Shown: positions 1 to 47,343 of the stretch, in pieces
Position numbering within the stretch: position 1 is the stretch's first letter
Layout: every line of letters starts with the position of its first letter
Assembly: GCA_024276275.1 (NCBI GenBank)
Contig: JAJRXM010000033.1
Span: 1 to 47,343 of the forward strand
DNA: 47,343 nucleotides
Direction of reading: 5' to 3'
DNA from: Candidatus Zixiibacteriota bacterium
GTDB taxonomy: Bacteria; Zixibacteria; MSB-5A5; GN15; FEB-12
Notes under the pieces: model-generated
Database searches by the model: none
Seen by the model: only the letters and a program-made list of their open reading frames with translations
What the model was told of the DNA's origin: nothing
Program-made: the position numbers and the translations under genes

Positions 1-1
1 A

Positions 2-37
2 ATTGAAACGGTTATCGAAAAAAGTCTGGATAAATAA
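2..37 (+). CDS. possible 3' end of an upstream gene (partial)
   Basis: The first 36 bases read as eleven codons ending in TAA in frame 2 (IETVIEKSLDK then stop). The composition looks like a coding C-terminus and nothing else occupies the window edge, but so short a tail cannot be identified. From here to the end of the next gene at 230 (about 190 bases) I see only a short GTCTC-TGG-GAGAC hairpin near 170-182. Confidence 0.25.
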   Translation: METVIEKSLDK

Positions 38-229
38 ACCGAGAGCTGCGTAAAAACAGAAAAAAATGTAATTTTGTAGAAAATTTCAAGAAGAAATAAT
101 TAAGAAATGTGTCTCATTTTTATTGACAAGTTCCGTACACATAAATTTCTATCATATAGATTAGGGCTAGTCTCTGGGAGACCTGTCAGGTTTTCCTGTT
201 TTATAATTATAAAAAATAATTACATCCAT

Positions 230-2220
230 CTACTCTGAATACAGGATCGAAACAGTTAGATCATTATTGGAAACTGTTTGTTGGAAAAATTCCTTTATCT
301 GTTGATAATTTTTAGGGGAAAAATATGTTTGATCTAACCTGAATATTCTTTGCACAGACAATTTATTTCCGATTTTAGTAAAACTTACTCCACAGCTTCC
401 AACTTGGTTTTTGAACATAAAGTCTTCGGGTACTGCTTCAATTTGCATTTCATCAGGGAACTCTAATACTACATTCTCATGAAGTTCATAAGCATAATCA
501 AACATGATAGACAGGGTTCTATTGTCATCAACAAATGGATTAGATATTTTTTCCATATACTCAAGCGGTTTTATAAGAATCCTGTCTCCCATGAGCTCAT
601 TCTCTATATTAGGGAATGAAATAGAATATTTAAGATAGAGAGGTTCTTTACAAGTATTTATATTCTCATACGTAATACTATCAACCTCTTCATCAAAAAG
701 ATAATCTTTAATAAAATCTTTAATTTCATTGTTGTACTCAGCCTCTTTGACATCATCTAAAATTACTCTCAAAGATCGTGCGGTGTGTCCTGTTATTTTT
801 TCATGAACATTAGATAATACATCAAATTCATCAGTAATTGTAAGATTTATACTTCTTTTAGAGCTATTGTCATGCGAATTTGAAAAAGGAACATGTACAT
901 ATAAACTAGATTGAGCACCGCCTAAGAGTGCTGATATGCCCTCTGAATACCAAGGTACTTGTCCGTACGGTATGTATAATTCTCCCGGGGCAAAAAACTC
1001 CCATTCCTTCTCTTCATTTTTAACAGCTACAAGCATTCTATCAAATTGCCAATACTTGGCATCTTTAACAAAGATATTTTCATCACGATCAACAACCCGG
1101 CAGATCTTAGCATCAATATCCATTTCACGTAACATATCACAGAAGATATAAGTAATCCCACTTCGATTAGCGTATCCGCTTTTTATTGCTTTATCGGCAT
1201 TTTCATATTTCTTCTTTTTTATTTTCTTTTCAGTTTCTACAAATGTCAGATTTATCAGATTTTCATTAACCCAATCATAAGCAGCTCTCATCTTTTCACC
1301 ATCAGTAGATAAACTTTCAAATTCTTTTACAATTTTCTTTATTTTTTTACTTTTATCTATGTACGCCGCCATCCACTTCGGAAATAAAGAAGAGTATTTT
1401 CCCCAGTACGCATTCGCGGTACAGACTTCGGTATAATAATAATGGAGTTGTCCTAATAAGACATTTTTTGGAAGAGTATGAGGTTCACTTTCAAAAGCAG
1501 CAATATTATTTATTGTGAAAACTATTTTTTTTGTTTCTTTTAATCTTGGTAGTCGTTCTACTTCAACATCATTGTTAGGGTCCAAACATAAGGACATATA
1601 ATTTGGTGCATATTGTGAACCCATGTATGCAAATTGAGATTTTGTTAACCCTTTACCGTAGAATAAGTGCCAAGTTAATTCACCTTGTAAGAGAGCTATA
1701 TTTTTTTGAATATTCCAATAGCTAACATGATTAGGAAGTCGTAATTTTATACGGTACTCTATAATACAATCATCCGTCAGACCCGGCATAGAGAAAGATT
1801 TTTGCTTAATTTTTACTTTACGATTTTTAAAGACTTCTTTTTCAACTATCTGATCTTCAGCTAAATAAACAGTATCACCGTCATGATGAATAGTTCTCGC
1901 CCGCAGACTGAGAACTTTTTGATCGGCACTATAAAGAGGGATAGAAATATCACCCTCTTCCCTTCCATCCGAAGTTAATATCCTTAGACGCCGATATATA
2001 GTATAGTAATATTTCTCTTTCATCATATCTCTATCATCCATGATAATTTTCTCAAAAATCATGACAGCATCTTTTATACCAAGACTTGTATCAGGACCAA
2101 CAGCCCAATCGGTTTCAGTAATAGGGCCCAAGTGAACTTAACCTTTTTCTTTTTTGATAAAACACTTCCGGAAATCAACAAAAGACAAAATATCAAAATA
2201 ACTATTTTACACTTTTTCAT
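230..2220 (-). CDS. DUF3857 / degenerate transglutaminase-like exported protein, signal peptide out of frame
   Basis: The long reading frame (633 codons, 2131 to 230) opens at a TTG and encodes a DUF3857 N-terminal half followed by a transglutaminase-like core. A typical signal peptide (MKKCKIVILIFCLLLISG) starts at the ATG at 2220, behind a GGGGA ribosome site, but lies one frame off. Adding one G to the GGG run at 2127-2129 would join it as ...FTWGPITETDW, the usual form in this family. The core has lost the enzyme triad: the Cys motif GDCKDK is GYANRS, the His position reads FDRM, and the Asp position reads FAPG. If made, it is probably a non-catalytic exported binding protein. It follows its catalytic-type neighbour by 8 bases and is probably co-transcribed with it. 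Whether the frameshift is real or an assembly indel cannot be decided here. Confidence 0.7.
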
Positions 2221-2228
2221 ATTTTCCC

Positions 2229-4194
2229 CTAATTACTGCTTTCAAGTTTAAGTTTCATATTTCTCCCTTTTGATAACGTACGACGAAATTTACGAGCGGC
2301 CTTATAATTTTCCTTTTTTACAAGGTTGCCTAATGAAGTATATAAAGATAATATTTTAATCGTACTATCTATTTGTTTGAGGTCATACGAATATGAAACA
2401 GTTTCGCATTCCGCTTTAATCGAGTCAGGTTTAAAATCGACTTTCCAAGAATCATCAAATGTCCAGTCTATCTCAATCTCGGTTTTCTTAAAACCACCAA
2501 ACCATATAGGATGAATTCTTTCTTTTTTCTTAAGCACAGGTAATCTTCCGGCATAGATAAAATCAACAGGTAAAAATCGGAGATCACCTGATTTTATAAT
2601 ATAATCGGATTGTTCTATATTAAATTGTATCCAAGATGAGTCGTTATTATTGTCAAATGAAAATTCCGATAACTTCAAAGACGGAAGTATATCAGAGAAT
2701 CTACTTTTATATATATTTATTAACTTTCCTGTTTTTGTTTTTGAAAGATAGTGTGCAGTAGCGAACGCCTTTGCTCCATAATCAATTATAGTAACATTTG
2801 ATGACATATTACCATCATTGTCTAAATGAGCCTTCACAACAAACTTACTATTATTTTTTTCAGGTGATATATAAGGAATTTTCATTAAAGAACTGTCGAT
2901 ATTTTCAGCTATTAGTATTTTTGTACCATAGAGATGTACCGGTAGTTCCCCGATATGCTGTACCGGATCAGTAGGGTCAAACAAAAGCCAACCATTCACA
3001 GTTGCATTCGGCATAGAATCTATATCGGGAATAGAATCGACTTGAACCCCGAGAATACAATGATCAAATTGTAAAGGTGTCGGTAATCTAGGGTCAACGT
3101 ACCCTTTGACTGATGCAGTTGACAGATACAGACGGAATATCTGTCAACTGCAGCATAGCTCTCATAAGAGCAACTTTATCTTTACAGTCGCCATAACGAT
3201 TATAAAAAGTTTCAGATGCATTTCGGGGTACAAAACGCCCTTTCCCTATTTCAACAGCGACATATCTGATTTCATCACGAACAAACTTGGCAATCGCTTT
3301 TAGTTTTTGTTCTGCATTCGCAAGAGTATTTATATTATTTTTGACATAATCAATTATTGCTTGGTTAGAGTTAACAGCATTTCCCAAATATTTTCTCGCC
3401 CATACTGACACATCATTCCAATTACTGAAGTTGAAATCTTTTTTTTCATTTGGATTAAAGCAGGTTATTTTAATATAACGGGTCATATAATACCATGGCG
3501 GCATTAGTTCTTCATCCGGCTGGTATGGCAAGTCTTCTGTTGTCCAGGTATATTTATTTTCATCCTTGGCGTACTCACAGACTTCGGCATAGTGACTTCC
3601 TTCGAAAAGTTCCCAACCTTTTGGTACTGTCACTTTAAACCTTGCTGACATTACAGGTTCCTGCACCTGAATATTAAAAGATTGAAAATAACTATCCCAG
3701 CTACTTTTTTCTGTTAATGTATATTCAAAAGCAACAACATCTCCGACTTTTACGTCTTCAAATCCGGCAAGATATATCATAGCATCATCATAATACCCCG
3801 CAGATAAATCTGATGCGGCCTGAGCAATATTATCCTTTTTTAATTTTACAACTTTACCGTCTGATTTTATATGCCACCCTTTAACATTTTTTATTTTACG
3901 CCAACTTGAAATACTCTCATACAGATTCATATATTCCATACCGGATGAATTAAGTAGTTTGACGACTTTTTTTATATCTCTTCTCGTTTTACCGTCATCA
4001 GATATTTCTACATCATGGTCATTTACTAAAATCCATGCTGTAGCTCTTGAATCTACTGTCATAGAATCAGAACGTGTTATGGCGTTTGTAATCCATTTCC
4101 TCTGACCGAATGATAGAGTAGGAAGAGACAATAATAGTAAAACAATTAATAATAAGTGAATGTTACAATATGGTCTTAGTTGATTGGAAATCAT
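2229..4194 (-). pseudogene. DUF3857 + transglutaminase-like exported protein, split by a frameshift
   Basis: This is two halves of one protein. The first frame (4194 to 3094, 366 codons) has a signal peptide (IHLLLIVLLLLSLPTLSFGQ), a DUF3857 domain and the start of a transglutaminase core with the catalytic Cys in RYGDCKDKVALM. It then hits TGA at 3094-3096. The second frame continues as VKGYVDPRLPTPLQFDHCI, with the His in FDHC, and LLFDPTDP with the Asp, running to TAG at 2229 (its first ATG is at 3014). The frame change lies at about 3097-3117. All three catalytic residues are present across the two halves, unlike the downstream paralogue. The family is common in FCB bacteria and its substrates are unknown. 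It is either a recent frameshift or a sequencing indel. Confidence 0.75.
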
Positions 4195-4241
4195 ACCCTC
4201 TCCTATAAATAACTAATAACAGTTCAAATTCTTCATATAAA

Positions 4242-4270
4242 ATGATATTTATAATCTCCTTAATTGTCAA
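4242..4270 (-). promoter_or_regulatory. sigma-70 type promoter for the DUF3857 pair
   Basis: On the minus strand, TTGACA (4270-4265), a 17-base spacer and TATCAT (4247-4242) match the -35/-10 consensus with one mismatch. It would start transcription near 4235, about 40 bases before the ATG at 4194. The rest of the 4195-4437 intergenic stretch holds no further gene. Confidence 0.55.
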
Positions 4271-4437
4271 CTATATAATGTTAATATGAAATGGAGATTA
4301 ATTTATCTCCTGTAGGGTAGATTTCACAGTAAATACCGCTACTGATTCTTTTCTCTTCTTCCTCATATTCCGCTTGACTTCACACCTATTTTTTTCCTTT
4401 TTCTATCAGGAAAAAATAACTCTTAAAAGGAATTAAA

Positions 4438-6117
4438 ATGGCAGAACAATATATTTTTACAATGCTTCGGCTTGACAAGCATTACGGTCAAAAGCAAATA
4501 CTTAAAAATATCAATCTCTGTTTTTTCCCCGGAGCCAAAATCGGCATTGTCGGCGAAAACGGGTCGGGTAAATCAACTGTTCTAAATATAATGGCGGGAC
4601 TTGATGATGAATTCACCGGGCAGGCAGACTTAACCCCGGGCAATGAATCAGGAATTGTACTACAGGAACCTATTTTAGATGAAACCAAAACTGTTCGGGC
4701 AACTATTGAATCGGCCTTTGTAAAAATCAACCAGATGCTTGCCGATTACGACAAAGTGACAGCATCGATGGCGGAGCCGATGTCTGATGATGAAATGGCA
4801 AAAGCGATGGACCGTATGGCAGTGCTGCAAGACCAACTTGACACAGCAGATGCCTGGAATTTAGACCAAAAGATTGACCACGCCTCCGATGCGATGTGTC
4901 TTCCAGATGACGACCGTATTATCGGAACTCTATCAGGCGGTGAAAAACGCCGTGTCGCTCTTTGTAAAGCTCTCCTTGAAAAACCTGATTTACTTCTGCT
5001 TGACGAACCGACCAACCATTTGGATGCCGAAACTATCGACTGGCTGGAAATTCAACTGCGTGAATATCCCGGAACTGTTATAGTCGTTACTCATGACAGG
5101 TATTTCCTTGATAATATTACAAAATGGATTTTAGAACTCGACGGCGGTGAAGGTATTCCGTATGAAGGCAACTATACCTCGTGGATTCAGCAAAAACTTG
5201 AAAAACTGGCTGCTGCTCAAAAAGGTGATTCACACCGAACTAAGGCATTGGAGCATGAACTCTCATGGATAAAGATGAGCAATAACGACCGCAAAGAACT
5301 TGCCCGAAACAGAATTGCCGATTATGAAAAACTTATAGCAAAAGAAAAAGTCAAAGCCGAAGGCAACCGCAATGCGATTGAAATTGTTCGCGGTCCTGAA
5401 CTCGGTTCACAAGTTTTGGAATTTGCAAATGTCTCCAAAGGGTTTGACGGAAACACGCTGATTGAAAATCTTGATTTCAAACTTCCTCGCTCGGCTATTG
5501 TCGGCGTTGTCGGACCGAACGGAACAGGAAAAACAACACTTTTTAAAATGATAACCGGTGATGAAAAGCCTGATTCGGGTGAGGTTACTTTAGGACAGAC
5601 TGTCAAAGTTGCTTTTGTCGACCAGGACCGTTCCACACTTGAAGATACTCATTCGCTTATACAAGAAGTCGGTGAAGGATTAGAAGAAATAGATTTTGGC
5701 GATAGAAAAATACCTATCCGTCAGTATCTTTCCCGTTTCGGATTCAAAGGTGCCGACCAGCAGAAAAAAGCAAACGAACTCTCCGGCGGTGAACGTAACA
5801 GAGTGCATCTTGCTAAAGTTCTTAAACAGGGCGGTAATGTTTTACTGCTTGATGAACCGACCAATGATTTGGATGTAAATACATTGCGGATGCTTGAAGA
5901 AGCTATTTTAGAATTTTCGGGTTGTATATTAGTAATTTCGCATGACAGGTTTTTCTTAAACAGAATATGTACTCATCTGTTAGTATTTGAAGGTGACCAA
6001 AAAGTACATTGGTTTGAGGGGAACTATAACGATTATGAAGAGTGGCGGAAAAAAACTCATGGCACGGCTTTGTTTGAAAACCGCCGTAACAGATATCGGA
6101 AATTAGTAAAAAGTTAA
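4438..6117 (+). CDS. ettA: energy-dependent translational throttle protein EttA (ABC-F ATPase)
   Basis: A 559-residue twin-ATPase ABC-F protein, against 555 in E. coli EttA, and colinear with it from start to end. The first ATPase has Walker A GENGSGKST at residues 39-47, signature LSGGEKRR and Walker B LLLLDEPTNHLD. The second has GPNGTGKTT near residue 362, LSGGERNR and LLLDEPTNDLD. The linker between them carries the P-site-tRNA-interaction region. There are no membrane segments. EttA binds the ribosomal E site and gates the first translocation according to ADP/ATP ratio. The start is supported by AAAAGGAATTAAAATG, and the gene ends with tandem TAA TAA. It stands alone on the plus strand between minus-strand genes. 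Confidence 0.95.
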   Translation: MAEQYIFTMLRLDKHYGQKQILKNINLCFFPGAKIGIVGENGSGKSTVLNIMAGLDDEFTGQADLTPGNESGIVLQEPILDETKTVRATIESAFVKINQMLADYDKVTASMAEPMSDDEMAKAMDRMAVLQDQLDTADAWNLDQKIDHASDAMCLPDDDRIIGTLSGGEKRRVALCKALLEKPDLLLLDEPTNHLDAETIDWLEIQLREYPGTVIVVTHDRYFLDNITKWILELDGGEGIPYEGNYTSWIQQKLEKLAAAQKGDSHRTKALEHELSWIKMSNNDRKELARNRIADYEKLIAKEKVKAEGNRNAIEIVRGPELGSQVLEFANVSKGFDGNTLIENLDFKLPRSAIVGVVGPNGTGKTTLFKMITGDEKPDSGEVTLGQTVKVAFVDQDRSTLEDTHSLIQEVGEGLEEIDFGDRKIPIRQYLSRFGFKGADQQKKANELSGGERNRVHLAKVLKQGGNVLLLDEPTNDLDVNTLRMLEEAILEFSGCILVISHDRFFLNRICTHLLVFEGDQKVHWFEGNYNDYEEWRKKTHGTALFENRRNRYRKLVKS

Positions 6118-7021
6118 TAAATAAAAACGGTGAGGAGTATTTCCAATCCTCACCGTCATCGAAATCATCTATATCACTTTCAAAGTCAAAAAATAACTCA
6201 TTTTTTCTTTTTTTCTCAGCAAGTAAATCAGCTCGTTTGAGATAGATTTTATGAGTTATCTCATAACCAAGCTCTTCATTTGCTCGAGCAAGTTTATAGA
6301 AATATTCGGAATCGGTCGGGTCAATTTTCACCAATTTCTTTAGCGGTTTAATAGCTTTGTTATACTGTTCCAGCATAAGATATGAAAAAGCTTCAATACG
6401 ATATGCCCATTCATATTCATCATCTATTTCAATCGCCTGCTTGGCAACATTTATAGCACGATCATACCAACCTGCCTTATAATACTTTTCGGCAAGCTCT
6501 ATAAGTTCATAATCATCGGTAGAGTCATCACGCACTATTATTTCCTGCAACTCAATTTCATATTCCAATGAATTTCTTTTATGCTCATAGCGGATTTTGT
6601 TGCGAACTTTTTCAAGCATCCTTCCGAGCATATTTGCCCCAAATCCTTTATCATTCTGCCCCCAATACCTGTCGGTATCTGAATAAAAGACAATAGAGCA
6701 TTCGTTGGAATTTAGAATTTTTGTTTCAAGCTCAAGATGTTAACTGAACTTGGCATGCAATGCGGTAAACATAACAGCATCACGTTTACAATCCCAATTT
6801 ATTCCTGATGCATAAAACCGACTTTGTCCGATTCTCCATGCTTTGTTTGCTGTTTTGGCTAACCGAATTTTTTCAGATAGATATGAATCAGAAAATTTCT
6901 GAGCTTGATAAAAATGTTCTACTGTCTGCCATGCTTTCCCATTGATATACACGCCAAATTTTGCATAGTTTGAGAATGACCCAAACGCTCCTTTAGTAGT
7001 GTTATCAAATTTTATAGTCAT
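5903..7021 (-). pseudogene. NADAR domain + TPR fusion protein, interrupted by an in-frame TAA
   Basis: Reading from the ATG at 7021, residues 1-93 are the first part of a NADAR (YbiA-like) domain: GSFSNYAKFGVYINGK and WQTVEHFYQAQKF. An in-frame TAA follows at 6742-6740. The same frame continues with the rest of the domain, HLELETKILN...DTDRYWGQNDKGFGANMLGR, so the TAA replaces one codon (Gln expected in KFSQHLEL) rather than ending the gene. After the domain (about residue 155) come TPR-like helices (about 168-265) and an acidic tail. The next-available ATG is 6631. The frame then runs through the terminator at 6127-6156 and 215 bases antisense into ettA before a stop at 5903, which is not credible as protein; a stop near 6160 was probably lost. 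NADAR proteins are N-glycosidases acting on riboflavin intermediates or ADP-ribosylated guanine. Nearby SPFH and tRNA-like genes suggest a nucleic-acid repair or conflict role (inference). Confidence 0.75.
6127..6156 (-). terminator. rho-independent terminator for the minus-strand NADAR-TPR gene
   Basis: ACGGTGAGGA (6127-6136) pairs perfectly with TCCTCACCGT (6147-6156): a 10-bp stem and 10-base loop. On the minus strand it is followed by TTTTTATTTATT. There is no T-run on the plus side, so it mainly stops leftward transcription, although ettA ends ten bases away and may also use the hairpin. Confidence 0.75.
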
Positions 7022-7054
7022 TGTTGTTCTTTCTCATTAAAATAATTTTATAGT

Positions 7055-7079
7055 AAGGAGCAGAACTTTTCTGCTCCTT
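7055..7079 (-). terminator. strong 11-bp hairpin between small ORF and NADAR gene
   Basis: AAGGAGCAGAA (7055-7065) pairs with TTCTGCTCCTT (7069-7079) across a 3-base loop. The T-run lies on the plus side (TTTTGTT). On the minus strand the tail is AU-rich but not a T-run, so for the leftward operon it is better read as an attenuator or mRNA-processing hairpin lying between the stop at 7083 and the ATG at 7021. Confidence 0.5.
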
Positions 7080-7082
7080 TTG

Positions 7083-7214
7083 TTAACGCAATATGTTTTG
7101 ATCAAAAAACCAATTTTCAAGTTTGCTCCACTCTAAGTCAAAATAACTTAGATTCCGGTATTCTTGTTCAGCTTTTGAATCTTTTCCTTTGAGTATTTCA
7201 AATATATAAAACAT
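7083..7214 (-). CDS. 43-residue hypothetical protein downstream of the SPFH gene
   Basis: ATG at 7214 behind CGGAGATATAAAATG (good spacing), 43 codons to TAA at 7083. The sequence begins MFYIFEILKGKDSKAEQEYRN and ends WFFDQNILR. It is rich in charged and aromatic residues, with no signal peptide or membrane segment. It lies 49 bases after the SPFH stop and 61 before the NADAR start, in the same direction, so it is probably part of the same operon. I do not recognise a family. The ribosome site and codon-like composition are the only support. Confidence 0.45.
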   Translation of the reverse strand: MFYIFEILKGKDSKAEQEYRNLSYFDLEWSKLENWFFDQNILR

Positions 7215-7263
7215 TTTATATCTCCGTTTCTTATTCGGAGATTGAGATAACAACCTCCGAAAT

Positions 7264-8367
7264 TTAAATCAGTTTCATTATTTTATCCTTCAGCCCTTCA
7301 TCACCTAAGATGACTTTTAAGTCTGAGCTGCCGGCAATTCTTTCTAAAACTTCCAGCTCCTTCAGTTTCATCAGCACCGGAGAAGATTCCAAAATTTTAG
7401 CTGAGTTCAGCTGCGATCTAAGCGAAGCAGTTTCTTCTCTTCGTACAATTAAGTTTGCTTCCGAAGTTTTCTTAGCCTCAACAACTTTGTTCATCAGTTC
7501 TTTCATATCACCGGGAAGGATAATATCTTTAATTCTTAAAGAGACAATCTGAAGACCTAAGTCACTAGTCGATTTAGCCAAGCTTTGTTTCATCTCTTGT
7601 GAGATTGAATCTTTTTCAACTAAAAGAGATTCCAAGTCAAATTGTCCGACAGTTTCTCTTAACACAAGCTGAGCTTCTTTGTAAATTGCCTGTGTGTAAT
7701 CATCAACGGCAGTTACTGCTTTTAAAGAATCAACAACCTTTAGAGAAACCATTGCATTTATTCTCAGTGTTACTTTATCAAGAGTCAGTAATTCCTGTCC
7801 GTTGATTTCGATTTTTGTGTCATGCTTATCAACAGTCACCAGACTAAAACTACCGACAGATTTCCAGTACAAATGCAGTCCCGGTTCTAGCACTTCTACA
7901 ATCTTTCCGTCAAGCGACAGAATACCCTGACACCCGTCTGAAATCATGTACTGATGAATAAGAGAGTTAAATTTCAAAGACTGTTGTAAAACCGAAATCT
8001 TTTCATGTATAATCTCTTTAGCAGTTACTTCAAGAATTTCAATTTTAATCTTATGAAATTCTTTCCAGTAAGCATAAACACCCGATGTCAACACATCTGA
8101 AAGCCTATTGTCAATCCAGACAAGAGCAACCTGACTATCTGAAAGGTTTACAATCTCAGCACTCGTATCTAATAGTTCTGATTTAATAATCATTTCTAAG
8201 TCAGGAATATCAATTCGTGCGGTAACAGTAGTTAATACCCGCACTTTCACGTTGAACATCCAACCCCAAAACCAATAGATACCTTCTTCTAAGATTCTTT
8301 TGATTTGCTTGTCATGAAAAAGGAATCCTTTTTCATACTTTCTAATTTTAATTCTTTTTACAAACAT
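7264..8367 (-). CDS. SPFH/Band-7 (slipin-like) protein, soluble form with three N-terminal repeats
   Basis: The start is set at the ATG at 8367 behind AAAGGAGGAACAATG; the frame is open upstream to 8466, but without a ribosome site. The 367-residue product has no N-terminal membrane helix, unlike membrane stomatins. It shows three related blocks ending in GIYWFW (about 30), GVYAYW (about 93) and GLHLYW (about 163), each preceded by a strand of type LxxxxxxxxVLxxG. The third leads into the SPFH domain (about 165-330: DKVTLRINAMVSLKV, then LGLQIVSLRIKDIILP, typical of slipins) and a helical C-terminus. SPFH proteins oligomerise as scaffolds. Adjacent tRNA-like RNAs match the SPFH/tRNA-like pairing reported in bacterial RNA-repair gene neighbourhoods, so a scaffold for RNA handling is the favoured role. 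No RtcB or other ligase is in the window. Confidence 0.75.
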   Translation of the reverse strand: MFVKRIKIRKYEKGFLFHDKQIKRILEEGIYWFWGWMFNVKVRVLTTVTARIDIPDLEMIIKSELLDTSAEIVNLSDSQVALVWIDNRLSDVLTSGVYAYWKEFHKIKIEILEVTAKEIIHEKISVLQQSLKFNSLIHQYMISDGCQGILSLDGKIVEVLEPGLHLYWKSVGSFSLVTVDKHDTKIEINGQELLTLDKVTLRINAMVSLKVVDSLKAVTAVDDYTQAIYKEAQLVLRETVGQFDLESLLVEKDSISQEMKQSLAKSTSDLGLQIVSLRIKDIILPGDMKELMNKVVEAKKTSEANLIVRREETASLRSQLNSAKILESSPVLMKLKELEVLERIAGSSDLKVILGDEGLKDKIMKLI

Positions 8368-8469
8368 TGTTCCTCCTTTCAATTGAGGGTTTTCTAATTT
8401 ATTATTAAAAAACTTTATCTTTCTTATTTTATAGACTTTCCAAAGACAGAAACTGAAACACCACATGCA

Positions 8470-8589
8470 TCATACGGAGTGTTGCTTAAGTGAAAAGATT
8501 TCTTTGCTTGCTTCCCCCTCACCAATAATTGTAGAAGCATAGCAATTTTTCTTAGCACGGAATCCGCACACTTCAAAGTATTTTGTCAT
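8470..8589 (-). CDS. 39-residue hypothetical protein between the tRNA-like RNAs and the SPFH gene
   Basis: ATG at 8589 to TGA at 8470, preceded by a G-rich GGGGGGAAG at a somewhat long distance. It begins MTKYFEVCGFRAKKNCYAS and has two cysteines eight residues apart. It lies in the same frame as the SPFH gene, with TGA then TGC ATG joining them, so it could be the remnant of an N-terminal extension or a separate small protein. I do not recognise a family. Confidence 0.4.
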   Translation of the reverse strand: MTKYFEVCGFRAKKNCYASTIIGEGEASKEIFSLKQHSV

Positions 8590-8674
8590 GTTGTCTTATT
8601 TCTTCCCCCCAAGAATCAAGACCGGTATTAACAGTTACCGTCTTCTTCAAGCCTATTTTGATCCACGAACAAAG

Positions 8675-8751
8675 TGGCTGTGACACAGGATTTGAACCTG
8701 CGACAAATGGATCCTATGTCCATCGCTCTAACCATACTGAGCTAATCACAT
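8675..8751 (-). ncRNA. tRNA-like RNA 2 (near-canonical cloverleaf, odd anticodon loop)
   Basis: Read on the minus strand from 8751. The acceptor is ATGTGAT paired with GTCACAG (six pairs; the terminal pair mismatches), ending in CCA at 8677-8675. The D-arm is GCTC/GAGC with a GG-containing loop. The anticodon-position arm is ATGGA/TCCAT with a 7-base loop CATAGGA. The variable loop is five bases and the T-arm GCAGG/CCTGT has loop TTCAAAT. The anticodon position would be UAG (8716-8714), but base 33 is A instead of the near-universal U, and a Leu reading does not fit the short variable loop. It looks like a tRNA mimic rather than a decoding tRNA. It begins just after tRNA-like RNA 1 and precedes the SPFH operon. 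Confidence 0.7.
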
Positions 8752-8752
8752 T

Positions 8753-8826
8753 ATGAAGGTAGGGAATCGAACCCTTAAAAGGCGTATAGCCTTTACCTGT
8801 CCATGCATTTAAAGTGCATTCTTCAT
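8753..8826 (-). ncRNA. tRNA-like RNA 1 (non-canonical, canonical T-arm)
   Basis: A 74-base unit read from 8826. ATGAAG at the 5' end pairs with CTTCAT at the 3' end. Inside are three hairpins: ATGCA-CTTTAAA-TGCAT, then AAAGG-CTATACG-CCTTT, then a T-arm AGGG-TTCGATT-CCCT with the conserved TTCGA core. An eight-base linker between the first two hairpins and a nearly absent variable loop do not fit an ordinary tRNA. In an alternative fold, TAAAGGT upstream (8840-8834) pairs with ACCTTCA. The CTTTAAA hairpin then becomes the anticodon arm with anticodon UUA, and the AAAGGC/GCCTTT hairpin becomes a long variable arm, with the D-arm lacking. No encoded CCA follows. A cognate RNA of the SPFH protein is the best guess. 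Confidence 0.55.
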
Positions 8827-9153
8827 GTGTACAACCTTTAGTAGAAACCATGTTCGGAACAGATACAGCAAACATCATATAGAAGTGCTGTATATGCCGC
8901 TGGAAGGAGGTACATTTTTTTTCGATTTAATTGTTTTTTTTGGGGAGTTATAAAGAGAATAATAACAGAATTGAATTAAAGCATTTTACATTTTTACTTC
9001 ACTAATCAAATATCTGATTTATTCACTCATAATACTGCCGATAAAAAAACATATCGAGTAATTTTTCTTCTATACCGCTTGAATATGGCTCGACCATAGT
9101 TTCCTTGTTCGTTTAATCATATTTTATCTTTCCTTACTACTTTAACATAAAAA
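8827..9153. other. intergenic stretch upstream of the tRNA-like RNAs
   Basis: No credible protein gene is seen. Besides the candidate promoter there is a 7-bp inverted repeat TACAGCA/TGCTGTA (8864-8870 with 8886-8892) just upstream of tRNA-like RNA 1, and two T-runs near 8916-8937 on the plus strand. Between 9182 and 9455, on the far side of the terminator, the only open frame is a 28-codon minus-strand ORF (9293-9207) with no ribosome site, which I do not call. Confidence 0.4.
8947..8975 (-). promoter_or_regulatory. weak candidate promoter for the tRNA-like/SPFH operon
   Basis: On the minus strand, TTCAAT (8975-8970), a 17-base spacer and TATAAC (8952-8947). The -10 is good and the -35 poor. 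It would start transcription near 8940, before both tRNA-like units. No sigma-54 type GG-N10-GC element is evident in this stretch. Confidence 0.3.
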
Positions 9154-9181
9154 AAACCCTGAGAACCAAATCTCAGGGTTT
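9154..9181 (-). terminator. rho-independent terminator downstream of arcA
   Basis: AAACCCTGAGA (9154-9164) pairs with TCTCAGGGTTT (9171-9181), an 11-bp stem with a 6-base loop. On the minus strand it is followed by a run of T. It separates the arcA transcript from the tRNA-like/SPFH operon. Confidence 0.8.
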
Positions 9182-9455
9182 ATATATTATAAACGGGTAA
9201 TCCCTGTTATGTGGTTTTTCTTCCTCTAAAAGATGCAATATATCTTGCGTCTGATTGAAGGTTCATTGTGATTGCTATAAATAAATTTTTCATACTATTC
9301 TTAATTTTTTCTATTTTTATGTTCAAACTTGATGCGGAATAAACAGGAAAAGAAAAATAAGTCAAGAACTATTTTCACGAAAATGAAAAAAACTATAAAA
9401 AGACCTGTATAATAAATTGTAAATTTAAAATAATACAGATTATAAATTGTTGTCT

Positions 9456-10724
9456 TTATCTTTTTCTGTCAAACGGCATAGTCATACATCTGGCTCCGCC
9501 TCTGCCCCGTGACAATTCAGCTCCGCTTAAAGTAACAAGAGTTTTGTCGATATACTCAATTTCTGATTGCATAAATTCTTTCGGGCTGAGAATAGTATAC
9601 CCGATATCTTTAAATACTTTGATAGTCTGAATATTCCGTTCATATATAAAAGCTACTCTTGGAAGTACTGCAAACAGATTGGCACCGTCGGTCCATTGTT
9701 CACGGGTTTGGTAATGCGGAATATCTCCACCACACGGAATTCTGTTTCTGAATCCATAACCCAATCTTTCTAATGAAGCAAAAAGCGAACAAGGTGCCGA
9801 TTCATGTACCAGCTTTACTCTACCGTTTATTAATTCATACGTATAGCATGGACAGCGGAGAGAACCTTCATCTTCTGAAAAGAAACGGGGATAATAAACA
9901 CAGTCATCTTCACCTATTACGGTAAAAACTGTATCTAAATGCATGGTAGCTCTTTCATTAGGCAGTTGAACTTTTATTATTCTTTTTGCAATATGTTCGG
10001 TTAAAAGTCTTTCTGTTAATAATTCGATTGCGATGTCAGTTGTACGTTCAGAACAACCGATTAGTAAGGTTTCATGGTCCAGAGCTATCATATCACCACC
10101 CTCCAGATGGATATTTTCAGGCAGACCGTGCGAAGTAGCATCATCTAAGATATCAATAATTTCAATATCTTTAAAGAGAGGATGGTTTCTGAAAATATAT
10201 CGTGCAAGTAATCCCTCTCTCCTCCTGACTAATTTAGCCGGATGACTGAGAATAACCGCATCATTAAAAAACATACCGATATCTCGGGTAAATAAAAGAT
10301 TTGGAATCGGAGGGAAAAGCACTTTATACGATTGCTTTTCTTTATCTTCCGGTTTATATGCACCGGCAATCATAAGTTCAGCTAATTCTTTTTGACTGAA
10401 CTCATCAGAAAGCATTAAGTCATGCGTTTTAATCCCGACACCCTCTAAAGCTGAAATAGCTCCGACAATATCAGAGCAGATTTCACGGTCAGCTAAAATA
10501 TCCGACAGCAACTCGGTAAATTCAACAACAGAATCCTGACCGACAGCATGTTTAATACAGGCGGTAAACTCTAAATGGTCGGTAGCGGCATCTTCAGTAT
10601 ACAGTACATCTTCAATAAGATACTTCTCCTGCATATCATGTTCTACAGTAACTAAATTCCATTCATGCCCGGGTTGATGTACCACCACTTTCTTAAGAGG
10701 ATGATATTCTGATCGTATCGACAT
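9456..10724 (-). CDS. arcA: arginine deiminase
   Basis: A 422-residue member of the guanidino-modifying enzyme family that hydrolyses L-arginine to citrulline and ammonia in the cytoplasm. Visible motifs in order: FTRD (substrate Asp, about residue 160), HLEGGD (about 220), MHLDTVFT with the catalytic His (about 270), and the nucleophile Cys in GRGGARCMTMPF near the C-terminus. The length is slightly above the usual 405-415. The start ATG has an AAAGGAAAG purine stretch upstream. No arcB, arcC or arginine-ornithine antiporter is near, so the complete fermentative pathway is not shown. The gene stands alone with its own terminator. A role in acid resistance or nitrogen supply is as likely as ATP generation. 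Confidence 0.9.
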   Translation of the reverse strand: MSIRSEYHPLKKVVVHQPGHEWNLVTVEHDMQEKYLIEDVLYTEDAATDHLEFTACIKHAVGQDSVVEFTELLSDILADREICSDIVGAISALEGVGIKTHDLMLSDEFSQKELAELMIAGAYKPEDKEKQSYKVLFPPIPNLLFTRDIGMFFNDAVILSHPAKLVRRREGLLARYIFRNHPLFKDIEIIDILDDATSHGLPENIHLEGGDMIALDHETLLIGCSERTTDIAIELLTERLLTEHIAKRIIKVQLPNERATMHLDTVFTVIGEDDCVYYPRFFSEDEGSLRCPCYTYELINGRVKLVHESAPCSLFASLERLGYGFRNRIPCGGDIPHYQTREQWTDGANLFAVLPRVAFIYERNIQTIKVFKDIGYTILSPKEFMQSEIEYIDKTLVTLSGAELSRGRGGARCMTMPFDRKR

Positions 10725-11017
10725 CTATTTCTTTCCTTTATTTAATTCCGTGATAAGAAAAACAGACCAAGATAGGCGACTATTTCACAATAATCAACTG
10801 AAATTATGTTAGTCTCTTTTCATGCCTTATCGGCACTAAGCGAGTATTACCTCAGTAGTACATTTTCCCCTGTTTATCTGTTTAAACACTTATACTTAGA
10901 CATAAAGTTATTCTGATATTTAAAACAATTTTCCATAATATAAAAAAAACAATTGGTTCCTTTTTAATTGTTACTATATTCGTTTGGGTATGTATAAGAT
11001 ATATGAAAGGTTTCAGC
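10725..11017. other. divergent intergenic region arcA / cytochrome cluster
   Basis: An AT-rich region with no open frame worth calling. A weak plus-strand promoter candidate ends in TATATT near 10974-10979. I see no clear operator palindrome. Confidence 0.3.
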
Positions 11018-11839
11018 ATGTATAAAAATTTAGCTTTAGCAGTAATAGTCGGATTAATTCTTAGTAGTTCAACAAATGCGTTTGATAATTTTCATAGTCA
11101 AAAAGCAGCAGTCAAAAAACTTAACTATGATTCTCTTTTCTCAGCAGCTACACCTATTGAAAAATCATCAGAAGGAAAAAAACTCATTTCAAATTGTATT
11201 ACTGCTTACGGTGGGGAAAAACATCTTAAAAAACTTTCATCGTTTAAGATTCAATACTATATGGAAGGATTATTAACTGATGAAAAAATTGAAGTAGAAA
11301 AATTCTTTACCCGTAATCGCCAATACAAGATAATTCGCTACCAAGAACCGACAGTCGAAAGCAGAATATTAAACGGAAATGATTCTTGGTTTATAGGACG
11401 GGATACCTCGATATTCTTATATAGCGGTAAATACAAAGCTGAATTATTCAGCTATCTTACACTCTCAATGCCGCTTGGAATTAAAACAGAACCTTTTTCT
11501 GAAATAAGATACGGCAAACGTGGTGATGATGCTCTTTCGTATTTGTATTTAAAGAAAAATGATTCATTGATGATAGTCTTAGGTGTTAACAAGAAAAGTA
11601 ATTTTATTGAATACGTTGAGGGTGTTATTTATCAAGACTCAACGTCATTTGTTTTTATAAACAAACTGGATAATTATGGTATTGTTGAAGGCTTTTGGTT
11701 TCCTAATACAGTAGTAAATATCTCAATGGGGTTAGAAGTTGCTAAATCAATTGTAACTGAAATTGAAATAAATCCGACATTAAAAGATAATGAATTTAAA
11801 CCAGGATCTGTTTTAAAGAGTTCTAAACAATCATATTAG
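11018..11839 (+). CDS. exported LolA-like / outer-membrane lipoprotein-sorting type protein
   Basis: Start at the second ATG (11018) because GAAAGG lies at proper distance and the protein then begins directly with a signal peptide, MYKNLALAVIVGLILSSS-TNA. An upstream in-frame ATG at 11003 would add five residues. The mature part (~250 residues) opens with the AYGGEKHLKKLSSFKI pattern typical of FCB proteins with a LolA/LolB-like half-barrel, and is otherwise strand-rich. It is the first gene of the cytochrome cluster, 11 bases before a nonaheme cytochrome. It may carry a lipidated or hydrophobic client for the electron-transfer apparatus. The family placement is tentative. Confidence 0.6.
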   Translation: MYKNLALAVIVGLILSSSTNAFDNFHSQKAAVKKLNYDSLFSAATPIEKSSEGKKLISNCITAYGGEKHLKKLSSFKIQYYMEGLLTDEKIEVEKFFTRNRQYKIIRYQEPTVESRILNGNDSWFIGRDTSIFLYSGKYKAELFSYLTLSMPLGIKTEPFSEIRYGKRGDDALSYLYLKKNDSLMIVLGVNKKSNFIEYVEGVIYQDSTSFVFINKLDNYGIVEGFWFPNTVVNISMGLEVAKSIVTEIEINPTLKDNEFKPGSVLKSSKQSY

Positions 11840-11850
11840 GTAGAAAATTT

Positions 11851-12552
11851 ATGAAAACATTTGGCAAACATATTGTAATTTCATCATTTATCATACTTTT
11901 ACTGTCTTTTTCAACAGTATTAGCAAAAATCAACAAAGATAAAGATTGTCTGAAGTGCCACCCGACATTTTATAAAAAACTTGTTAAAAAAAATATACAT
12001 GAGCCTTTTAAAGAAAAAAAATGTAATTCCTGCCATAAATTTCATGGATTTCAAAACAAAATAGCATTTAAAGATGAAATTATTATCCTTTGTAATAACT
12101 GTCATAATGTTCTTGAAAATACTGATGAAGAGAATTACCACGCTCCGATAGTTGATGATTTAAGCTGTGTAAACTGTCATAGCCCACACAGTTCAGATTT
12201 ACAAAAATTATTAAAAGAACCGGTCAGTACACTCTGTGCCGATTGTCACGATACCGAAGACGAAGATTTTAAAAAATTACATGTCGTAGATTTTGAAATA
12301 AAATTATGTGTTTCCTGTCATAACCCGCACGGATCAAATAATGAAACATTTTTGTATGCGGATCAGCATCCTCCTTTTGAAGAGCGAGAATGTGCTACAT
12401 GCCATGAAGACAGAACTATAGAGGAGTTAAAAAGTCCTGAATTATGTCTTGAGTGTCATGACCAACCTGAGCCGACCGGAGTTCATAGTAAAAAAAGAAT
12501 ATCTGACAAGTCTTGTATTTCTTGCCATTCTCCACATATCCTCAAAAAATAA
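11851..12552 (+). CDS. nonaheme c-type cytochrome (doubled CXXCH type), exported
   Basis: A 233-residue protein with a signal peptide ending ...STVLA and nine CXXCH motifs: CLKCH, CNSCH, CNNCH, CVNCH, CADCH, CVSCH, CATCH, CLECH, CISCH. They are spaced in pairs with trailing SPH/NPHG/SPH, the pattern of the doubled-CXXCH domain. About one heme per 23 residues implies a packed heme wire with little other fold. It probably sits in the periplasm as a relay from the inner membrane to the outer-membrane barrel encoded downstream. The start has AGGT about ten bases upstream. A ~430-base gap with a promoter candidate follows it. Confidence 0.9.
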   Translation: MKTFGKHIVISSFIILLLSFSTVLAKINKDKDCLKCHPTFYKKLVKKNIHEPFKEKKCNSCHKFHGFQNKIAFKDEIIILCNNCHNVLENTDEENYHAPIVDDLSCVNCHSPHSSDLQKLLKEPVSTLCADCHDTEDEDFKKLHVVDFEIKLCVSCHNPHGSNNETFLYADQHPPFEERECATCHEDRTIEELKSPELCLECHDQPEPTGVHSKKRISDKSCISCHSPHILKK

Positions 12553-12986
12553 GTAAATAGAACTGTTTTTCGGGAATAAAAGGCGTTTTACTCTTATTTT
12601 CGTAAGCTGTTGTATTACTATACATTGCAAGGTAGATTAAAATGTAGACATTATTACTAATCTTTATGTATAATTTACCGATAAAATAAGAAAAAACCAG
12701 ATAATTAACTTGACAAATGCAGACTTATTTGTTATTTTTTTCACAATAATGTCACGATGTTGTCATACGAAAGAAGGTTTAATAGCCGTTATGAAACAGA
12801 ACTCAAACAGTTATCACCATATAAACTCTATAGATACAGCTTATTGTTCTTTATTTGCTCCAGAACAAAGATATTTTTTGGTTGGTATGACAATTGCCTA
12901 TATCAATGTGAATATAATAACAAGCTGTACTAACAAGACTATAATGTAAGAGAAAAACCGTATCGATTATGAAAAAGGAAATTACC
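12553..12986. other. 434-base intergenic region with promoter candidate inside the cytochrome cluster
   Basis: An open frame at 12710-12949 exists but has no ribosome site and unconvincing composition, so I leave it out. The stretch holds a TTGACA promoter candidate (see 12710-12738), implying a 5' leader of about 240 bases before the FN3-NHL gene. I found no recognisable riboswitch. Confidence 0.4.
12710..12738 (+). promoter_or_regulatory. sigma-70 type promoter for the main cytochrome operon
   Basis: TTGACA (12710-12715), a 17-base spacer and TATTTT (12733-12738). It has a perfect -35, a moderate -10, and the right orientation and place to drive the FN3-NHL and cytochrome genes. Confidence 0.45.
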
Positions 12987-14537
12987 ATGAAAAACCGCTC
13001 GATATTTAAAATAGGAATTACTACTCTTTTGCTGCTTGTTTGCTTTGTCTCTTTCGCAACTGCAGCAAATGGGCCTAGCTGGATTGGTGCTTTTTTTGTA
13101 AAAGGTAAAGTCGGCCTCAAATGGAAAACATTAGAAGGCAGTACAGCATATAAAATCTACCGTTCTACAGACGGCGGTGAATTCACAGTCCTGAAATCTA
13201 CTGATAAAACACAGTATTTTGATGCTGATATATCTTCCGGAACAGTTTATCGATATAAAATAGCAGCTGTAACAGCCTCGGGTGAATTAGAATCTTCCGA
13301 GAAAACTGTCTCTATTCCCGGAGTCAAAGCCGGTGATTTCAACGCTCCTTCCGGTCTAGGAATACGAGTTGACAGAAACAAGATATTTCTCAGTTGGGAT
13401 CAAGTAAATGGTGCCATGGCATATAATATCTATCGCGGGATTACTCCCGGTGGAGAATATGAATTAGTCGGCTCGGCACAAGCTACTAAATATGCCGATA
13501 AAGAAGGGATAACCAAAGGTAAGACATACTATTATGTTTTAACCGCTTTAAACGAAGACTTTGAAGAAACAAAGTATTCAGCTGAAGTATCTATTAAATT
13601 CGGTATTAGCCTAGAAGAACAAAAAGCCTTAGAAGCCTCTGAAAACAATATTGTTCTAGAAGACATCAAATTAACATTCTTATTTGATATTAAAACAGCC
13701 GGACACGCCGGAGACATGAATCAGCCGACAGATGTAGTTATTGATTCTAAAAGTAATATTTATATCTCGGATGCGTTAAACCAAAGAATTCATTGTTATG
13801 ATAACTCCGGGAAATTCTTGTATTCATTCGGTGAAAAATCCGAACCAGGAAAAGAAGATGAAGCTGCTGAAGGTTCATTCTCCTATCCGTTTGCAATGGC
13901 TATTGATAAATCGGATAAAATCTATGTTTCAGATATTTTAAATCATGATATTCAAGTATTTTCACCTGACGGCAAATTTATCAAACGGATTAGAATTAAT
14001 ACTACACCGGAACAGGAAAAGTTCAGACCAAACGGTCTCAAAGTTCTGCCTGACGGTAACCTGATTGTAACCGACGCCGGTAATCATCGTTTTATGAAAA
14101 TAGATCAAACAGGTAAAATATTATTTGAAGTCGGCAGTCGTGGAGCTGAAGATTCTCAGTTTATATTCCCGGATGGTATATCAGTTTCAAAAGATAATAT
14201 AATTTCCGTTGTAGATGTTATTAACTGCCGTATTCAGCAATTTGACATGAACGGTAAGTTTATTCGTAAATTCGGTGAACCCGGACAATCAGCAGGTACT
14301 TTTGGTCGTCCGAAAGCTATAATAGAAAGCCCGATTGATAATCGACTTTGGGTTTCAGACGGTTTAGGTAATATTGTACAAATTTTTTCTCCCGAGGGTG
14401 TCGTAAAAGCAGCTATAACTAAGTTTGAAGATACCGATAATATACTAATGACTCCTCGCGGTATGTTTATAAAAGACGGACGTTTCTATATAGTAAACCG
14501 CGTCCCTCATCAATTATTAGTATTTAAGATTGGATAG
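12987..14537 (+). CDS. exported FN3-FN3-NHL beta-propeller protein
   Basis: Start chosen at 12987 (AAAGGAA upstream, then MKNRSIFKIGI...), not 12969. The 516 residues comprise a signal peptide ending ATAA, two fibronectin type III domains (about 25-105 and 115-200: AYKIYRSTDGG, AYNIYRGITPGG), a linker, and a six-bladed NHL propeller (about 235-515) with recurring IYISDALNQRI, IYVSDILNHDI, IVTDAGNHRF strands. NHL propellers are protein-binding scaffolds and recur four times in this cluster beside cytochromes. It probably sits on the outer face or in the periplasm and organises cytochromes (inference). The next gene follows after 74 bases that include a GTGAAATT/AATTTCAC hairpin. Confidence 0.85.
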   Translation: MKNRSIFKIGITTLLLLVCFVSFATAANGPSWIGAFFVKGKVGLKWKTLEGSTAYKIYRSTDGGEFTVLKSTDKTQYFDADISSGTVYRYKIAAVTASGELESSEKTVSIPGVKAGDFNAPSGLGIRVDRNKIFLSWDQVNGAMAYNIYRGITPGGEYELVGSAQATKYADKEGITKGKTYYYVLTALNEDFEETKYSAEVSIKFGISLEEQKALEASENNIVLEDIKLTFLFDIKTAGHAGDMNQPTDVVIDSKSNIYISDALNQRIHCYDNSGKFLYSFGEKSEPGKEDEAAEGSFSYPFAMAIDKSDKIYVSDILNHDIQVFSPDGKFIKRIRINTTPEQEKFRPNGLKVLPDGNLIVTDAGNHRFMKIDQTGKILFEVGSRGAEDSQFIFPDGISVSKDNIISVVDVINCRIQQFDMNGKFIRKFGEPGQSAGTFGRPKAIIESPIDNRLWVSDGLGNIVQIFSPEGVVKAAITKFEDTDNILMTPRGMFIKDGRFYIVNRVPHQLLVFKIG

Positions 14538-14611
14538 AAAAAGTGAAATTCATAAACAAAATTTCACCATGTGTATTTATAACAACTTCGTACTCTTAGG
14601 AGGTATAAGGT

Positions 14612-15751
14612 ATGAAAAAACTATTAACACTTGTCATCGTGCTAACTATAATTAGTTTGCCAATGACAGCTTTTGCAGCCGTAGCCGGCTCATTACATGA
14701 TTTAACCGGCTCCGGAACTCAGCTATGTTTTGCGTGTCATACACCGCATAATGCAGCCGGTGCAAATCTTTGGAGTTCTACTCCAAGTGGAACTTTCTCA
14801 GGTGTACAAGATCTTTGTTACACTTGTCATGACGGTTCAGTAACAACTCACGGTACTGCAACAGCTTTTAACGCAGCTTTGCAGCAACACACTCCAGTCG
14901 GTGCTGATTGTTCCGGTGCCGGAGCTTGTCACGATGTTCACAATGAAGGAACTGGTAGTTTCTTAGTTGTTGCCGAAACAAACGGCAACTATTGTGAATC
15001 TTGTCACGGGGCAACTCCATTTACCGGTGCTGAAGGCCTTGGTGATCACACCGCAGGTATTACTCACTTTACCAATGGTGGGTCTTTTACCTGTAACCAA
15101 TGTCATACACCTCATGGTGCTGTAGCTCAAACAACAAACCCGGCTGGTCTAACCAATCCGATTTTGTTAGCAGACAACCAACCAGGAGCATACTATGGTG
15201 CTTTCTGTATCAGTTGTCACAACGGTACAGCTCCTGCGGTTGCAACTTCAGGTACCGGCGGGCAAGCCGCTACGGATGTATTTGACTATGCTGAAGCTCT
15301 CAATGACGGCACAGAACTAAAACATCCTACTATTACAACTACAGGTTTAACACCTACTAACGGTTGTAATCTTTGTCATGATGTACATGATCCTGCAGGA
15401 ACAGCCAGCGGTTATATTCTGACATCTGATAACACAAACTCAGCTTTCTGTGTTTCATGTCACAATGTTGCAGGTGCTCCACCTGTCGGAGGTAACACTC
15501 ACTTTACTGGTGTTCCGACAGATGTTGCCATGAATAACGGTTTGACCCCTGCACTACCTTGGGCAAATCAAATTGATGAAGACGGTACAGCAGGTGCCGA
15601 TTGGCCATCAGCAACAGCAAATATGATGACCTGTGAAACTTGTCACTCTGTTCATAGACAAGGTAATACCGGTGTTGATGCTGCTTATTTCTTAAGACAT
15701 GAAAACGGTTTATCAAACCAATTATGTCGAGCTTGCCATACGGCAAACTAA
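14612..15751 (+). CDS. multiheme c-type cytochrome, 9 CXXCH plus one CX5CH
   Basis: A 379-residue exported protein (signal peptide ends AFA) behind a perfect AGGAGG. Canonical heme motifs in order: CFACH, CYTCH, CESCH, CNQCH, CISCH, CNLCH, CVSCH, CETCH, CRACH. Between the second and third lies CSGAGACHDVH, a CX5CH motif in the place where the pattern expects a heme. The N-terminus (GSLHDLTGSG...CFACHTPHNAAGANLW) resembles the tetraheme OmcE-like proteins downstream, so this looks like an extended relative. Long Gly/Thr/Ala-rich linkers suggest a surface-exposed protein. It is followed by a strong terminator, so it may be expressed at higher level than the genes beyond. Confidence 0.9.
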   Translation: MKKLLTLVIVLTIISLPMTAFAAVAGSLHDLTGSGTQLCFACHTPHNAAGANLWSSTPSGTFSGVQDLCYTCHDGSVTTHGTATAFNAALQQHTPVGADCSGAGACHDVHNEGTGSFLVVAETNGNYCESCHGATPFTGAEGLGDHTAGITHFTNGGSFTCNQCHTPHGAVAQTTNPAGLTNPILLADNQPGAYYGAFCISCHNGTAPAVATSGTGGQAATDVFDYAEALNDGTELKHPTITTTGLTPTNGCNLCHDVHDPAGTASGYILTSDNTNSAFCVSCHNVAGAPPVGGNTHFTGVPTDVAMNNGLTPALPWANQIDEDGTAGADWPSATANMMTCETCHSVHRQGNTGVDAAYFLRHENGLSNQLCRACHTAN

Positions 15752-15793
15752 AATATTTAGCTTTTTATTGCTAAGTATTTAACTTTAATTATT

Positions 15794-15830
15794 GGCAGAG
15801 TCCGGGCATATGCTAAGACTCTGCCTTTTT
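15794..15830 (+). terminator. rho-independent terminator inside the cytochrome cluster
   Basis: GGCAGAGTC (15794-15802) pairs with GACTCTGCC (15817-15825) and is followed by TTTTT. It ends only 8 bases before the ATG of the next cytochrome at 15839, so expression of the downstream genes depends on read-through or a promoter not visible here. Confidence 0.85.
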
Positions 15831-15838
15831 GAAAAGAT

Positions 15839-16942
15839 ATGAAAAAGATGACTTATATAGTATTAGTTTCGATTTTATCCGTATTCTTTGCTCAAGATGC
15901 TCAGGCTGAAAATATGCTGGAGATATTAACTCCTCCCCAGTATATATCTACACAGTCAAATTATCTGCATATTGTCGGTAAAACTAATGCTCCTCTAGTG
16001 GAAATTTTTCTTAATGATGAAAAGCAGTTTGAACTTCTAGTGAAAGATTCTATCTTCCATGCCTCTTTAATTTTTGGTTATGGAGTCAATGAAGTCAGAA
16101 TCATTCCAATTTATAGCGAATCCAAAGCTTCTGATAGTTTTAGTAAAACTGTTGAAATCATGTACGGACCTAGAATAAGTAGAAAATTTAAGAAAATTTA
16201 TGCTCCTTATACTTTTCATGCAATTCAGAATAATAAAGACTGTAGTGCTTGCCATACAACTTTTAGTGAAAATGTTGATTCATTAACATACGATACCGGT
16301 TGTTTAGATTGTCATAGCTCTTTAAAAGATAAGATGAAAAAACATATAAAATCTGATGTGCGAACTTGTATAACCTGCCACCAGCAAGATAGTCAGTTTT
16401 ATGGTTCTTCAGCAACCGAAGATACTAATCTTTGCTATAGTTGTCATACCGATAAAATTGGGCAATTTGCTCAAGATTTTATCCATGGTCCCGTTGCCGG
16501 CGGTACATGTACTATTTGTCACGACCCGCACGGTTCACAGTTCGACCATAATTTGGTAAATCCTGAGCAAATTCTTTGTTTTTCCTGTCATGAAGATTTA
16601 GAGGAAGATACAAAAGATAAAAGAGTAACCCATGACCCATTTAAAAACGGGCAATGCGGTGCCTGTCATGACCCCCACGCAACCTCAAATAAATGGGTTC
16701 TTGTTAAAAATTCAGAAGAGGTTTGTTTGGGATGCCATAACCCCGATAATAAATCAATGGATTGGCACTCACACCCATATAATGTGAAACCGAAACGAAA
16801 ATTAAAAATAAATATTGAGTTAAGCAAACAAGGCAATTTAGAGTGTATTTCTTGCCATAACCCTCATGCAACCAACTCTGAACATTTGCTTCGTATAAAT
16901 GAAGAGTTCACTTGTATAGGATGTCATACGGATGTATTATAA
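15839..16942 (+). CDS. decaheme c-type cytochrome with N-terminal Ig-like domain
   Basis: A 367-residue exported protein (signal peptide ends QAEN). Residues ~22-110 form a strand-rich, heme-free domain of Ig/bacterial surface type (YLHIVGKTNAPLVEIFLN). Residues ~130-367 carry ten CXXCH: CSACH, CLDCH, CITCH, CYSCH, CTICH, CFSCH, CGACH, CLGCH, CISCH, CIGCH, several followed by DPHG/DPHA/NPHA. Ten hemes equals the count of MtrA-type conduit cytochromes, but the motif pattern is of the doubled-CXXCH kind. The purine stretch GAAAAG serves as a weak ribosome site. The NHL lipoprotein follows within 6 bases, implying coupling. Confidence 0.88.
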   Translation: MKKMTYIVLVSILSVFFAQDAQAENMLEILTPPQYISTQSNYLHIVGKTNAPLVEIFLNDEKQFELLVKDSIFHASLIFGYGVNEVRIIPIYSESKASDSFSKTVEIMYGPRISRKFKKIYAPYTFHAIQNNKDCSACHTTFSENVDSLTYDTGCLDCHSSLKDKMKKHIKSDVRTCITCHQQDSQFYGSSATEDTNLCYSCHTDKIGQFAQDFIHGPVAGGTCTICHDPHGSQFDHNLVNPEQILCFSCHEDLEEDTKDKRVTHDPFKNGQCGACHDPHATSNKWVLVKNSEEVCLGCHNPDNKSMDWHSHPYNVKPKRKLKINIELSKQGNLECISCHNPHATNSEHLLRINEEFTCIGCHTDVL

Positions 16943-16947
16943 ATAAT

Positions 16948-17958
16948 ATGAAAACGAAAATTATCATATTCGGATTAATCCTTATAATGGCAGGATGTTC
17001 TCATCCTCCCAAAGAATCTGTTGATATGTCCTGGCCTCCTCTCCCTCAGGCTCCTCGCATAAAATATGTGAAGTCTATCTACGGAAGCGAAAATCTGAAG
17101 CGGTCTTTTTTGGGAAAAGTAAGAGATTTTTTCATAGGAAAGTCTAAACCGACTCCAATCGGCAAACCGTATGGGATTAATTTTCAGACCAAATCCAAAC
17201 TATATATTGCGGATACATCCAAAAAAGGGGTTTTAGTCTTTGATTTTAAATCAGGAACCTCCAAATTTTTCAATTCTCTCGGAAAACATGGTACTTTATT
17301 AGAACCGGTTTATGTAATAATAGACAATCAGGGTAATATTTATGTCTCAGATACCGATTTAAATAAAGTGGCAGTTTTTGATAAAAATTATAGATTTTTA
17401 CGTTTTATAGGAGATGATACAAATTTGATAGCACCGGTCGGATTGGCATTTAATTCTAACCAGTCACTTTTGTTTGTAGTAGATACTCGTGGACACCGTG
17501 TAGTTGTCTATAAAAAAGACGGTACATACTTACGGACAATAGGTAAACGTGGCGACGAAAAAGGTGAGTTCCATTACCCCATGACCGTTCAAATCAATAA
17601 ACATGATACAGTATATGTTGTTGATGCTTTTCATTTTGCCGTACAGGCATTTGATATTGAAGGAAATTTTCTCTTCAGTTTTGGTCCAACCAAAGTAGGT
17701 ATGGGGCTGATGGCTCGTCCGAGAGATATTGCTTTGGATACGGAAGGTAATATATATATTACCGATGCTATGAGAAATAATGTTCAGATTTATAATTCGA
17801 CGGGAGAATTGCTTTTGCGTTTTGGAGAAGTCGGAAACGCCCCGGGGCAGTTTCAATTACCTGCAGGAATTTCAATTGATAAAGATAACTATATATATAT
17901 AGCTGATTCTGTGAACAAACGAATTCAGGTATTTAAATACCTTGCAACAACAGAATGA
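16948..17958 (+). CDS. NHL beta-propeller lipoprotein
   Basis: The start at 16948 gives a textbook lipoprotein signal, MKTKIIIFGLILIMAGC, with lipobox IMAGC. The longer frame from 16912 overlaps the preceding cytochrome. The ~315-residue mature chain opens with WPPLPQAPRIKYVKSIYG, shared with the NHL protein at 21013 (WPSPPDKARLQYVGEI), then an NHL propeller with repeated LYIADTSKKGV, IYVSDTDLNKV, IYITDAMRNNV, IYIADSVNKRI strands. It is a membrane-anchored scaffold, facing the periplasm or the surface depending on sorting. It directly precedes a tetraheme cytochrome, the same NHL-tetraheme order repeated at 21.0-22.6 kb. Confidence 0.85.
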   Translation: MKTKIIIFGLILIMAGCSHPPKESVDMSWPPLPQAPRIKYVKSIYGSENLKRSFLGKVRDFFIGKSKPTPIGKPYGINFQTKSKLYIADTSKKGVLVFDFKSGTSKFFNSLGKHGTLLEPVYVIIDNQGNIYVSDTDLNKVAVFDKNYRFLRFIGDDTNLIAPVGLAFNSNQSLLFVVDTRGHRVVVYKKDGTYLRTIGKRGDEKGEFHYPMTVQINKHDTVYVVDAFHFAVQAFDIEGNFLFSFGPTKVGMGLMARPRDIALDTEGNIYITDAMRNNVQIYNSTGELLLRFGEVGNAPGQFQLPAGISIDKDNYIYIADSVNKRIQVFKYLATTE

Positions 17959-17972
17959 TAAGGAGTATTAAA

Positions 17973-18638
17973 ATGAGAAAGTATACAATAACCATATTTT
18001 TGCTTATCCTTCCGATACTAATATGGGCAGGAGTCGATCAGACACCGCATAATTTCACCTCAAGTACATATAGCAAAAATGCATACTTTGTCGGTACAAG
18101 ACAGGTCTGTGTTTTTTGTCATACTCATCATAACGGCAATCAGACTTTAGGTGCTGCTCTCTGGAATCATGAAACAAACGAGACTCAGACATATACAATG
18201 TACAGTTCTAACACAATGGATATGACTCAATCAGCTCAACCTCATAAGGGTTCTTTGGTTTGTCTTTCCTGTCATGACGGTACAATTGCGATAAACTCTC
18301 TCAATAATCTTCCGGGACAGGAACAAGCGGGGTTATACGGTTCACCTGGAGGTTCAAATTTAGACGGTTCCGGTAGACTCGCTGCCAGTTCGCACGCCTT
18401 TGTCGGTACTGATTTGACAGATGACCATCCGGTAGGTATTACATACGATGCTTCACAAGATATCGGTAATTTCCAAGCTAAAACAGGTAATTCTGCCAGC
18501 TATCCGGACAGACTGCTTTCAGAGGGATTATATGTAGAATGTTCATCATGCCATAATCCTCACGATAATACTTTTTCCAATTTCCTAGTTGAAGATAACT
18601 CCGGCTCGCAGCTTTGCCTGCGTTGTCATATTAAATAG
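17973..18638 (+). CDS. tetraheme c-type cytochrome, OmcE-like
   Basis: Start at 17973 behind AAGGAG (the ATG at 17955 overlaps the previous stop but lacks a ribosome site). The 221 residues have a signal peptide ending IWAG and exactly four CXXCH: CVFCH, CLSCH, CSSCH, CLRCH. The layout CxFCHTHHNG...LWNHE...CLSCHDGTIA...DDHPVGI...CSSCHNPHD...LCLRCH is the tetraheme family to which I believe the Geobacter filament cytochrome OmcE (~220 residues, four hemes) belongs. That assignment is from memory of the family pattern. It is paralogous to the protein at 21990 and flanked by an NHL lipoprotein and an outer-membrane barrel, a fitting context for an exported nanowire subunit. Confidence 0.8.
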   Translation: MRKYTITIFLLILPILIWAGVDQTPHNFTSSTYSKNAYFVGTRQVCVFCHTHHNGNQTLGAALWNHETNETQTYTMYSSNTMDMTQSAQPHKGSLVCLSCHDGTIAINSLNNLPGQEQAGLYGSPGGSNLDGSGRLAASSHAFVGTDLTDDHPVGITYDASQDIGNFQAKTGNSASYPDRLLSEGLYVECSSCHNPHDNTFSNFLVEDNSGSQLCLRCHIK

Positions 18639-18649
18639 AGACACTTACC

Positions 18650-21013
18650 ATGCGTAGAAAGTTCATACAAAAGGTTTTCATATTAACTACTCTGTTACTC
18701 GGACTATTTGGTTCTTTGCAAGCACAACATCAAATGTCCGGAGAACTTGCTGTTGATGTCGAAGGGTATAACTTTAATAATAATTTTGAATCAGCAACTC
18801 TGTTAGACACCCTTACCTTAGTCCCCGACAGTTCCGGCAGAAATACCAGTTTATCTTCTCATTATCTAAATCTCTTTTTTAACGGACCGTTTGTAAATAA
18901 AGATTTTGCCAACTATACAGTCCGTTCAAAAATATACGGTTCATTTTTTAATTCTACATCGCAAAATACTTTTGAGAACCAATACTTAAAGTCTACTGAA
19001 AATAAATATCTAAACCCTGCTTTGAACAATTTCTATGGTAAAATATCGATGTTCGCAAATCGCAAATTCCCTATGGAAATATATCATTCAGAATCAAATG
19101 AACATTCTATTCGCTATGAAGCAAATAACCGTACCGATGTTGAATTAGTTGACCCGTCTTCGGGGGTTGTCCGTCATTATCTGCAAGATAGAAACTCAAA
19201 CGGTTTTTCTGTCTATTACAATGCTCATCCTAAAATCAATCTCCAATCGACAATAAAAAAAGATGAAACAGTTAATAGCCGTATTTATGACTTTGGAGCC
19301 GATAAAGATATCTATTTGAGACCTATAGTTGAAACCGGTACAGCCTTTACAAGCGATAGATACAACGTTACAATTAAAAACGACCTCCCCAACGCATCTT
19401 TAGAAATTATTAGAGATGATTTGTTTACGTATGTGATAGATACCGGTAAAAGCGAAATAATTGTTCTAGATTCCGGTCAACATATTATAGAAGTATCATC
19501 TTCTCCTAGAATTTATAACAAAATCGGACGGTCTCAGTTTACAGTAAATCAGGATATGACATTACGGTATTCATTCGTAAAGCCGGCAACTCCGAATGAT
19601 ATTAAGCAATCATTAAATGCCGCTAATATCAATTTCACTTATGATGATAACGACCGCTTTAAATCTATAGCTTTTTATGAGTACTCAGACCAAAAAGAAG
19701 GATTGCAAAAACAAGCAACCTATCTGAACAACTTTTACAATACTGCCTCATATAAACTAGCCAAAAATTCCAGTTTAGGTTCACAAACAAATGTGACAAG
19801 AAACCAGACCGATGTTGATACCTCATCGCACCAAATAGCAACAGCAATCCTACAGGCTTTTTCTTTAAACCATCTGATGGACAACGGTGTCTTGGCTAAC
19901 TCGACTTATTCTTATAATTATAACAGGTCATCAAACAGAATTGATTCGCTCACCGGTATTGATACTACCAGTAATACGAAACAGTTTGTAAAAATAGATG
20001 ATATTCTTTCAAGCAGCACTCATATCTTTTCAAATAAATTTACAATTCCAAATAAAAGATTTTATAATCATGTTCTTGACCTTGGGGCGAATGTAAATTA
20101 CATAAGTGATAATACCGGTTACGACAACAAACAATATACTATTGATTTTAATAATAGATTTTCCAAAAAGTTCGGTATTATTAAATTTGAACCGAGAAAT
20201 AATACAAAATACTATATTACAGATCAAAAATATGTCTTTCAGACCAATACAATAGACGGAGTAAAAGATACAATAATTGCCTCAACTTCTAAAAAAATTG
20301 AATCACGGTTTTTCCTTAAGACATTTATCACAAACCATAAAGTAGTCGGTGATATTACAACCGGTTTGGAATATGCCTATCGTAAAAAGTTTGATACAAA
20401 AGGTGATGATATAAAAAACAGATATGTTTTTGACATTAACTTTGTAAAACGGTTCGGTAAAAAATTTAAAATTTCACTACTGACTACTCAGGAAAAAGAT
20501 TCGTATGCTATATTTACAGCAGATACTTTTGTTACCTCTACCAATTTAGATAAATCAAGAGTCGATAGAAAACAATCATATAAGATAGATATAACAATTG
20601 CACCCTGGGATGATTTCTCTCTTTCAACGGGATACCTGACCATAGCACAAACTTCAACAGATGATCTTAGAGCCGATTCATTAATTGAACGCGGAAGTAA
20701 AATTTACAAGCTCAATTTTTCGCTGGACTTTAAAATTCCGTATATCAAACTTCCTGTTAAAATGTTTTACTTAAAAGATACTCGTGATATTGACCCACAG
20801 AAGGTTATAATGCCTTCTGGTGAATTTACAGACCCAAATGCTGTACAAAGACATAATGTAATAACATCGTTAAATACTAAAATTTCTTATCAGTTCCGCA
20901 AAATTACATTGACATTTTCTCATGATTACCTGAAAGAAGAAATTGCTGCTAATGAAAGTTATTCAATTCATGAGATTAAAGGAAAAATAACTCGTAGGTT
21001 TGGAATCTTATAA
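18650..21013 (+). CDS. large outer-membrane beta-barrel candidate (porin of a porin-cytochrome conduit)
   Basis: A 787-residue exported protein (signal peptide ends LQAQ) with no CXXCH. From about residue 50 it shows alternating hydrophobic/polar strands separated by charged turns (for example FKISLLTTQEKDSYAIFTAD, FDINFVKRFGKKF), and a terminal strand KITRRFGIL. The length suits a 20+ strand barrel, similar in size to MtrB/PioB-type conduits, though I see no clear sequence match to them. It is embedded between two NHL-tetraheme modules, so it probably conducts electrons or exports cytochrome through the outer membrane. It overlaps the next gene by one base (TAATG), implying tight co-translation. 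Confidence 0.7.
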   Translation: MRRKFIQKVFILTTLLLGLFGSLQAQHQMSGELAVDVEGYNFNNNFESATLLDTLTLVPDSSGRNTSLSSHYLNLFFNGPFVNKDFANYTVRSKIYGSFFNSTSQNTFENQYLKSTENKYLNPALNNFYGKISMFANRKFPMEIYHSESNEHSIRYEANNRTDVELVDPSSGVVRHYLQDRNSNGFSVYYNAHPKINLQSTIKKDETVNSRIYDFGADKDIYLRPIVETGTAFTSDRYNVTIKNDLPNASLEIIRDDLFTYVIDTGKSEIIVLDSGQHIIEVSSSPRIYNKIGRSQFTVNQDMTLRYSFVKPATPNDIKQSLNAANINFTYDDNDRFKSIAFYEYSDQKEGLQKQATYLNNFYNTASYKLAKNSSLGSQTNVTRNQTDVDTSSHQIATAILQAFSLNHLMDNGVLANSTYSYNYNRSSNRIDSLTGIDTTSNTKQFVKIDDILSSSTHIFSNKFTIPNKRFYNHVLDLGANVNYISDNTGYDNKQYTIDFNNRFSKKFGIIKFEPRNNTKYYITDQKYVFQTNTIDGVKDTIIASTSKKIESRFFLKTFITNHKVVGDITTGLEYAYRKKFDTKGDDIKNRYVFDINFVKRFGKKFKISLLTTQEKDSYAIFTADTFVTSTNLDKSRVDRKQSYKIDITIAPWDDFSLSTGYLTIAQTSTDDLRADSLIERGSKIYKLNFSLDFKIPYIKLPVKMFYLKDTRDIDPQKVIMPSGEFTDPNAVQRHNVITSLNTKISYQFRKITLTFSHDYLKEEIAANESYSIHEIKGKITRRFGIL

Positions 21014-21990
21014 TGAAAAGATTATTAGTAACCTTCATACTCATATTATTCTTTTCACAGGCGACCACAGCAAATGGCGAAAAGATGGTTTGGCCGTCTC
21101 CACCTGACAAAGCAAGATTGCAATATGTCGGAGAAATAAACTTGCAAGACCTTTCAATTGAAGCAGGCTTCTTTGGAAAAATCGGAAGACTATTCACCGG
21201 TGATGATAACAATGAAACTCTTTCGCTTCCTTTTGACATTGCGGTAACAAATCAGTATATATTTCTAACCTGTCAAAATATTCAGGCGTTGATTAAAATT
21301 GACCGTCTCAAAAAGAGTTATAAATTTATAACCGATAAAAAGAACACATTTACCTATCCGATAGCATTATGTACCGATGCTCAAGGGAATGTCTATATCT
21401 CTGATGTAGAGAATAAAACTATTTATTTATATAAGAACAATTCGCTTAAACCATTTATGTCAAACTATTTGGTACGACCTACCGGACTTACAATTCTTCC
21501 TACCCAAAACAAAATTTATATTGTTGATACCGGAGACCATAGTTTGAAAGTTTTTAATCTTAACGGTGAATTTTTACAACAGATACCTCGGCCGAATGAT
21601 TCTGCTATCTTCCACTACCCTACATTCGCAACTACTGCCGGAAAGAACATAATTATCAACGATGCCTTAAATTATAAAATCAAAACATTTGATCCTACCG
21701 GTTTACAACTCAATTCATTTGGCATGGAAGGTTCTGGACCGGGAACTTTTAGCCGTATCAAAGGAATCGCCGTTGATTCTGAAAATCATATTTACGTTGT
21801 GGACAATCTTGCTGATAATTTTCAGATTTTTTCAGAAGAAGGTACTTTACTTCTTACAGTCGGTTCAAGAGGTCAGGCAGAAGGACAGTTTTGGTCACCT
21901 GCCGGAATAGACATTCAAAATGATACTATTTATATAGCAGATACATTTAATAATAGAATCCAGGTCTTTTACTACTTAGGAGATCAATAA
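21013..21990 (+). CDS. exported NHL beta-propeller protein
   Basis: A 325-residue protein with a cleavable signal peptide (FFSQATTANG) but no lipobox Cys, unlike its paralogue at 16948. After the shared WPSPPDKARLQYVGEI opening come NHL blades: VYISDVENKTI, IYIVDTGDHSL, IIINDALNYKI, IYVVDNLADNF, IYIADTFNNRI. Start and stop overlap neighbours as TAATG on both sides, so the barrel, this gene and the next tetraheme form one translational unit. Probably a periplasmic or surface scaffold for the adjacent cytochrome. Confidence 0.85.
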   Translation: MKRLLVTFILILFFSQATTANGEKMVWPSPPDKARLQYVGEINLQDLSIEAGFFGKIGRLFTGDDNNETLSLPFDIAVTNQYIFLTCQNIQALIKIDRLKKSYKFITDKKNTFTYPIALCTDAQGNVYISDVENKTIYLYKNNSLKPFMSNYLVRPTGLTILPTQNKIYIVDTGDHSLKVFNLNGEFLQQIPRPNDSAIFHYPTFATTAGKNIIINDALNYKIKTFDPTGLQLNSFGMEGSGPGTFSRIKGIAVDSENHIYVVDNLADNFQIFSEEGTLLLTVGSRGQAEGQFWSPAGIDIQNDTIYIADTFNNRIQVFYYLGDQ

Positions 21991-22625
21991 TGAAAAGAAC
22001 GATATCACTGCTTATTATATTAACACTTTATGGGACAGTTTTAGCAGGTTCTGTTATTAACTCAAAACATAATTTATCTGTTTCGGGTACAGGCGATATA
22101 AAGGCAACCTCTGAGACCAGAGTATGTATTTTCTGCCATAGTTCTCATAATACTTCATCAGAAGGACCACTCTGGAACCATGAAACAACTACGGGTAATT
22201 TCAAAACATACAACCGTTCGACAATGAACTCTACCGCAGAACAACCGAACGGTGCCACTAAACTCTGTTTATCCTGCCACGACGGTACAATTGCTGTCGG
22301 TGCTATTAAAGGTGTAGCTCAACCGATTAAGATGAATAATGTCGGACCGTCCGGTGAAATACCGACAAGCAGTAAATCCTTTGTCGGTATGGACCTTTCA
22401 GGCACTCATCCGGTCTCTGTAAAGTATGAACAAAGTACAGCTCTTGCTGATAATCATCTCAGATGGCCTCCGCAAGACCCTGAAAAGATTGTCGGCACCG
22501 ATGCGGACGGATATGTACAGTGTACTGCCTGTCATGATCCGCATGATGATTCTAAGTCAGATAAATATCCATTTTGGAATAAAACGACATTTGATGCGGT
22601 ATGTATCTCCTGTCATAGTTATTAG
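21990..22625 (+). CDS. tetraheme c-type cytochrome, OmcE-like paralogue
   Basis: 211 residues, signal peptide ending VLAG, four CXXCH: CIFCH, CLSCH, CTACH, CISCH. Same layout as the protein at 17973: SKHNLSVSGTG opening, CHSSHNT after the first heme, PLWNHETT, CLSCHDGTIAVGA, GTHPVSVKYE, CHDPHDD. A ribosome site AGGAG overlaps the end of the NHL gene. Extra distal His residues following the motifs (HxxHN, DPHD) fit bis-His heme ligation. It is probably a second filament or adaptor subunit; two paralogues near one barrel may form alternative or mixed filaments (inference). Confidence 0.8.
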   Translation: MKRTISLLIILTLYGTVLAGSVINSKHNLSVSGTGDIKATSETRVCIFCHSSHNTSSEGPLWNHETTTGNFKTYNRSTMNSTAEQPNGATKLCLSCHDGTIAVGAIKGVAQPIKMNNVGPSGEIPTSSKSFVGMDLSGTHPVSVKYEQSTALADNHLRWPPQDPEKIVGTDADGYVQCTACHDPHDDSKSDKYPFWNKTTFDAVCISCHSY

Positions 22626-22637
22626 AAAGTAACGTTT

Positions 22638-23705
22638 ATGAAAAAGATATTTCTTAGTTTAATTATTTTATCTGTTTTTCTCATACAAACAGAAATATTC
22701 TCTCATATCAATTCCTCTAACTTACCTGAGGGATGCGGTTCCTGTCATGTCGGACATGGAAAAACAAATGAACCGATGCTGGCACATTCAGAAGAAAAAT
22801 TTTGTTACCAATGTCACGGAACAGAACTGCAGCAAACCGAAATGAAAGCAACGGGCAAGCTTTCTCAAACTATTGAACTGGCTAATATAGAAAATGAATT
22901 CAAAAAACAGTACCGTCATCCTGTAGTTGACGGTTTTGGACACTCTCCAAAAGAACAACTTCCTTATGCTTCCGGTTCAGACATTAACCATGCCGAGTGT
23001 ATCGACTGTCATAATCCGCATCAACGTTCTCAACTCAGTTCTCCCTCACAAAAATACTATGAGGTTTCGGGGTATTCTCTCTCAAGTCAATACTTGGAAA
23101 GCTCCTCGAATGAATATGAAATCTGTTTTAAATGTCATGTAGATAGAACTGCTGTCGAGACATCATCAGACAACGCCTTTAAACAATTTTCACTTATCAA
23201 CACATCACAGCATCCTGTTACGAAAGCATCTACAAGCGGAAAATCGACATCGCTTATCAAAGCTCTCGGACCGGGTAACATGATGAAATGCTCTGATTGT
23301 CATACAAATGACGATCCCGATGGTCCAAAAGGACCACACGGTTCAAATTATCGGTTTTTATTAAGCGGTAACTATGATATAGAACCGATAAATGACGAAT
23401 CTCCTTATGCCTATGATTTTTGTTATTCCTGCCATGACAGGTCATCTATACTTGCCAATGAATCGTTCCCGCTTCATAGAGAACATATTGTCGGCGACCC
23501 TTTAAAAGGTATTCCGGGAACTTCCTGTTATACTTGTCATGCTTCTCATTCGTCACAGCAAAATAACCATTTAATAGCATTTAATAAAAAAGCTGTTAAA
23601 AGAGACCAGAAGACTAATTTGATTCAATATAATTCGACAGGTTTAAAAAGCGGCAGTTGTTATTTATCCTGCCATAACTATGCCCATAGCCCGGCAAGAT
23701 ATTAA
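22638..23705 (+). CDS. multiheme c-type cytochrome, 7 CXXCH plus C-terminal CX3CH
   Basis: A 355-residue exported protein (N-terminal MKKIFLSLIILSVFLI). Heme motifs: CGSCH, CYQCH, CIDCH, CFKCH, CSDCH, CYSCH, CYTCH, then a terminal CYLSCHNYAHSPARY with a CX3CH spacing. The ending GSCYLSCH...H.P..Y recurs in the large cytochrome at 25974 (GECYVTCHGKDHDPKSY), and the two also share CYSCHDRSSIL before the final motifs. The C-terminal third therefore appears to be a common module. Probably periplasmic or cell surface. The following NHL gene starts after 17 bases. Confidence 0.88.
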   Translation: MKKIFLSLIILSVFLIQTEIFSHINSSNLPEGCGSCHVGHGKTNEPMLAHSEEKFCYQCHGTELQQTEMKATGKLSQTIELANIENEFKKQYRHPVVDGFGHSPKEQLPYASGSDINHAECIDCHNPHQRSQLSSPSQKYYEVSGYSLSSQYLESSSNEYEICFKCHVDRTAVETSSDNAFKQFSLINTSQHPVTKASTSGKSTSLIKALGPGNMMKCSDCHTNDDPDGPKGPHGSNYRFLLSGNYDIEPINDESPYAYDFCYSCHDRSSILANESFPLHREHIVGDPLKGIPGTSCYTCHASHSSQQNNHLIAFNKKAVKRDQKTNLIQYNSTGLKSGSCYLSCHNYAHSPARY

Positions 23706-23722
23706 TCGGTAACGGTGATATT

Positions 23723-25231
23723 ATGAAAAAACAAATTATATATTTATTATTTAGTACACTATTCTTAAGTATTCCTTTATCACTCAGTGCTGTAGAAATT
23801 GAATACTTAGGAGCATTAGAAAGCAACATTACAGCCCCAACCTCTATTACGGTTGATAACAATAGTCTGACTCTGTTGGAACCCTTTTCTAAAGAAATAA
23901 AAATCTTTACCGCAAACGGTCTCTTCCAACAAAAACTGCACATTCACGGCGATGCCAACTCGGTTAACAAGCTGTCAGACAACGAATATCTCTATTGCGA
24001 TTTAGATGCTCACATAGTTGCCTATGTTGATTTATCATTAGGCTTACAGACAGATTACTTTAAAAACATTTATACATTTCTAAACCCTATTGATATTATT
24101 ATTGACGATAAGATTTATGTTCTTGATGCCGAATCAAAACAGATTCTGGTTTTCAGCAAACAGAAAGTTTTACTTTCTACTATACAGTTACAAGACAACA
24201 ACGGAACAGAAATTTTATTTCCGAATAGTTTTGCTAAAAACAGCATAACCGGTAATTACTATGTTCTTGACCAACTCACTTCTAAAATTTGGATTCTCCA
24301 ACCGGACGGTACCTTTATACTATCTTTTTCCACTTTCGGTGGAGCTGCCGGAGAAATTACACGTGGCGGTGAAATATCTGTCAGTTCTAAAGGTCTCGTA
24401 TATATTTCTGACAGATACCAAAACAGAGTTTTGATTTTTACTAAAGACGGCAAATATCTTGATATGATTCCAAACAGCAATACAAATGTCAATTTTAATT
24501 TGCCGACCGGAGTTTCTGTTGATGAAAATGATGTTCTGTATGTAGCATCTACTGAAAATTCAAAAATACAAATGTTCCACATATCCGCCTCGTCAACTGA
24601 AACCGAAGCAGTCAGCATGGAGCAGCTGAGACCTCTTGCTAATGATACCGTTCAATCAGAAGATATTGAATTTTTTGTCCGAGCAACTGCACCTCTTACA
24701 ACTGAAATCAGATATATCGATTTTGAATTATATACTCTTTCGGATTCTACCTCACCTATCGCAACACAATTAGGCGTTGTTCCGACAGAAACTTTCGACA
24801 GTCTGCTAAACATTACCTTTTATACCGCCCAATGGGTCACAACCGAATTACTGAAAGACGACTCTGAATATAAATGGCGAACAAGAGTACACACCCAAGA
24901 TACCGTCAACAGTTGGTCGTCATTCCAGATGTTTGCAACATCCGGTGTACCGCTTAGTTTTTCTCTGGCACAAAACTATCCGAACCCGTTTAACCCTTCG
25001 ACAACGATTAATTTTACATTATCTAAAGAATCTGATGTAACTATAAAAGTTTTTAACCTCAATGGACAAAATGTAATCACCCTTGTAGATAAATCATTAC
25101 CTGCCGGTAAACATACAGTAAACTGGTCAGGTAAGAATACAAACGGACAACAATCAGCAACCGGAATATATTTTTATAGACTTACTGCTGATACATTCGT
25201 TGAGACCAAAAAGATGGTACTTTTAAAATAG
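23723..25231 (+). CDS. NHL-like propeller protein with T9SS-type C-terminal sorting domain
   Basis: A 502-residue exported protein (signal peptide ends PLSLSA). Residues ~25-290 are a divergent NHL/six-bladed propeller (VYISDRYQNRVLIF is the clearest blade). Residues ~300-400 form a strand-rich domain. The last ~90 residues begin FSLAQNYPNPFNPSTTINF and end TGIYFYRL...VETKKMVLLK, the type A sorting domain found on proteins sent through the type IX secretion system or an FCB equivalent. This is the only protein of the cluster with such a tail, so it is predicted to be attached to the outer surface, where it could bind cytochromes. Confidence 0.85.
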   Translation: MKKQIIYLLFSTLFLSIPLSLSAVEIEYLGALESNITAPTSITVDNNSLTLLEPFSKEIKIFTANGLFQQKLHIHGDANSVNKLSDNEYLYCDLDAHIVAYVDLSLGLQTDYFKNIYTFLNPIDIIIDDKIYVLDAESKQILVFSKQKVLLSTIQLQDNNGTEILFPNSFAKNSITGNYYVLDQLTSKIWILQPDGTFILSFSTFGGAAGEITRGGEISVSSKGLVYISDRYQNRVLIFTKDGKYLDMIPNSNTNVNFNLPTGVSVDENDVLYVASTENSKIQMFHISASSTETEAVSMEQLRPLANDTVQSEDIEFFVRATAPLTTEIRYIDFELYTLSDSTSPIATQLGVVPTETFDSLLNITFYTAQWVTTELLKDDSEYKWRTRVHTQDTVNSWSSFQMFATSGVPLSFSLAQNYPNPFNPSTTINFTLSKESDVTIKVFNLNGQNVITLVDKSLPAGKHTVNWSGKNTNGQQSATGIYFYRLTADTFVETKKMVLLK

Positions 25232-25240
25232 GTTAAAGCT

Positions 25241-25942
25241 ATGAAGAAAATACTTTATGCAACGATAGTTCTTTTAATCTTTACATCAACAGTTTCCGCT
25301 CTTGATGACCCCCACGGTGCTGCTGCCAGTATAGATTGTGGACAATGTCATATTTCGCATTCTACTCTCGGGGATATTTTAGTTAATTCAACTGATTCAC
25401 TAGTTTCCACTCTCTGTCTATCCTGTCATACCCCCGGAGGCTGGACTGGTATGACTAAATTTTTCTCATCATCGTTTAAAGCACAACCGGGTATCTCCGG
25501 TACCTCGCATTCCTGGGATGTTGATTCTGCTAATACTATGTATGGAGCAAATCAACCTCAAAGCCCTGAATTAATCGACCATATTACTAAAAGCGGCAAA
25601 GTTACCTGTGCTACTTGTCATGATCCACATGCCAACAGCACTCCTCCTTTTCTCAGACTGGATAACTCAACGGACCAACTTTGTTTAGATTGTCATCTAA
25701 GCCGCAATATTGCTTCTGTTAAAACATATACAGGCAGTATTCTTTCTCATCCGGTTGGAGTAGCTTTACCTACTACTACTGCTTTTCACAATCCTCCAAT
25801 TGATACCGACGGCAACCCGCAACCTTCAGACGGCAATACAACCAATGATTTTCAGTTTGGGGCAGGCAATACAATGAAATGTACAAGCTGTCACGGAGTA
25901 CATTATACCGATTCAAATTCCGGAACAGTTGACGGACCATAG
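25241..25942 (+). CDS. pentaheme c-type cytochrome
   Basis: A 233-residue exported protein (signal peptide ends VSA). Five CXXCH: CGQCH, CLSCH, CATCH, CLDCH, CTSCH. It starts DDPHGAAASIDCGQCHISHS. The CATCHDPHA and CLDCHLS segment parallels the second half of the tetraheme paralogues. The final heme motif lies 20 residues from the end (CHGVHYTDSNSG). It sits 9 bases after the propeller gene and 31 before the giant cytochrome, so it is in the same transcript. Probably a small shuttle or adaptor. No lipobox. Confidence 0.85.
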   Translation: MKKILYATIVLLIFTSTVSALDDPHGAAASIDCGQCHISHSTLGDILVNSTDSLVSTLCLSCHTPGGWTGMTKFFSSSFKAQPGISGTSHSWDVDSANTMYGANQPQSPELIDHITKSGKVTCATCHDPHANSTPPFLRLDNSTDQLCLDCHLSRNIASVKTYTGSILSHPVGVALPTTTAFHNPPIDTDGNPQPSDGNTTNDFQFGAGNTMKCTSCHGVHYTDSNSGTVDGP

Positions 25943-25973
25943 ATAATAAAACATATAGAATAGAGCTAAGAGT

Positions 25974-28900
25974 ATGAAAAAAAAATATCTACCGACCGAT
26001 AAAAAACTGCTAAGTATACTAGTAGCGGTTTCTGTTATAATAGCACAGTCAGCCTTTGCTGTTATAAACATTACCCCTTCAGCAACAACACCTACACCTG
26101 CATCTATTGACAGGTTTGGGACAAATCTTGTTACGCTGTCTACAACTTTTGAAGATACTGATTTACCTGCTCTAAATTTATTTTTTGCCACCTTTAAAGT
26201 TCGGTCTCCTTTTAATGAGTTCACTCTCGTAATTGCTGATTCTATTCAAAACGGAGTAGGCGGTTTAACTATCACAGATGACGGGGGCGGTTTTTACACC
26301 GCATCAATAAATTGGGACCCTGCTGATAATATCACTCTAGGCTTGTATGATTTATATTTTTCTGTTACCAACGGTACCTTTTCTGATACTGATTTATTTA
26401 CTAGCAACCTTAATGAACTTACTATCGCAAACGGTGGAGAAAACAGTATACCTATAGTACAATCTGATGCTGTTTTTGCATCTCCTGCCGGTGTTGAACG
26501 TATCGGAGTAAACACAATTACTTTTGCCGCCGATTTTTATGACCCTGATATACCGGGAGTAAATGCCTTTACGGTCAATTTCAAACTCCGTCATCCTGAT
26601 AATCTTGCCGAGACAATTTTGACAACTGATGCCGCAAACGGAACTCAAGGAGTTACTATTACTGACAACGGAGCAGGCTCATATACCGCATCTGTTTCTT
26701 GGGACCCTCCTGATATTCAAACCATAGGATTTTATGATCTCTATTTTGATGTCTCAGACGGTTTAGGTTCAACTTTTGATGATTACGCGAACAACACTGA
26801 TGAAATGGAAATTTTCGATGCTATTTCCAATAATCCGCCGACTGTTATTGCAGGTGCTGTTTTTACAATCCCTACTTCTGTAAACCGAATCGGTTCTGAA
26901 TTTATAACTATAAAAGCAGACTTTGCCGATACCGATATTCCAAGCAGTGCAGCATTTACCATTACTATTTCTGTTCAGGATAACACGAATACTACATATA
27001 CATTAGTCAATGCCGCTAAAGACGGTGAACAAGGACTTCGTGTTAAAAACATAGGTGGAGCAAACTTCGCAGCATCTTACATTTGGGATCCATCTGATTT
27101 ACAAGTAACAGGTCCTTATGATTTATTCTTCGAAGTAAGCGATCAGCAAAGTGCAACGGCAACTGACGGATATGCCAACAATACCGATGAACTAACTATC
27201 ACATCATCTGCTCCTGCCGGAGACGGCAACCTTCTGCGACGTTCACATGTTGCCGATAACTGCGGTGGTGTTAATTCTGCCTGTCATAACGTACAGGGCC
27301 ACCAAGGGCAAGACTGTTTAGTATGTCACTCATCCCATGATGTCACAAATATTTATTTAATAAAAGATTCTATTCAAACACCAAATTCCGGTCTTAGAGA
27401 AGTAATTTTTAAAACTCTTGGAATCGGTGACCCATTTAACGCCCCTGACCCTACTGTTGGAGATCCGACATCAGGCGTTATGGCAGATGCCAGCGACGGT
27501 GTCGGCACCGGAGTTTGTGAAGTTTGTCATACGACTACAACTCATCATAGAAACGACGGAAGCCAACTTCCGGACTCTCATAACGATGCCCAGGACTGCA
27601 CCCAGTGTCATGTTCATACCGACGGCTTCAAAGGTGGAGAATCAGGCGGTGGTTTATCTTGTTCAACATGCCATAGCCAAATATATGCTGCCATGGACAG
27701 CACTTCAATACTTGCCCGTCATATATTAGGAAACGATTCCGCTGACTATTCACCCGGGGCTTCCGGAATGTTCACTATCAAGAATTGTCTGAGTTGTCAT
27801 GTCGATCACGATATTTTCCGTCCAGATTTGAATCCGGGTATTGGTACCAGAGGTTCTAACCTTCGAGTCGATTGGGCAATTGATCCTGTCAGCGGCGATA
27901 ATACAGTTCTTTTAAATTCTGATTATCAATCAACCGGCAATGGAGGTGTTTGTCTTTCCTGTCATGATGGTTCGGATCCGACTTGTTCAGCTTGCCATTC
28001 TGCACATACGCCACCGAAAGATTTCCTCTTGCCATTCGCAAGTGCATCAAGCGTTCATCGTTTTATACCTAAAGCTGAGTATGATTCTGCTATCAGTACT
28101 CACAATTATTCGGTTCCGATAACATTCACAACAGACGGTTCAGTTTTTAATGCAAATTGTACTAAATGTCACAATGACGATATGTCAAAAACATATCAAA
28201 ATTCAACGGTAAAAGTCTCAATACACGGTTCAAGCTTCTCATTAATGCTTGACTCTACCGGTATCGCAGCACCAACAGAACCACTTGAAGAAGCCTTCTG
28301 TTTTAAATGTCACTCTACTACTTCAAATCCTAATGCCGGAGTTAATCTTGATTACTTTGGAATAAAAGGCATGGGAGCTCCTACTCTCGGTATCGAAGCA
28401 GAATTTGGGTTACCTTCTACCCACCCTGTCGGAAGTTTTTCCGGAATTCATTCTCCTATAGATACACTCGGAACTACGGCACGTCATGTAGAATGTGCTG
28501 ATTGTCATAACCCTCATGCAGCTACATCTGATAACCCTCCTTCTCCTGCTTTAAACGGAGCATTATTTGGAGTGAACGGTGTGGACATTGACGGTGCGGA
28601 AATCAGACCTGTAGTAGAATCTTATCAGGTCTGTTTAAAATGTCACGGTGACAGTCCGGGTACAACAGCCTATGTACAGCGTAATTTTGTAAATTTAAAT
28701 ACAAGAGATGAATTTAAACCGACTTCGCAATCGTTCCACCCGGTAGCAGCAGTTGGTACAAATACTAATGTACCGTCTTTAATAGCTCCTTTGACAGAAA
28801 CTTCCAGAATCGATTGTCAAGACTGTCATTCAGCTCCGGTAGGAGGTTCAGCAGGTCCTCATGGTTCAGATTTTACTCCTATTCTTAAGATGCGTTATGA

Positions 28901-29222
28901 AACAGCAGACTTTACCCCTGAGTCAGCTGCAAATTATGCTTTATGTTATTCTTGCCATGACAGATCATCTATTTTAAATGACGTAAGTTTCAAAGAACAT
29001 GATAGACATATTCGACGAGAAGATACACCTTGTTCCGGATGTCATGACTCACACGGAGTAGCAAATACTCCTCAGGGAGACGGAACACATCTTATTAACT
29101 TTGATGTTTCTTACTGTACTCCATCTAGCTCAGGACGACTTGAATTTATTGATTTGGGTAATCAACGAGGTGAGTGTTACGTTACTTGTCATGGTAAAGA
29201 CCATGATCCAAAATCATATTAA
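25974..29222 (+). CDS. giant multiheme cytochrome: three Ig-like repeats + 14 CXXCH, one CX6CH, one CX3CH
   Basis: 1082 residues with a signal peptide (SVIIAQSAFA). Residues ~30-400 hold three tandem ~110-residue Ig/cadherin-like repeats, each running from a (F/V/I)DRxG or NRIGS opening to WDP..(T/V)(L/I)GxYDLYF(S/D)V. From ~420 on come the hemes: an unusual CGGVNSACH (CX6CH), then CLVCH, CEVCH, CTQCH, CSTCH, CLSCH, CLSCH, CSACH, CTKCH, CFKCH, CADCH, CLKCH, CQDCH, CYSCH, CSGCH, and a terminal CYVTCH (CX3CH). The Ig stalk suggests cell-surface display with the heme part projecting, as in terminal reductases of other electron-transfer systems. It ends the cluster and is followed by a large hairpin. 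The substrate (mineral, partner cell, electrode) cannot be told. Confidence 0.88.
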   Translation: MKKKYLPTDKKLLSILVAVSVIIAQSAFAVINITPSATTPTPASIDRFGTNLVTLSTTFEDTDLPALNLFFATFKVRSPFNEFTLVIADSIQNGVGGLTITDDGGGFYTASINWDPADNITLGLYDLYFSVTNGTFSDTDLFTSNLNELTIANGGENSIPIVQSDAVFASPAGVERIGVNTITFAADFYDPDIPGVNAFTVNFKLRHPDNLAETILTTDAANGTQGVTITDNGAGSYTASVSWDPPDIQTIGFYDLYFDVSDGLGSTFDDYANNTDEMEIFDAISNNPPTVIAGAVFTIPTSVNRIGSEFITIKADFADTDIPSSAAFTITISVQDNTNTTYTLVNAAKDGEQGLRVKNIGGANFAASYIWDPSDLQVTGPYDLFFEVSDQQSATATDGYANNTDELTITSSAPAGDGNLLRRSHVADNCGGVNSACHNVQGHQGQDCLVCHSSHDVTNIYLIKDSIQTPNSGLREVIFKTLGIGDPFNAPDPTVGDPTSGVMADASDGVGTGVCEVCHTTTTHHRNDGSQLPDSHNDAQDCTQCHVHTDGFKGGESGGGLSCSTCHSQIYAAMDSTSILARHILGNDSADYSPGASGMFTIKNCLSCHVDHDIFRPDLNPGIGTRGSNLRVDWAIDPVSGDNTVLLNSDYQSTGNGGVCLSCHDGSDPTCSACHSAHTPPKDFLLPFASASSVHRFIPKAEYDSAISTHNYSVPITFTTDGSVFNANCTKCHNDDMSKTYQNSTVKVSIHGSSFSLMLDSTGIAAPTEPLEEAFCFKCHSTTSNPNAGVNLDYFGIKGMGAPTLGIEAEFGLPSTHPVGSFSGIHSPIDTLGTTARHVECADCHNPHAATSDNPPSPALNGALFGVNGVDIDGAEIRPVVESYQVCLKCHGDSPGTTAYVQRNFVNLNTRDEFKPTSQSFHPVAAVGTNTNVPSLIAPLTETSRIDCQDCHSAPVGGSAGPHGSDFTPILKMRYETADFTPESAANYALCYSCHDRSSILNDVSFKEHDRHIRREDTPCSGCHDSHGVANTPQGDGTHLINFDVSYCTPSSSGRLEFIDLGNQRGECYVTCHGKDHDPKSY

Positions 29223-29229
29223 AACAGAA

Positions 29230-29265
29230 TTGCTCTAAATTTCATACTTATGAAATTTAGAGCAA
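29230..29265. terminator. 16-bp hairpin between convergent genes
   Basis: TTGCTCTAAATTTCAT (29230-29245) pairs perfectly with its complement at 29250-29265 across a 4-base loop. It lies 8 bases after the giant cytochrome stop and 21 before the PEGA gene stop. There is no long T-run, so it is a terminator-like or mRNA 3'-protecting structure for both directions. Confidence 0.65.
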
Positions 29266-29285
29266 GCCTAAATAAAATTAAAGAA

Positions 29286-30083
29286 TTATTTATTATTTTC
29301 ATCTATATTGTTAATAACTACAACCCCTTTATCTTTACTCTCTTCCTCCCATTTCTCTATCCGTTCCGCATTTACTTTTCGAACAAGTAATTCTATCTCT
29401 TTATTACTATTTTTTATATCGATATTTTGTTTTTCTATTATGATATTTTCTTGCTCTATTTCATTTCGTTTCTTTTTGGAGAAAATTTTACTTAATAGAT
29501 AAGAACCTGTAGTTAGAATTATACCGGCACCGACCAATACATTTGCTTCTCTTTGGTTGTCATCATCTAAAACCAACTTTGCAATTAACCCTTGAGACAG
29601 TGGAAGTATTAGAAATGTCTCAGCCAGAGCCATATACTTTTTCTCTATATTTTTTGCTCTGGCAGGCTCAATCGGATGAACTACACTTTGAATTGTATAT
29701 CCGAGTGAATCAGCGTTCAGATAAATAGGTGCCAACGGTCTTAAAATAAATTGAACCTGTTTTTTTTGAATCTCAGCCATCATTAAATCTGTAATGAGCG
29801 GTTCATATCCGTCCTTATAAACCTCTATACTCAATTTCTCCCTGCTGAGAGGTAGGATAATCGGAGTAAGTTCCTCTAAAGTTTTCCCGTCTAGGGTAAC
29901 AAAGCCGTTTTCAGGGACAGATGTTACCAAAACATTATTTCCGGGTTTATTTAAGAGAGAATCATGTAACCGTAAAACTACTGAGTCAATATCGGGATGT
30001 ATTCGAACTTGCGTAGTATCTTCAGCTCGAACTACTGAGCAGAATACTACCAAAAAAGCTTGCATAACCAAAAAGAATTTCAC
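29286..30083 (-). CDS. PEGA-domain protein with signal peptide, internal membrane segment and coiled coil
   Basis: A 265-residue protein. Signal peptide MKFFLVMQAFLVVFCSVVRA. A PEGA domain at about 48-115 (VLVTSVPENGFVTLDGK, then EVYKDGYEPLITDL), a domain often found in surface-layer or envelope proteins. A Gly/Ala-rich hydrophobic segment follows at about 180-202 (VLVGAGIILTTGSYLLS), then a charged coiled-coil tail rich in Glu/Lys/Asn. The topology suggests an envelope anchor with a helical tail. It is convergent with the cytochrome cluster and shares no operon with it. A sigma-70 type promoter lies 30 bases upstream. Specific function unknown. Confidence 0.65.
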   Translation of the reverse strand: MKFFLVMQAFLVVFCSVVRAEDTTQVRIHPDIDSVVLRLHDSLLNKPGNNVLVTSVPENGFVTLDGKTLEELTPIILPLSREKLSIEVYKDGYEPLITDLMMAEIQKKQVQFILRPLAPIYLNADSLGYTIQSVVHPIEPARAKNIEKKYMALAETFLILPLSQGLIAKLVLDDDNQREANVLVGAGIILTTGSYLLSKIFSKKKRNEIEQENIIIEKQNIDIKNSNKEIELLVRKVNAERIEKWEEESKDKGVVVINNIDENNK

Positions 30084-30113
30084 AACAATACTTTCGTTTT
30101 ACTCTTACTCTAT

Positions 30114-30141
30114 ATAATAGCAAGTTAATCAAAATTGTCAA
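30114..30141 (-). promoter_or_regulatory. sigma-70 type promoter for the PEGA gene
   Basis: Minus strand TTGACA (30141-30136), a 16-base spacer and TATTAT (30119-30114). Transcription would start near 30107, leaving a ~24-base leader to the ATG at 30083. Confidence 0.55.
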
Positions 30142-30434
30142 CTATTCTTCCTTAAGATAGCATATAACTTTCATAAGTTAGCCCATGTCCACTGACCCGT
30201 TAATTTCAATATACACTATTTCTATTCACGAACAAACCGACAAATTGAAACACCGCAGATATCATGTATCTCAAAGAATACAAACGCCTTACAGACTTAT
30301 CGCTGAATATAGCCACTCAAATAAATAAAGTAATACAGCAACAATATCCTCAATTAATAGAGGATATCATCACTATTCTTACAACCACATATTGTTATAT
30401 TTTTCACATATTTACTATTTATACTTTAGTTTAC
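30142..30434. other. intergenic region without a convincing gene
   Basis: A plus-strand open frame from 30264 starts MYLKEYKRLTDLSLNIATQ, which looks protein-like for about 40 residues and then turns into low-complexity hydrophobic sequence overlapping the pirin gene antisense. It has no ribosome site and I take it as a chance frame or a relic. Confidence 0.3.
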
Positions 30435-31130
30435 TTACATATCAAACAACAATACTTCGGAATCATCTGTTGCTTTCATAGTAAGTAATGTCTCATTTGT
30501 GACAGCGACACCATCAGCTGTTGAAACTTTCTTACCGTTAATATCAATTTCACCTCTTACAACTTGAATCCAAACATCTCTTCCTCGGTTTATAATATAT
30601 TTGACTTCGGTTCCTTTCGGTAAAACTGAAAGATATAAATAGATATCCTGATTAATTCGGACTGTATCAGAATTTTCTTCATTTGATGCGAGCAGTAAAA
30701 AATCTCCTACAGCTTTTGAACGGTCATATTGTATCTGTTCATAAGATGGCTTTAAACCTTTTTTATCAGGAAAAATCCAAATCTGATACAAATGTACATC
30801 ATCTTTTTCAGACGGGTTAAATTCCGAATGCATAATACCTGTGCCAGCAGTCATTCTTTGAATTTCACCTTTACTAATAATCGAACCGTTTCCAAGTGAA
30901 TCCTTATGCTTTATCGCCCCTTAGTGAATAAAAGTAATAATTTCCATATCGTTATGAGGATGTGTCCCAAATCCACCCAGAGTAGCAATAAAGTCATCAT
31001 TTATAACACGTATATGTTTAAAGTTTACATGTTGTGGATCGTGATACCGGTTAAATGAAAAAGTATGTAAGCTTTTTAACCAATCAAGGTTTGTTTTTCC
31101 CCGTTCACTTGCTTTACGAACTTGTAACAT
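30435..31130 (-). pseudogene. pirin-family protein interrupted by an in-frame TAA
   Basis: The ATG at 31130 follows AAAGGAG. The N-terminal part (69 codons) has the pirin signature SFNRYHDPQHVNF and the metal site HPHNDMEIITF. TAA occurs at 30923-30921. The same frame continues GAIKHKDSLGNGSIISKGEIQRMTAGTGIMHSEFN, exactly the continuation expected of pirin, so the TAA stands for the Glu of the usual LEG(A) motif. The C-terminal cupin half runs to 30435. Without read-through only a fragment would be made. Pirins are Fe-binding cupins, some with quercetinase activity. The gene follows a MarR regulator that also has an in-frame TAA; between them lies an operator-like palindrome. Confidence 0.75.
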
Positions 31131-31153
31131 TGCAATTCTCCTTTTTTCTTTAT

Positions 31154-31171
31154 TAGTTTAACATTAAACTA
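31154..31171. promoter_or_regulatory. MarR-type operator palindrome upstream of pirin
   Basis: A perfect inverted repeat TAGTTTAA-CA-TTAAACTA, 24 bases upstream of the pirin ATG and just after the MarR stop. A degenerate second copy lies upstream of the MarR gene itself. Size and symmetry fit MarR-family dimers. Confidence 0.65.
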
Positions 31172-31187
31172 TATAACGAAAAAAAAC

Positions 31188-31634
31188 TTATTTAGTTCCC
31201 AGGCCTAATTTTTTGCATAAAAAAGCTAGTTGATTTTGTTCTTTAGGAGATAAAACAGACATTTCAGTAACTAAAACCTGTAAATGTCGTTTAAAAACTT
31301 TTTTTATCAGTTTAGTTCCCTTAGAAGTTAGATGAATTGAGTAAAACCTTTTGTCTAATTAATCTTGCTCGCGAACAACTAAATTTTGTTTTGATAGATT
31401 TTCAATGACAGTCGTAAGATTCCCTGATGTTTTTAATACTTTTCCGGCGATTTCTTTTTGACAGAGAGGTCCAAGATGATACAGCACTTCCAAGACCTGA
31501 AACTGACTAAGGCTTAAACTATGCAGAGAAATATGCTTATGGGTTCTTGATGTAAATGAATCAGCAGCCCGCATCAGTTTCACATAAGTCAGCAGTGCTC
31601 TTTCTTCGCTAGAATTGTATTTTTTTTTCTTCAT
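31188..31634 (-). pseudogene. MarR-family transcription regulator interrupted by an in-frame TAA
   Basis: The ATG at 31634 opens MKKKKYNSSEERALLTYVKLMRA, followed by a winged helix-turn-helix (about 35-95: SLSQFQVLEVLYHLGPLCQKEIAGKVLKTSGNLTTVIENL). TAA at 31361-31359 follows REQD. The frame continues LDKRFYSIHLTSKGTKLIKKVFKRH...LSPKEQNQLAFLCKKLGLGTK to a proper TAA at 31188. The typical family text is D.RD.R...L.LT.KG, so the break falls inside the wing; complete length would be 148 residues, normal for MarR. It is probably an autoregulator of itself and pirin, controlling a redox or phenolic stress response (family inference). As sequenced it would yield a truncated DNA-binding domain. Confidence 0.75.
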
Positions 31635-31642
31635 ATTCTCAT

Positions 31643-31660
31643 TATTTGAACATTAAACTA
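31643..31660. promoter_or_regulatory. second, imperfect copy of the MarR-type operator
   Basis: TATTTGAA-CA-TTAAACTA. The right half is identical to the palindrome at 31154-31171 and the left half has two mismatches. It ends 9 bases before the MarR ATG, a position suited to autorepression. Confidence 0.6.
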
Positions 31661-31702
31661 CACATATTTACAATAAACAGCAAGTCACAAGGTAAAACAA
31701 CT

Positions 31703-32836
31703 CTAAAAACCTAAACTAATGGAACCGTATAGTGATATTTTTTCATACGAGTATAATTTAAGTGAGGAATTATTGTCTAGATAACGGAAAATTATTCGTG
31801 GAATTATCAAAGACTTGCCTGTGAAATACTTTCTTTCAAGCTCTATTGAAATTGAACGAGTAATATCATCTCTTGCAAAAATAGTAAATTGAGGAATAAT
31901 TGTTAAGTCTGATTCACGTTGTTTTATATATGACTTTTCACTATAAGCTCCTCGTAAATATACTACAACTTGATTTTGGAAAATTTTCTTAATAGAAACA
32001 GATATTTCATCACCACCCCAAAGTGAATACCAAGGTGACAGATAATCTATTGTATAACCCGGTATAAAAGCATCATTACTATCTTCAAATAGTCGTTTTA
32101 AATAAAAAATTTGCAATCCGATTGAGTTACCGATAGGACGGGAATATCGAAAAGACAAATCAATATATCTGTTATTACTGTTAAACGAGTCATCTGTTGA
32201 AAACTTCTTACTATAAAAGGCTGTTTCAAAACTAATTGCATTTTGTGACCAAACAGTTGCAAGCAATCTTCCATAAGCGTAATATAAGTTATCCGTTACA
32301 GATGATGTGTTAGTGTATCTTTTCGATGATGCTCCGAGCCCGATCTTACTTACTACTTTTTTTCTCAGTTGATAACTCCAACTTCCGCTGCCGCTGATAA
32401 CCATATTATTATAAGGACTAAAATCAGCACCATAACTTAAATACGAAAGAGACCCATTAAAAATAACCTGCGAAATCATAGTTGAGGTTGATGGGATAAA
32501 ACTAAATGATGCTCCACCCATAAAAGATGACAAGTTGCTAGTTTGTTTATACAGATTATAATCCCCGTATACGTTTATTTCCATCATTTCTGTCGGGTAG
32601 ATGGCTACATCTGTTGAAAAAGTTGTATAGGAGTCAGAAATAGAAAAAGAATCATTAAATAAATTACTGTTGTACCCCTCATTCATTGAAAAAGAAATCA
32701 GAGCATCAGATTTTACTATCGGACTCCAAATAGTCATGATAGTTATTAGGATAAGAAATTTTTTGATAATAACCCCTGTTGTTCTCTTACAAGTTGCCGA
32801 TTTCAGATGAGTATATCTTTTTGCATTATCTCCCAT
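31703..32836 (-). CDS. outer-membrane beta-barrel protein, unknown function
   Basis: Start taken at the ATG at 32836, which overlaps the end of the preceding gene by 11 bases; the longer frame to 32989 only reads that gene in another frame. 377 residues. A hydrophobic export segment sits at about 24-40 (FLILITIMTIWSPIVKS) after a basic N-region. Then amphipathic strands rich in Tyr/Ser/Phe (GASFSFIPSTS, GSGSWSYQLRKK) run to the C-terminal strand LYGSISLGF, which ends in Phe as barrel proteins do. Not a TonB receptor (no plug). Coupled to a Ca-binding secreted protein. Function unknown. Confidence 0.6.
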   Translation of the reverse strand: MGDNAKRYTHLKSATCKRTTGVIIKKFLILITIMTIWSPIVKSDALISFSMNEGYNSNLFNDSFSISDSYTTFSTDVAIYPTEMMEINVYGDYNLYKQTSNLSSFMGGASFSFIPSTSTMISQVIFNGSLSYLSYGADFSPYNNMVISGSGSWSYQLRKKVVSKIGLGASSKRYTNTSSVTDNLYYAYGRLLATVWSQNAISFETAFYSKKFSTDDSFNSNNRYIDLSFRYSRPIGNSIGLQIFYLKRLFEDSNDAFIPGYTIDYLSPWYSLWGGDEISVSIKKIFQNQVVVYLRGAYSEKSYIKQRESDLTIIPQFTIFARDDITRSISIELERKYFTGKSLIIPRIIFRYLDNNSSLKLYSYEKISLYGSISLGF

Positions 32837-33290
32837 CGTGACCTCGTCGTCTGTGAGGACCTTTCCCATCATGAATATCAGAACCGCCGTTTGGGCCTGA
32901 CCCGTCAAACATCCTGTGGTCAAAAGTAGTGTGGTTACTAAAATCTCTACCTGTTCTAAACTGGAATCTTGACCTATCCATAAAACCAAAACGTTTTCTC
33001 ATTTGAAATTTATGTAACTTATCTTTTATACTATTTGCATTATTGTGCTTGGCAAGATTCCCGTTTTGTTGATTAATACCTTTTTGGGCAAGTTTTCTAT
33101 AATCTTGATCTATAGAATTTGGGATTCCATCTCCATCATGATCCGGAGCATTATCATTAAAGCCGTCTCCATCAAGATCAATAAAGTTTGTTTTCATATT
33201 ATCAGATGTTTGAGTTTGTCCTATCTGTGGAAAAACTAGCAAAAAAGTAAATACAAAAAATCCAAAAAGTAATATATGTTTTGTTTTCAT
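32826..33290 (-). CDS. secreted protein with TSP3/EF-hand-like calcium-binding repeats
   Basis: 154 residues with a signal peptide (LLFGFFVFTFLLVFPQ). Residues ~38-65 contain two acidic loops, DLDGDGFND and DHDGDGIPN, of the thrombospondin type 3 / dockerin kind that bind calcium. The rest is basic and rich in Asn, Arg, Phe, with a C-terminal Gly/His/Arg-rich tail (GPHRRRGHDGR). The last codons overlap the barrel gene start, so the pair is translationally coupled. It is likely periplasmic or surface, perhaps the partner of the barrel. Confidence 0.65.
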   Translation of the reverse strand: MKTKHILLFGFFVFTFLLVFPQIGQTQTSDNMKTNFIDLDGDGFNDNAPDHDGDGIPNSIDQDYRKLAQKGINQQNGNLAKHNNANSIKDKLHKFQMRKRFGFMDRSRFQFRTGRDFSNHTTFDHRMFDGSGPNGGSDIHDGKGPHRRRGHDGR

Positions 33291-33457
33291 GACTTTCTCC
33301 TAACTTAATAATTAATGTAGTACTGTTAGTATAAGACAAATAAAACTAAAAAAGTATTAATCTTATTTTATAATTATCGAAATTTTCATGAAATTTGTCC
33401 TGTTTTTTTTCATCTAAATCATTATCTCAGACAAATTTATCAGACATGCGAAACATC

Positions 33458-33485
33458 TTGACATTTGCTTCGATTTCTATGTAAT
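33458..33485 (+). promoter_or_regulatory. promoter giving a probably leaderless mRNA
   Basis: TTGACA (33458-33463), a 16-base spacer and TGTAAT (33480-33485). Transcription would start about 33491-33493, at or one to two bases before the ATG (33493), and no ribosome site precedes that ATG. Confidence 0.5.
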
Positions 33486-33492
33486 TAAGATT

Positions 33493-35295
33493 ATGAATTA
33501 TAAAAACAAAGAAAAACCACATACTTTTCACATTCCTGTAATGGGAACCGGGTTCTCTATAGATACCCCGCTTAAAGTAGCCAAATATGGTATATCTTCT
33601 GTACTTTCATTAGTAGATGATATGCTTATAGAGCAAATGAGAGAACATCACAGCAGAGAAAACAATTTGCCATTTGAACCTATTTCTGACCGAGATGATG
33701 ATTATCGTGCCACACGCACGACTAAATACCTTAACATGTTAAACGACTTAATTTTAAAGCAATCTAATTCTTTAAAAACCTCACCTTTTGAGGCTAATTC
33801 TGAAATTACAAAATATTTCGAAATGCTTCCTGATTCAGAATTAAAATCAAAATATTTAAAAATGCTCTCTGAAAAAGATGAGTTGATAAAAACAAAATTG
33901 CAATCTGATTTACGCGAATCTATTGTTGTCGGTTCAATTGATGTAAATATAATGACAAAACTAGATAGAGATATTTATAAAAACGGTGAAAAATTACCTT
34001 CTGAACACTCCGATGCCTCTTCAGCACTTCGAGGTTTTGCAAATAGTTCTTTGAATTCCTCTATTATTTTTTCAGCCGGTATGAACCGTCGTCTGTATAG
34101 TTATATCCCGCAATTTAAAGATTTCTTTCCGAATTCACTTGGTGAAATTAAAAAGAAAATTATTCTCAAGGTCTCTGATTTTAGGTCTGCTATTATTCAA
34201 GGCAAATTTTTAGCTCTCAAGGGACTTTGGGTTTCAGAATTTAGAATAGAGTCGGGATTAAATTGCGGAGGTCATGCATTTGCCTCGCAAGGGGCACTTA
34301 TGGGGCCGATATTAGAAGAGTTTAGAGTAAAAAAGAATGAACTGGTAAATAACCTTTTTGAAATTTATAACAAAAATTTACTAAAAAAAGGGATTGATGC
34401 TCTCACCCAACCTCCTGACACACGAGTTACTGTTCAAGGTGGTATCGGAACTGCGGTCGAACAAAAATTGTTATTAGAATACTATAAAGTAGACGGTACA
34501 GGATGGGGAACTCCTTTTCTTTTAGCCCCCGATGTTGTTAATATAGATACAGGACATATGCAGAAGCTGATAGATGCTACTTCATCTGAAGTTTTTCTCA
34601 GTAATAGTTCACCTCTTGGGGTTCCTTTTTGGAATCTTCGCACTTCTGGAAGTGAACAACTTCGACGAGACCGTATAGCTGCCGGAAAACCGGGTTCAAG
34701 TTGCCCGAAGGGTTTTTTAGTTTCAAATACAGAATTTACTAAAGTTCCTATTTGTCACGCATCTCGTGTTTTTCAAAAGAAAAAACTCAAAGAACTCAGT
34801 AATGCTTCTTATCCTGCTAACAAAACCAATCAACTGACCGCAAATGTGACCGATAAATCCTGTATTTGTCATGACTTGGCAGGTGCTGCCACACTTCCTT
34901 TAGGGATGGATCCAAAAGCAACTCCATCAATTTGCTGTGGTCCCAACATTGTTAATTTTACCAAAATAACTTCTCTTGAAGAGATGATAAATCATATTTA
35001 CGGTAGGATTTCTATTTTACAAAATGATAATCGCCCGCACATGTTTATTAAAGAATTAAATTTGTATGTTGATTATTTAAAAGATGAGATGAAAAAAACT
35101 TCCGACGGTCTATTAGATAAAACTACCAAATACTTTACCGAATTCAAAGAGAACCTCCAAAACGGTATTGATCATTATTATGAAATAGCCGAACAGTTTA
35201 ATCAAACTCAACAGGAAAATTTCAAAAACGATTTAGACCGGTTACTAAAAGAAATTGAAATGTTGACATTCCAACCGATGCAACAACCGACATAA
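33493..35295 (+). CDS. divergent nitronate-monooxygenase-like FMN TIM-barrel protein with Cys-rich region
   Basis: 600 residues, no signal peptide. It opens FHIPVMGTGFSIDTPLKVAKYG, like the start of nitronate monooxygenase barrels. Later LNCGGHAFAS matches the GGH active-site/flavin loop, and VQGGIGTAVEQ with WGTPFLLAPDV matches the phosphate-binding GGI(A/G) and MGTRFL..PE motifs of that family. Long helical inserts (about 60-180) and a C-terminal helical tail make it nearly twice the family length. A region at about 405-500 has cysteines in SSCPKG, PICH, SCICHD and SICCGP, possibly a metal site; it contains no CXXCH heme motif. The enzyme reaction is unknown and the assignment is by motif only. 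It stands alone on the plus strand. Confidence 0.5.
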   Translation: MNYKNKEKPHTFHIPVMGTGFSIDTPLKVAKYGISSVLSLVDDMLIEQMREHHSRENNLPFEPISDRDDDYRATRTTKYLNMLNDLILKQSNSLKTSPFEANSEITKYFEMLPDSELKSKYLKMLSEKDELIKTKLQSDLRESIVVGSIDVNIMTKLDRDIYKNGEKLPSEHSDASSALRGFANSSLNSSIIFSAGMNRRLYSYIPQFKDFFPNSLGEIKKKIILKVSDFRSAIIQGKFLALKGLWVSEFRIESGLNCGGHAFASQGALMGPILEEFRVKKNELVNNLFEIYNKNLLKKGIDALTQPPDTRVTVQGGIGTAVEQKLLLEYYKVDGTGWGTPFLLAPDVVNIDTGHMQKLIDATSSEVFLSNSSPLGVPFWNLRTSGSEQLRRDRIAAGKPGSSCPKGFLVSNTEFTKVPICHASRVFQKKKLKELSNASYPANKTNQLTANVTDKSCICHDLAGAATLPLGMDPKATPSICCGPNIVNFTKITSLEEMINHIYGRISILQNDNRPHMFIKELNLYVDYLKDEMKKTSDGLLDKTTKYFTEFKENLQNGIDHYYEIAEQFNQTQQENFKNDLDRLLKEIEMLTFQPMQQPT

Positions 35296-35304
35296 AAAAT
35301 TTTA

Positions 35305-36054
35305 TTATTTCTTTGTTAATTCTTTTTTTGAATGTTTCAAGCAAATATGAATTTTATTGGCAATTTCCACATTCTTAAACGGTTTTGTTATATAATCATT
35401 AGCACCCGATATAATTGCTTCTTCCTTAGTAAAATCTAAACCATGCCCTGTCATGAGCAGTATCGGAATCTCAGGGTATTCTTCTTTTACTCTTACAAGT
35501 AACTCGAGACCTGTCATATTTGGCATTTTAATATCTGAAATAATTATTGAAATATCTTTTTGTTCCAATACATGTAGAGCATCAACTCCGTCTGATGCTG
35601 TCTCAACATGAAACCCTTCCCTTTCCAATACTTTCGTTAGTAAGGATCTAATAAATTCCTCATCATCCACTATCAATATCGGACTATAAGTGTTTTTTGA
35701 TATTTCATCTAAAGCTGAAATTAAACAATCATCATGAAAAGGTTTTAATAAATATGCGGATATTCCAAATTCTGTTGCTTTTATAATTGTCTTTTTATCA
35801 TTTAGTGAGGTTGTTAGTATAACCGGAAGATGTTTATATCTCAGAGAATTACGAATATATTTTACTAACCCAAAACCGTCAACATCATGTATTTTGATAG
35901 CAGTAATTACAACGTCAAATAAATTACAAACTTTAAGAAGCTTAATAGCTTCTTTACCTGAGTTGACAACTGTCAAATCATAGTCATCTTGTTTAAGTAT
36001 TGTTTTAACTTTTTTTATAGATACAGCATCATCTTCAGCAAACAAAATTTTCAT
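35305..36054 (-). CDS. tandem receiver-domain response regulator, first receiver lacking Asp
   Basis: 249 residues: two CheY-like receivers and no output domain. Receiver 1 (~1-118) has the acidic pair (AEDD), TTS and LLKPF, but the phosphoacceptor position reads VVITAIKI instead of VVITDIKM, so it should not be phosphorylated. Receiver 2 (~124-240) is complete: DDEE, IIISDIKMPNMTG, LLMTGHG, ITKPF. The likely role is signal integration with an unlinked histidine kinase, acting through protein interaction. It is transcribed toward the nitronate-monooxygenase-like gene (convergent, 9 bases apart) and separate from the nap genes 150 bases upstream, but in the same direction as them. Confidence 0.85.
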   Translation of the reverse strand: MKILFAEDDAVSIKKVKTILKQDDYDLTVVNSGKEAIKLLKVCNLFDVVITAIKIHDVDGFGLVKYIRNSLRYKHLPVILTTSLNDKKTIIKATEFGISAYLLKPFHDDCLISALDEISKNTYSPILIVDDEEFIRSLLTKVLEREGFHVETASDGVDALHVLEQKDISIIISDIKMPNMTGLELLVRVKEEYPEIPILLMTGHGLDFTKEEAIISGANDYITKPFKNVEIANKIHICLKHSKKELTKK

Positions 36055-36205
36055 TGATTATAGCTTCCTATTCATACAAATAACAATTTGACGGCTCCGC
36101 TATATATTTCGACTAATATCAATTATTCTTTACATAAATCATAATTTAGTCATTTGTAAGCAAACAACTGTTGTTAGGATAATAATTAAATGAAAAATAT
36201 ATTGT

Positions 36206-36772
36206 TTATTCGGAAGAAAGAACTTGGATTTTTATACCTTTATTATCTTCTAGAATGCAAACCTCTTCACAAATTCCACAACCGGTGCAGGACTCTGCAT
36301 TTATAACAGGACGATTGAATTTCATACTGATAGCATCACGTTTTAAAGGACAGGCATCATAGCAAGTCATACAGTTCTGTCCGTTATATGGCAGGCATTT
36401 ATCTGTGATAATTTCGGCAAGACCTATTTTAGGAAAAATCCTATCTTCGGGAAGAACTAGGGCATTACGGAGACATACTTTCATACATTGTAAATTTTCG
36501 CACATGATACATGCTTTTTCAGAAGGTACAATAATTGGAAGGTCTTTGCCGGTTAACTCATCAGGGCTGAACTTGATACAGTTAACAGGACAAGCAGAAA
36601 TACAATCACCACACGATTCACATTTGTTTACAAAGTCATCGATAGCACCCGGCGGATATATTTCTCTTTTTGGATTCAGAATCTTATCGGGTAGTTTTTT
36701 CTGAATTGATTCAGCAAAAATACCGCCAATCATCTGAAAAGATTTTTTTAAGAAATTTGTTCTAGTAGTCAT
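36206..36772 (-). CDS. NapG/NapF-like polyferredoxin (four [4Fe-4S] motifs)
   Basis: 188 residues with four Cys clusters: CESCGDCISACPVNC, CIMCENLQCMKVC, CLPYNGQNCMTCYDACP, CTGCGICEEVC. The order and the CLPYNG...C..CY.ACP motif are those of NapG/MauM proteins, but there is no twin-arginine signal (start MTTRTNFLKKSF), so it should stay in the cytoplasm like NapF. It is the last gene of the nap run, after napB with a 55-base gap that holds a TTGGCGG/CCGCCAA hairpin. It may supply or buffer electrons for NapH or help mature NapA. Duplicated from napG rather than a classic napF. Confidence 0.75.
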   Translation of the reverse strand: MTTRTNFLKKSFQMIGGIFAESIQKKLPDKILNPKREIYPPGAIDDFVNKCESCGDCISACPVNCIKFSPDELTGKDLPIIVPSEKACIMCENLQCMKVCLRNALVLPEDRIFPKIGLAEIITDKCLPYNGQNCMTCYDACPLKRDAISMKFNRPVINAESCTGCGICEEVCILEDNKGIKIQVLSSE

Positions 36773-36788
36773 ATTAAAATGTAATGCA

Positions 36789-36815
36789 TTGGCGGAGTTT
36801 TTACAACCCCGCCAA
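36789..36815 (-). terminator. hairpin between napB and the last polyferredoxin gene
   Basis: TTGGCGG (36789-36795) pairs with CCGCCAA (36809-36815). No T-run follows on the minus strand. Probably an mRNA-stability or partial attenuation structure. Confidence 0.4.
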
Positions 36816-36827
36816 GCATATTCTCAA

Positions 36828-37214
36828 TCATTTAGGTACGTGTTTTTTGAAATCGTTATCTACTTTAAAATCATCACCTGTTGCTGTTTCAGCAGCAGCC
36901 GGAATATGACACTGAATACAATTATGACGTTTTGGGTGTCGCATCTGCGGAGCTTCTTCTTCAGGATTTGCGTGGCAATCCAAACAAGCGGAACCGCCGT
37001 TTTCGGTTTCTTTGAAATCTTCACCAATTTCAATCGGATGGTCCTCCGGTATCAATGGAGGGGTTCCATAAATTGCAACATTATCCTGATTTACCAACTC
37101 AAGATTCAATTTTTGTTGGTCTGATAAAGGTGCGTTGTTTTTTTGTTCTCCTTGACAAGCTATCAAGAAAGCAAAAAGTAATAACACGGTCATGAAAGCT
37201 ATAAAATGTTTCAT
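36828..37214 (-). CDS. napB: NapB diheme cytochrome subunit, predicted lipoprotein
   Basis: 128 residues with two CXXCH (CLDCH, CIQCH), the typical YGTPPLIPEDHPIEI segment and the short C-terminal tail of NapB, the electron-transfer subunit of periplasmic nitrate reductase. The N-terminus MKHFIAFMTVLLLFAFLIAC ends in a lipobox LIAC, so the protein should be membrane-tethered, whereas the classical NapB is soluble. ATGA overlap with napH shows translational coupling. It accepts electrons from the NapGH side and passes them to the NapA iron-sulfur cluster. Confidence 0.88.
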   Translation of the reverse strand: MKHFIAFMTVLLLFAFLIACQGEQKNNAPLSDQQKLNLELVNQDNVAIYGTPPLIPEDHPIEIGEDFKETENGGSACLDCHANPEEEAPQMRHPKRHNCIQCHIPAAAETATGDDFKVDNDFKKHVPK

Positions 37215-38125
37215 GAGACATTCTCCTTTTTTATTTTTAAACTAACTTTTAATGCATTTTCGGGACATTTATCAATACAATTTAAACAATTTGTACACGA
37301 ACTATCTATAACCCAATTTGTTTTCCCTTGTACAGGTGCCAATAAAACATTCGACGGTAAACAGACATCAAAGCATTCATTACACTTAGTACAAGCTTCG
37401 GAATCAATCTTTATTTTGACTGGTGAATATTTTCCAAGCAAGGTATAAAAAGTGCCGACCGGACAAGCATGACGACACCACCATCCTTTACTTACAAATA
37501 CATCAATCAATAAAATCAACAGAATCAGCCATAGTGAGTTGTTAAACAAAATCTGCCAATCATAATAACTTTCAGTCATTAACGAAGAAGTATACCCGCT
37601 GTCAGCTATATCACCGGAACTTCCGAGTTCTTTACCGAATTGAGCTTGTGGTCTATCAATACCTAAAGCAATATTCTGACTGATAATTCCGATTGGAGAA
37701 ATCAATTCAAAAACAGGTTTTGATGTAACCAGACTCAAAAGTAAAAAAATCATAAACAGATAATACTTAAAAGTTGCTGACGGTTTTATATGAAAGACTG
37801 CTAATTTTTTATTTAGTTTCAACATAAACTCTGACAACAAATATATCGGGCAGACCCACCCACAAAAAACCCGACCACCGACAATAAAATAGAATCCGAC
37901 TAAAATCGATGCACCTAAAACTAACGGCATAAAGATTTCTTTTATCGCTAACATAAAATCTATTGCTGCAAACGGGTCTACCAATAAAACAGAAAACAGT
38001 TCTCCGGAAATCAAGGTACCCCGAAAGATACCTAGATTAAGCAATGGAGAGAGCAGCAAAAGAATGGTGCCGAGTTGCACAAATCTCCTGATAATTCTCC
38101 ATTTATGTTGTGCTATAATATTCAT
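37211..38125 (-). CDS. napH: NapH membrane quinol dehydrogenase subunit
   Basis: 304 residues, four to five membrane helices, two CxxxCP loops (VFCGWVCPIYLL and CRHACPVGTFYTLLG) characteristic of NapH, and a C-terminal pair of [4Fe-4S] motifs (CTKCNECFDVC, CTNCLNCIDKCP) facing the cytoplasm. NapH and NapG together oxidise menaquinol for Nap; here they would be the only quinol route since napC is absent. It overlaps napG and napB by ATGA at both ends. A longer periplasmic loop (about 145-185) is richer in Ser/Gly than usual. Confidence 0.9.
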   Translation of the reverse strand: MNIIAQHKWRIIRRFVQLGTILLLLSPLLNLGIFRGTLISGELFSVLLVDPFAAIDFMLAIKEIFMPLVLGASILVGFYFIVGGRVFCGWVCPIYLLSEFMLKLNKKLAVFHIKPSATFKYYLFMIFLLLSLVTSKPVFELISPIGIISQNIALGIDRPQAQFGKELGSSGDIADSGYTSSLMTESYYDWQILFNNSLWLILLILLIDVFVSKGWWCRHACPVGTFYTLLGKYSPVKIKIDSEACTKCNECFDVCLPSNVLLAPVQGKTNWVIDSSCTNCLNCIDKCPENALKVSLKIKKENVS

Positions 38126-38769
38126 GATTGCTGTTCTCTAAGTAATATATAGTGGGCAGCTTTATCGCCACGTTCCGTCGGCAAAACCGTGATAGCGGGT
38201 GTATCAAGCGGACAGGCATTCTCACAAATTCCACAGCCGGTACATATTTCTTTGTGTACTACAGGTTCAAAGACCGTATGTTTTTTGGTAATTGACTGGG
38301 GATGTTTTGTAAGAGTAATCGCTTTGTTGGTAAGTGGACAAACTCTGTAACAGATTTCACAACGGATTCCGTTTAACGAAAGGCAATCTTCCCTATCGGT
38401 AAGAACAGCAGTACCCATATTTGAACTATTAATATCTTTCAAATCATGGTTCAAGGCTGTTGTCGGACAGGCAGCAATGCAAGGAATGTCAGCACACATA
38501 TAACAAGGTACATCGCGGAACTCAATATACGGTGTTCCTATATTGATACCGTCTTCTAATGAACCGAGTTTTAAACTGTCATAAGGACAATCCTGTACAC
38601 ACTTTCCACACCTGATACAAGCGGCTAAAAATTGACTTTCTTCTACAGCACCGGGAGGTCTAAAATAATAAGTTTTATTATTCCCGAGTAAACTGATAAA
38701 AGAAAATCCACCGGTTAAACCGATTGCGGAAACAGCTACACTTCGTTTTATAAAATCACGTCGTTCCAT
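38122..38769 (-). CDS. napG: NapG periplasmic polyferredoxin
   Basis: 215 residues starting MERRDFIKRSVAVSAIGLTGG, a twin-arginine export signal. Four clusters: CIRCGKCVQDCP, CYMCADIPCIAACP, CLSLNGIRCEICYRVCP, CTGCGICENACP. It matches NapG/MauM length and motif order. It transfers electrons from NapH on the periplasmic side to NapB/NapA. The start is 52 bases after the napA stop with a 12-bp hairpin between them; the stop overlaps napH (ATGA). Confidence 0.9.
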   Translation of the reverse strand: MERRDFIKRSVAVSAIGLTGGFSFISLLGNNKTYYFRPPGAVEESQFLAACIRCGKCVQDCPYDSLKLGSLEDGINIGTPYIEFRDVPCYMCADIPCIAACPTTALNHDLKDINSSNMGTAVLTDREDCLSLNGIRCEICYRVCPLTNKAITLTKHPQSITKKHTVFEPVVHKEICTGCGICENACPLDTPAITVLPTERGDKAAHYILLREQQS

Positions 38770-38777
38770 ATTTATAA

Positions 38778-38806
38778 CTGACTCTTTACAAAAAGTAAAG
38801 AGTCAG
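38778..38806 (-). terminator. 12-bp hairpin between napA and napG
   Basis: CTGACTCTTTAC (38778-38789) pairs with GTAAAGAGTCAG (38795-38806) with a 5-base loop. No T-run follows on the minus strand, so it more likely protects the napA mRNA 3' end or sets the napA/napG expression ratio than fully terminates. Confidence 0.5.
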
Positions 38807-38820
38807 CCTTTTATATTTAT

Positions 38821-41316
38821 TTATACTTTCTCAATAGTTACAGCACATTTTTTATAATCAGGCTCTTTAGAAATAGGGTCGTAACAATCTAAAGTGATCT
38901 GATTTACTAACCGGGTTTCATCAAAGAACGGAATAAAGACCATTCCTTTTTGAGGAACCGAACGACCGTTCACATCGGCAGGAAAAACAACTTCTCCCCG
39001 GCGTGATTTCACTCGGATTAAGTCACCGCGATTAATGCCCATACGCTTGGCATCATCAGGATTGATATTCACAACCGCTCTCGGAACTGCTCTTCGTAAT
39101 TCCGGCACCCGCATAGTCATAGAACCGGTATGCCAATGTTCAAGCACTCGACCGGTACATAACCAGAACGGATATTTTTTATCAGGAACTTCGGCGGCAG
39201 GTTCATACGGAACCGCAAAGACAGTCGCACAATAATCACTTTTAGATGCCTTATAGAAAGCTATACCGTCTTTAAATGTACGTTCAGGATGGTCTTTAAT
39301 AAACTTGGCAGCATACGGATCATACTTGGCATTGTAACGCCATTTGACTGAGACGTAGTCGTTTGCTTCGGTATTTTCAATACCGTCCCATACGTCGGTA
39401 AAATCTGTTTTATCGTTTTTAGCTACGTATGGCCAGACAACCCCGTGTTCTTTCCGAAGAACATCATAAGGAGCCAAATCTTTGGCTCTTCCAAGTGAGA
39501 ATAATCTGTATTCTTCCCACATATCTTTATAAAATGTTTTTTCGTTATAAGTAAAAATTTTATCGGCAACGGTTGTCTTAGAATCAATTTTTAGACGTTT
39601 AGCTACTTCAATCATTTGCCAAATTTCATTTTTTGCTTCACCGGGGGCATTTACAATTTTATCCCAATGCTGTGTTCTCCGTTCGGCATTTCCAAACATT
39701 CCTTCTTTTTCAATCCACATTGAAGACGGCAAAACTACATCGGCAACCTCGGTTGAACGGGTTGGATATACATCAGAAACAACAATGAATACATCTTTTT
39801 CCATGGCTGCTTTTGTAAATCTATTTAAGTTCGGTAATGATTGATACGGATTAGCAACTTGCACCCATAAGAGTTTAATTTTCCCGTTATCAATCGCACG
39901 GAACATTTCGATTGTATGTTTACCGACTTTCGGATTGATTTTCTCAACAGGAATTTTCCAAATATCAGCAGCAATCTTACGATGTGCTTCAACTTTTACT
40001 ACTAAATCAGCAGGCAGACGATGTACAAAGGTGCCAACCTCACGGGCTGTACCACAGGCAGACGGTTGACCGGTAAGCGAGAAAGGACCTTCACCAGGTT
40101 TAGAGATTTTACCTGTTAAAAGATGAATCGAATAAACGAGCTGATTCACCCAAGTACCACGAGTATGCTGATTAAAACCCATTGTCCAATAAGAACAGAC
40201 TTTACGGTTCGGATCAGAAATCAACTTGGCTGCTTCTTCAAGTTTTGCAACCGGAACACCGGAAATCTTTGACGCGTACTTTGCATCAAATTTAGAAACA
40301 AACTTTTTATATTCTTTAAAAGATATCTTGGTCATTTTTCCGGCAGTTTTCGGAATATCAGCACCACCGTCTTTGAGACCATAGCCAATATTGGTTTCAC
40401 CTTTTTTGAATACTAAATTGTCATCTACAAATTCTTTATCATACAATTTGTTTTTAATAATGTAATGGATAAAGTAATTTGCAATTGCTAAATCAGTCTG
40501 AGGTTTAAATTCTAAATACAAATCGGACTCTTCGGATACACGCGTATACTGTGTGCCTAAATCAACAATTTTTACTTTATCAGGATTTTTCATTTTTGTA
40601 TCCATGATACGTGAGAACAAAACCGGATGCATCTCGGCCATATTTGCTCCCCAAGTAAAAAATGTATCGGCATGTTCTAAATCTTCATAGGAACCCATCG
40701 GTTCATCAGATTGGAATGTCCTCATAAAAGCAGCCACTGCTGATGCCATACACATACGAGCATTCGGATCAAGATTATTCGAACCGACACCGTCTTTGGA
40801 AATATAACCCAGTCCCGCTTTCATAAATTTCAAAGCAGCATACCCCTCAAACACAGTCCACTGACCGGAACCAAACATTGCCACCCCGTCGGAACCGTCA
40901 CGTTTAAGAACCTCTTCGTATTTGGATGCAATTAAGTCAAGTGCTTCATCCCATGTTGATTCCGTTAGTTTTCCATTTTTACGAATCAAAGGTTTTGTCA
41001 AACGGTCTTTACCGTAAAGGATTTTTGAAAGGAAATATCCTTTGACACAGTTTAACCCTTTGTTTGACCAACAATCGGGGTCTCCTTTTGTAGCAACTAC
41101 TTTGTCTTTTTTAGTTCCGATTAAAACTCCGCAACCGGTACCACAAAAACGACAGACTGATTTATCCCACTTTATCCCAAGTTGGTCGACTTTACCGCCA
41201 ACATTTTGGGCATTAGAATCGCCTTCTTGTTTCTTCCCACAGGAAGCAACCAGCGATGCAACCGCAAGCGACGCTGCGGATGACTTGATAAAATCTCTAC
41301 GATCCAAGGTACTCAT
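38821..41316 (-). CDS. napA: NapA periplasmic nitrate reductase catalytic subunit, Tat signal plus lipobox
   Basis: 831 residues, the usual NapA size. Twin-arginine start DRRDFIKSS followed by LAVASLVASCGKK, where VASC fits a lipobox, so NapA may be a Tat-exported lipoprotein. The [4Fe-4S] ligands are CRFCGTGC...DCWSNKGLNC. The Mo-coordinating Cys lies in NARMCMASAVAAFMRTF, colinear with E. coli NapA. C-terminal bis-MGD motifs include LCTGRVLEHWHTGSMT. It reduces nitrate to nitrite in the periplasm using bis-molybdopterin guanine dinucleotide, which the divergent Moco operon makes. It follows napD by 30 bases. Nitrite reductase (nrfA or nirBD) is not in the window. Confidence 0.95.
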   Translation of the reverse strand: MSTLDRRDFIKSSAASLAVASLVASCGKKQEGDSNAQNVGGKVDQLGIKWDKSVCRFCGTGCGVLIGTKKDKVVATKGDPDCWSNKGLNCVKGYFLSKILYGKDRLTKPLIRKNGKLTESTWDEALDLIASKYEEVLKRDGSDGVAMFGSGQWTVFEGYAALKFMKAGLGYISKDGVGSNNLDPNARMCMASAVAAFMRTFQSDEPMGSYEDLEHADTFFTWGANMAEMHPVLFSRIMDTKMKNPDKVKIVDLGTQYTRVSEESDLYLEFKPQTDLAIANYFIHYIIKNKLYDKEFVDDNLVFKKGETNIGYGLKDGGADIPKTAGKMTKISFKEYKKFVSKFDAKYASKISGVPVAKLEEAAKLISDPNRKVCSYWTMGFNQHTRGTWVNQLVYSIHLLTGKISKPGEGPFSLTGQPSACGTAREVGTFVHRLPADLVVKVEAHRKIAADIWKIPVEKINPKVGKHTIEMFRAIDNGKIKLLWVQVANPYQSLPNLNRFTKAAMEKDVFIVVSDVYPTRSTEVADVVLPSSMWIEKEGMFGNAERRTQHWDKIVNAPGEAKNEIWQMIEVAKRLKIDSKTTVADKIFTYNEKTFYKDMWEEYRLFSLGRAKDLAPYDVLRKEHGVVWPYVAKNDKTDFTDVWDGIENTEANDYVSVKWRYNAKYDPYAAKFIKDHPERTFKDGIAFYKASKSDYCATVFAVPYEPAAEVPDKKYPFWLCTGRVLEHWHTGSMTMRVPELRRAVPRAVVNINPDDAKRMGINRGDLIRVKSRRGEVVFPADVNGRSVPQKGMVFIPFFDETRLVNQITLDCYDPISKEPDYKKCAVTIEKV

Positions 41317-41346
41317 TTCCTTGACTCCATTTCTTAAGATTTATAT

Positions 41347-41607
41347 TTATTTGTTTCTATTAACTTCATCTTCAAAAAAATGTGTTATAATCTCTACACC
41401 TGTAACTCCTTCAAGAGCTCTGATATCTTCACACAGTCCTACGGCATATTCTGTTGATTCGGTTTCTAAAACTACCGCTAACTTGTTTTCAGCTGTCTCG
41501 ATTATTTCCATTTGAGGAACTGATGCTATTTTTTCTTGCACTACGGCAAAGTTACCCTCATCAGCATGAACTAAAATGGACGAAATGACCTGGTTATTCT
41601 GACTCAT
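41347..41607 (-). CDS. napD: NapD chaperone for NapA
   Basis: Start at 41607 (TTAGGAGATAATATG) giving 86 residues; the frame is open further to 41649 without a ribosome site. It has the NapD ferredoxin-like fold pattern ISSILVHADEGNF, LAVVLETES and GVTGVEIITHFFED. It binds the NapA twin-arginine signal in the cytoplasm and prevents premature export before cofactor loading. First gene of the nap run; its leader contains two palindromic operator candidates. Confidence 0.85.
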   Translation of the reverse strand: MSQNNQVISSILVHADEGNFAVVQEKIASVPQMEIIETAENKLAVVLETESTEYAVGLCEDIRALEGVTGVEIITHFFEDEVNRNK

Positions 41608-41690
41608 ATTATCTCCTAAAGTAAAGTTATACAAGGTAGTTAAACTCATTTTATATTGTCTACAAAAAACATCAATTTAATCTAAATTAT

Positions 41691-41704
41691 GTGATATTTT
41701 TCAC
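41691..41704. promoter_or_regulatory. CRP-type palindrome in the nap leader
   Basis: GTGA-TATTTT-TCAC, a perfect 4-6-4 inverted repeat of the CRP/FNR-superfamily half-site kind. It overlies the inferred nap transcription start (~41702), so a protein bound here would repress rather than activate nap. Which family member binds is unknown. Confidence 0.45.
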
Positions 41705-41736
41705 TTGCATAGTATCGAAAAATTGCCGATATTCCC

Positions 41737-41752
41737 ATTGACTTAAGTCAAT
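41737..41752. promoter_or_regulatory. FNR-like operator between nap and Moco operons
   Basis: ATTGACTTAAGTCAAT, a perfect palindrome close to the FNR consensus TTGAT-N4-ATCAA (here TTGAC-N4-GTCAA). The centre is at 41744.5. Leftward, a TACTAT -10 (41714-41709) puts the nap start near 41702-41703, i.e. site centre at about -41.5. Rightward, TATTTT (41773-41778) puts a start near 41785, again about -41. Both are class II activator geometry, so one oxygen- or nitrate-responsive site could drive both operons. Confidence 0.6.
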
Positions 41753-41807
41753 GTAATTTAATTGTAATCGTTTATTTTACATTGAGTTAGAAAAGAAGAT
41801 ATTTTTA

Positions 41808-41942
41808 ATCTCCGAACCTCGGAAGGCCCACGTGGTCACCGAGGACTCTACGGCCGGAAGAGCAATTTTCCGACCTGCCCGGTTTGGCAAAGGAGATCGA
41901 CAAGGCATATTTCCTTATGACCTCTGCCAACCGGTATGAGGT
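41808..41942 (+). promoter_or_regulatory. Moco (or Tuco) type riboswitch
   Basis: The closing stem P1 is ATCTCC (41808-41813) with GGAGAT (41892-41897). Inside, CCTCGG (41817-41822) pairs with CCGAGG (41839-41844), and CGGAA pairs with TTCCG further on (41868-41872). The conserved-looking blocks CTCCGAACC, GGCCCACGTGG and CCGACCTGCCCGGTTTGGC resemble the Moco RNA motif found before Mo-cofactor genes. Downstream, ACCTC (41920-41924) can pair with GAGGT (41938-41942), hiding the mobA ribosome site. GGTTTGGCA (41881-41889) can pair with TGCCAACC in that hairpin loop. Translation-level control of mobA is inferred. Confidence 0.8.
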
Positions 41943-41949
41943 ATTTTTT

Positions 41950-42519
41950 ATGGCAAAACATGATATACAAGCTTTTATCTTAGCATGCGGTCAAAGCAGC
42001 CGAATGGGATATGATAAATTAGTTACCTCACTGAATAACACTACTTTGGTCGAAAAAACTATATCTGCTTGCTCAGGTCTATTTTCCTCAATTTCCCTCG
42101 TCGCAAAATCAGATGATAAATACCAACATATTCCTCACCCGACATTAATTGATTCTGATTTAGCTGATGGACCGATGGCCGGAATAATTACCGCCTTAGA
42201 AAACTGTTCGAATAATTTCTGTTTTATAACTGCCGCCGACTTATACGATTTAAACAAAGATGTTATTTTACAATTATTAGAATCTTACAATAATGAACAG
42301 TTTTTTGGAGCTGAAATAAATGACCGGAAACAACCTCTTTGTGCAGTATATCATAAATCATCTTTACCATTTCTAATTGAAACAGCAAAGACCGGTAATT
42401 TCAAAATGAGAGATTTTTTATCACAAGTCGATGCCAAATTTATCCAACTAACGATTACTCCTTGGAGAAATCTGAATTTTCACGAAGATTTTGAATCGAT
42501 TAGGAGAGAGCATGTATAG
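41950..42519 (+). CDS. mobA: MobA molybdenum cofactor guanylyltransferase
   Basis: The start is at 41950, right after the riboswitch expression platform; the frame from 41884 lies inside the RNA. 189 residues. N-terminal nucleotide-binding motif ILACGQSSRMGYDK, where the usual LAGG reads LACG. Then LADGPMAGI (guanine/Mg region), FITAADLYD at the metal site (usual form DMP), and RKQPLCAVYH. It attaches GMP to molybdopterin to give the guanine dinucleotide that NapA needs. It overlaps mobB by 8 bases. The departures LACG and AADLY are conservative, but worth noting if activity is tested. Confidence 0.85.
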   Translation: MAKHDIQAFILACGQSSRMGYDKLVTSLNNTTLVEKTISACSGLFSSISLVAKSDDKYQHIPHPTLIDSDLADGPMAGIITALENCSNNFCFITAADLYDLNKDVILQLLESYNNEQFFGAEINDRKQPLCAVYHKSSLPFLIETAKTGNFKMRDFLSQVDAKFIQLTITPWRNLNFHEDFESIRREHV

Positions 42520-43015
42520 CATTGCCATAGTTGGAGCAAAAAATTCCGGCAAGACTACTCTTGTAGAACAACTACTGAAATCTTTGGCTGAAAACGGATA
42601 TAGATGTATGTCAAAAAAACATACTTCGCATCATCATGCATTTGACACAATCGGAAAAGATTCTGAACGACATAGAAAATCAGGAGCTACTTTGACTATT
42701 GCCATAAACCCGGGTGAATTTGCAATTTTTTCAGCACCTCATGATACATTACAAAATAAAATTGAAGATGCTATAAAGTCTGAGTTTGATTATTGTCTTA
42801 TTGAGGGAGATAAATTCTCAACTGTTGATAAGATTTTGCTCACAAGAAATATATCAGAAATCGATTCAAAAAATATAAAACAAATTATTGCAACATATGG
42901 TGATGATTTAAGCAAACTATCAAAAAATAATTTTGAAACAAATTCAATTGATACACTCTGTTCTTTTATAATCGCTCAATCAAAAATGAAAATAACTACG
43001 GGAGATTTACAATGA
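42512..43015 (+). CDS. mobB: MobB molybdopterin-guanine dinucleotide adapter GTPase
   Basis: Start at 42512 (TAGGAGAGAGCATG), overlapping the mobA stop. 167 residues with Walker A GAKNSGKTT at about 8-16, the MobB motif KHTSHHHAFDTIGKDSERHRKSGA, and LIEGDKFS. Binds GTP and assists MobA in MGD formation. Ends in ATGA overlap with moaA. Confidence 0.88.
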   Translation: MYSIAIVGAKNSGKTTLVEQLLKSLAENGYRCMSKKHTSHHHAFDTIGKDSERHRKSGATLTIAINPGEFAIFSAPHDTLQNKIEDAIKSEFDYCLIEGDKFSTVDKILLTRNISEIDSKNIKQIIATYGDDLSKLSKNNFETNSIDTLCSFIIAQSKMKITTGDLQ

Positions 43016-43953
43016 TTAACCGTATTAAATATCTTCGTATTTCTCTTTTAAACAGTTGTAATCTTAACTGTTTTTATTGCCGACCCCCTCAACAAGAAAA
43101 TGATACGTATGTATCAAAAAATTATACAAATTATCAAAACTCTATCAAACTGTTGCATACATTGGGTGTAGAAAAAATCAGATTTACCGGAGGTGAACCA
43201 ACCCTGTATAAACAGCTTCCGGAACTAATGCAATTTGTAAAAAAGACCGACCCAAACATTCATACTGCTATGACCTCCAATGCAATACTCTTAAAAAAGA
43301 AAGCTGAACAATTTGCCGATGCCGGACTTGATTCTGTTAATATTTCAATAGACACTTTAAAGGCAAAAAAATTCTGTTCGGTGACCGGTCGAGATAAATG
43401 GCAAGACATGATAGACGGTATCGAAGAATCTATAAAATATATCCCAAAAGTAAAACTTAACACGGTATTGATTCGGGGAACCAACGACGATGAGGCAAAC
43501 GATTTAATACAATTCGCAAACAGACTTAAAATTGATATTCGGTTTATTGAATTTATGCCGACAAAATTAAACTCCGAAAACTCCGAGCAATATATTTCAG
43601 GCGATGAAATAAAAAAGAGGCTCCCTTATAATTTTGTCTCTACCAAAAACGACCCTTCAACTGCCGCCCGTTATCTCAGTTCACCTGATCTAGATATTAA
43701 AGTCGGGTTTATCAACCCGGTCAGTCATTCGTTTTGTGCTATGTGTAACCGTATCAGGTTGACATCTGACGGTCGTTTATACGGATGTCTTTTTTCGGGG
43801 GCATCGTTTAATCTCTTCGACTCATTAGAACAAGGCTACGAGACCGCATCAAAAGAAGTTCACCGATTGATAGCCGAGAAAACATACAAAGGTTGTTCCC
43901 GCAAAACCGGTGATTCCGCCTTTTTCCCTTCATTTGTAAATATGGGAGGTTAA
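43012..43953 (+). CDS. moaA: MoaA GTP 3',8-cyclase (radical SAM)
   Basis: 313 residues. Radical SAM cluster CNLNCFYCRPP near residue 18, FTGGEP at about 60, and the second [4Fe-4S] ligands in CAMCNRIRLTSDGRLYGCLF. The C-terminus ends in the conserved Gly-Gly (NMGG) needed for cyclisation. It converts GTP to 3',8-cyclo-GTP, the first step of Mo cofactor synthesis. It is ATGA-coupled to mobB and followed 4 bases later by moaC, its partner enzyme. Confidence 0.93.
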   Translation: MINRIKYLRISLLNSCNLNCFYCRPPQQENDTYVSKNYTNYQNSIKLLHTLGVEKIRFTGGEPTLYKQLPELMQFVKKTDPNIHTAMTSNAILLKKKAEQFADAGLDSVNISIDTLKAKKFCSVTGRDKWQDMIDGIEESIKYIPKVKLNTVLIRGTNDDEANDLIQFANRLKIDIRFIEFMPTKLNSENSEQYISGDEIKKRLPYNFVSTKNDPSTAARYLSSPDLDIKVGFINPVSHSFCAMCNRIRLTSDGRLYGCLFSGASFNLFDSLEQGYETASKEVHRLIAEKTYKGCSRKTGDSAFFPSFVNMGG

Positions 43954-43956
43954 AAA

Positions 43957-44439
43957 ATGTCCAAACTGACACATACTGATTCCGACGGTAAAGCAACTAT
44001 GGTTGATATTTCAGATAAGAAAGAGACAGTTCGTGAAGCAACCGTTTCTGTAAAAGTTCTTCTAAACGAAAATACATTTGAGTTGATACAGTCGAACAAC
44101 CTTAAAAAAGGTGATGTCTTAACCGTTGCCAAAATCGCAGGTATTCAAGCGGCGAAAAAGACTTCCGAGCTAATTCCTCTCTGCCATCAGGTTGCCTTGG
44201 ACTCAGTTGATATACAATTTAAATTAGAGAAACTAAATTCAGTTATACATATTATCGCAACATCAAAAACATCGGCACCAACAGGGGTCGAGATGGAAGC
44301 GTTCTGTGCCGCATCAATTGCTGCCGTTACAGTTTACGACATGGTAAAAGCAGTACAAAAAGATGTGGTCATTTCAGAACTCAAACTGTTACATAAAACA
44401 GGAGGTAAATCAGGTGAATTCAAACGGACAAATTTATAA
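43957..44439 (+). CDS. moaC: MoaC cyclic pyranopterin monophosphate synthase
   Basis: 160 residues, normal length. Motifs VDISDKKETVREATV at the N-terminus, LIPLCHQVALDSVD, SAPTGVEMEAF, and KTGGKSG at the end, including the active-site Lys/His residues of the family. It converts MoaA product to cPMP. A GGAGGT ribosome site lies in the 3' end of moaA. The last 26 bases overlap the MOSC gene. The molybdopterin synthase genes moaD and moaE are not in the visible operon and must lie elsewhere. Confidence 0.93.
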   Translation: MSKLTHTDSDGKATMVDISDKKETVREATVSVKVLLNENTFELIQSNNLKKGDVLTVAKIAGIQAAKKTSELIPLCHQVALDSVDIQFKLEKLNSVIHIIATSKTSAPTGVEMEAFCAASIAAVTVYDMVKAVQKDVVISELKLLHKTGGKSGEFKRTNL

Positions 44440-44854
44440 AATTTCAATCGCTCCTGAAGTAGGAATGCAAAAGAAGAATATCGAATTCGTAGAACTACAG
44501 GAAAATTTTGGAATTGTCGGTGATGCTCATGCAGGTTCAGGTCGTCAGGTTTCACTTCTTCCATTTGAATCTTTTGAAAAAGTGAAAAATGATATTGTTG
44601 AAATCAACCCGGGTGACTTTGCTGAAAATATTACAACAACCGGAATAGATTTTTCAGTTGTCGCAATTGGTAAAAAAATAAAAATCGGTGAGACTATTGA
44701 ACTTGAAGTTACTCAAATCGGCAAAGAATGTCACCACGGTTGTTATATTCGCGAGGCTGTTGGTGATTGTATTATGCCAAGAGAGGGCATTTTTGCCAAA
44801 GTTCTGCATGGCGGTAGAATGAACGTCGGTGATAAAATTCAGTGGAGTAACTAG
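44414..44854 (+). CDS. MOSC-domain protein
   Basis: Start set at the GTG at 44414, seven bases after AGGAGGT inside moaC; the frame is open from 44363 but that would overlap moaC further. 146 residues with the MOSC core: GIVGDAHAGSGRQVSLLP at about 38-55, NPGDFAENITTTG at 75-88, and the conserved Cys in IGKECHHGCYIREAVGDCIMPREGIFAKVL. MOSC domains bind Mo cofactor or carry persulfide sulfur. Small free-standing ones in moa operons are thought to aid sulfuration or cofactor transfer. The exact role here is unproven. Confidence 0.82.
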   Translation: MNSNGQIYKISIAPEVGMQKKNIEFVELQENFGIVGDAHAGSGRQVSLLPFESFEKVKNDIVEINPGDFAENITTTGIDFSVVAIGKKIKIGETIELEVTQIGKECHHGCYIREAVGDCIMPREGIFAKVLHGGRMNVGDKIQWSN

Positions 44855-45351
44855 TGCCTTACTCTGTAGGAATTATAATTATTTCAGACCGTGCCTCAAG
44901 AGGTGAACGCGAGGACGGATGTATTCCGGTATTCAAAGAAACCCTCGATAACCGTTTTGAGATTTCTGAAACTGCTATTGTAAGTGATGATCCTAAAAAC
45001 ATTGAATCTGCTCTACAAGAATTTATCAATAAACAATATAACCTGATATTTACATCGGGCGGTACAGGATGTGCCCCCCGAGATAACACTCCCGAAGTAA
45101 CAAGTAACCTGATAGAACGGTTCACTCCCGGAGTTGATGAAGCGATAAGAAGATTTTCAACAACAAAATCAGCGTATGCTATTTATTCTAGAGCCGTTTC
45201 AGGTATCGCAAAAAATTCTTTTATTGTCAACCTTCCCGGTTCTCCAAAAGCAGTAAAAGAAATTGTTGAGTTTTTGCTCCCAACCATTGAACATCCTTTG
45301 CGGTTGATTGCTAATCTTGTCAAAGACTGTCAGAAAGAATTGAACCGATGA
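44854..45351 (+). CDS. MogA/MoaB molybdopterin adenylyltransferase
   Basis: 165 residues starting at GTG (44854), whose G is the last base of the previous TAG. Motifs GIIIISDRASRGEREDGC at the N-terminus, LIFTSGGTGCAPRDNTPE with the catalytic TSGGTG...D.TPE, and NLPGSPKAVKEI. It adenylylates molybdopterin so that MoeA can insert molybdate. Length and the RDNTPE motif fit both MogA and MoaB names, so I leave the symbol open. ATGA-coupled to moeA. Confidence 0.88.
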   Translation: MPYSVGIIIISDRASRGEREDGCIPVFKETLDNRFEISETAIVSDDPKNIESALQEFINKQYNLIFTSGGTGCAPRDNTPEVTSNLIERFTPGVDEAIRRFSTTKSAYAIYSRAVSGIAKNSFIVNLPGSPKAVKEIVEFLLPTIEHPLRLIANLVKDCQKELNR

Positions 45352-46541
45352 AAACGTACGCAGAAGCTGTTGACATAATTTCTGAAGCAGTGCAACAATC
45401 AAAACGAATTAAAATCCCGATTGAGAAATCAGCTGATTATATTTTAGCCCAAGATATTATTTCTCCTATTGATGTGGCACCTTATCGAAATTCTGCTATG
45501 GACGGCTTCGCGGTTGCATATTCAGACATCAAGTCAATCCCATGTTCGCTTCCGATACATGCTGTAACCTACGCAGGTGACTCCGACAAATATAGTTACA
45601 AACCAAATAGTGCGATAAAGATTATGACGGGGGCTCCCGTTCCCGAAGGGTATGATACCGTTATCCAAGTTGAACATACTACTTTTACCGATAGTGAAGT
45701 TACTTTTCAAAAAGAAATCAAAGAAAATCAGAATGTTCGTCTCCCCGGTGAAGATATAAAAAACGGTGATGCCATTTTACGTTCGGGTGAAAAAATCAAC
45801 CCGCTTTACGTAGGTATCCTTGCATCAATCGGCATGAGTGAAGTAGAAGTATATAAAAAACCGAACGTACTTGTTATAAGCACCGGTAATGAGTTAGTTG
45901 AACCGGGAAATAATTTAAAGTTTGGTCAACTTTATAATAGTAACAGCTACACAGTACGGTCGATGCTGTCAAAATTTTGTGATTCAATCACGGTTGATTC
46001 GATTGTTTTAGATGAAAGAGAAAGTGTCATCTCTGCCCTTTCGCAAGACTATGATATTATAATCACTAGTGGAGGAGTTTCTGCGGGAGATAAAGATTTT
46101 ATCCCGGAAATAGCTGAACTATGCGGATGGGAAAAAAAACTTCACAAAGCAGCTATCAAACCCGGTAAGCCAATATTTTTTGCAAAACGAAACAATCAAT
46201 ACTTATTCGGTCTTCCCGGAAATCCTCTTTCAACAGCGGTTACCTGTGCCTGTTTTGTTATCCCGGCGATAAAAAAAATGATAGGTGTCAAGAAACATCT
46301 GCTTCCGACAACATCCGCCTCGCTTAGTAAAGATTCAATAATGAAATCCGGCCGAATACTTATTTGGCCCGGTAAGATATTTATTGAAAATAGCAAACCG
46401 GTAGCATTATTTGCCGACAAAAAATCATCTGCTGCTCTTTCTGCTCTGCTGCAAACCGACGGACTTATTTTTCAATACACATTTGAAGATAAACCTCCTG
46501 TAATCGAAATTACCTATTGGTATGAAATATTACATATCTAA
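45348..46541 (+). CDS. moeA: MoeA molybdopterin molybdotransferase
   Basis: 397 residues, normal MoeA length. Domain order: N-terminal linker and domain II, YRNSAMDGFAV at about 50, the MoCF domain with VLVISTGNELVEPG and IITSGGVSAGDKDF, then KPGKPIFFA and GLPGNPLSTAV, and a C-terminal beta domain. It inserts molybdate into adenylylated molybdopterin. It overlaps mogA by ATGA and is followed 18 bases later by a molybdate transporter gene, so uptake and insertion are co-expressed. Confidence 0.93.
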   Translation: MKTYAEAVDIISEAVQQSKRIKIPIEKSADYILAQDIISPIDVAPYRNSAMDGFAVAYSDIKSIPCSLPIHAVTYAGDSDKYSYKPNSAIKIMTGAPVPEGYDTVIQVEHTTFTDSEVTFQKEIKENQNVRLPGEDIKNGDAILRSGEKINPLYVGILASIGMSEVEVYKKPNVLVISTGNELVEPGNNLKFGQLYNSNSYTVRSMLSKFCDSITVDSIVLDERESVISALSQDYDIIITSGGVSAGDKDFIPEIAELCGWEKKLHKAAIKPGKPIFFAKRNNQYLFGLPGNPLSTAVTCACFVIPAIKKMIGVKKHLLPTTSASLSKDSIMKSGRILIWPGKIFIENSKPVALFADKKSSAALSALLQTDGLIFQYTFEDKPPVIEITYWYEILHI

Positions 46542-46558
46542 TTTCTCTTAAGAGCAAA

Positions 46559-47343
46559 ATGCTAAACGATATTAAAACTAATATACATGCGATGAAATTC
46601 TCGTTGATAGAATTTTCGGGAGGTCTTGGTGATTTAGGAACTTTTATTCCGCTCGTAGCAGGTATTTCTATAGTCACCGGTATGGACCTTGGAATAATAT
46701 TAATATTTGCCGGTATTTTTAATATCCTTACCGGAATTTTATTCGGACAACCTATCCCCGTCCAGCCAATGAAAGCAATCGCCGCAGTTGCTATTGCCGA
46801 ACAACTGCTCCCGGCAGAAATCGCAGCGGCGGGACTTTTGGCAGGTGCAATTGTATTTCTTTTAGGTACAACCGGAATTATAAACAAAGTCGAACATCTC
46901 ATTCCAAAATCAATAATAAGAGGGATCCAATTAGGAGTCGGCTTAAAACTCGCTATCAAAGGAATTTCTTTTGTATCTGAAATGCCGACAACAGGTTTAA
47001 ATTCTATTACAGCAGCACTCTTTTTAGGAATAAGCATTCTTCTACTAAAGAGATATAAAAAGTTTCCAGCAGCTTTGATTTTATTCGGAGGTGGACTTGT
47101 TATTTTATTTCTGCTCACTCCTGAAGTAATCTCACAAATTCATTTTTCGCTTCCATCTTTTTCAATTATCATACCTACACCCGACAACTGGCTTACAGGT
47201 TTAACTCGGGGAGCTTTACAACAGATACCACTCACTTTGCTGAACTCTGTTTTTGCTGTTTGTATCCTATCGGGAGATTTGTTCCCCGGGAAAAAAATCT
47301 CAACAGGCAGAATGGCAACATCTGTCGGACTTATGAATTTACT
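46559..47343 (+). CDS. MOT1-type molybdate transporter (partial, runs off window)
   Basis: Open from the ATG at 46559 to the window end (261 codons, no stop). The N-terminus MKFSLIEFSGGLGDLGTFIPLV (second Met) and FGQPIPVQPMKAIAAVA are the two signature motifs of the MOT1/SulP-related molybdate transporters. At least seven hydrophobic segments are visible. It imports molybdate for MoeA. The ribosome site is weak (AAGAG). A minus-strand frame across the same bases is a shadow. The C-terminal part is missing because the window ends. Confidence 0.85.
   Translation, partial: MLNDIKTNIHAMKFSLIEFSGGLGDLGTFIPLVAGISIVTGMDLGIILIFAGIFNILTGILFGQPIPVQPMKAIAAVAIAEQLLPAEIAAAGLLAGAIVFLLGTTGIINKVEHLIPKSIIRGIQLGVGLKLAIKGISFVSEMPTTGLNSITAALFLGISILLLKRYKKFPAALILFGGGLVILFLLTPEVISQIHFSLPSFSIIIPTPDNWLTGLTRGALQQIPLTLLNSVFAVCILSGDLFPGKKISTGRMATSVGLMNL

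What the first reader, a model, noticed from the sequence alone, without database searches (positions are those of the whole stretch)
7083..8975. SPFH/Band-7 operon headed by two adjacent tRNA-like RNAs, without a visible RNA ligase
Seen: on one strand, two tRNA-like units one base apart (8826-8753, 8751-8675), a 39-codon ORF, an SPFH protein with a strong ribosome site, a 43-codon ORF and a NADAR-TPR gene. Known: Burroughs and Aravind's 2016 survey of RNA repair systems described SPFH/Band-7 modules paired with a novel tRNA-like molecule, usually near RtcB or ATP-grasp ligases. Here no ligase, RtcR or archease is in 47 kb, and a NADAR (ADP-ribose-related) gene takes the downstream place. This could be a reduced or variant system in which a tRNA mimic pair is scaffolded by a soluble SPFH oligomer to sense or repair damaged tRNA.
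Basis: partly seen in the sequence, partly recalled or inferred. Interest (0 to 1): 0.82.

Follow-up and report, generated by a model that had tools for sequence, protein, structure and literature searches.

The report
Stress-switched tRNA-mimic RNA with SPFH protein
This bacterium carries a conserved RNA with two imitation-tRNA domains beside the gene for a ring-forming SPFH protein; the pair is related to known RNA-repair operons, but its genome has none of the repair enzymes searched for, and a built-in switch appears to turn it on when protein synthesis fails.

Summary
Unit 2 (8751-8677) scores as tRNA-like in Rfam. Unit 1 (8826-8753) folds as a cloverleaf in the window and in a congeneric genome, with five double compensatory changes. 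Both sit in a larger RNA (about 8909-8475) conserved in Planctomycetota, Acidobacteriota and the window's phylum: a T-arm motif lies upstream of 53 of 61 SPFH orthologues and 0 of 18 other SPFH genes. A covariance model built without the window finds it at 79 bits, the best hit in the genome. Family-wide only three acceptor pairs are conserved and anticodons vary, so these are not decoding tRNAs. The SPFH protein is a distant relative of 'slipins' encoded with RtcR, RtcB or RlaP, so the module is known in outline (Burroughs and Aravind 2016, from memory; not held here). New: this genome has no detectable RtcB, RtcR, RlaP or PF09414 ligase, and where RtcR is missing a short leader ORF and terminator usually precede the RNA (12 of 14 loci; about 17% expected), suggesting induction when leader translation fails. 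The '39-codon ORF' lies inside the RNA. The NADAR-TPR gene has an in-frame stop and is mostly not a conserved neighbour. Function is inferred, not shown.

The parts
9337..9365 (-). sigma70-like promoter (TTGACT-17-TTATTC), read by eye
   Evidence: similar TTGAC-17-TAnnnT promoters precede the leader in L002, L007, L009, L011, L012, L016, L046
9207..9293 (-). leader ORF, 28 codons, MKNLFIAITMNLQSDARYIASFRGRKTT*
   Evidence: counterpart MIFCIANTLARLSDVKVCRGGRYTT* in L002; 12 of 14 loci have such an ORF ending 43-70 nt before the terminator T-run
9149..9181 (-). intrinsic terminator (AAACCCTGAGA..TCTCAGGG + T8) of the proposed attenuator
   Evidence: dG -17.5; an alternative upstream pairing of its 5' arm has z -2.6
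8672..8909 (-). core of the conserved RNA: 5' domain (P1, P2 hairpin UGUUCCGAACAUGG) plus the tRNA-like region
   Evidence: model R1, 79.2 bits, E 1.8e-21, full length, window not used in training
8753..8826 (-). tRNA-like unit 1 (4-arm cloverleaf; 5-nt loop in the anticodon arm)
   Evidence: MFE cloverleaf, z -2.1; the same fold in L002 with 5 double compensatory changes
8677..8751 (-). tRNA-like unit 2 (nominal anticodon UAG, A at position 33, short variable loop)
   Evidence: Rfam RF00005 46.6 bits
8475..8565 (-). 3' part of the RNA with family motifs GGAUUCCG (8565-8558) and CUUAAGCAACACUCCG (8490-8475)
   Evidence: GGAUNCCG in 24 of 59 loci (1.6 expected), YUYAARCRnnnCUCCG in 16 (0.04 expected)
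7264..8367 (-). SPFH/Band-7 protein, 367 aa (P0001): two extra N-terminal beta repeats, SPFH domain, long C-terminal helix; no membrane anchor visible
7083..7214 (-). small ORF, 43 codons, MFYIFEILKGKDSKAEQEYRNLSYFDLEWSKLENWFFDQNILR
   Evidence: conserved in L002 as a 42-codon ORF; no family match
5903..7021 (-). NADAR-TPR reading frame with one in-frame TAA at 6742-6740; probably broken, or a sequence error
   Evidence: an intact NADAR follows SPFH in L003

Best explanation
The locus is a divergent, ligase-free member of the SPFH ('slipin') plus tRNA-like RNA module. Transcription starts at a sigma70-type promoter. Normally the 28-codon leader is translated to its stop, which hides one arm of an antiterminator, so the terminator at 9181-9149 stops transcription. 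When ribosomes fail to reach the end of the leader (tRNA damage, amino-acid starvation, inhibitors), the antiterminator forms and RNA polymerase reads on. It then makes a structured RNA of about 430 nt carrying two tRNA-like domains, and the SPFH protein. The SPFH protein, with stacked beta repeats, an SPFH domain and a long helix, assembles as a soluble ring or cage and uses the RNA as its cognate partner in coping with damaged or scarce tRNA: as scaffold, decoy or storage particle. Shown by sequence: the RNA family, its structure, its link to SPFH, the kinship with RtcR/RtcB/RlaP operons, and the leader ORF plus terminator. Inferred: the switch, its sense, the RNA-protein contact and the physiological role.
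For: RNA-SPFH link: T-arm motif upstream of 53 of 61 orthologues versus 0 of 18 other SPFH genes (Fisher P 6e-12). RNA structure: 20 of 27 pairs have double compensatory changes, acceptor conserved at 3 bp only; acceptor bp 5-7 paired in 97-100% of 40 tRNA-likes, bp 1-4 in 47-62%, against 7 of 7 in the genome's own tRNAs; U33 in only 22 of 34. Independent test: R1 finds the window RNA. Kinship: relatives with RtcR in Citrobacter, Photobacterium and Burkholderia, RtcB directly downstream in Photobacterium, Burkholderia and Subdoligranulum, and RlaP in Citrobacter. Switch: ATG leader ORF in 12 of 14 loci versus 1.4 expected from shuffles and 17% at other terminators (P 5e-8); antiterminator energies mean z -2.2. 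Regulatory swap: 12 of 14 genomes with the terminator lack RtcR; loci with divergent adjacent RtcR have a sigma54-type promoter instead, and in the Acidobacteriota examples (L052, L054) no leader/terminator was found. Precedent: in Anabaena, slipin alr0740 and rtcB are in the TrcR regulon; the rtcB and tRNA-array promoters of that regulon are derepressed by translation antibiotics (PMC10272220).
Against: No expression or biochemical data. The antiterminator is strong in some loci (L007, L009, L012) but weak in L002, L011, L016, L046 and L050. The leader peptides share no sequence across phyla. L048 and L049 have the leader although their genomes hold RtcR. L003, of the window's own phylum, has no leader or terminator. 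Unit 2 of the window keeps a 6-bp acceptor, so its distance from tRNA is less plain than in other members. SPFH proteins commonly work at membranes; solubility is inferred only from the absence of a visible anchor.
Confidence: 0.55

Rival explanations
1. The tRNA-like RNA is a decoy: it binds and occupies a tRNA-attacking toxin (an anticodon nuclease or an ADP-ribosyltransferase), and the SPFH cage concentrates it. The variable anticodon loops follow the toxins.
For: Anticodon loops vary while the body is conserved; patchy spread (3 of 132, 16 of 396, 48 of 343 genomes) fits a conflict system; NADARs remove ADP-ribose from guanosine in RNA (PMC11833690) and a NADAR gene follows SPFH in the window and in L003; Hughes et al. 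[quoted passage not shown]
Against: No toxin gene was identified at the locus; NADAR is rarely the neighbour and has an internal stop in the window; relatives carry repair enzymes rather than toxins.
Confidence: 0.2
2. The tRNA-like domains act only in cis: they are a processing or stability element in the 5' leader of the SPFH mRNA (for example an RNase P or RNase Z site).
For: The RNA lies in sense, directly upstream of SPFH, with no separate promoter or terminator recognised between them.
Against: A conserved acceptor of 3 bp in most members is expected to be a poor RNase P or Z substrate; conserved 5' and 3' domains flank the tRNA-like part and extend beyond it; two tandem units are not needed for one cut.
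Confidence: 0.15
3. Ordinary or decaying tRNA genes that happen to lie upstream, for instance because islands insert at tRNA genes.
For: Many Planctomycetota loci lie near arrays of real or degenerate tRNAs.
Against: The same RNA with the same extra helices precedes SPFH in several phyla; helices covary; held-out loci, the window among them, are found by the model; anticodons, U33 and acceptor do not fit decoding.
Confidence: 0.03
4. The leader ORF and the terminator have nothing to do with the RNA: a small gene with its own terminator lies upstream by chance, and transcription of RNA and SPFH starts further down.
For: Leader peptides are not conserved across phyla; antiterminators are weak in several loci.
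Against: 12 of 14 against about 17% expected; the stop-to-terminator distance of 43-70 nt recurs on at least six branches of the tree; RtcR is missing in most of these genomes.
Confidence: 0.25

Closest known systems
SPFH/Band-7 modules with a tRNA-like RNA in RNA-repair systems (Burroughs and Aravind 2016, NAR 44:8525; paper not held, recalled from memory; cited in PMC7790460)
   Same: SPFH protein of the same full-length architecture, with tRNA-like RNA directly upstream; relatives flanked by RtcR, RtcB or RlaP
   Different: Here no RtcB, PF09414 ligase, RtcR or RlaP in the genome; a leader-ORF terminator in place of the sigma54/RtcR switch; two tRNA-like units, one of them (unit 1) very unlike tRNA
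Anabaena TrcR regulon (slipin alr0740, rtcB, 26-tRNA trn operon, HNH all8564)
   Same: Slipin and rtcB held under a translation-stress regulator (PMC10272220); Planctomycetota loci also put slipin beside a tRNA array with an HNH gene (L017)
   Different: Anabaena uses the repressor protein TrcR; whether alr0740 has this RNA upstream was not tested
Ro60/Rsr with Y RNA (YrlA carries a tRNA-like domain)
   Same: A protein ring with a tRNA-mimicking RNA in RNA-repair operons (own knowledge; PMC7790460)
   Different: Different protein fold; the Rfam YrlA model scores 21 bits against a cut-off of 69
Eukaryotic vault particle (major vault protein, vault RNA)
   Same: MVP chains align with the model along nearly its whole length (4-351, Z 11.1), whereas other SPFH proteins align from about residue 120-130 on
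   Different: 11% identity; the N-terminal repeats alone match SPFH1-type domains as well as or better than MVP; vault RNA is not tRNA-like in this way (own knowledge)

Membership tests
SPFH plus tRNA-like RNA module | SPFH/Band-7 protein of the slipin kind, alignable over its full length with those beside RtcR/RtcB/RlaP | tested here: met
   (90-100% of the query covered at 30-33% identity, with N-terminal repeats)
SPFH plus tRNA-like RNA module | tRNA-like RNA immediately upstream, in sense | tested here: met
RtcB/RtcR RNA-repair operon | RNA ligase (RtcB, or PF09414 type) in the operon or genome | tested here: not met
   none in the 95%-complete genome; so it is not filed as a ligase repair operon
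RtcB/RtcR RNA-repair operon | RtcR with sigma54 promoter | tested here: not met
   no RtcR in G000; no sigma54 motif at the locus
RtcB/RtcR RNA-repair operon | RlaP nucleotidyltransferase partner | tested here: not met
Genuine decoding tRNA | 7-bp acceptor stem | tested here: not met
   family-wide only bp 5-7 conserved; window unit 2 has 6 of 7; the genome's own tRNAs 7 of 7
Genuine decoding tRNA | U33 and an anticodon consistent with the arm class | tested here: not met
   window unit 2 has A33 and a Leu anticodon in a short-variable-arm body; U33 in 22 of 34
Leader-peptide transcription attenuator | short translatable leader ORF ending just before an intrinsic terminator | tested here: met
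Leader-peptide transcription attenuator | mutually exclusive antiterminator | tested here: inconclusive
   z from +0.3 to -4.7, mean -2.2; window -2.6, L002 -0.15
Leader-peptide transcription attenuator | read-through depends on translation of the leader | not testable with these tools
   needs a reporter or RNA-seq
Vault (MVP) family | beta repeats, SPFH shoulder and cap helix in one chain | tested here: inconclusive
Vault (MVP) family | closed particle containing RNA | not testable with these tools
   needs electron microscopy
Y RNA (YrlA) | match to the Rfam YrlA model | tested here: not met
   21.4 bits against a gathering score of 69

The most novel reading that the evidence does not exclude
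A bacterial ribonucleoprotein cage, assembled from a vault-like SPFH protein and a tRNA-mimicking RNA, that is made only when translation fails and works without any RNA ligase, for example as a store or decoy that protects tRNAs.
Probability: 0.2. Interest if true: 0.85.

Novelty: new variant of a known kind. Interest (0 to 1): 0.6.

Why it matters
If right, one RNA-plus-SPFH module is kept under translation or tRNA-damage control by different switches: RtcR (senses damaged tRNA), TrcR (Anabaena) and a leader-ORF terminator. This would argue that its job is bound to translation failure itself and not to RNA ligation, since it persists in genomes without a detectable ligase. It also supplies a covariance model and many new members of a poorly known RNA, a testable link to vault-like architecture, and E. 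coli relatives (slipin plus NTase in 1,624 of 5,426 complete genomes) in which experiments can be done.

Tried and rejected
Decaying tRNAs: rejected by covariation and held-out model hits. 39-codon ORF as a gene: rejected. NADAR as a conserved partner: seen only in L003 besides the window. Phage carriage: no match in 50,697 phage records. Defence labels: no PADLOC hit for SPFH; only NADAR hits PDC-M42C. Rfam hits at 9274-9128 (PyrR, His_leader and others) are sub-threshold matches to the terminator region. Leader peptide conserved as an arrest peptide across phyla: no shared sequence. Structure search for the N-terminal repeats alone gave no strong match (best Z 5.9 to SPFH1 of erlin; MVP 3.7), so the vault likeness is kept as a lead only. 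Burroughs and Aravind 2016 could not be read. A literature search for RlaP gave only unrelated uses of the letters.
Full report
CHECK OF THE OBSERVATION. On the minus strand the window holds an SPFH/Band-7 gene (8367-7264; Pfam Band_7 E 1e-31) preceded by two tRNA-like units. Unit 2 (8751-8677) is called by ARAGORN and scores 46.6 bits with the Rfam tRNA model. Unit 1 (8826-8753) is not called, but its minimum-energy fold is a four-arm cloverleaf. The same fold appears in the congeneric genome (L002, 63% identical SPFH) with five double compensatory changes and no broken pair: one in the acceptor, one in the D-like arm, two in the anticodon stem, one in the T stem (read from the sequences). 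The small ORF 7214-7083 is conserved in L002. The 39-codon ORF is not a gene: two motifs of the RNA family lie in it, and in L002 the counterpart is closed by a stop. The NADAR-TPR frame is split by an in-frame TAA (6742-6740), so it is broken, misassembled or recoded; nothing here decides which.

THE RNA. Twenty loci from a public genome scan and 47 loci from phylum-wide searches gave 61 orthologue loci in Planctomycetota, Acidobacteriota, Verrucomicrobiota and the window's phylum (labelled Calditrichaeota or Zixibacteria in the records). A T-arm motif lies within 1 kb upstream, in sense, in 53 of 61, and ARAGORN calls a tRNA in 40 of 61; both are 0 of 18 for other SPFH genes of the window's relatives. 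An alignment of 29 of these RNAs, window excluded, folds into P1, the P2 hairpin (CCGUGNACGG) and a cloverleaf whose acceptor has three conserved pairs; 20 of 27 pairs show double compensatory changes (not corrected for relatedness). A covariance model from it finds the window RNA at 79.2 bits over its full length, the best place in the genome, ahead of other places, mostly tRNA genes, at 64 bits and less; no control SPFH locus is hit. Over 40 tRNA-likes, acceptor pairs 5-7 form in 97-100% and pairs 1-4 in 47-62%; the genome's own tRNAs form all seven. Position 33 is U in 22 of 34, A34 anticodons occur, and Leu and Ser anticodons sit in bodies with a short variable loop. These are mimics, not decoding tRNAs. 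Window unit 2 keeps six acceptor pairs, so in that respect it is less extreme. A 3' part follows, with GGAUNCCG in 24 of 59 loci (1.6 expected) and YUYAARCRnnnCUCCG in 16 (0.04 expected). Tandem units also occur in L048, L064, L066, L077, L081 and Photobacterium, so two units are a recurring option and not unique to this locus.

THE PROTEIN. The AlphaFold2 model (pLDDT 84.7) has two extra five-strand repeats before the SPFH domain, then a long helix; L010 and L014 have one repeat more. Stomatin, HflK, prohibitin and erlin align from about residue 120-130; MVP chains of the vault align from residue 4-5 to about 350 (Z 11). The repeats alone match SPFH1-type domains best, MVP weakly, all at low Z. 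I read this as duplicated SPFH1-like repeats in a vault-like order: a lead, not proof.

KINSHIP. Full-length relatives at 30-33% identity are annotated as slipins. In Citrobacter the slipin has divergent RtcR on one side and RlaP on the other. In Photobacterium and Burkholderia RtcR is close upstream and RtcB is the next gene; RtcB also follows in Subdoligranulum. R1 hits upstream of these slipins (60.8, 52.8 and 19 bits), and Enterobacteria show a half-tRNA remnant with GUGUUCCGU (by eye). So the window module belongs by homology with the SPFH/tRNA-like module of Burroughs and Aravind 2016 (recalled; not held). It is not a ligase repair operon: its genome has no RtcB, RtcR, RlaP or PF09414 ligase. 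Other ligase families were not searched.

THE SWITCH. In 14 loci (window, L002 and twelve Acidobacteriota) a strong terminator lies upstream of the RNA. Twelve have an ATG ORF of at least 20 codons whose stop is 43-70 nt before the T-run, against 1.4 expected from shuffles and 17% at 133 terminators found across the held loci, the attenuators themselves included; P 5e-8. Related loci are not independent; on the tree they sit on at least six branches. In several, the terminator's 5' arm can pair instead with sequence around the leader stop, often a GGAGG motif (z -4.7 in L007, -4.4 in L009, -3.9 in L012, -2.6 in the window, near 0 in L002 and L050; mean -2.2). Twelve of the 14 genomes lack RtcR altogether. 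Loci with adjacent divergent RtcR (L052, L054, Citrobacter, Photobacterium, Burkholderia) have a TGGCAC-type sigma54 promoter instead (L052, L054 and Citrobacter by eye). L003, of the window's own phylum, has neither leader nor terminator. The reading: translated leader, terminator forms, off; leader not translated to its end, antiterminator forms, on.

HOW IT PROBABLY WORKS. RtcR responds to damaged tRNA (PMC7790460). In Anabaena, slipin, rtcB, a tRNA array and an HNH gene are in the TrcR regulon, and the rtcB and tRNA-array promoters are derepressed by translation antibiotics (PMC10272220). In Planctomycetota the slipin RNA sits near tRNA arrays, in L017 with an HNH gene. The leader-terminator would be a further way to couple the module to translation failure. 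What the particle does (scaffold, decoy or store) is inference. NADARs act on ADP-ribosylated guanosine in RNA (PMC11833690), so the NADAR beside SPFH in the window and in L003 is suggestive but rare.

VERDICT. A real, conserved RNA-protein module of a known kind, in a new variant: ligase-free, under a likely translation-sensing attenuator, with a larger RNA than a bare tRNA mimic. Interest 0.6.

Noticed in passing
L017:190-3229, also L005, L066, L078, L088: Planctomycetota SPFH loci lie beside arrays of real and degenerate tRNA genes; in L017 the array also holds an HNH endonuclease gene (about 1995-2590), like the Anabaena L-array with all8564.
   Followed up: partly
window 6742-6740: A single in-frame TAA splits the genome's only NADAR domain; the frame is otherwise intact through the TPR part.
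   Followed up: partly
L003:6495-6938: Intact NADAR gene (P0003) shortly downstream of SPFH in another genome of the same phylum; it hits the PADLOC candidate PDC-M42C at 58.7 bits.
   Followed up: partly
window 4438-6117 and L002 about 5750-7430: An ABC-F type ATPase gene (translation-factor family, by its sequence) lies convergent and downstream in both congeneric genomes.
   Followed up: no
L010, L014: SPFH proteins of two Planctomycetota carry one more N-terminal beta repeat than the rest.
   Followed up: no
L102 and 1,624 E. coli genomes: A slipin plus nucleotidyltransferase pair is found in about 30% of complete E. coli genomes (near rluF in strain S10); in strain S10 RtcR is not adjacent.
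   Followed up: partly
L082, L083, L084, L059: Orthologous SPFH loci where neither the T-arm motif nor the RNA model finds the RNA; L086 has a model hit on the opposite strand upstream.
   Followed up: no

Follow-up and report, generated by a model that had tools for sequence, protein, structure and literature searches.

Undecaheme electron transfer (Uet) complexes are described from Tenderiales and some Gallionella (excerpts of PMC10734462). They combine a tetraheme cytochrome (UetA), a barrel (UetC), NHL proteins (UetHI) and an undecaheme cytochrome (UetJ) with a peptidylprolyl isomerase (UetB) and trihemes (UetDEG). Filament-type cytochromes also lie beside a porin-cytochrome conduit in ANME-partner sulfate reducers, where the OetABI cassette is found with OmcX/OmcS-like cytochromes (PMC10553843, in part). 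In the same excerpts, "not well understood" is how Murali et al. describe the transfer of electrons from the filament to the interior of the cell, and a 2025 review, as excerpted, names nanowire anchoring and redox coupling to membranes as unresolved (PMC12307469).

We analyzed a window of 47,343 nucleotides, the whole stretch of contig JAJRXM010000033.1 from a Candidatus Zixiibacteriota bacterium. We lean slightly towards the reading that one operon in this window encodes an OmcE-type nanowire and the outer-membrane conduit that carries it, in which tetraheme c4a would form the wire and the proteins c4b and c7 would be a split surface docking cytochrome. The operon has the tetraheme, barrel candidate, NHL and undecaheme content of Uet, with the undecaheme split. 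Unlike Uet, it includes a second, stalked undecaheme, a decaheme, nonahemes, four propellers and a type IX secretion system (T9SS) tail. Pfam scans of all 14 operon proteins returned no family of the UetB-like isomerase kind, and none of the operon cytochromes is a UetDEG-like triheme. Its filament-type cytochromes are of OmcE type, unlike the OmcS-like ones of the OetABI neighbourhood, a comparison made by description (PMC10553843, in part).

A conserved operon of 14 genes

The operon (11003-29222) has all of its 14 genes on the + strand, and 12 of the 13 intergenic gaps are ≤87 bp or overlaps, the remaining one being 416 bp. The original prediction of eight multiheme cytochromes with 62 CXXCH motifs in one direction agrees with our recount, in which the eight open reading frames contain 9, 9, 10, 4, 4, 7, 5 and 14 motifs. 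Shuffling the residues of the same eight proteins (1000 shuffles) gave a mean of 0.37 motifs and a maximum of 4. The products of 22638 and 25974 (genes are named here by their first position) each have one further conserved site, a CX3CH, at the C-terminus, which brings the potential heme sites to 64. The four proteins predicted to be NHL propellers all match Pfam NHL.

Synteny comparison showed the same arrangement of genes in other Zixiibacteriota genomes; one genome from a different phylum has it too. Other phyla have a short cluster of tetraheme, propeller, pentaheme, barrel-like protein, propeller and undecaheme, and some of these clusters contain two or three stand-alone tetrahemes. The short form has the same ingredients as Uet, a likeness drawn from gene content alone (excerpts of PMC10734462). 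The system appears, from its gene content and homologies, to be a variant of a Uet-like type. The suggestion that it is FCB-specific is unsupported, given the long form in another phylum, the short form in several more and the similar Uet complexes of Tenderiales and Gallionella (PMC10734462, in part).

The first gene (11003-11839) encodes a secreted protein of unknown fold, with orthologues in the same place in seven genomes (G003, G002, G040, G004, G022, G124 and G367). It had been described as LolA-like, but no LolA-family match was found; the seven orthologues had no meaningful Pfam match and their profile matched nothing in the PDB. The next gene (11851-12552) encodes a nonaheme cytochrome of the MtrA/DmsE-like doubled-CXXCH type. 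Six of its seven relatives have 17 CXXCH motifs and the seventh has 16, and its own alignment row has one gap of 186 columns. It is a shortened version of this 16-17-heme protein and is probably periplasmic. NHL propeller 1 (12969-14537; Pfam NHL E 4.1e-18) has an fn3-like N-terminal part, and the nonaheme that follows (14612-15751) has a 42-86% identical gene in cluster-bearing relatives.

Candidate components of an outer-membrane conduit

The decaheme cytochrome (15839-16942) has a heme-free N-terminal part and is MtrA-like, making it a candidate trans-outer-membrane wire. Residues 222-345 matched PDB chain 6r2q_A, which we take to be MtrA, with an E-value of 1.4e-10. Its score against TIGR03508 (DmsE decaheme) was 88.8 bits, below the cut-off of 192.2.

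The 787-aa protein at 18650-21013 contains no Cys and is a candidate outer-membrane barrel. It had been predicted to be one, an assignment that we could not confirm. Its 10 orthologues gave no meaningful Pfam or PDB match, and the support is indirect: a C-terminal R-x-F is invariant across the 10 orthologues, and segments alternate. Counted on the protein alone, the alternation has a z-score of 2.4, and the 14-heme cytochrome scores 2.6 by the same count. A 10-row profile gave 44 alternating segments against 34.2 ± 2.8 in shuffled profiles, a weak excess. The alternation is thus too weak to prove the barrel fold, which we infer. The resemblance to the short-form barrel-like proteins is weak (hhalign probability 19%), and an AF2 model from 2 sequences was uninformative (pLDDT 28).

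The barrel candidate and the MtrA-like decaheme would be common ground with MtrCAB and with the Geobacter porin-cytochrome (Pcc) systems. MtrB forms a barrel of about 26 strands. MtrB_PioB (PF11854) had no match in the genome itself or in the 10 orthologues of 18650. Among the scanned operon cytochromes, the best score against MtrC/OmcA (TIGR03507) was 22.6 bits, with a cut-off of 209.3.

Two OmcE homologues of different kinds

The two tetraheme cytochromes, c4a (17955-18638) and c4b (21990-22625), are both homologous to OmcE in sequence over nearly the whole chain. The c4a protein matched the OmcE filament of Geobacter sulfurreducens (7tfs) with an E-value of 2.7e-24 and 9yuq with 2.8e-20; c4b matched 7tfs with 2.1e-20. 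We aligned 24 tetrahemes (11 orthologues of each, OmcE and 9yuq) and found eight invariant His columns, which are those of the four CXXCH motifs and four distal His. The OmcE filament and 9yuq are likewise tetrahemes with four distal His, and 9yuq has exactly four His outside its CXXCH motifs. The OmcE filament has a rise of 34 Å (PMC12954529). An AF2 monomer model of c4a from 4 sequences was uninformative (pLDDT 31).

These histidines bear on whether c4a, the proposed nanowire subunit, polymerizes. The operon could instead be filament-free and encode a porin-cytochrome conduit, several surface cytochromes and tetrahemes that act as soluble or surface carriers. OmcE homology by itself is not proof of polymerization, and the filament role itself is disputed (PMC11077965, in part). 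We nevertheless consider a filament-free system unlikely. The distal His are invariant in the 24 sequences and kept in at least 40 of the 41 sequences of a larger alignment; in OmcE, one of them is a ligand to heme 2 in the neighbouring subunit (excerpts of PMC12203936). The PDB entry of the homologue 9yuq, moreover, contains 16 chains.

In a tree of 46 domains, undecaheme N-terminal domains and c4b were separated from c4a, OmcE and the stand-alone tetrahemes with support of 97/90. The tree included 9 c4a and 9 c4b sequences (8 of each from the 11 orthologues, plus G367) and omitted T_G144, T_G281 and T_G336a, flagged as long in an earlier tree; with these three long rows retained, the support of the deep c4b/c4a split drops to 34/26. 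The approximately unbiased (AU) test rejected c4a and c4b as sisters (p-AU 0.025) and with it an origin of c4b by duplication of c4a within the operon. It left c4b either inside or beside the undecaheme N-terminal domains (p 0.303 for beside). On these trees c4a and c4b are different things, with c4b on the undecaheme branch. This sets the pair apart from OmcE and 9yuq, and a filament is a prediction here. The original description of both as tetraheme OmcE-type subunits holds for homology and the four distal His, but c4b groups with undecaheme domains.

A probable split undecaheme cytochrome

In undecahemes, a domain of OmcE type is joined to one with seven hemes. The profile built from 7 of them matched OmcE over positions 21-222 with an E-value of 1e-43. 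The gene next to c4b encodes c7 (22638-23705), a heptaheme with one CX3CH that is present in all 11 c7 sequences surveyed. Comparison of undecahemes with c7 orthologues by hhalign gave a probability of 100 and an E-value of 3.4e-69. When c4b and c7 are joined and aligned with 10 of 12 undecahemes (U_G008 and U_G389 omitted), every one of the 11 heme columns is filled, columns 1-4 by c4b and 5-11 by c7. Judged by these alignments, c4b and c7 are homologous to the two undecaheme halves: c4b is identified as the split-off, OmcE-like N-terminal domain and proposed docking piece, and c7 as the detached C-terminal domain. Here they are separate proteins, which need not bind each other. We rejected stop-codon read-through from 21990 into 22638. 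A single stop, with no change of frame, separates the two in four genomes (G000, G003, G013 and G114), and the starts are out of frame in four others (G040, G004, G022 and G081), about as expected by chance, and 22638 has an apparent signal peptide of its own.

If c4a and c4b both polymerized or co-polymerized, the operon would make two wires or a mixed one. Each is an OmcE homologue with all ligand histidines and each has its own propeller, and the two or three stand-alone tetrahemes of some short clusters fit such a scheme. We doubt it, because c4b groups with covalently joined undecaheme domains and the matching seven-heme half comes next in the operon.

Proposed partner-specific propellers and surface features

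We built a propeller tree that included 6 long-form genomes; the G217 propeller is partial. The 18 propellers adjoining tetrahemes and the 18 adjoining undecahemes or c4b fell on opposite sides of one branch, and shuffles needed a mean of 12.4 changes. The support for this split is weak (62/90) and sequence composition is uneven. NHL propeller 2 (16912-17958), with an N-terminal lipobox (by eye), groups with propellers beside stand-alone tetrahemes and would be the partner of the filament tetraheme. NHL propeller 3 (21013-21990; Pfam NHL E 2.8e-24) would be the partner of the undecaheme module: in G281, a homologous propeller is fused to an undecaheme in a single frame. G144, from another phylum, has a single-frame NHL-PKD-c5 protein with a homologue of the operon's pentaheme cytochrome c5 (25241-25942) as its C-terminus.

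NHL propeller 4 (23723-25231) matched PF18962 (Por_Secre_tail) and TIGR04183 above cut-off, and the genome encodes the T9SS part SprA. The claim of a T9SS-tagged protein is thereby borne out, and this propeller is predicted to reach the surface. The 14-heme cytochrome (25974-29222), with one CX3CH, has all 11 undecaheme heme columns and three extra hemes, which lie between its stalk and the undecaheme module. The N-terminal part, free of hemes, is ~450 aa long in this protein; in three other genomes its length is 1009-1530 aa. The stalk, originally termed Ig, is a real repeat with a period of ~129 residues, but it has no Pfam Ig match.

A periplasmic nitrate reductase (36206-41649) lies nearby, with NapA and its partners ~7-12 kb downstream, and the same holds in G003. 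The cytochromes might then form a periplasmic respiratory branch for this enzyme instead of serving extracellular transfer. We rejected this partnership as very improbable: the nap genes are on the opposite strand and were not found beside the operon in the fetched stretches of G040, G022 and G124, and the T9SS tail, stalk repeat and barrel candidate all point outward. The predicted role in extracellular electron transfer is supported by the OmcE homologues, the MtrA-like decaheme, the barrel candidate and the probable surface cytochromes side by side, and the four distal His of the OmcE homologues favour a filament-plus-conduit kind of system, also as predicted.

Discussion

In the nanowire-and-conduit reading, electrons would enter through the periplasmic cytochrome 11851 and pass to 15839, the MtrA-like decaheme, which would sit inside the barrel candidate 18650. 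From this conduit they would reach the surface undecaheme module formed by c4b and c7, and then the c4a filament. As a detached OmcE-like undecaheme domain with the full set of ligand His, c4b would present a filament-subunit face, and c4a would add onto it as onto another c4a. The wire would start there because c7 would block the opposite side of c4b. The second undecaheme module, on the repeat stalk of 25974, may act as a separate cytochrome for reach or contact, and the propellers may be partner-specific factors for assembly, export or clamping. Filament formation, docking, the locations of the parts and the direction of electron flow are all inferred.

Tentatively, and with rather less confidence, we propose a broader principle, in which a dedicated undecaheme docks OmcE-type nanowires. 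Its N-terminal domain would imitate a filament subunit and complete the shared-heme interface with the first subunit of the wire, and the barrel conduit would carry its other half. Zixiibacteriota encode the halves as separate proteins (21990 and 22638), and each cytochrome would have its own propeller.

The split undecaheme offers candidates for the joint between wire and cell: a specific protein pair, and a four-heme domain whose ligands are conserved. With this operon, filament-plus-conduit systems would reach a phylum represented here by metagenome-type assemblies only, and the whole operon is also present in a genome of another phylum. If the proposal is true, the parts shared across several phyla would represent a general solution for wire attachment.

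Gene content and conservation of the operon

All 14 genes of 11003-29222 are co-oriented, and their open reading frames bear out the original prediction of eight cytochromes with 62 CXXCH motifs in sum (0.37 on average in shuffled proteins). Two further sites, of the form CX3CH, lie at the C-termini of the heptaheme 22638 (c7) and the 14-heme protein 25974. Pfam scans recovered the four NHL propellers (12969, 16912, 21013 and 23723); the LolA-like label once given to the 11003 gene found no support in Pfam or PDB profile searches that included orthologues. 18650 contains no Cys, and its size, place in the operon and C-terminal motif make it a plausible outer-membrane barrel candidate.

The window genome (G000), assigned to Candidatus Zixiibacteriota, comprises 3.39 Mb in 100 contigs and is 95% complete. 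Within Zixiibacteriota, gene order is kept in G003, G002, G040, G004 and G022 and, within contig limits, in G081, G074, G124, G114, G013 and G051; in G002, of the window's genus, the 14-heme gene is on a separate contig. The second propeller, 16912, is matched in 13 of 132 phylum genomes (E ≤ 1e-50), 11 with this long operon and two (G008, G097) with a shorter cluster. Occurrence is patchy; no match was found in G001, a genome of the window's genus that is 88% complete. The tetrahemes 17955 (c4a) and 21990 (c4b), c7 and the pentaheme 25241 (c5) are 53-88% identical among relatives, and the barrel candidate is the fastest-changing part (20-65% among orthologues).

The first cytochrome in the window (11851-12552) has 9 hemes versus 16-17 in seven compared relatives, relative to which one in-frame stretch of ~185 residues is missing. 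In relatives, a redoxin/TPR gene directly precedes the first operon gene; in the window, the 278 bp (10725-11002) between the deiminase gene, ending at 10724, and 11003 are too short for it. In the 14-heme protein (25974-29222), the stalk of heme-free repeats ranges from ~450 to 1530 residues by genome. G003, G002 and G051 also have stand-alone homologues of the nonaheme 14612 (53-65%) that are not part of the operon (L084, L085, L086).

The undecaheme protein as a 4 + 7 fusion

A compact short form of the cluster was found in other phyla (G336, G360, G281, G345, G389) and in G038/G041 of the window's own phylum. Its order is tetraheme, propeller, pentaheme, barrel-like protein, propeller and 11-heme protein, with the parts rearranged in G345 and a three-heme ORF preceding the barrel in G281; in each of the five genomes from other phyla, the barrel-like protein has 0-1 Cys. 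Profile comparison resolves the 11-heme protein into an N-terminal OmcE-type domain and a seven-heme domain behind it: the undecaheme profile matches OmcE at positions 21-222 (E 1e-43) and the window's c7 family over the remainder (E 3.4e-69). In the window 21990 and 22638 are 12 bp apart; aligned with ten undecahemes, the joined pair fills every one of the eleven heme columns. The 14-heme protein 25974 carries the same eleven plus three more. The split pair also occurs in G144, of another phylum (42% and 37%). G324 has a stretch of 73% G+C (L119) on which an undecaheme, a 4-heme protein and a propeller are neighbours.

Both c4a and c4b match OmcE and its solved homologue 9yuq. Exactly eight His columns are invariant over 24 sequences, four heme-binding and four distal. 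The cross-subunit ligand of OmcE heme 2 is presumably the N-terminal histidine. PMC12203936 describes this ligand as a histidine from the next subunit.

A tree built from 46 four-heme domains places c4b, a G144 homologue and the undecaheme domains on one side, with c4a, OmcE, 9yuq and stand-alone tetrahemes on the other (support for the dividing branch, 97/90). A first tree of 41 rows, including three long ones, gave the same sides with a weak deep split (34/26). By AU test, c4b beside the undecahemes instead of among them was not rejected (p 0.303); c4a and c4b as sisters were rejected (p 0.025).

Propellers and their partners

In the best propeller tree, one branch (62/90) divides 18 tetraheme-adjacent from 18 undecaheme/c4b-adjacent propellers, and neighbour type changes once versus 12.4 times in shuffles. 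Propeller and undecaheme form a single protein in G281, as do propeller, PKD and c5 in G144. The window order reads as four propeller-plus-partner sets: 12969 with 14612/15839, 16912 with 17955, 21013 with 21990/22638, and 23723 with 25241/25974. The tree split, fusions and order support partner-specific roles for the propellers, which would act in assembly or export. NHL proteins adjacent to multiheme cytochromes are described for Desulfovibrio ferrophilus in PMC9769857.

A copy in another phylum

The nonaheme 14612 has matches in 13 of 386 genomes (E ≤ 1e-30), one of which, G367, is related to the window only at domain level. Its operon keeps the window's order, with identities (nonaheme 69%, c4a 65%, c4b 68%, c5 68%) similar to those within Zixiibacteriota; the operon is present in one of seven genomes of the G367 family, and the G367 tetrahemes nest within those of Zixiibacteriota. 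Together these observations point to transfer of the whole operon.

Possible electron supply and a proposed pathway

NapA lies near the operon in the window's genus. Periplasmic nitrate reductase genes, including a NapA above the NCBIfam cut-off, and then molybdenum cofactor genes occupy 36206-47341, and G003 has the same neighbours. The 600-aa protein of 33493-35295 had no match in a Pfam search; a 59% identical gene lies close to the short-form cluster of G008 (L069). Elsewhere in the window genome (L087, 9009-17011), a NapC/NirT-type 6-heme cytochrome is followed by 7-, 8-, 13- and 11-heme cytochromes, a group that is a possible inner-membrane electron supplier. Reported from a hydrothermal metagenome are mtrAB and rTCA in Zixibacteria MAGs (PMC9769843).

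The closest known system is the undecaheme electron transfer complex (Uet; PMC10734462). Within the literature searched, which was mainly open-access, neither the 4 + 7 make-up of the undecaheme nor a docking cytochrome is described, and both may be new.

Electrons would pass between periplasm and surface, in either direction, via 15839 within the barrel candidate, 21990 plus 22638, and a c4a wire. The proposed docking of this wire on c4b is based on c4b/undecaheme homology and histidine conservation.
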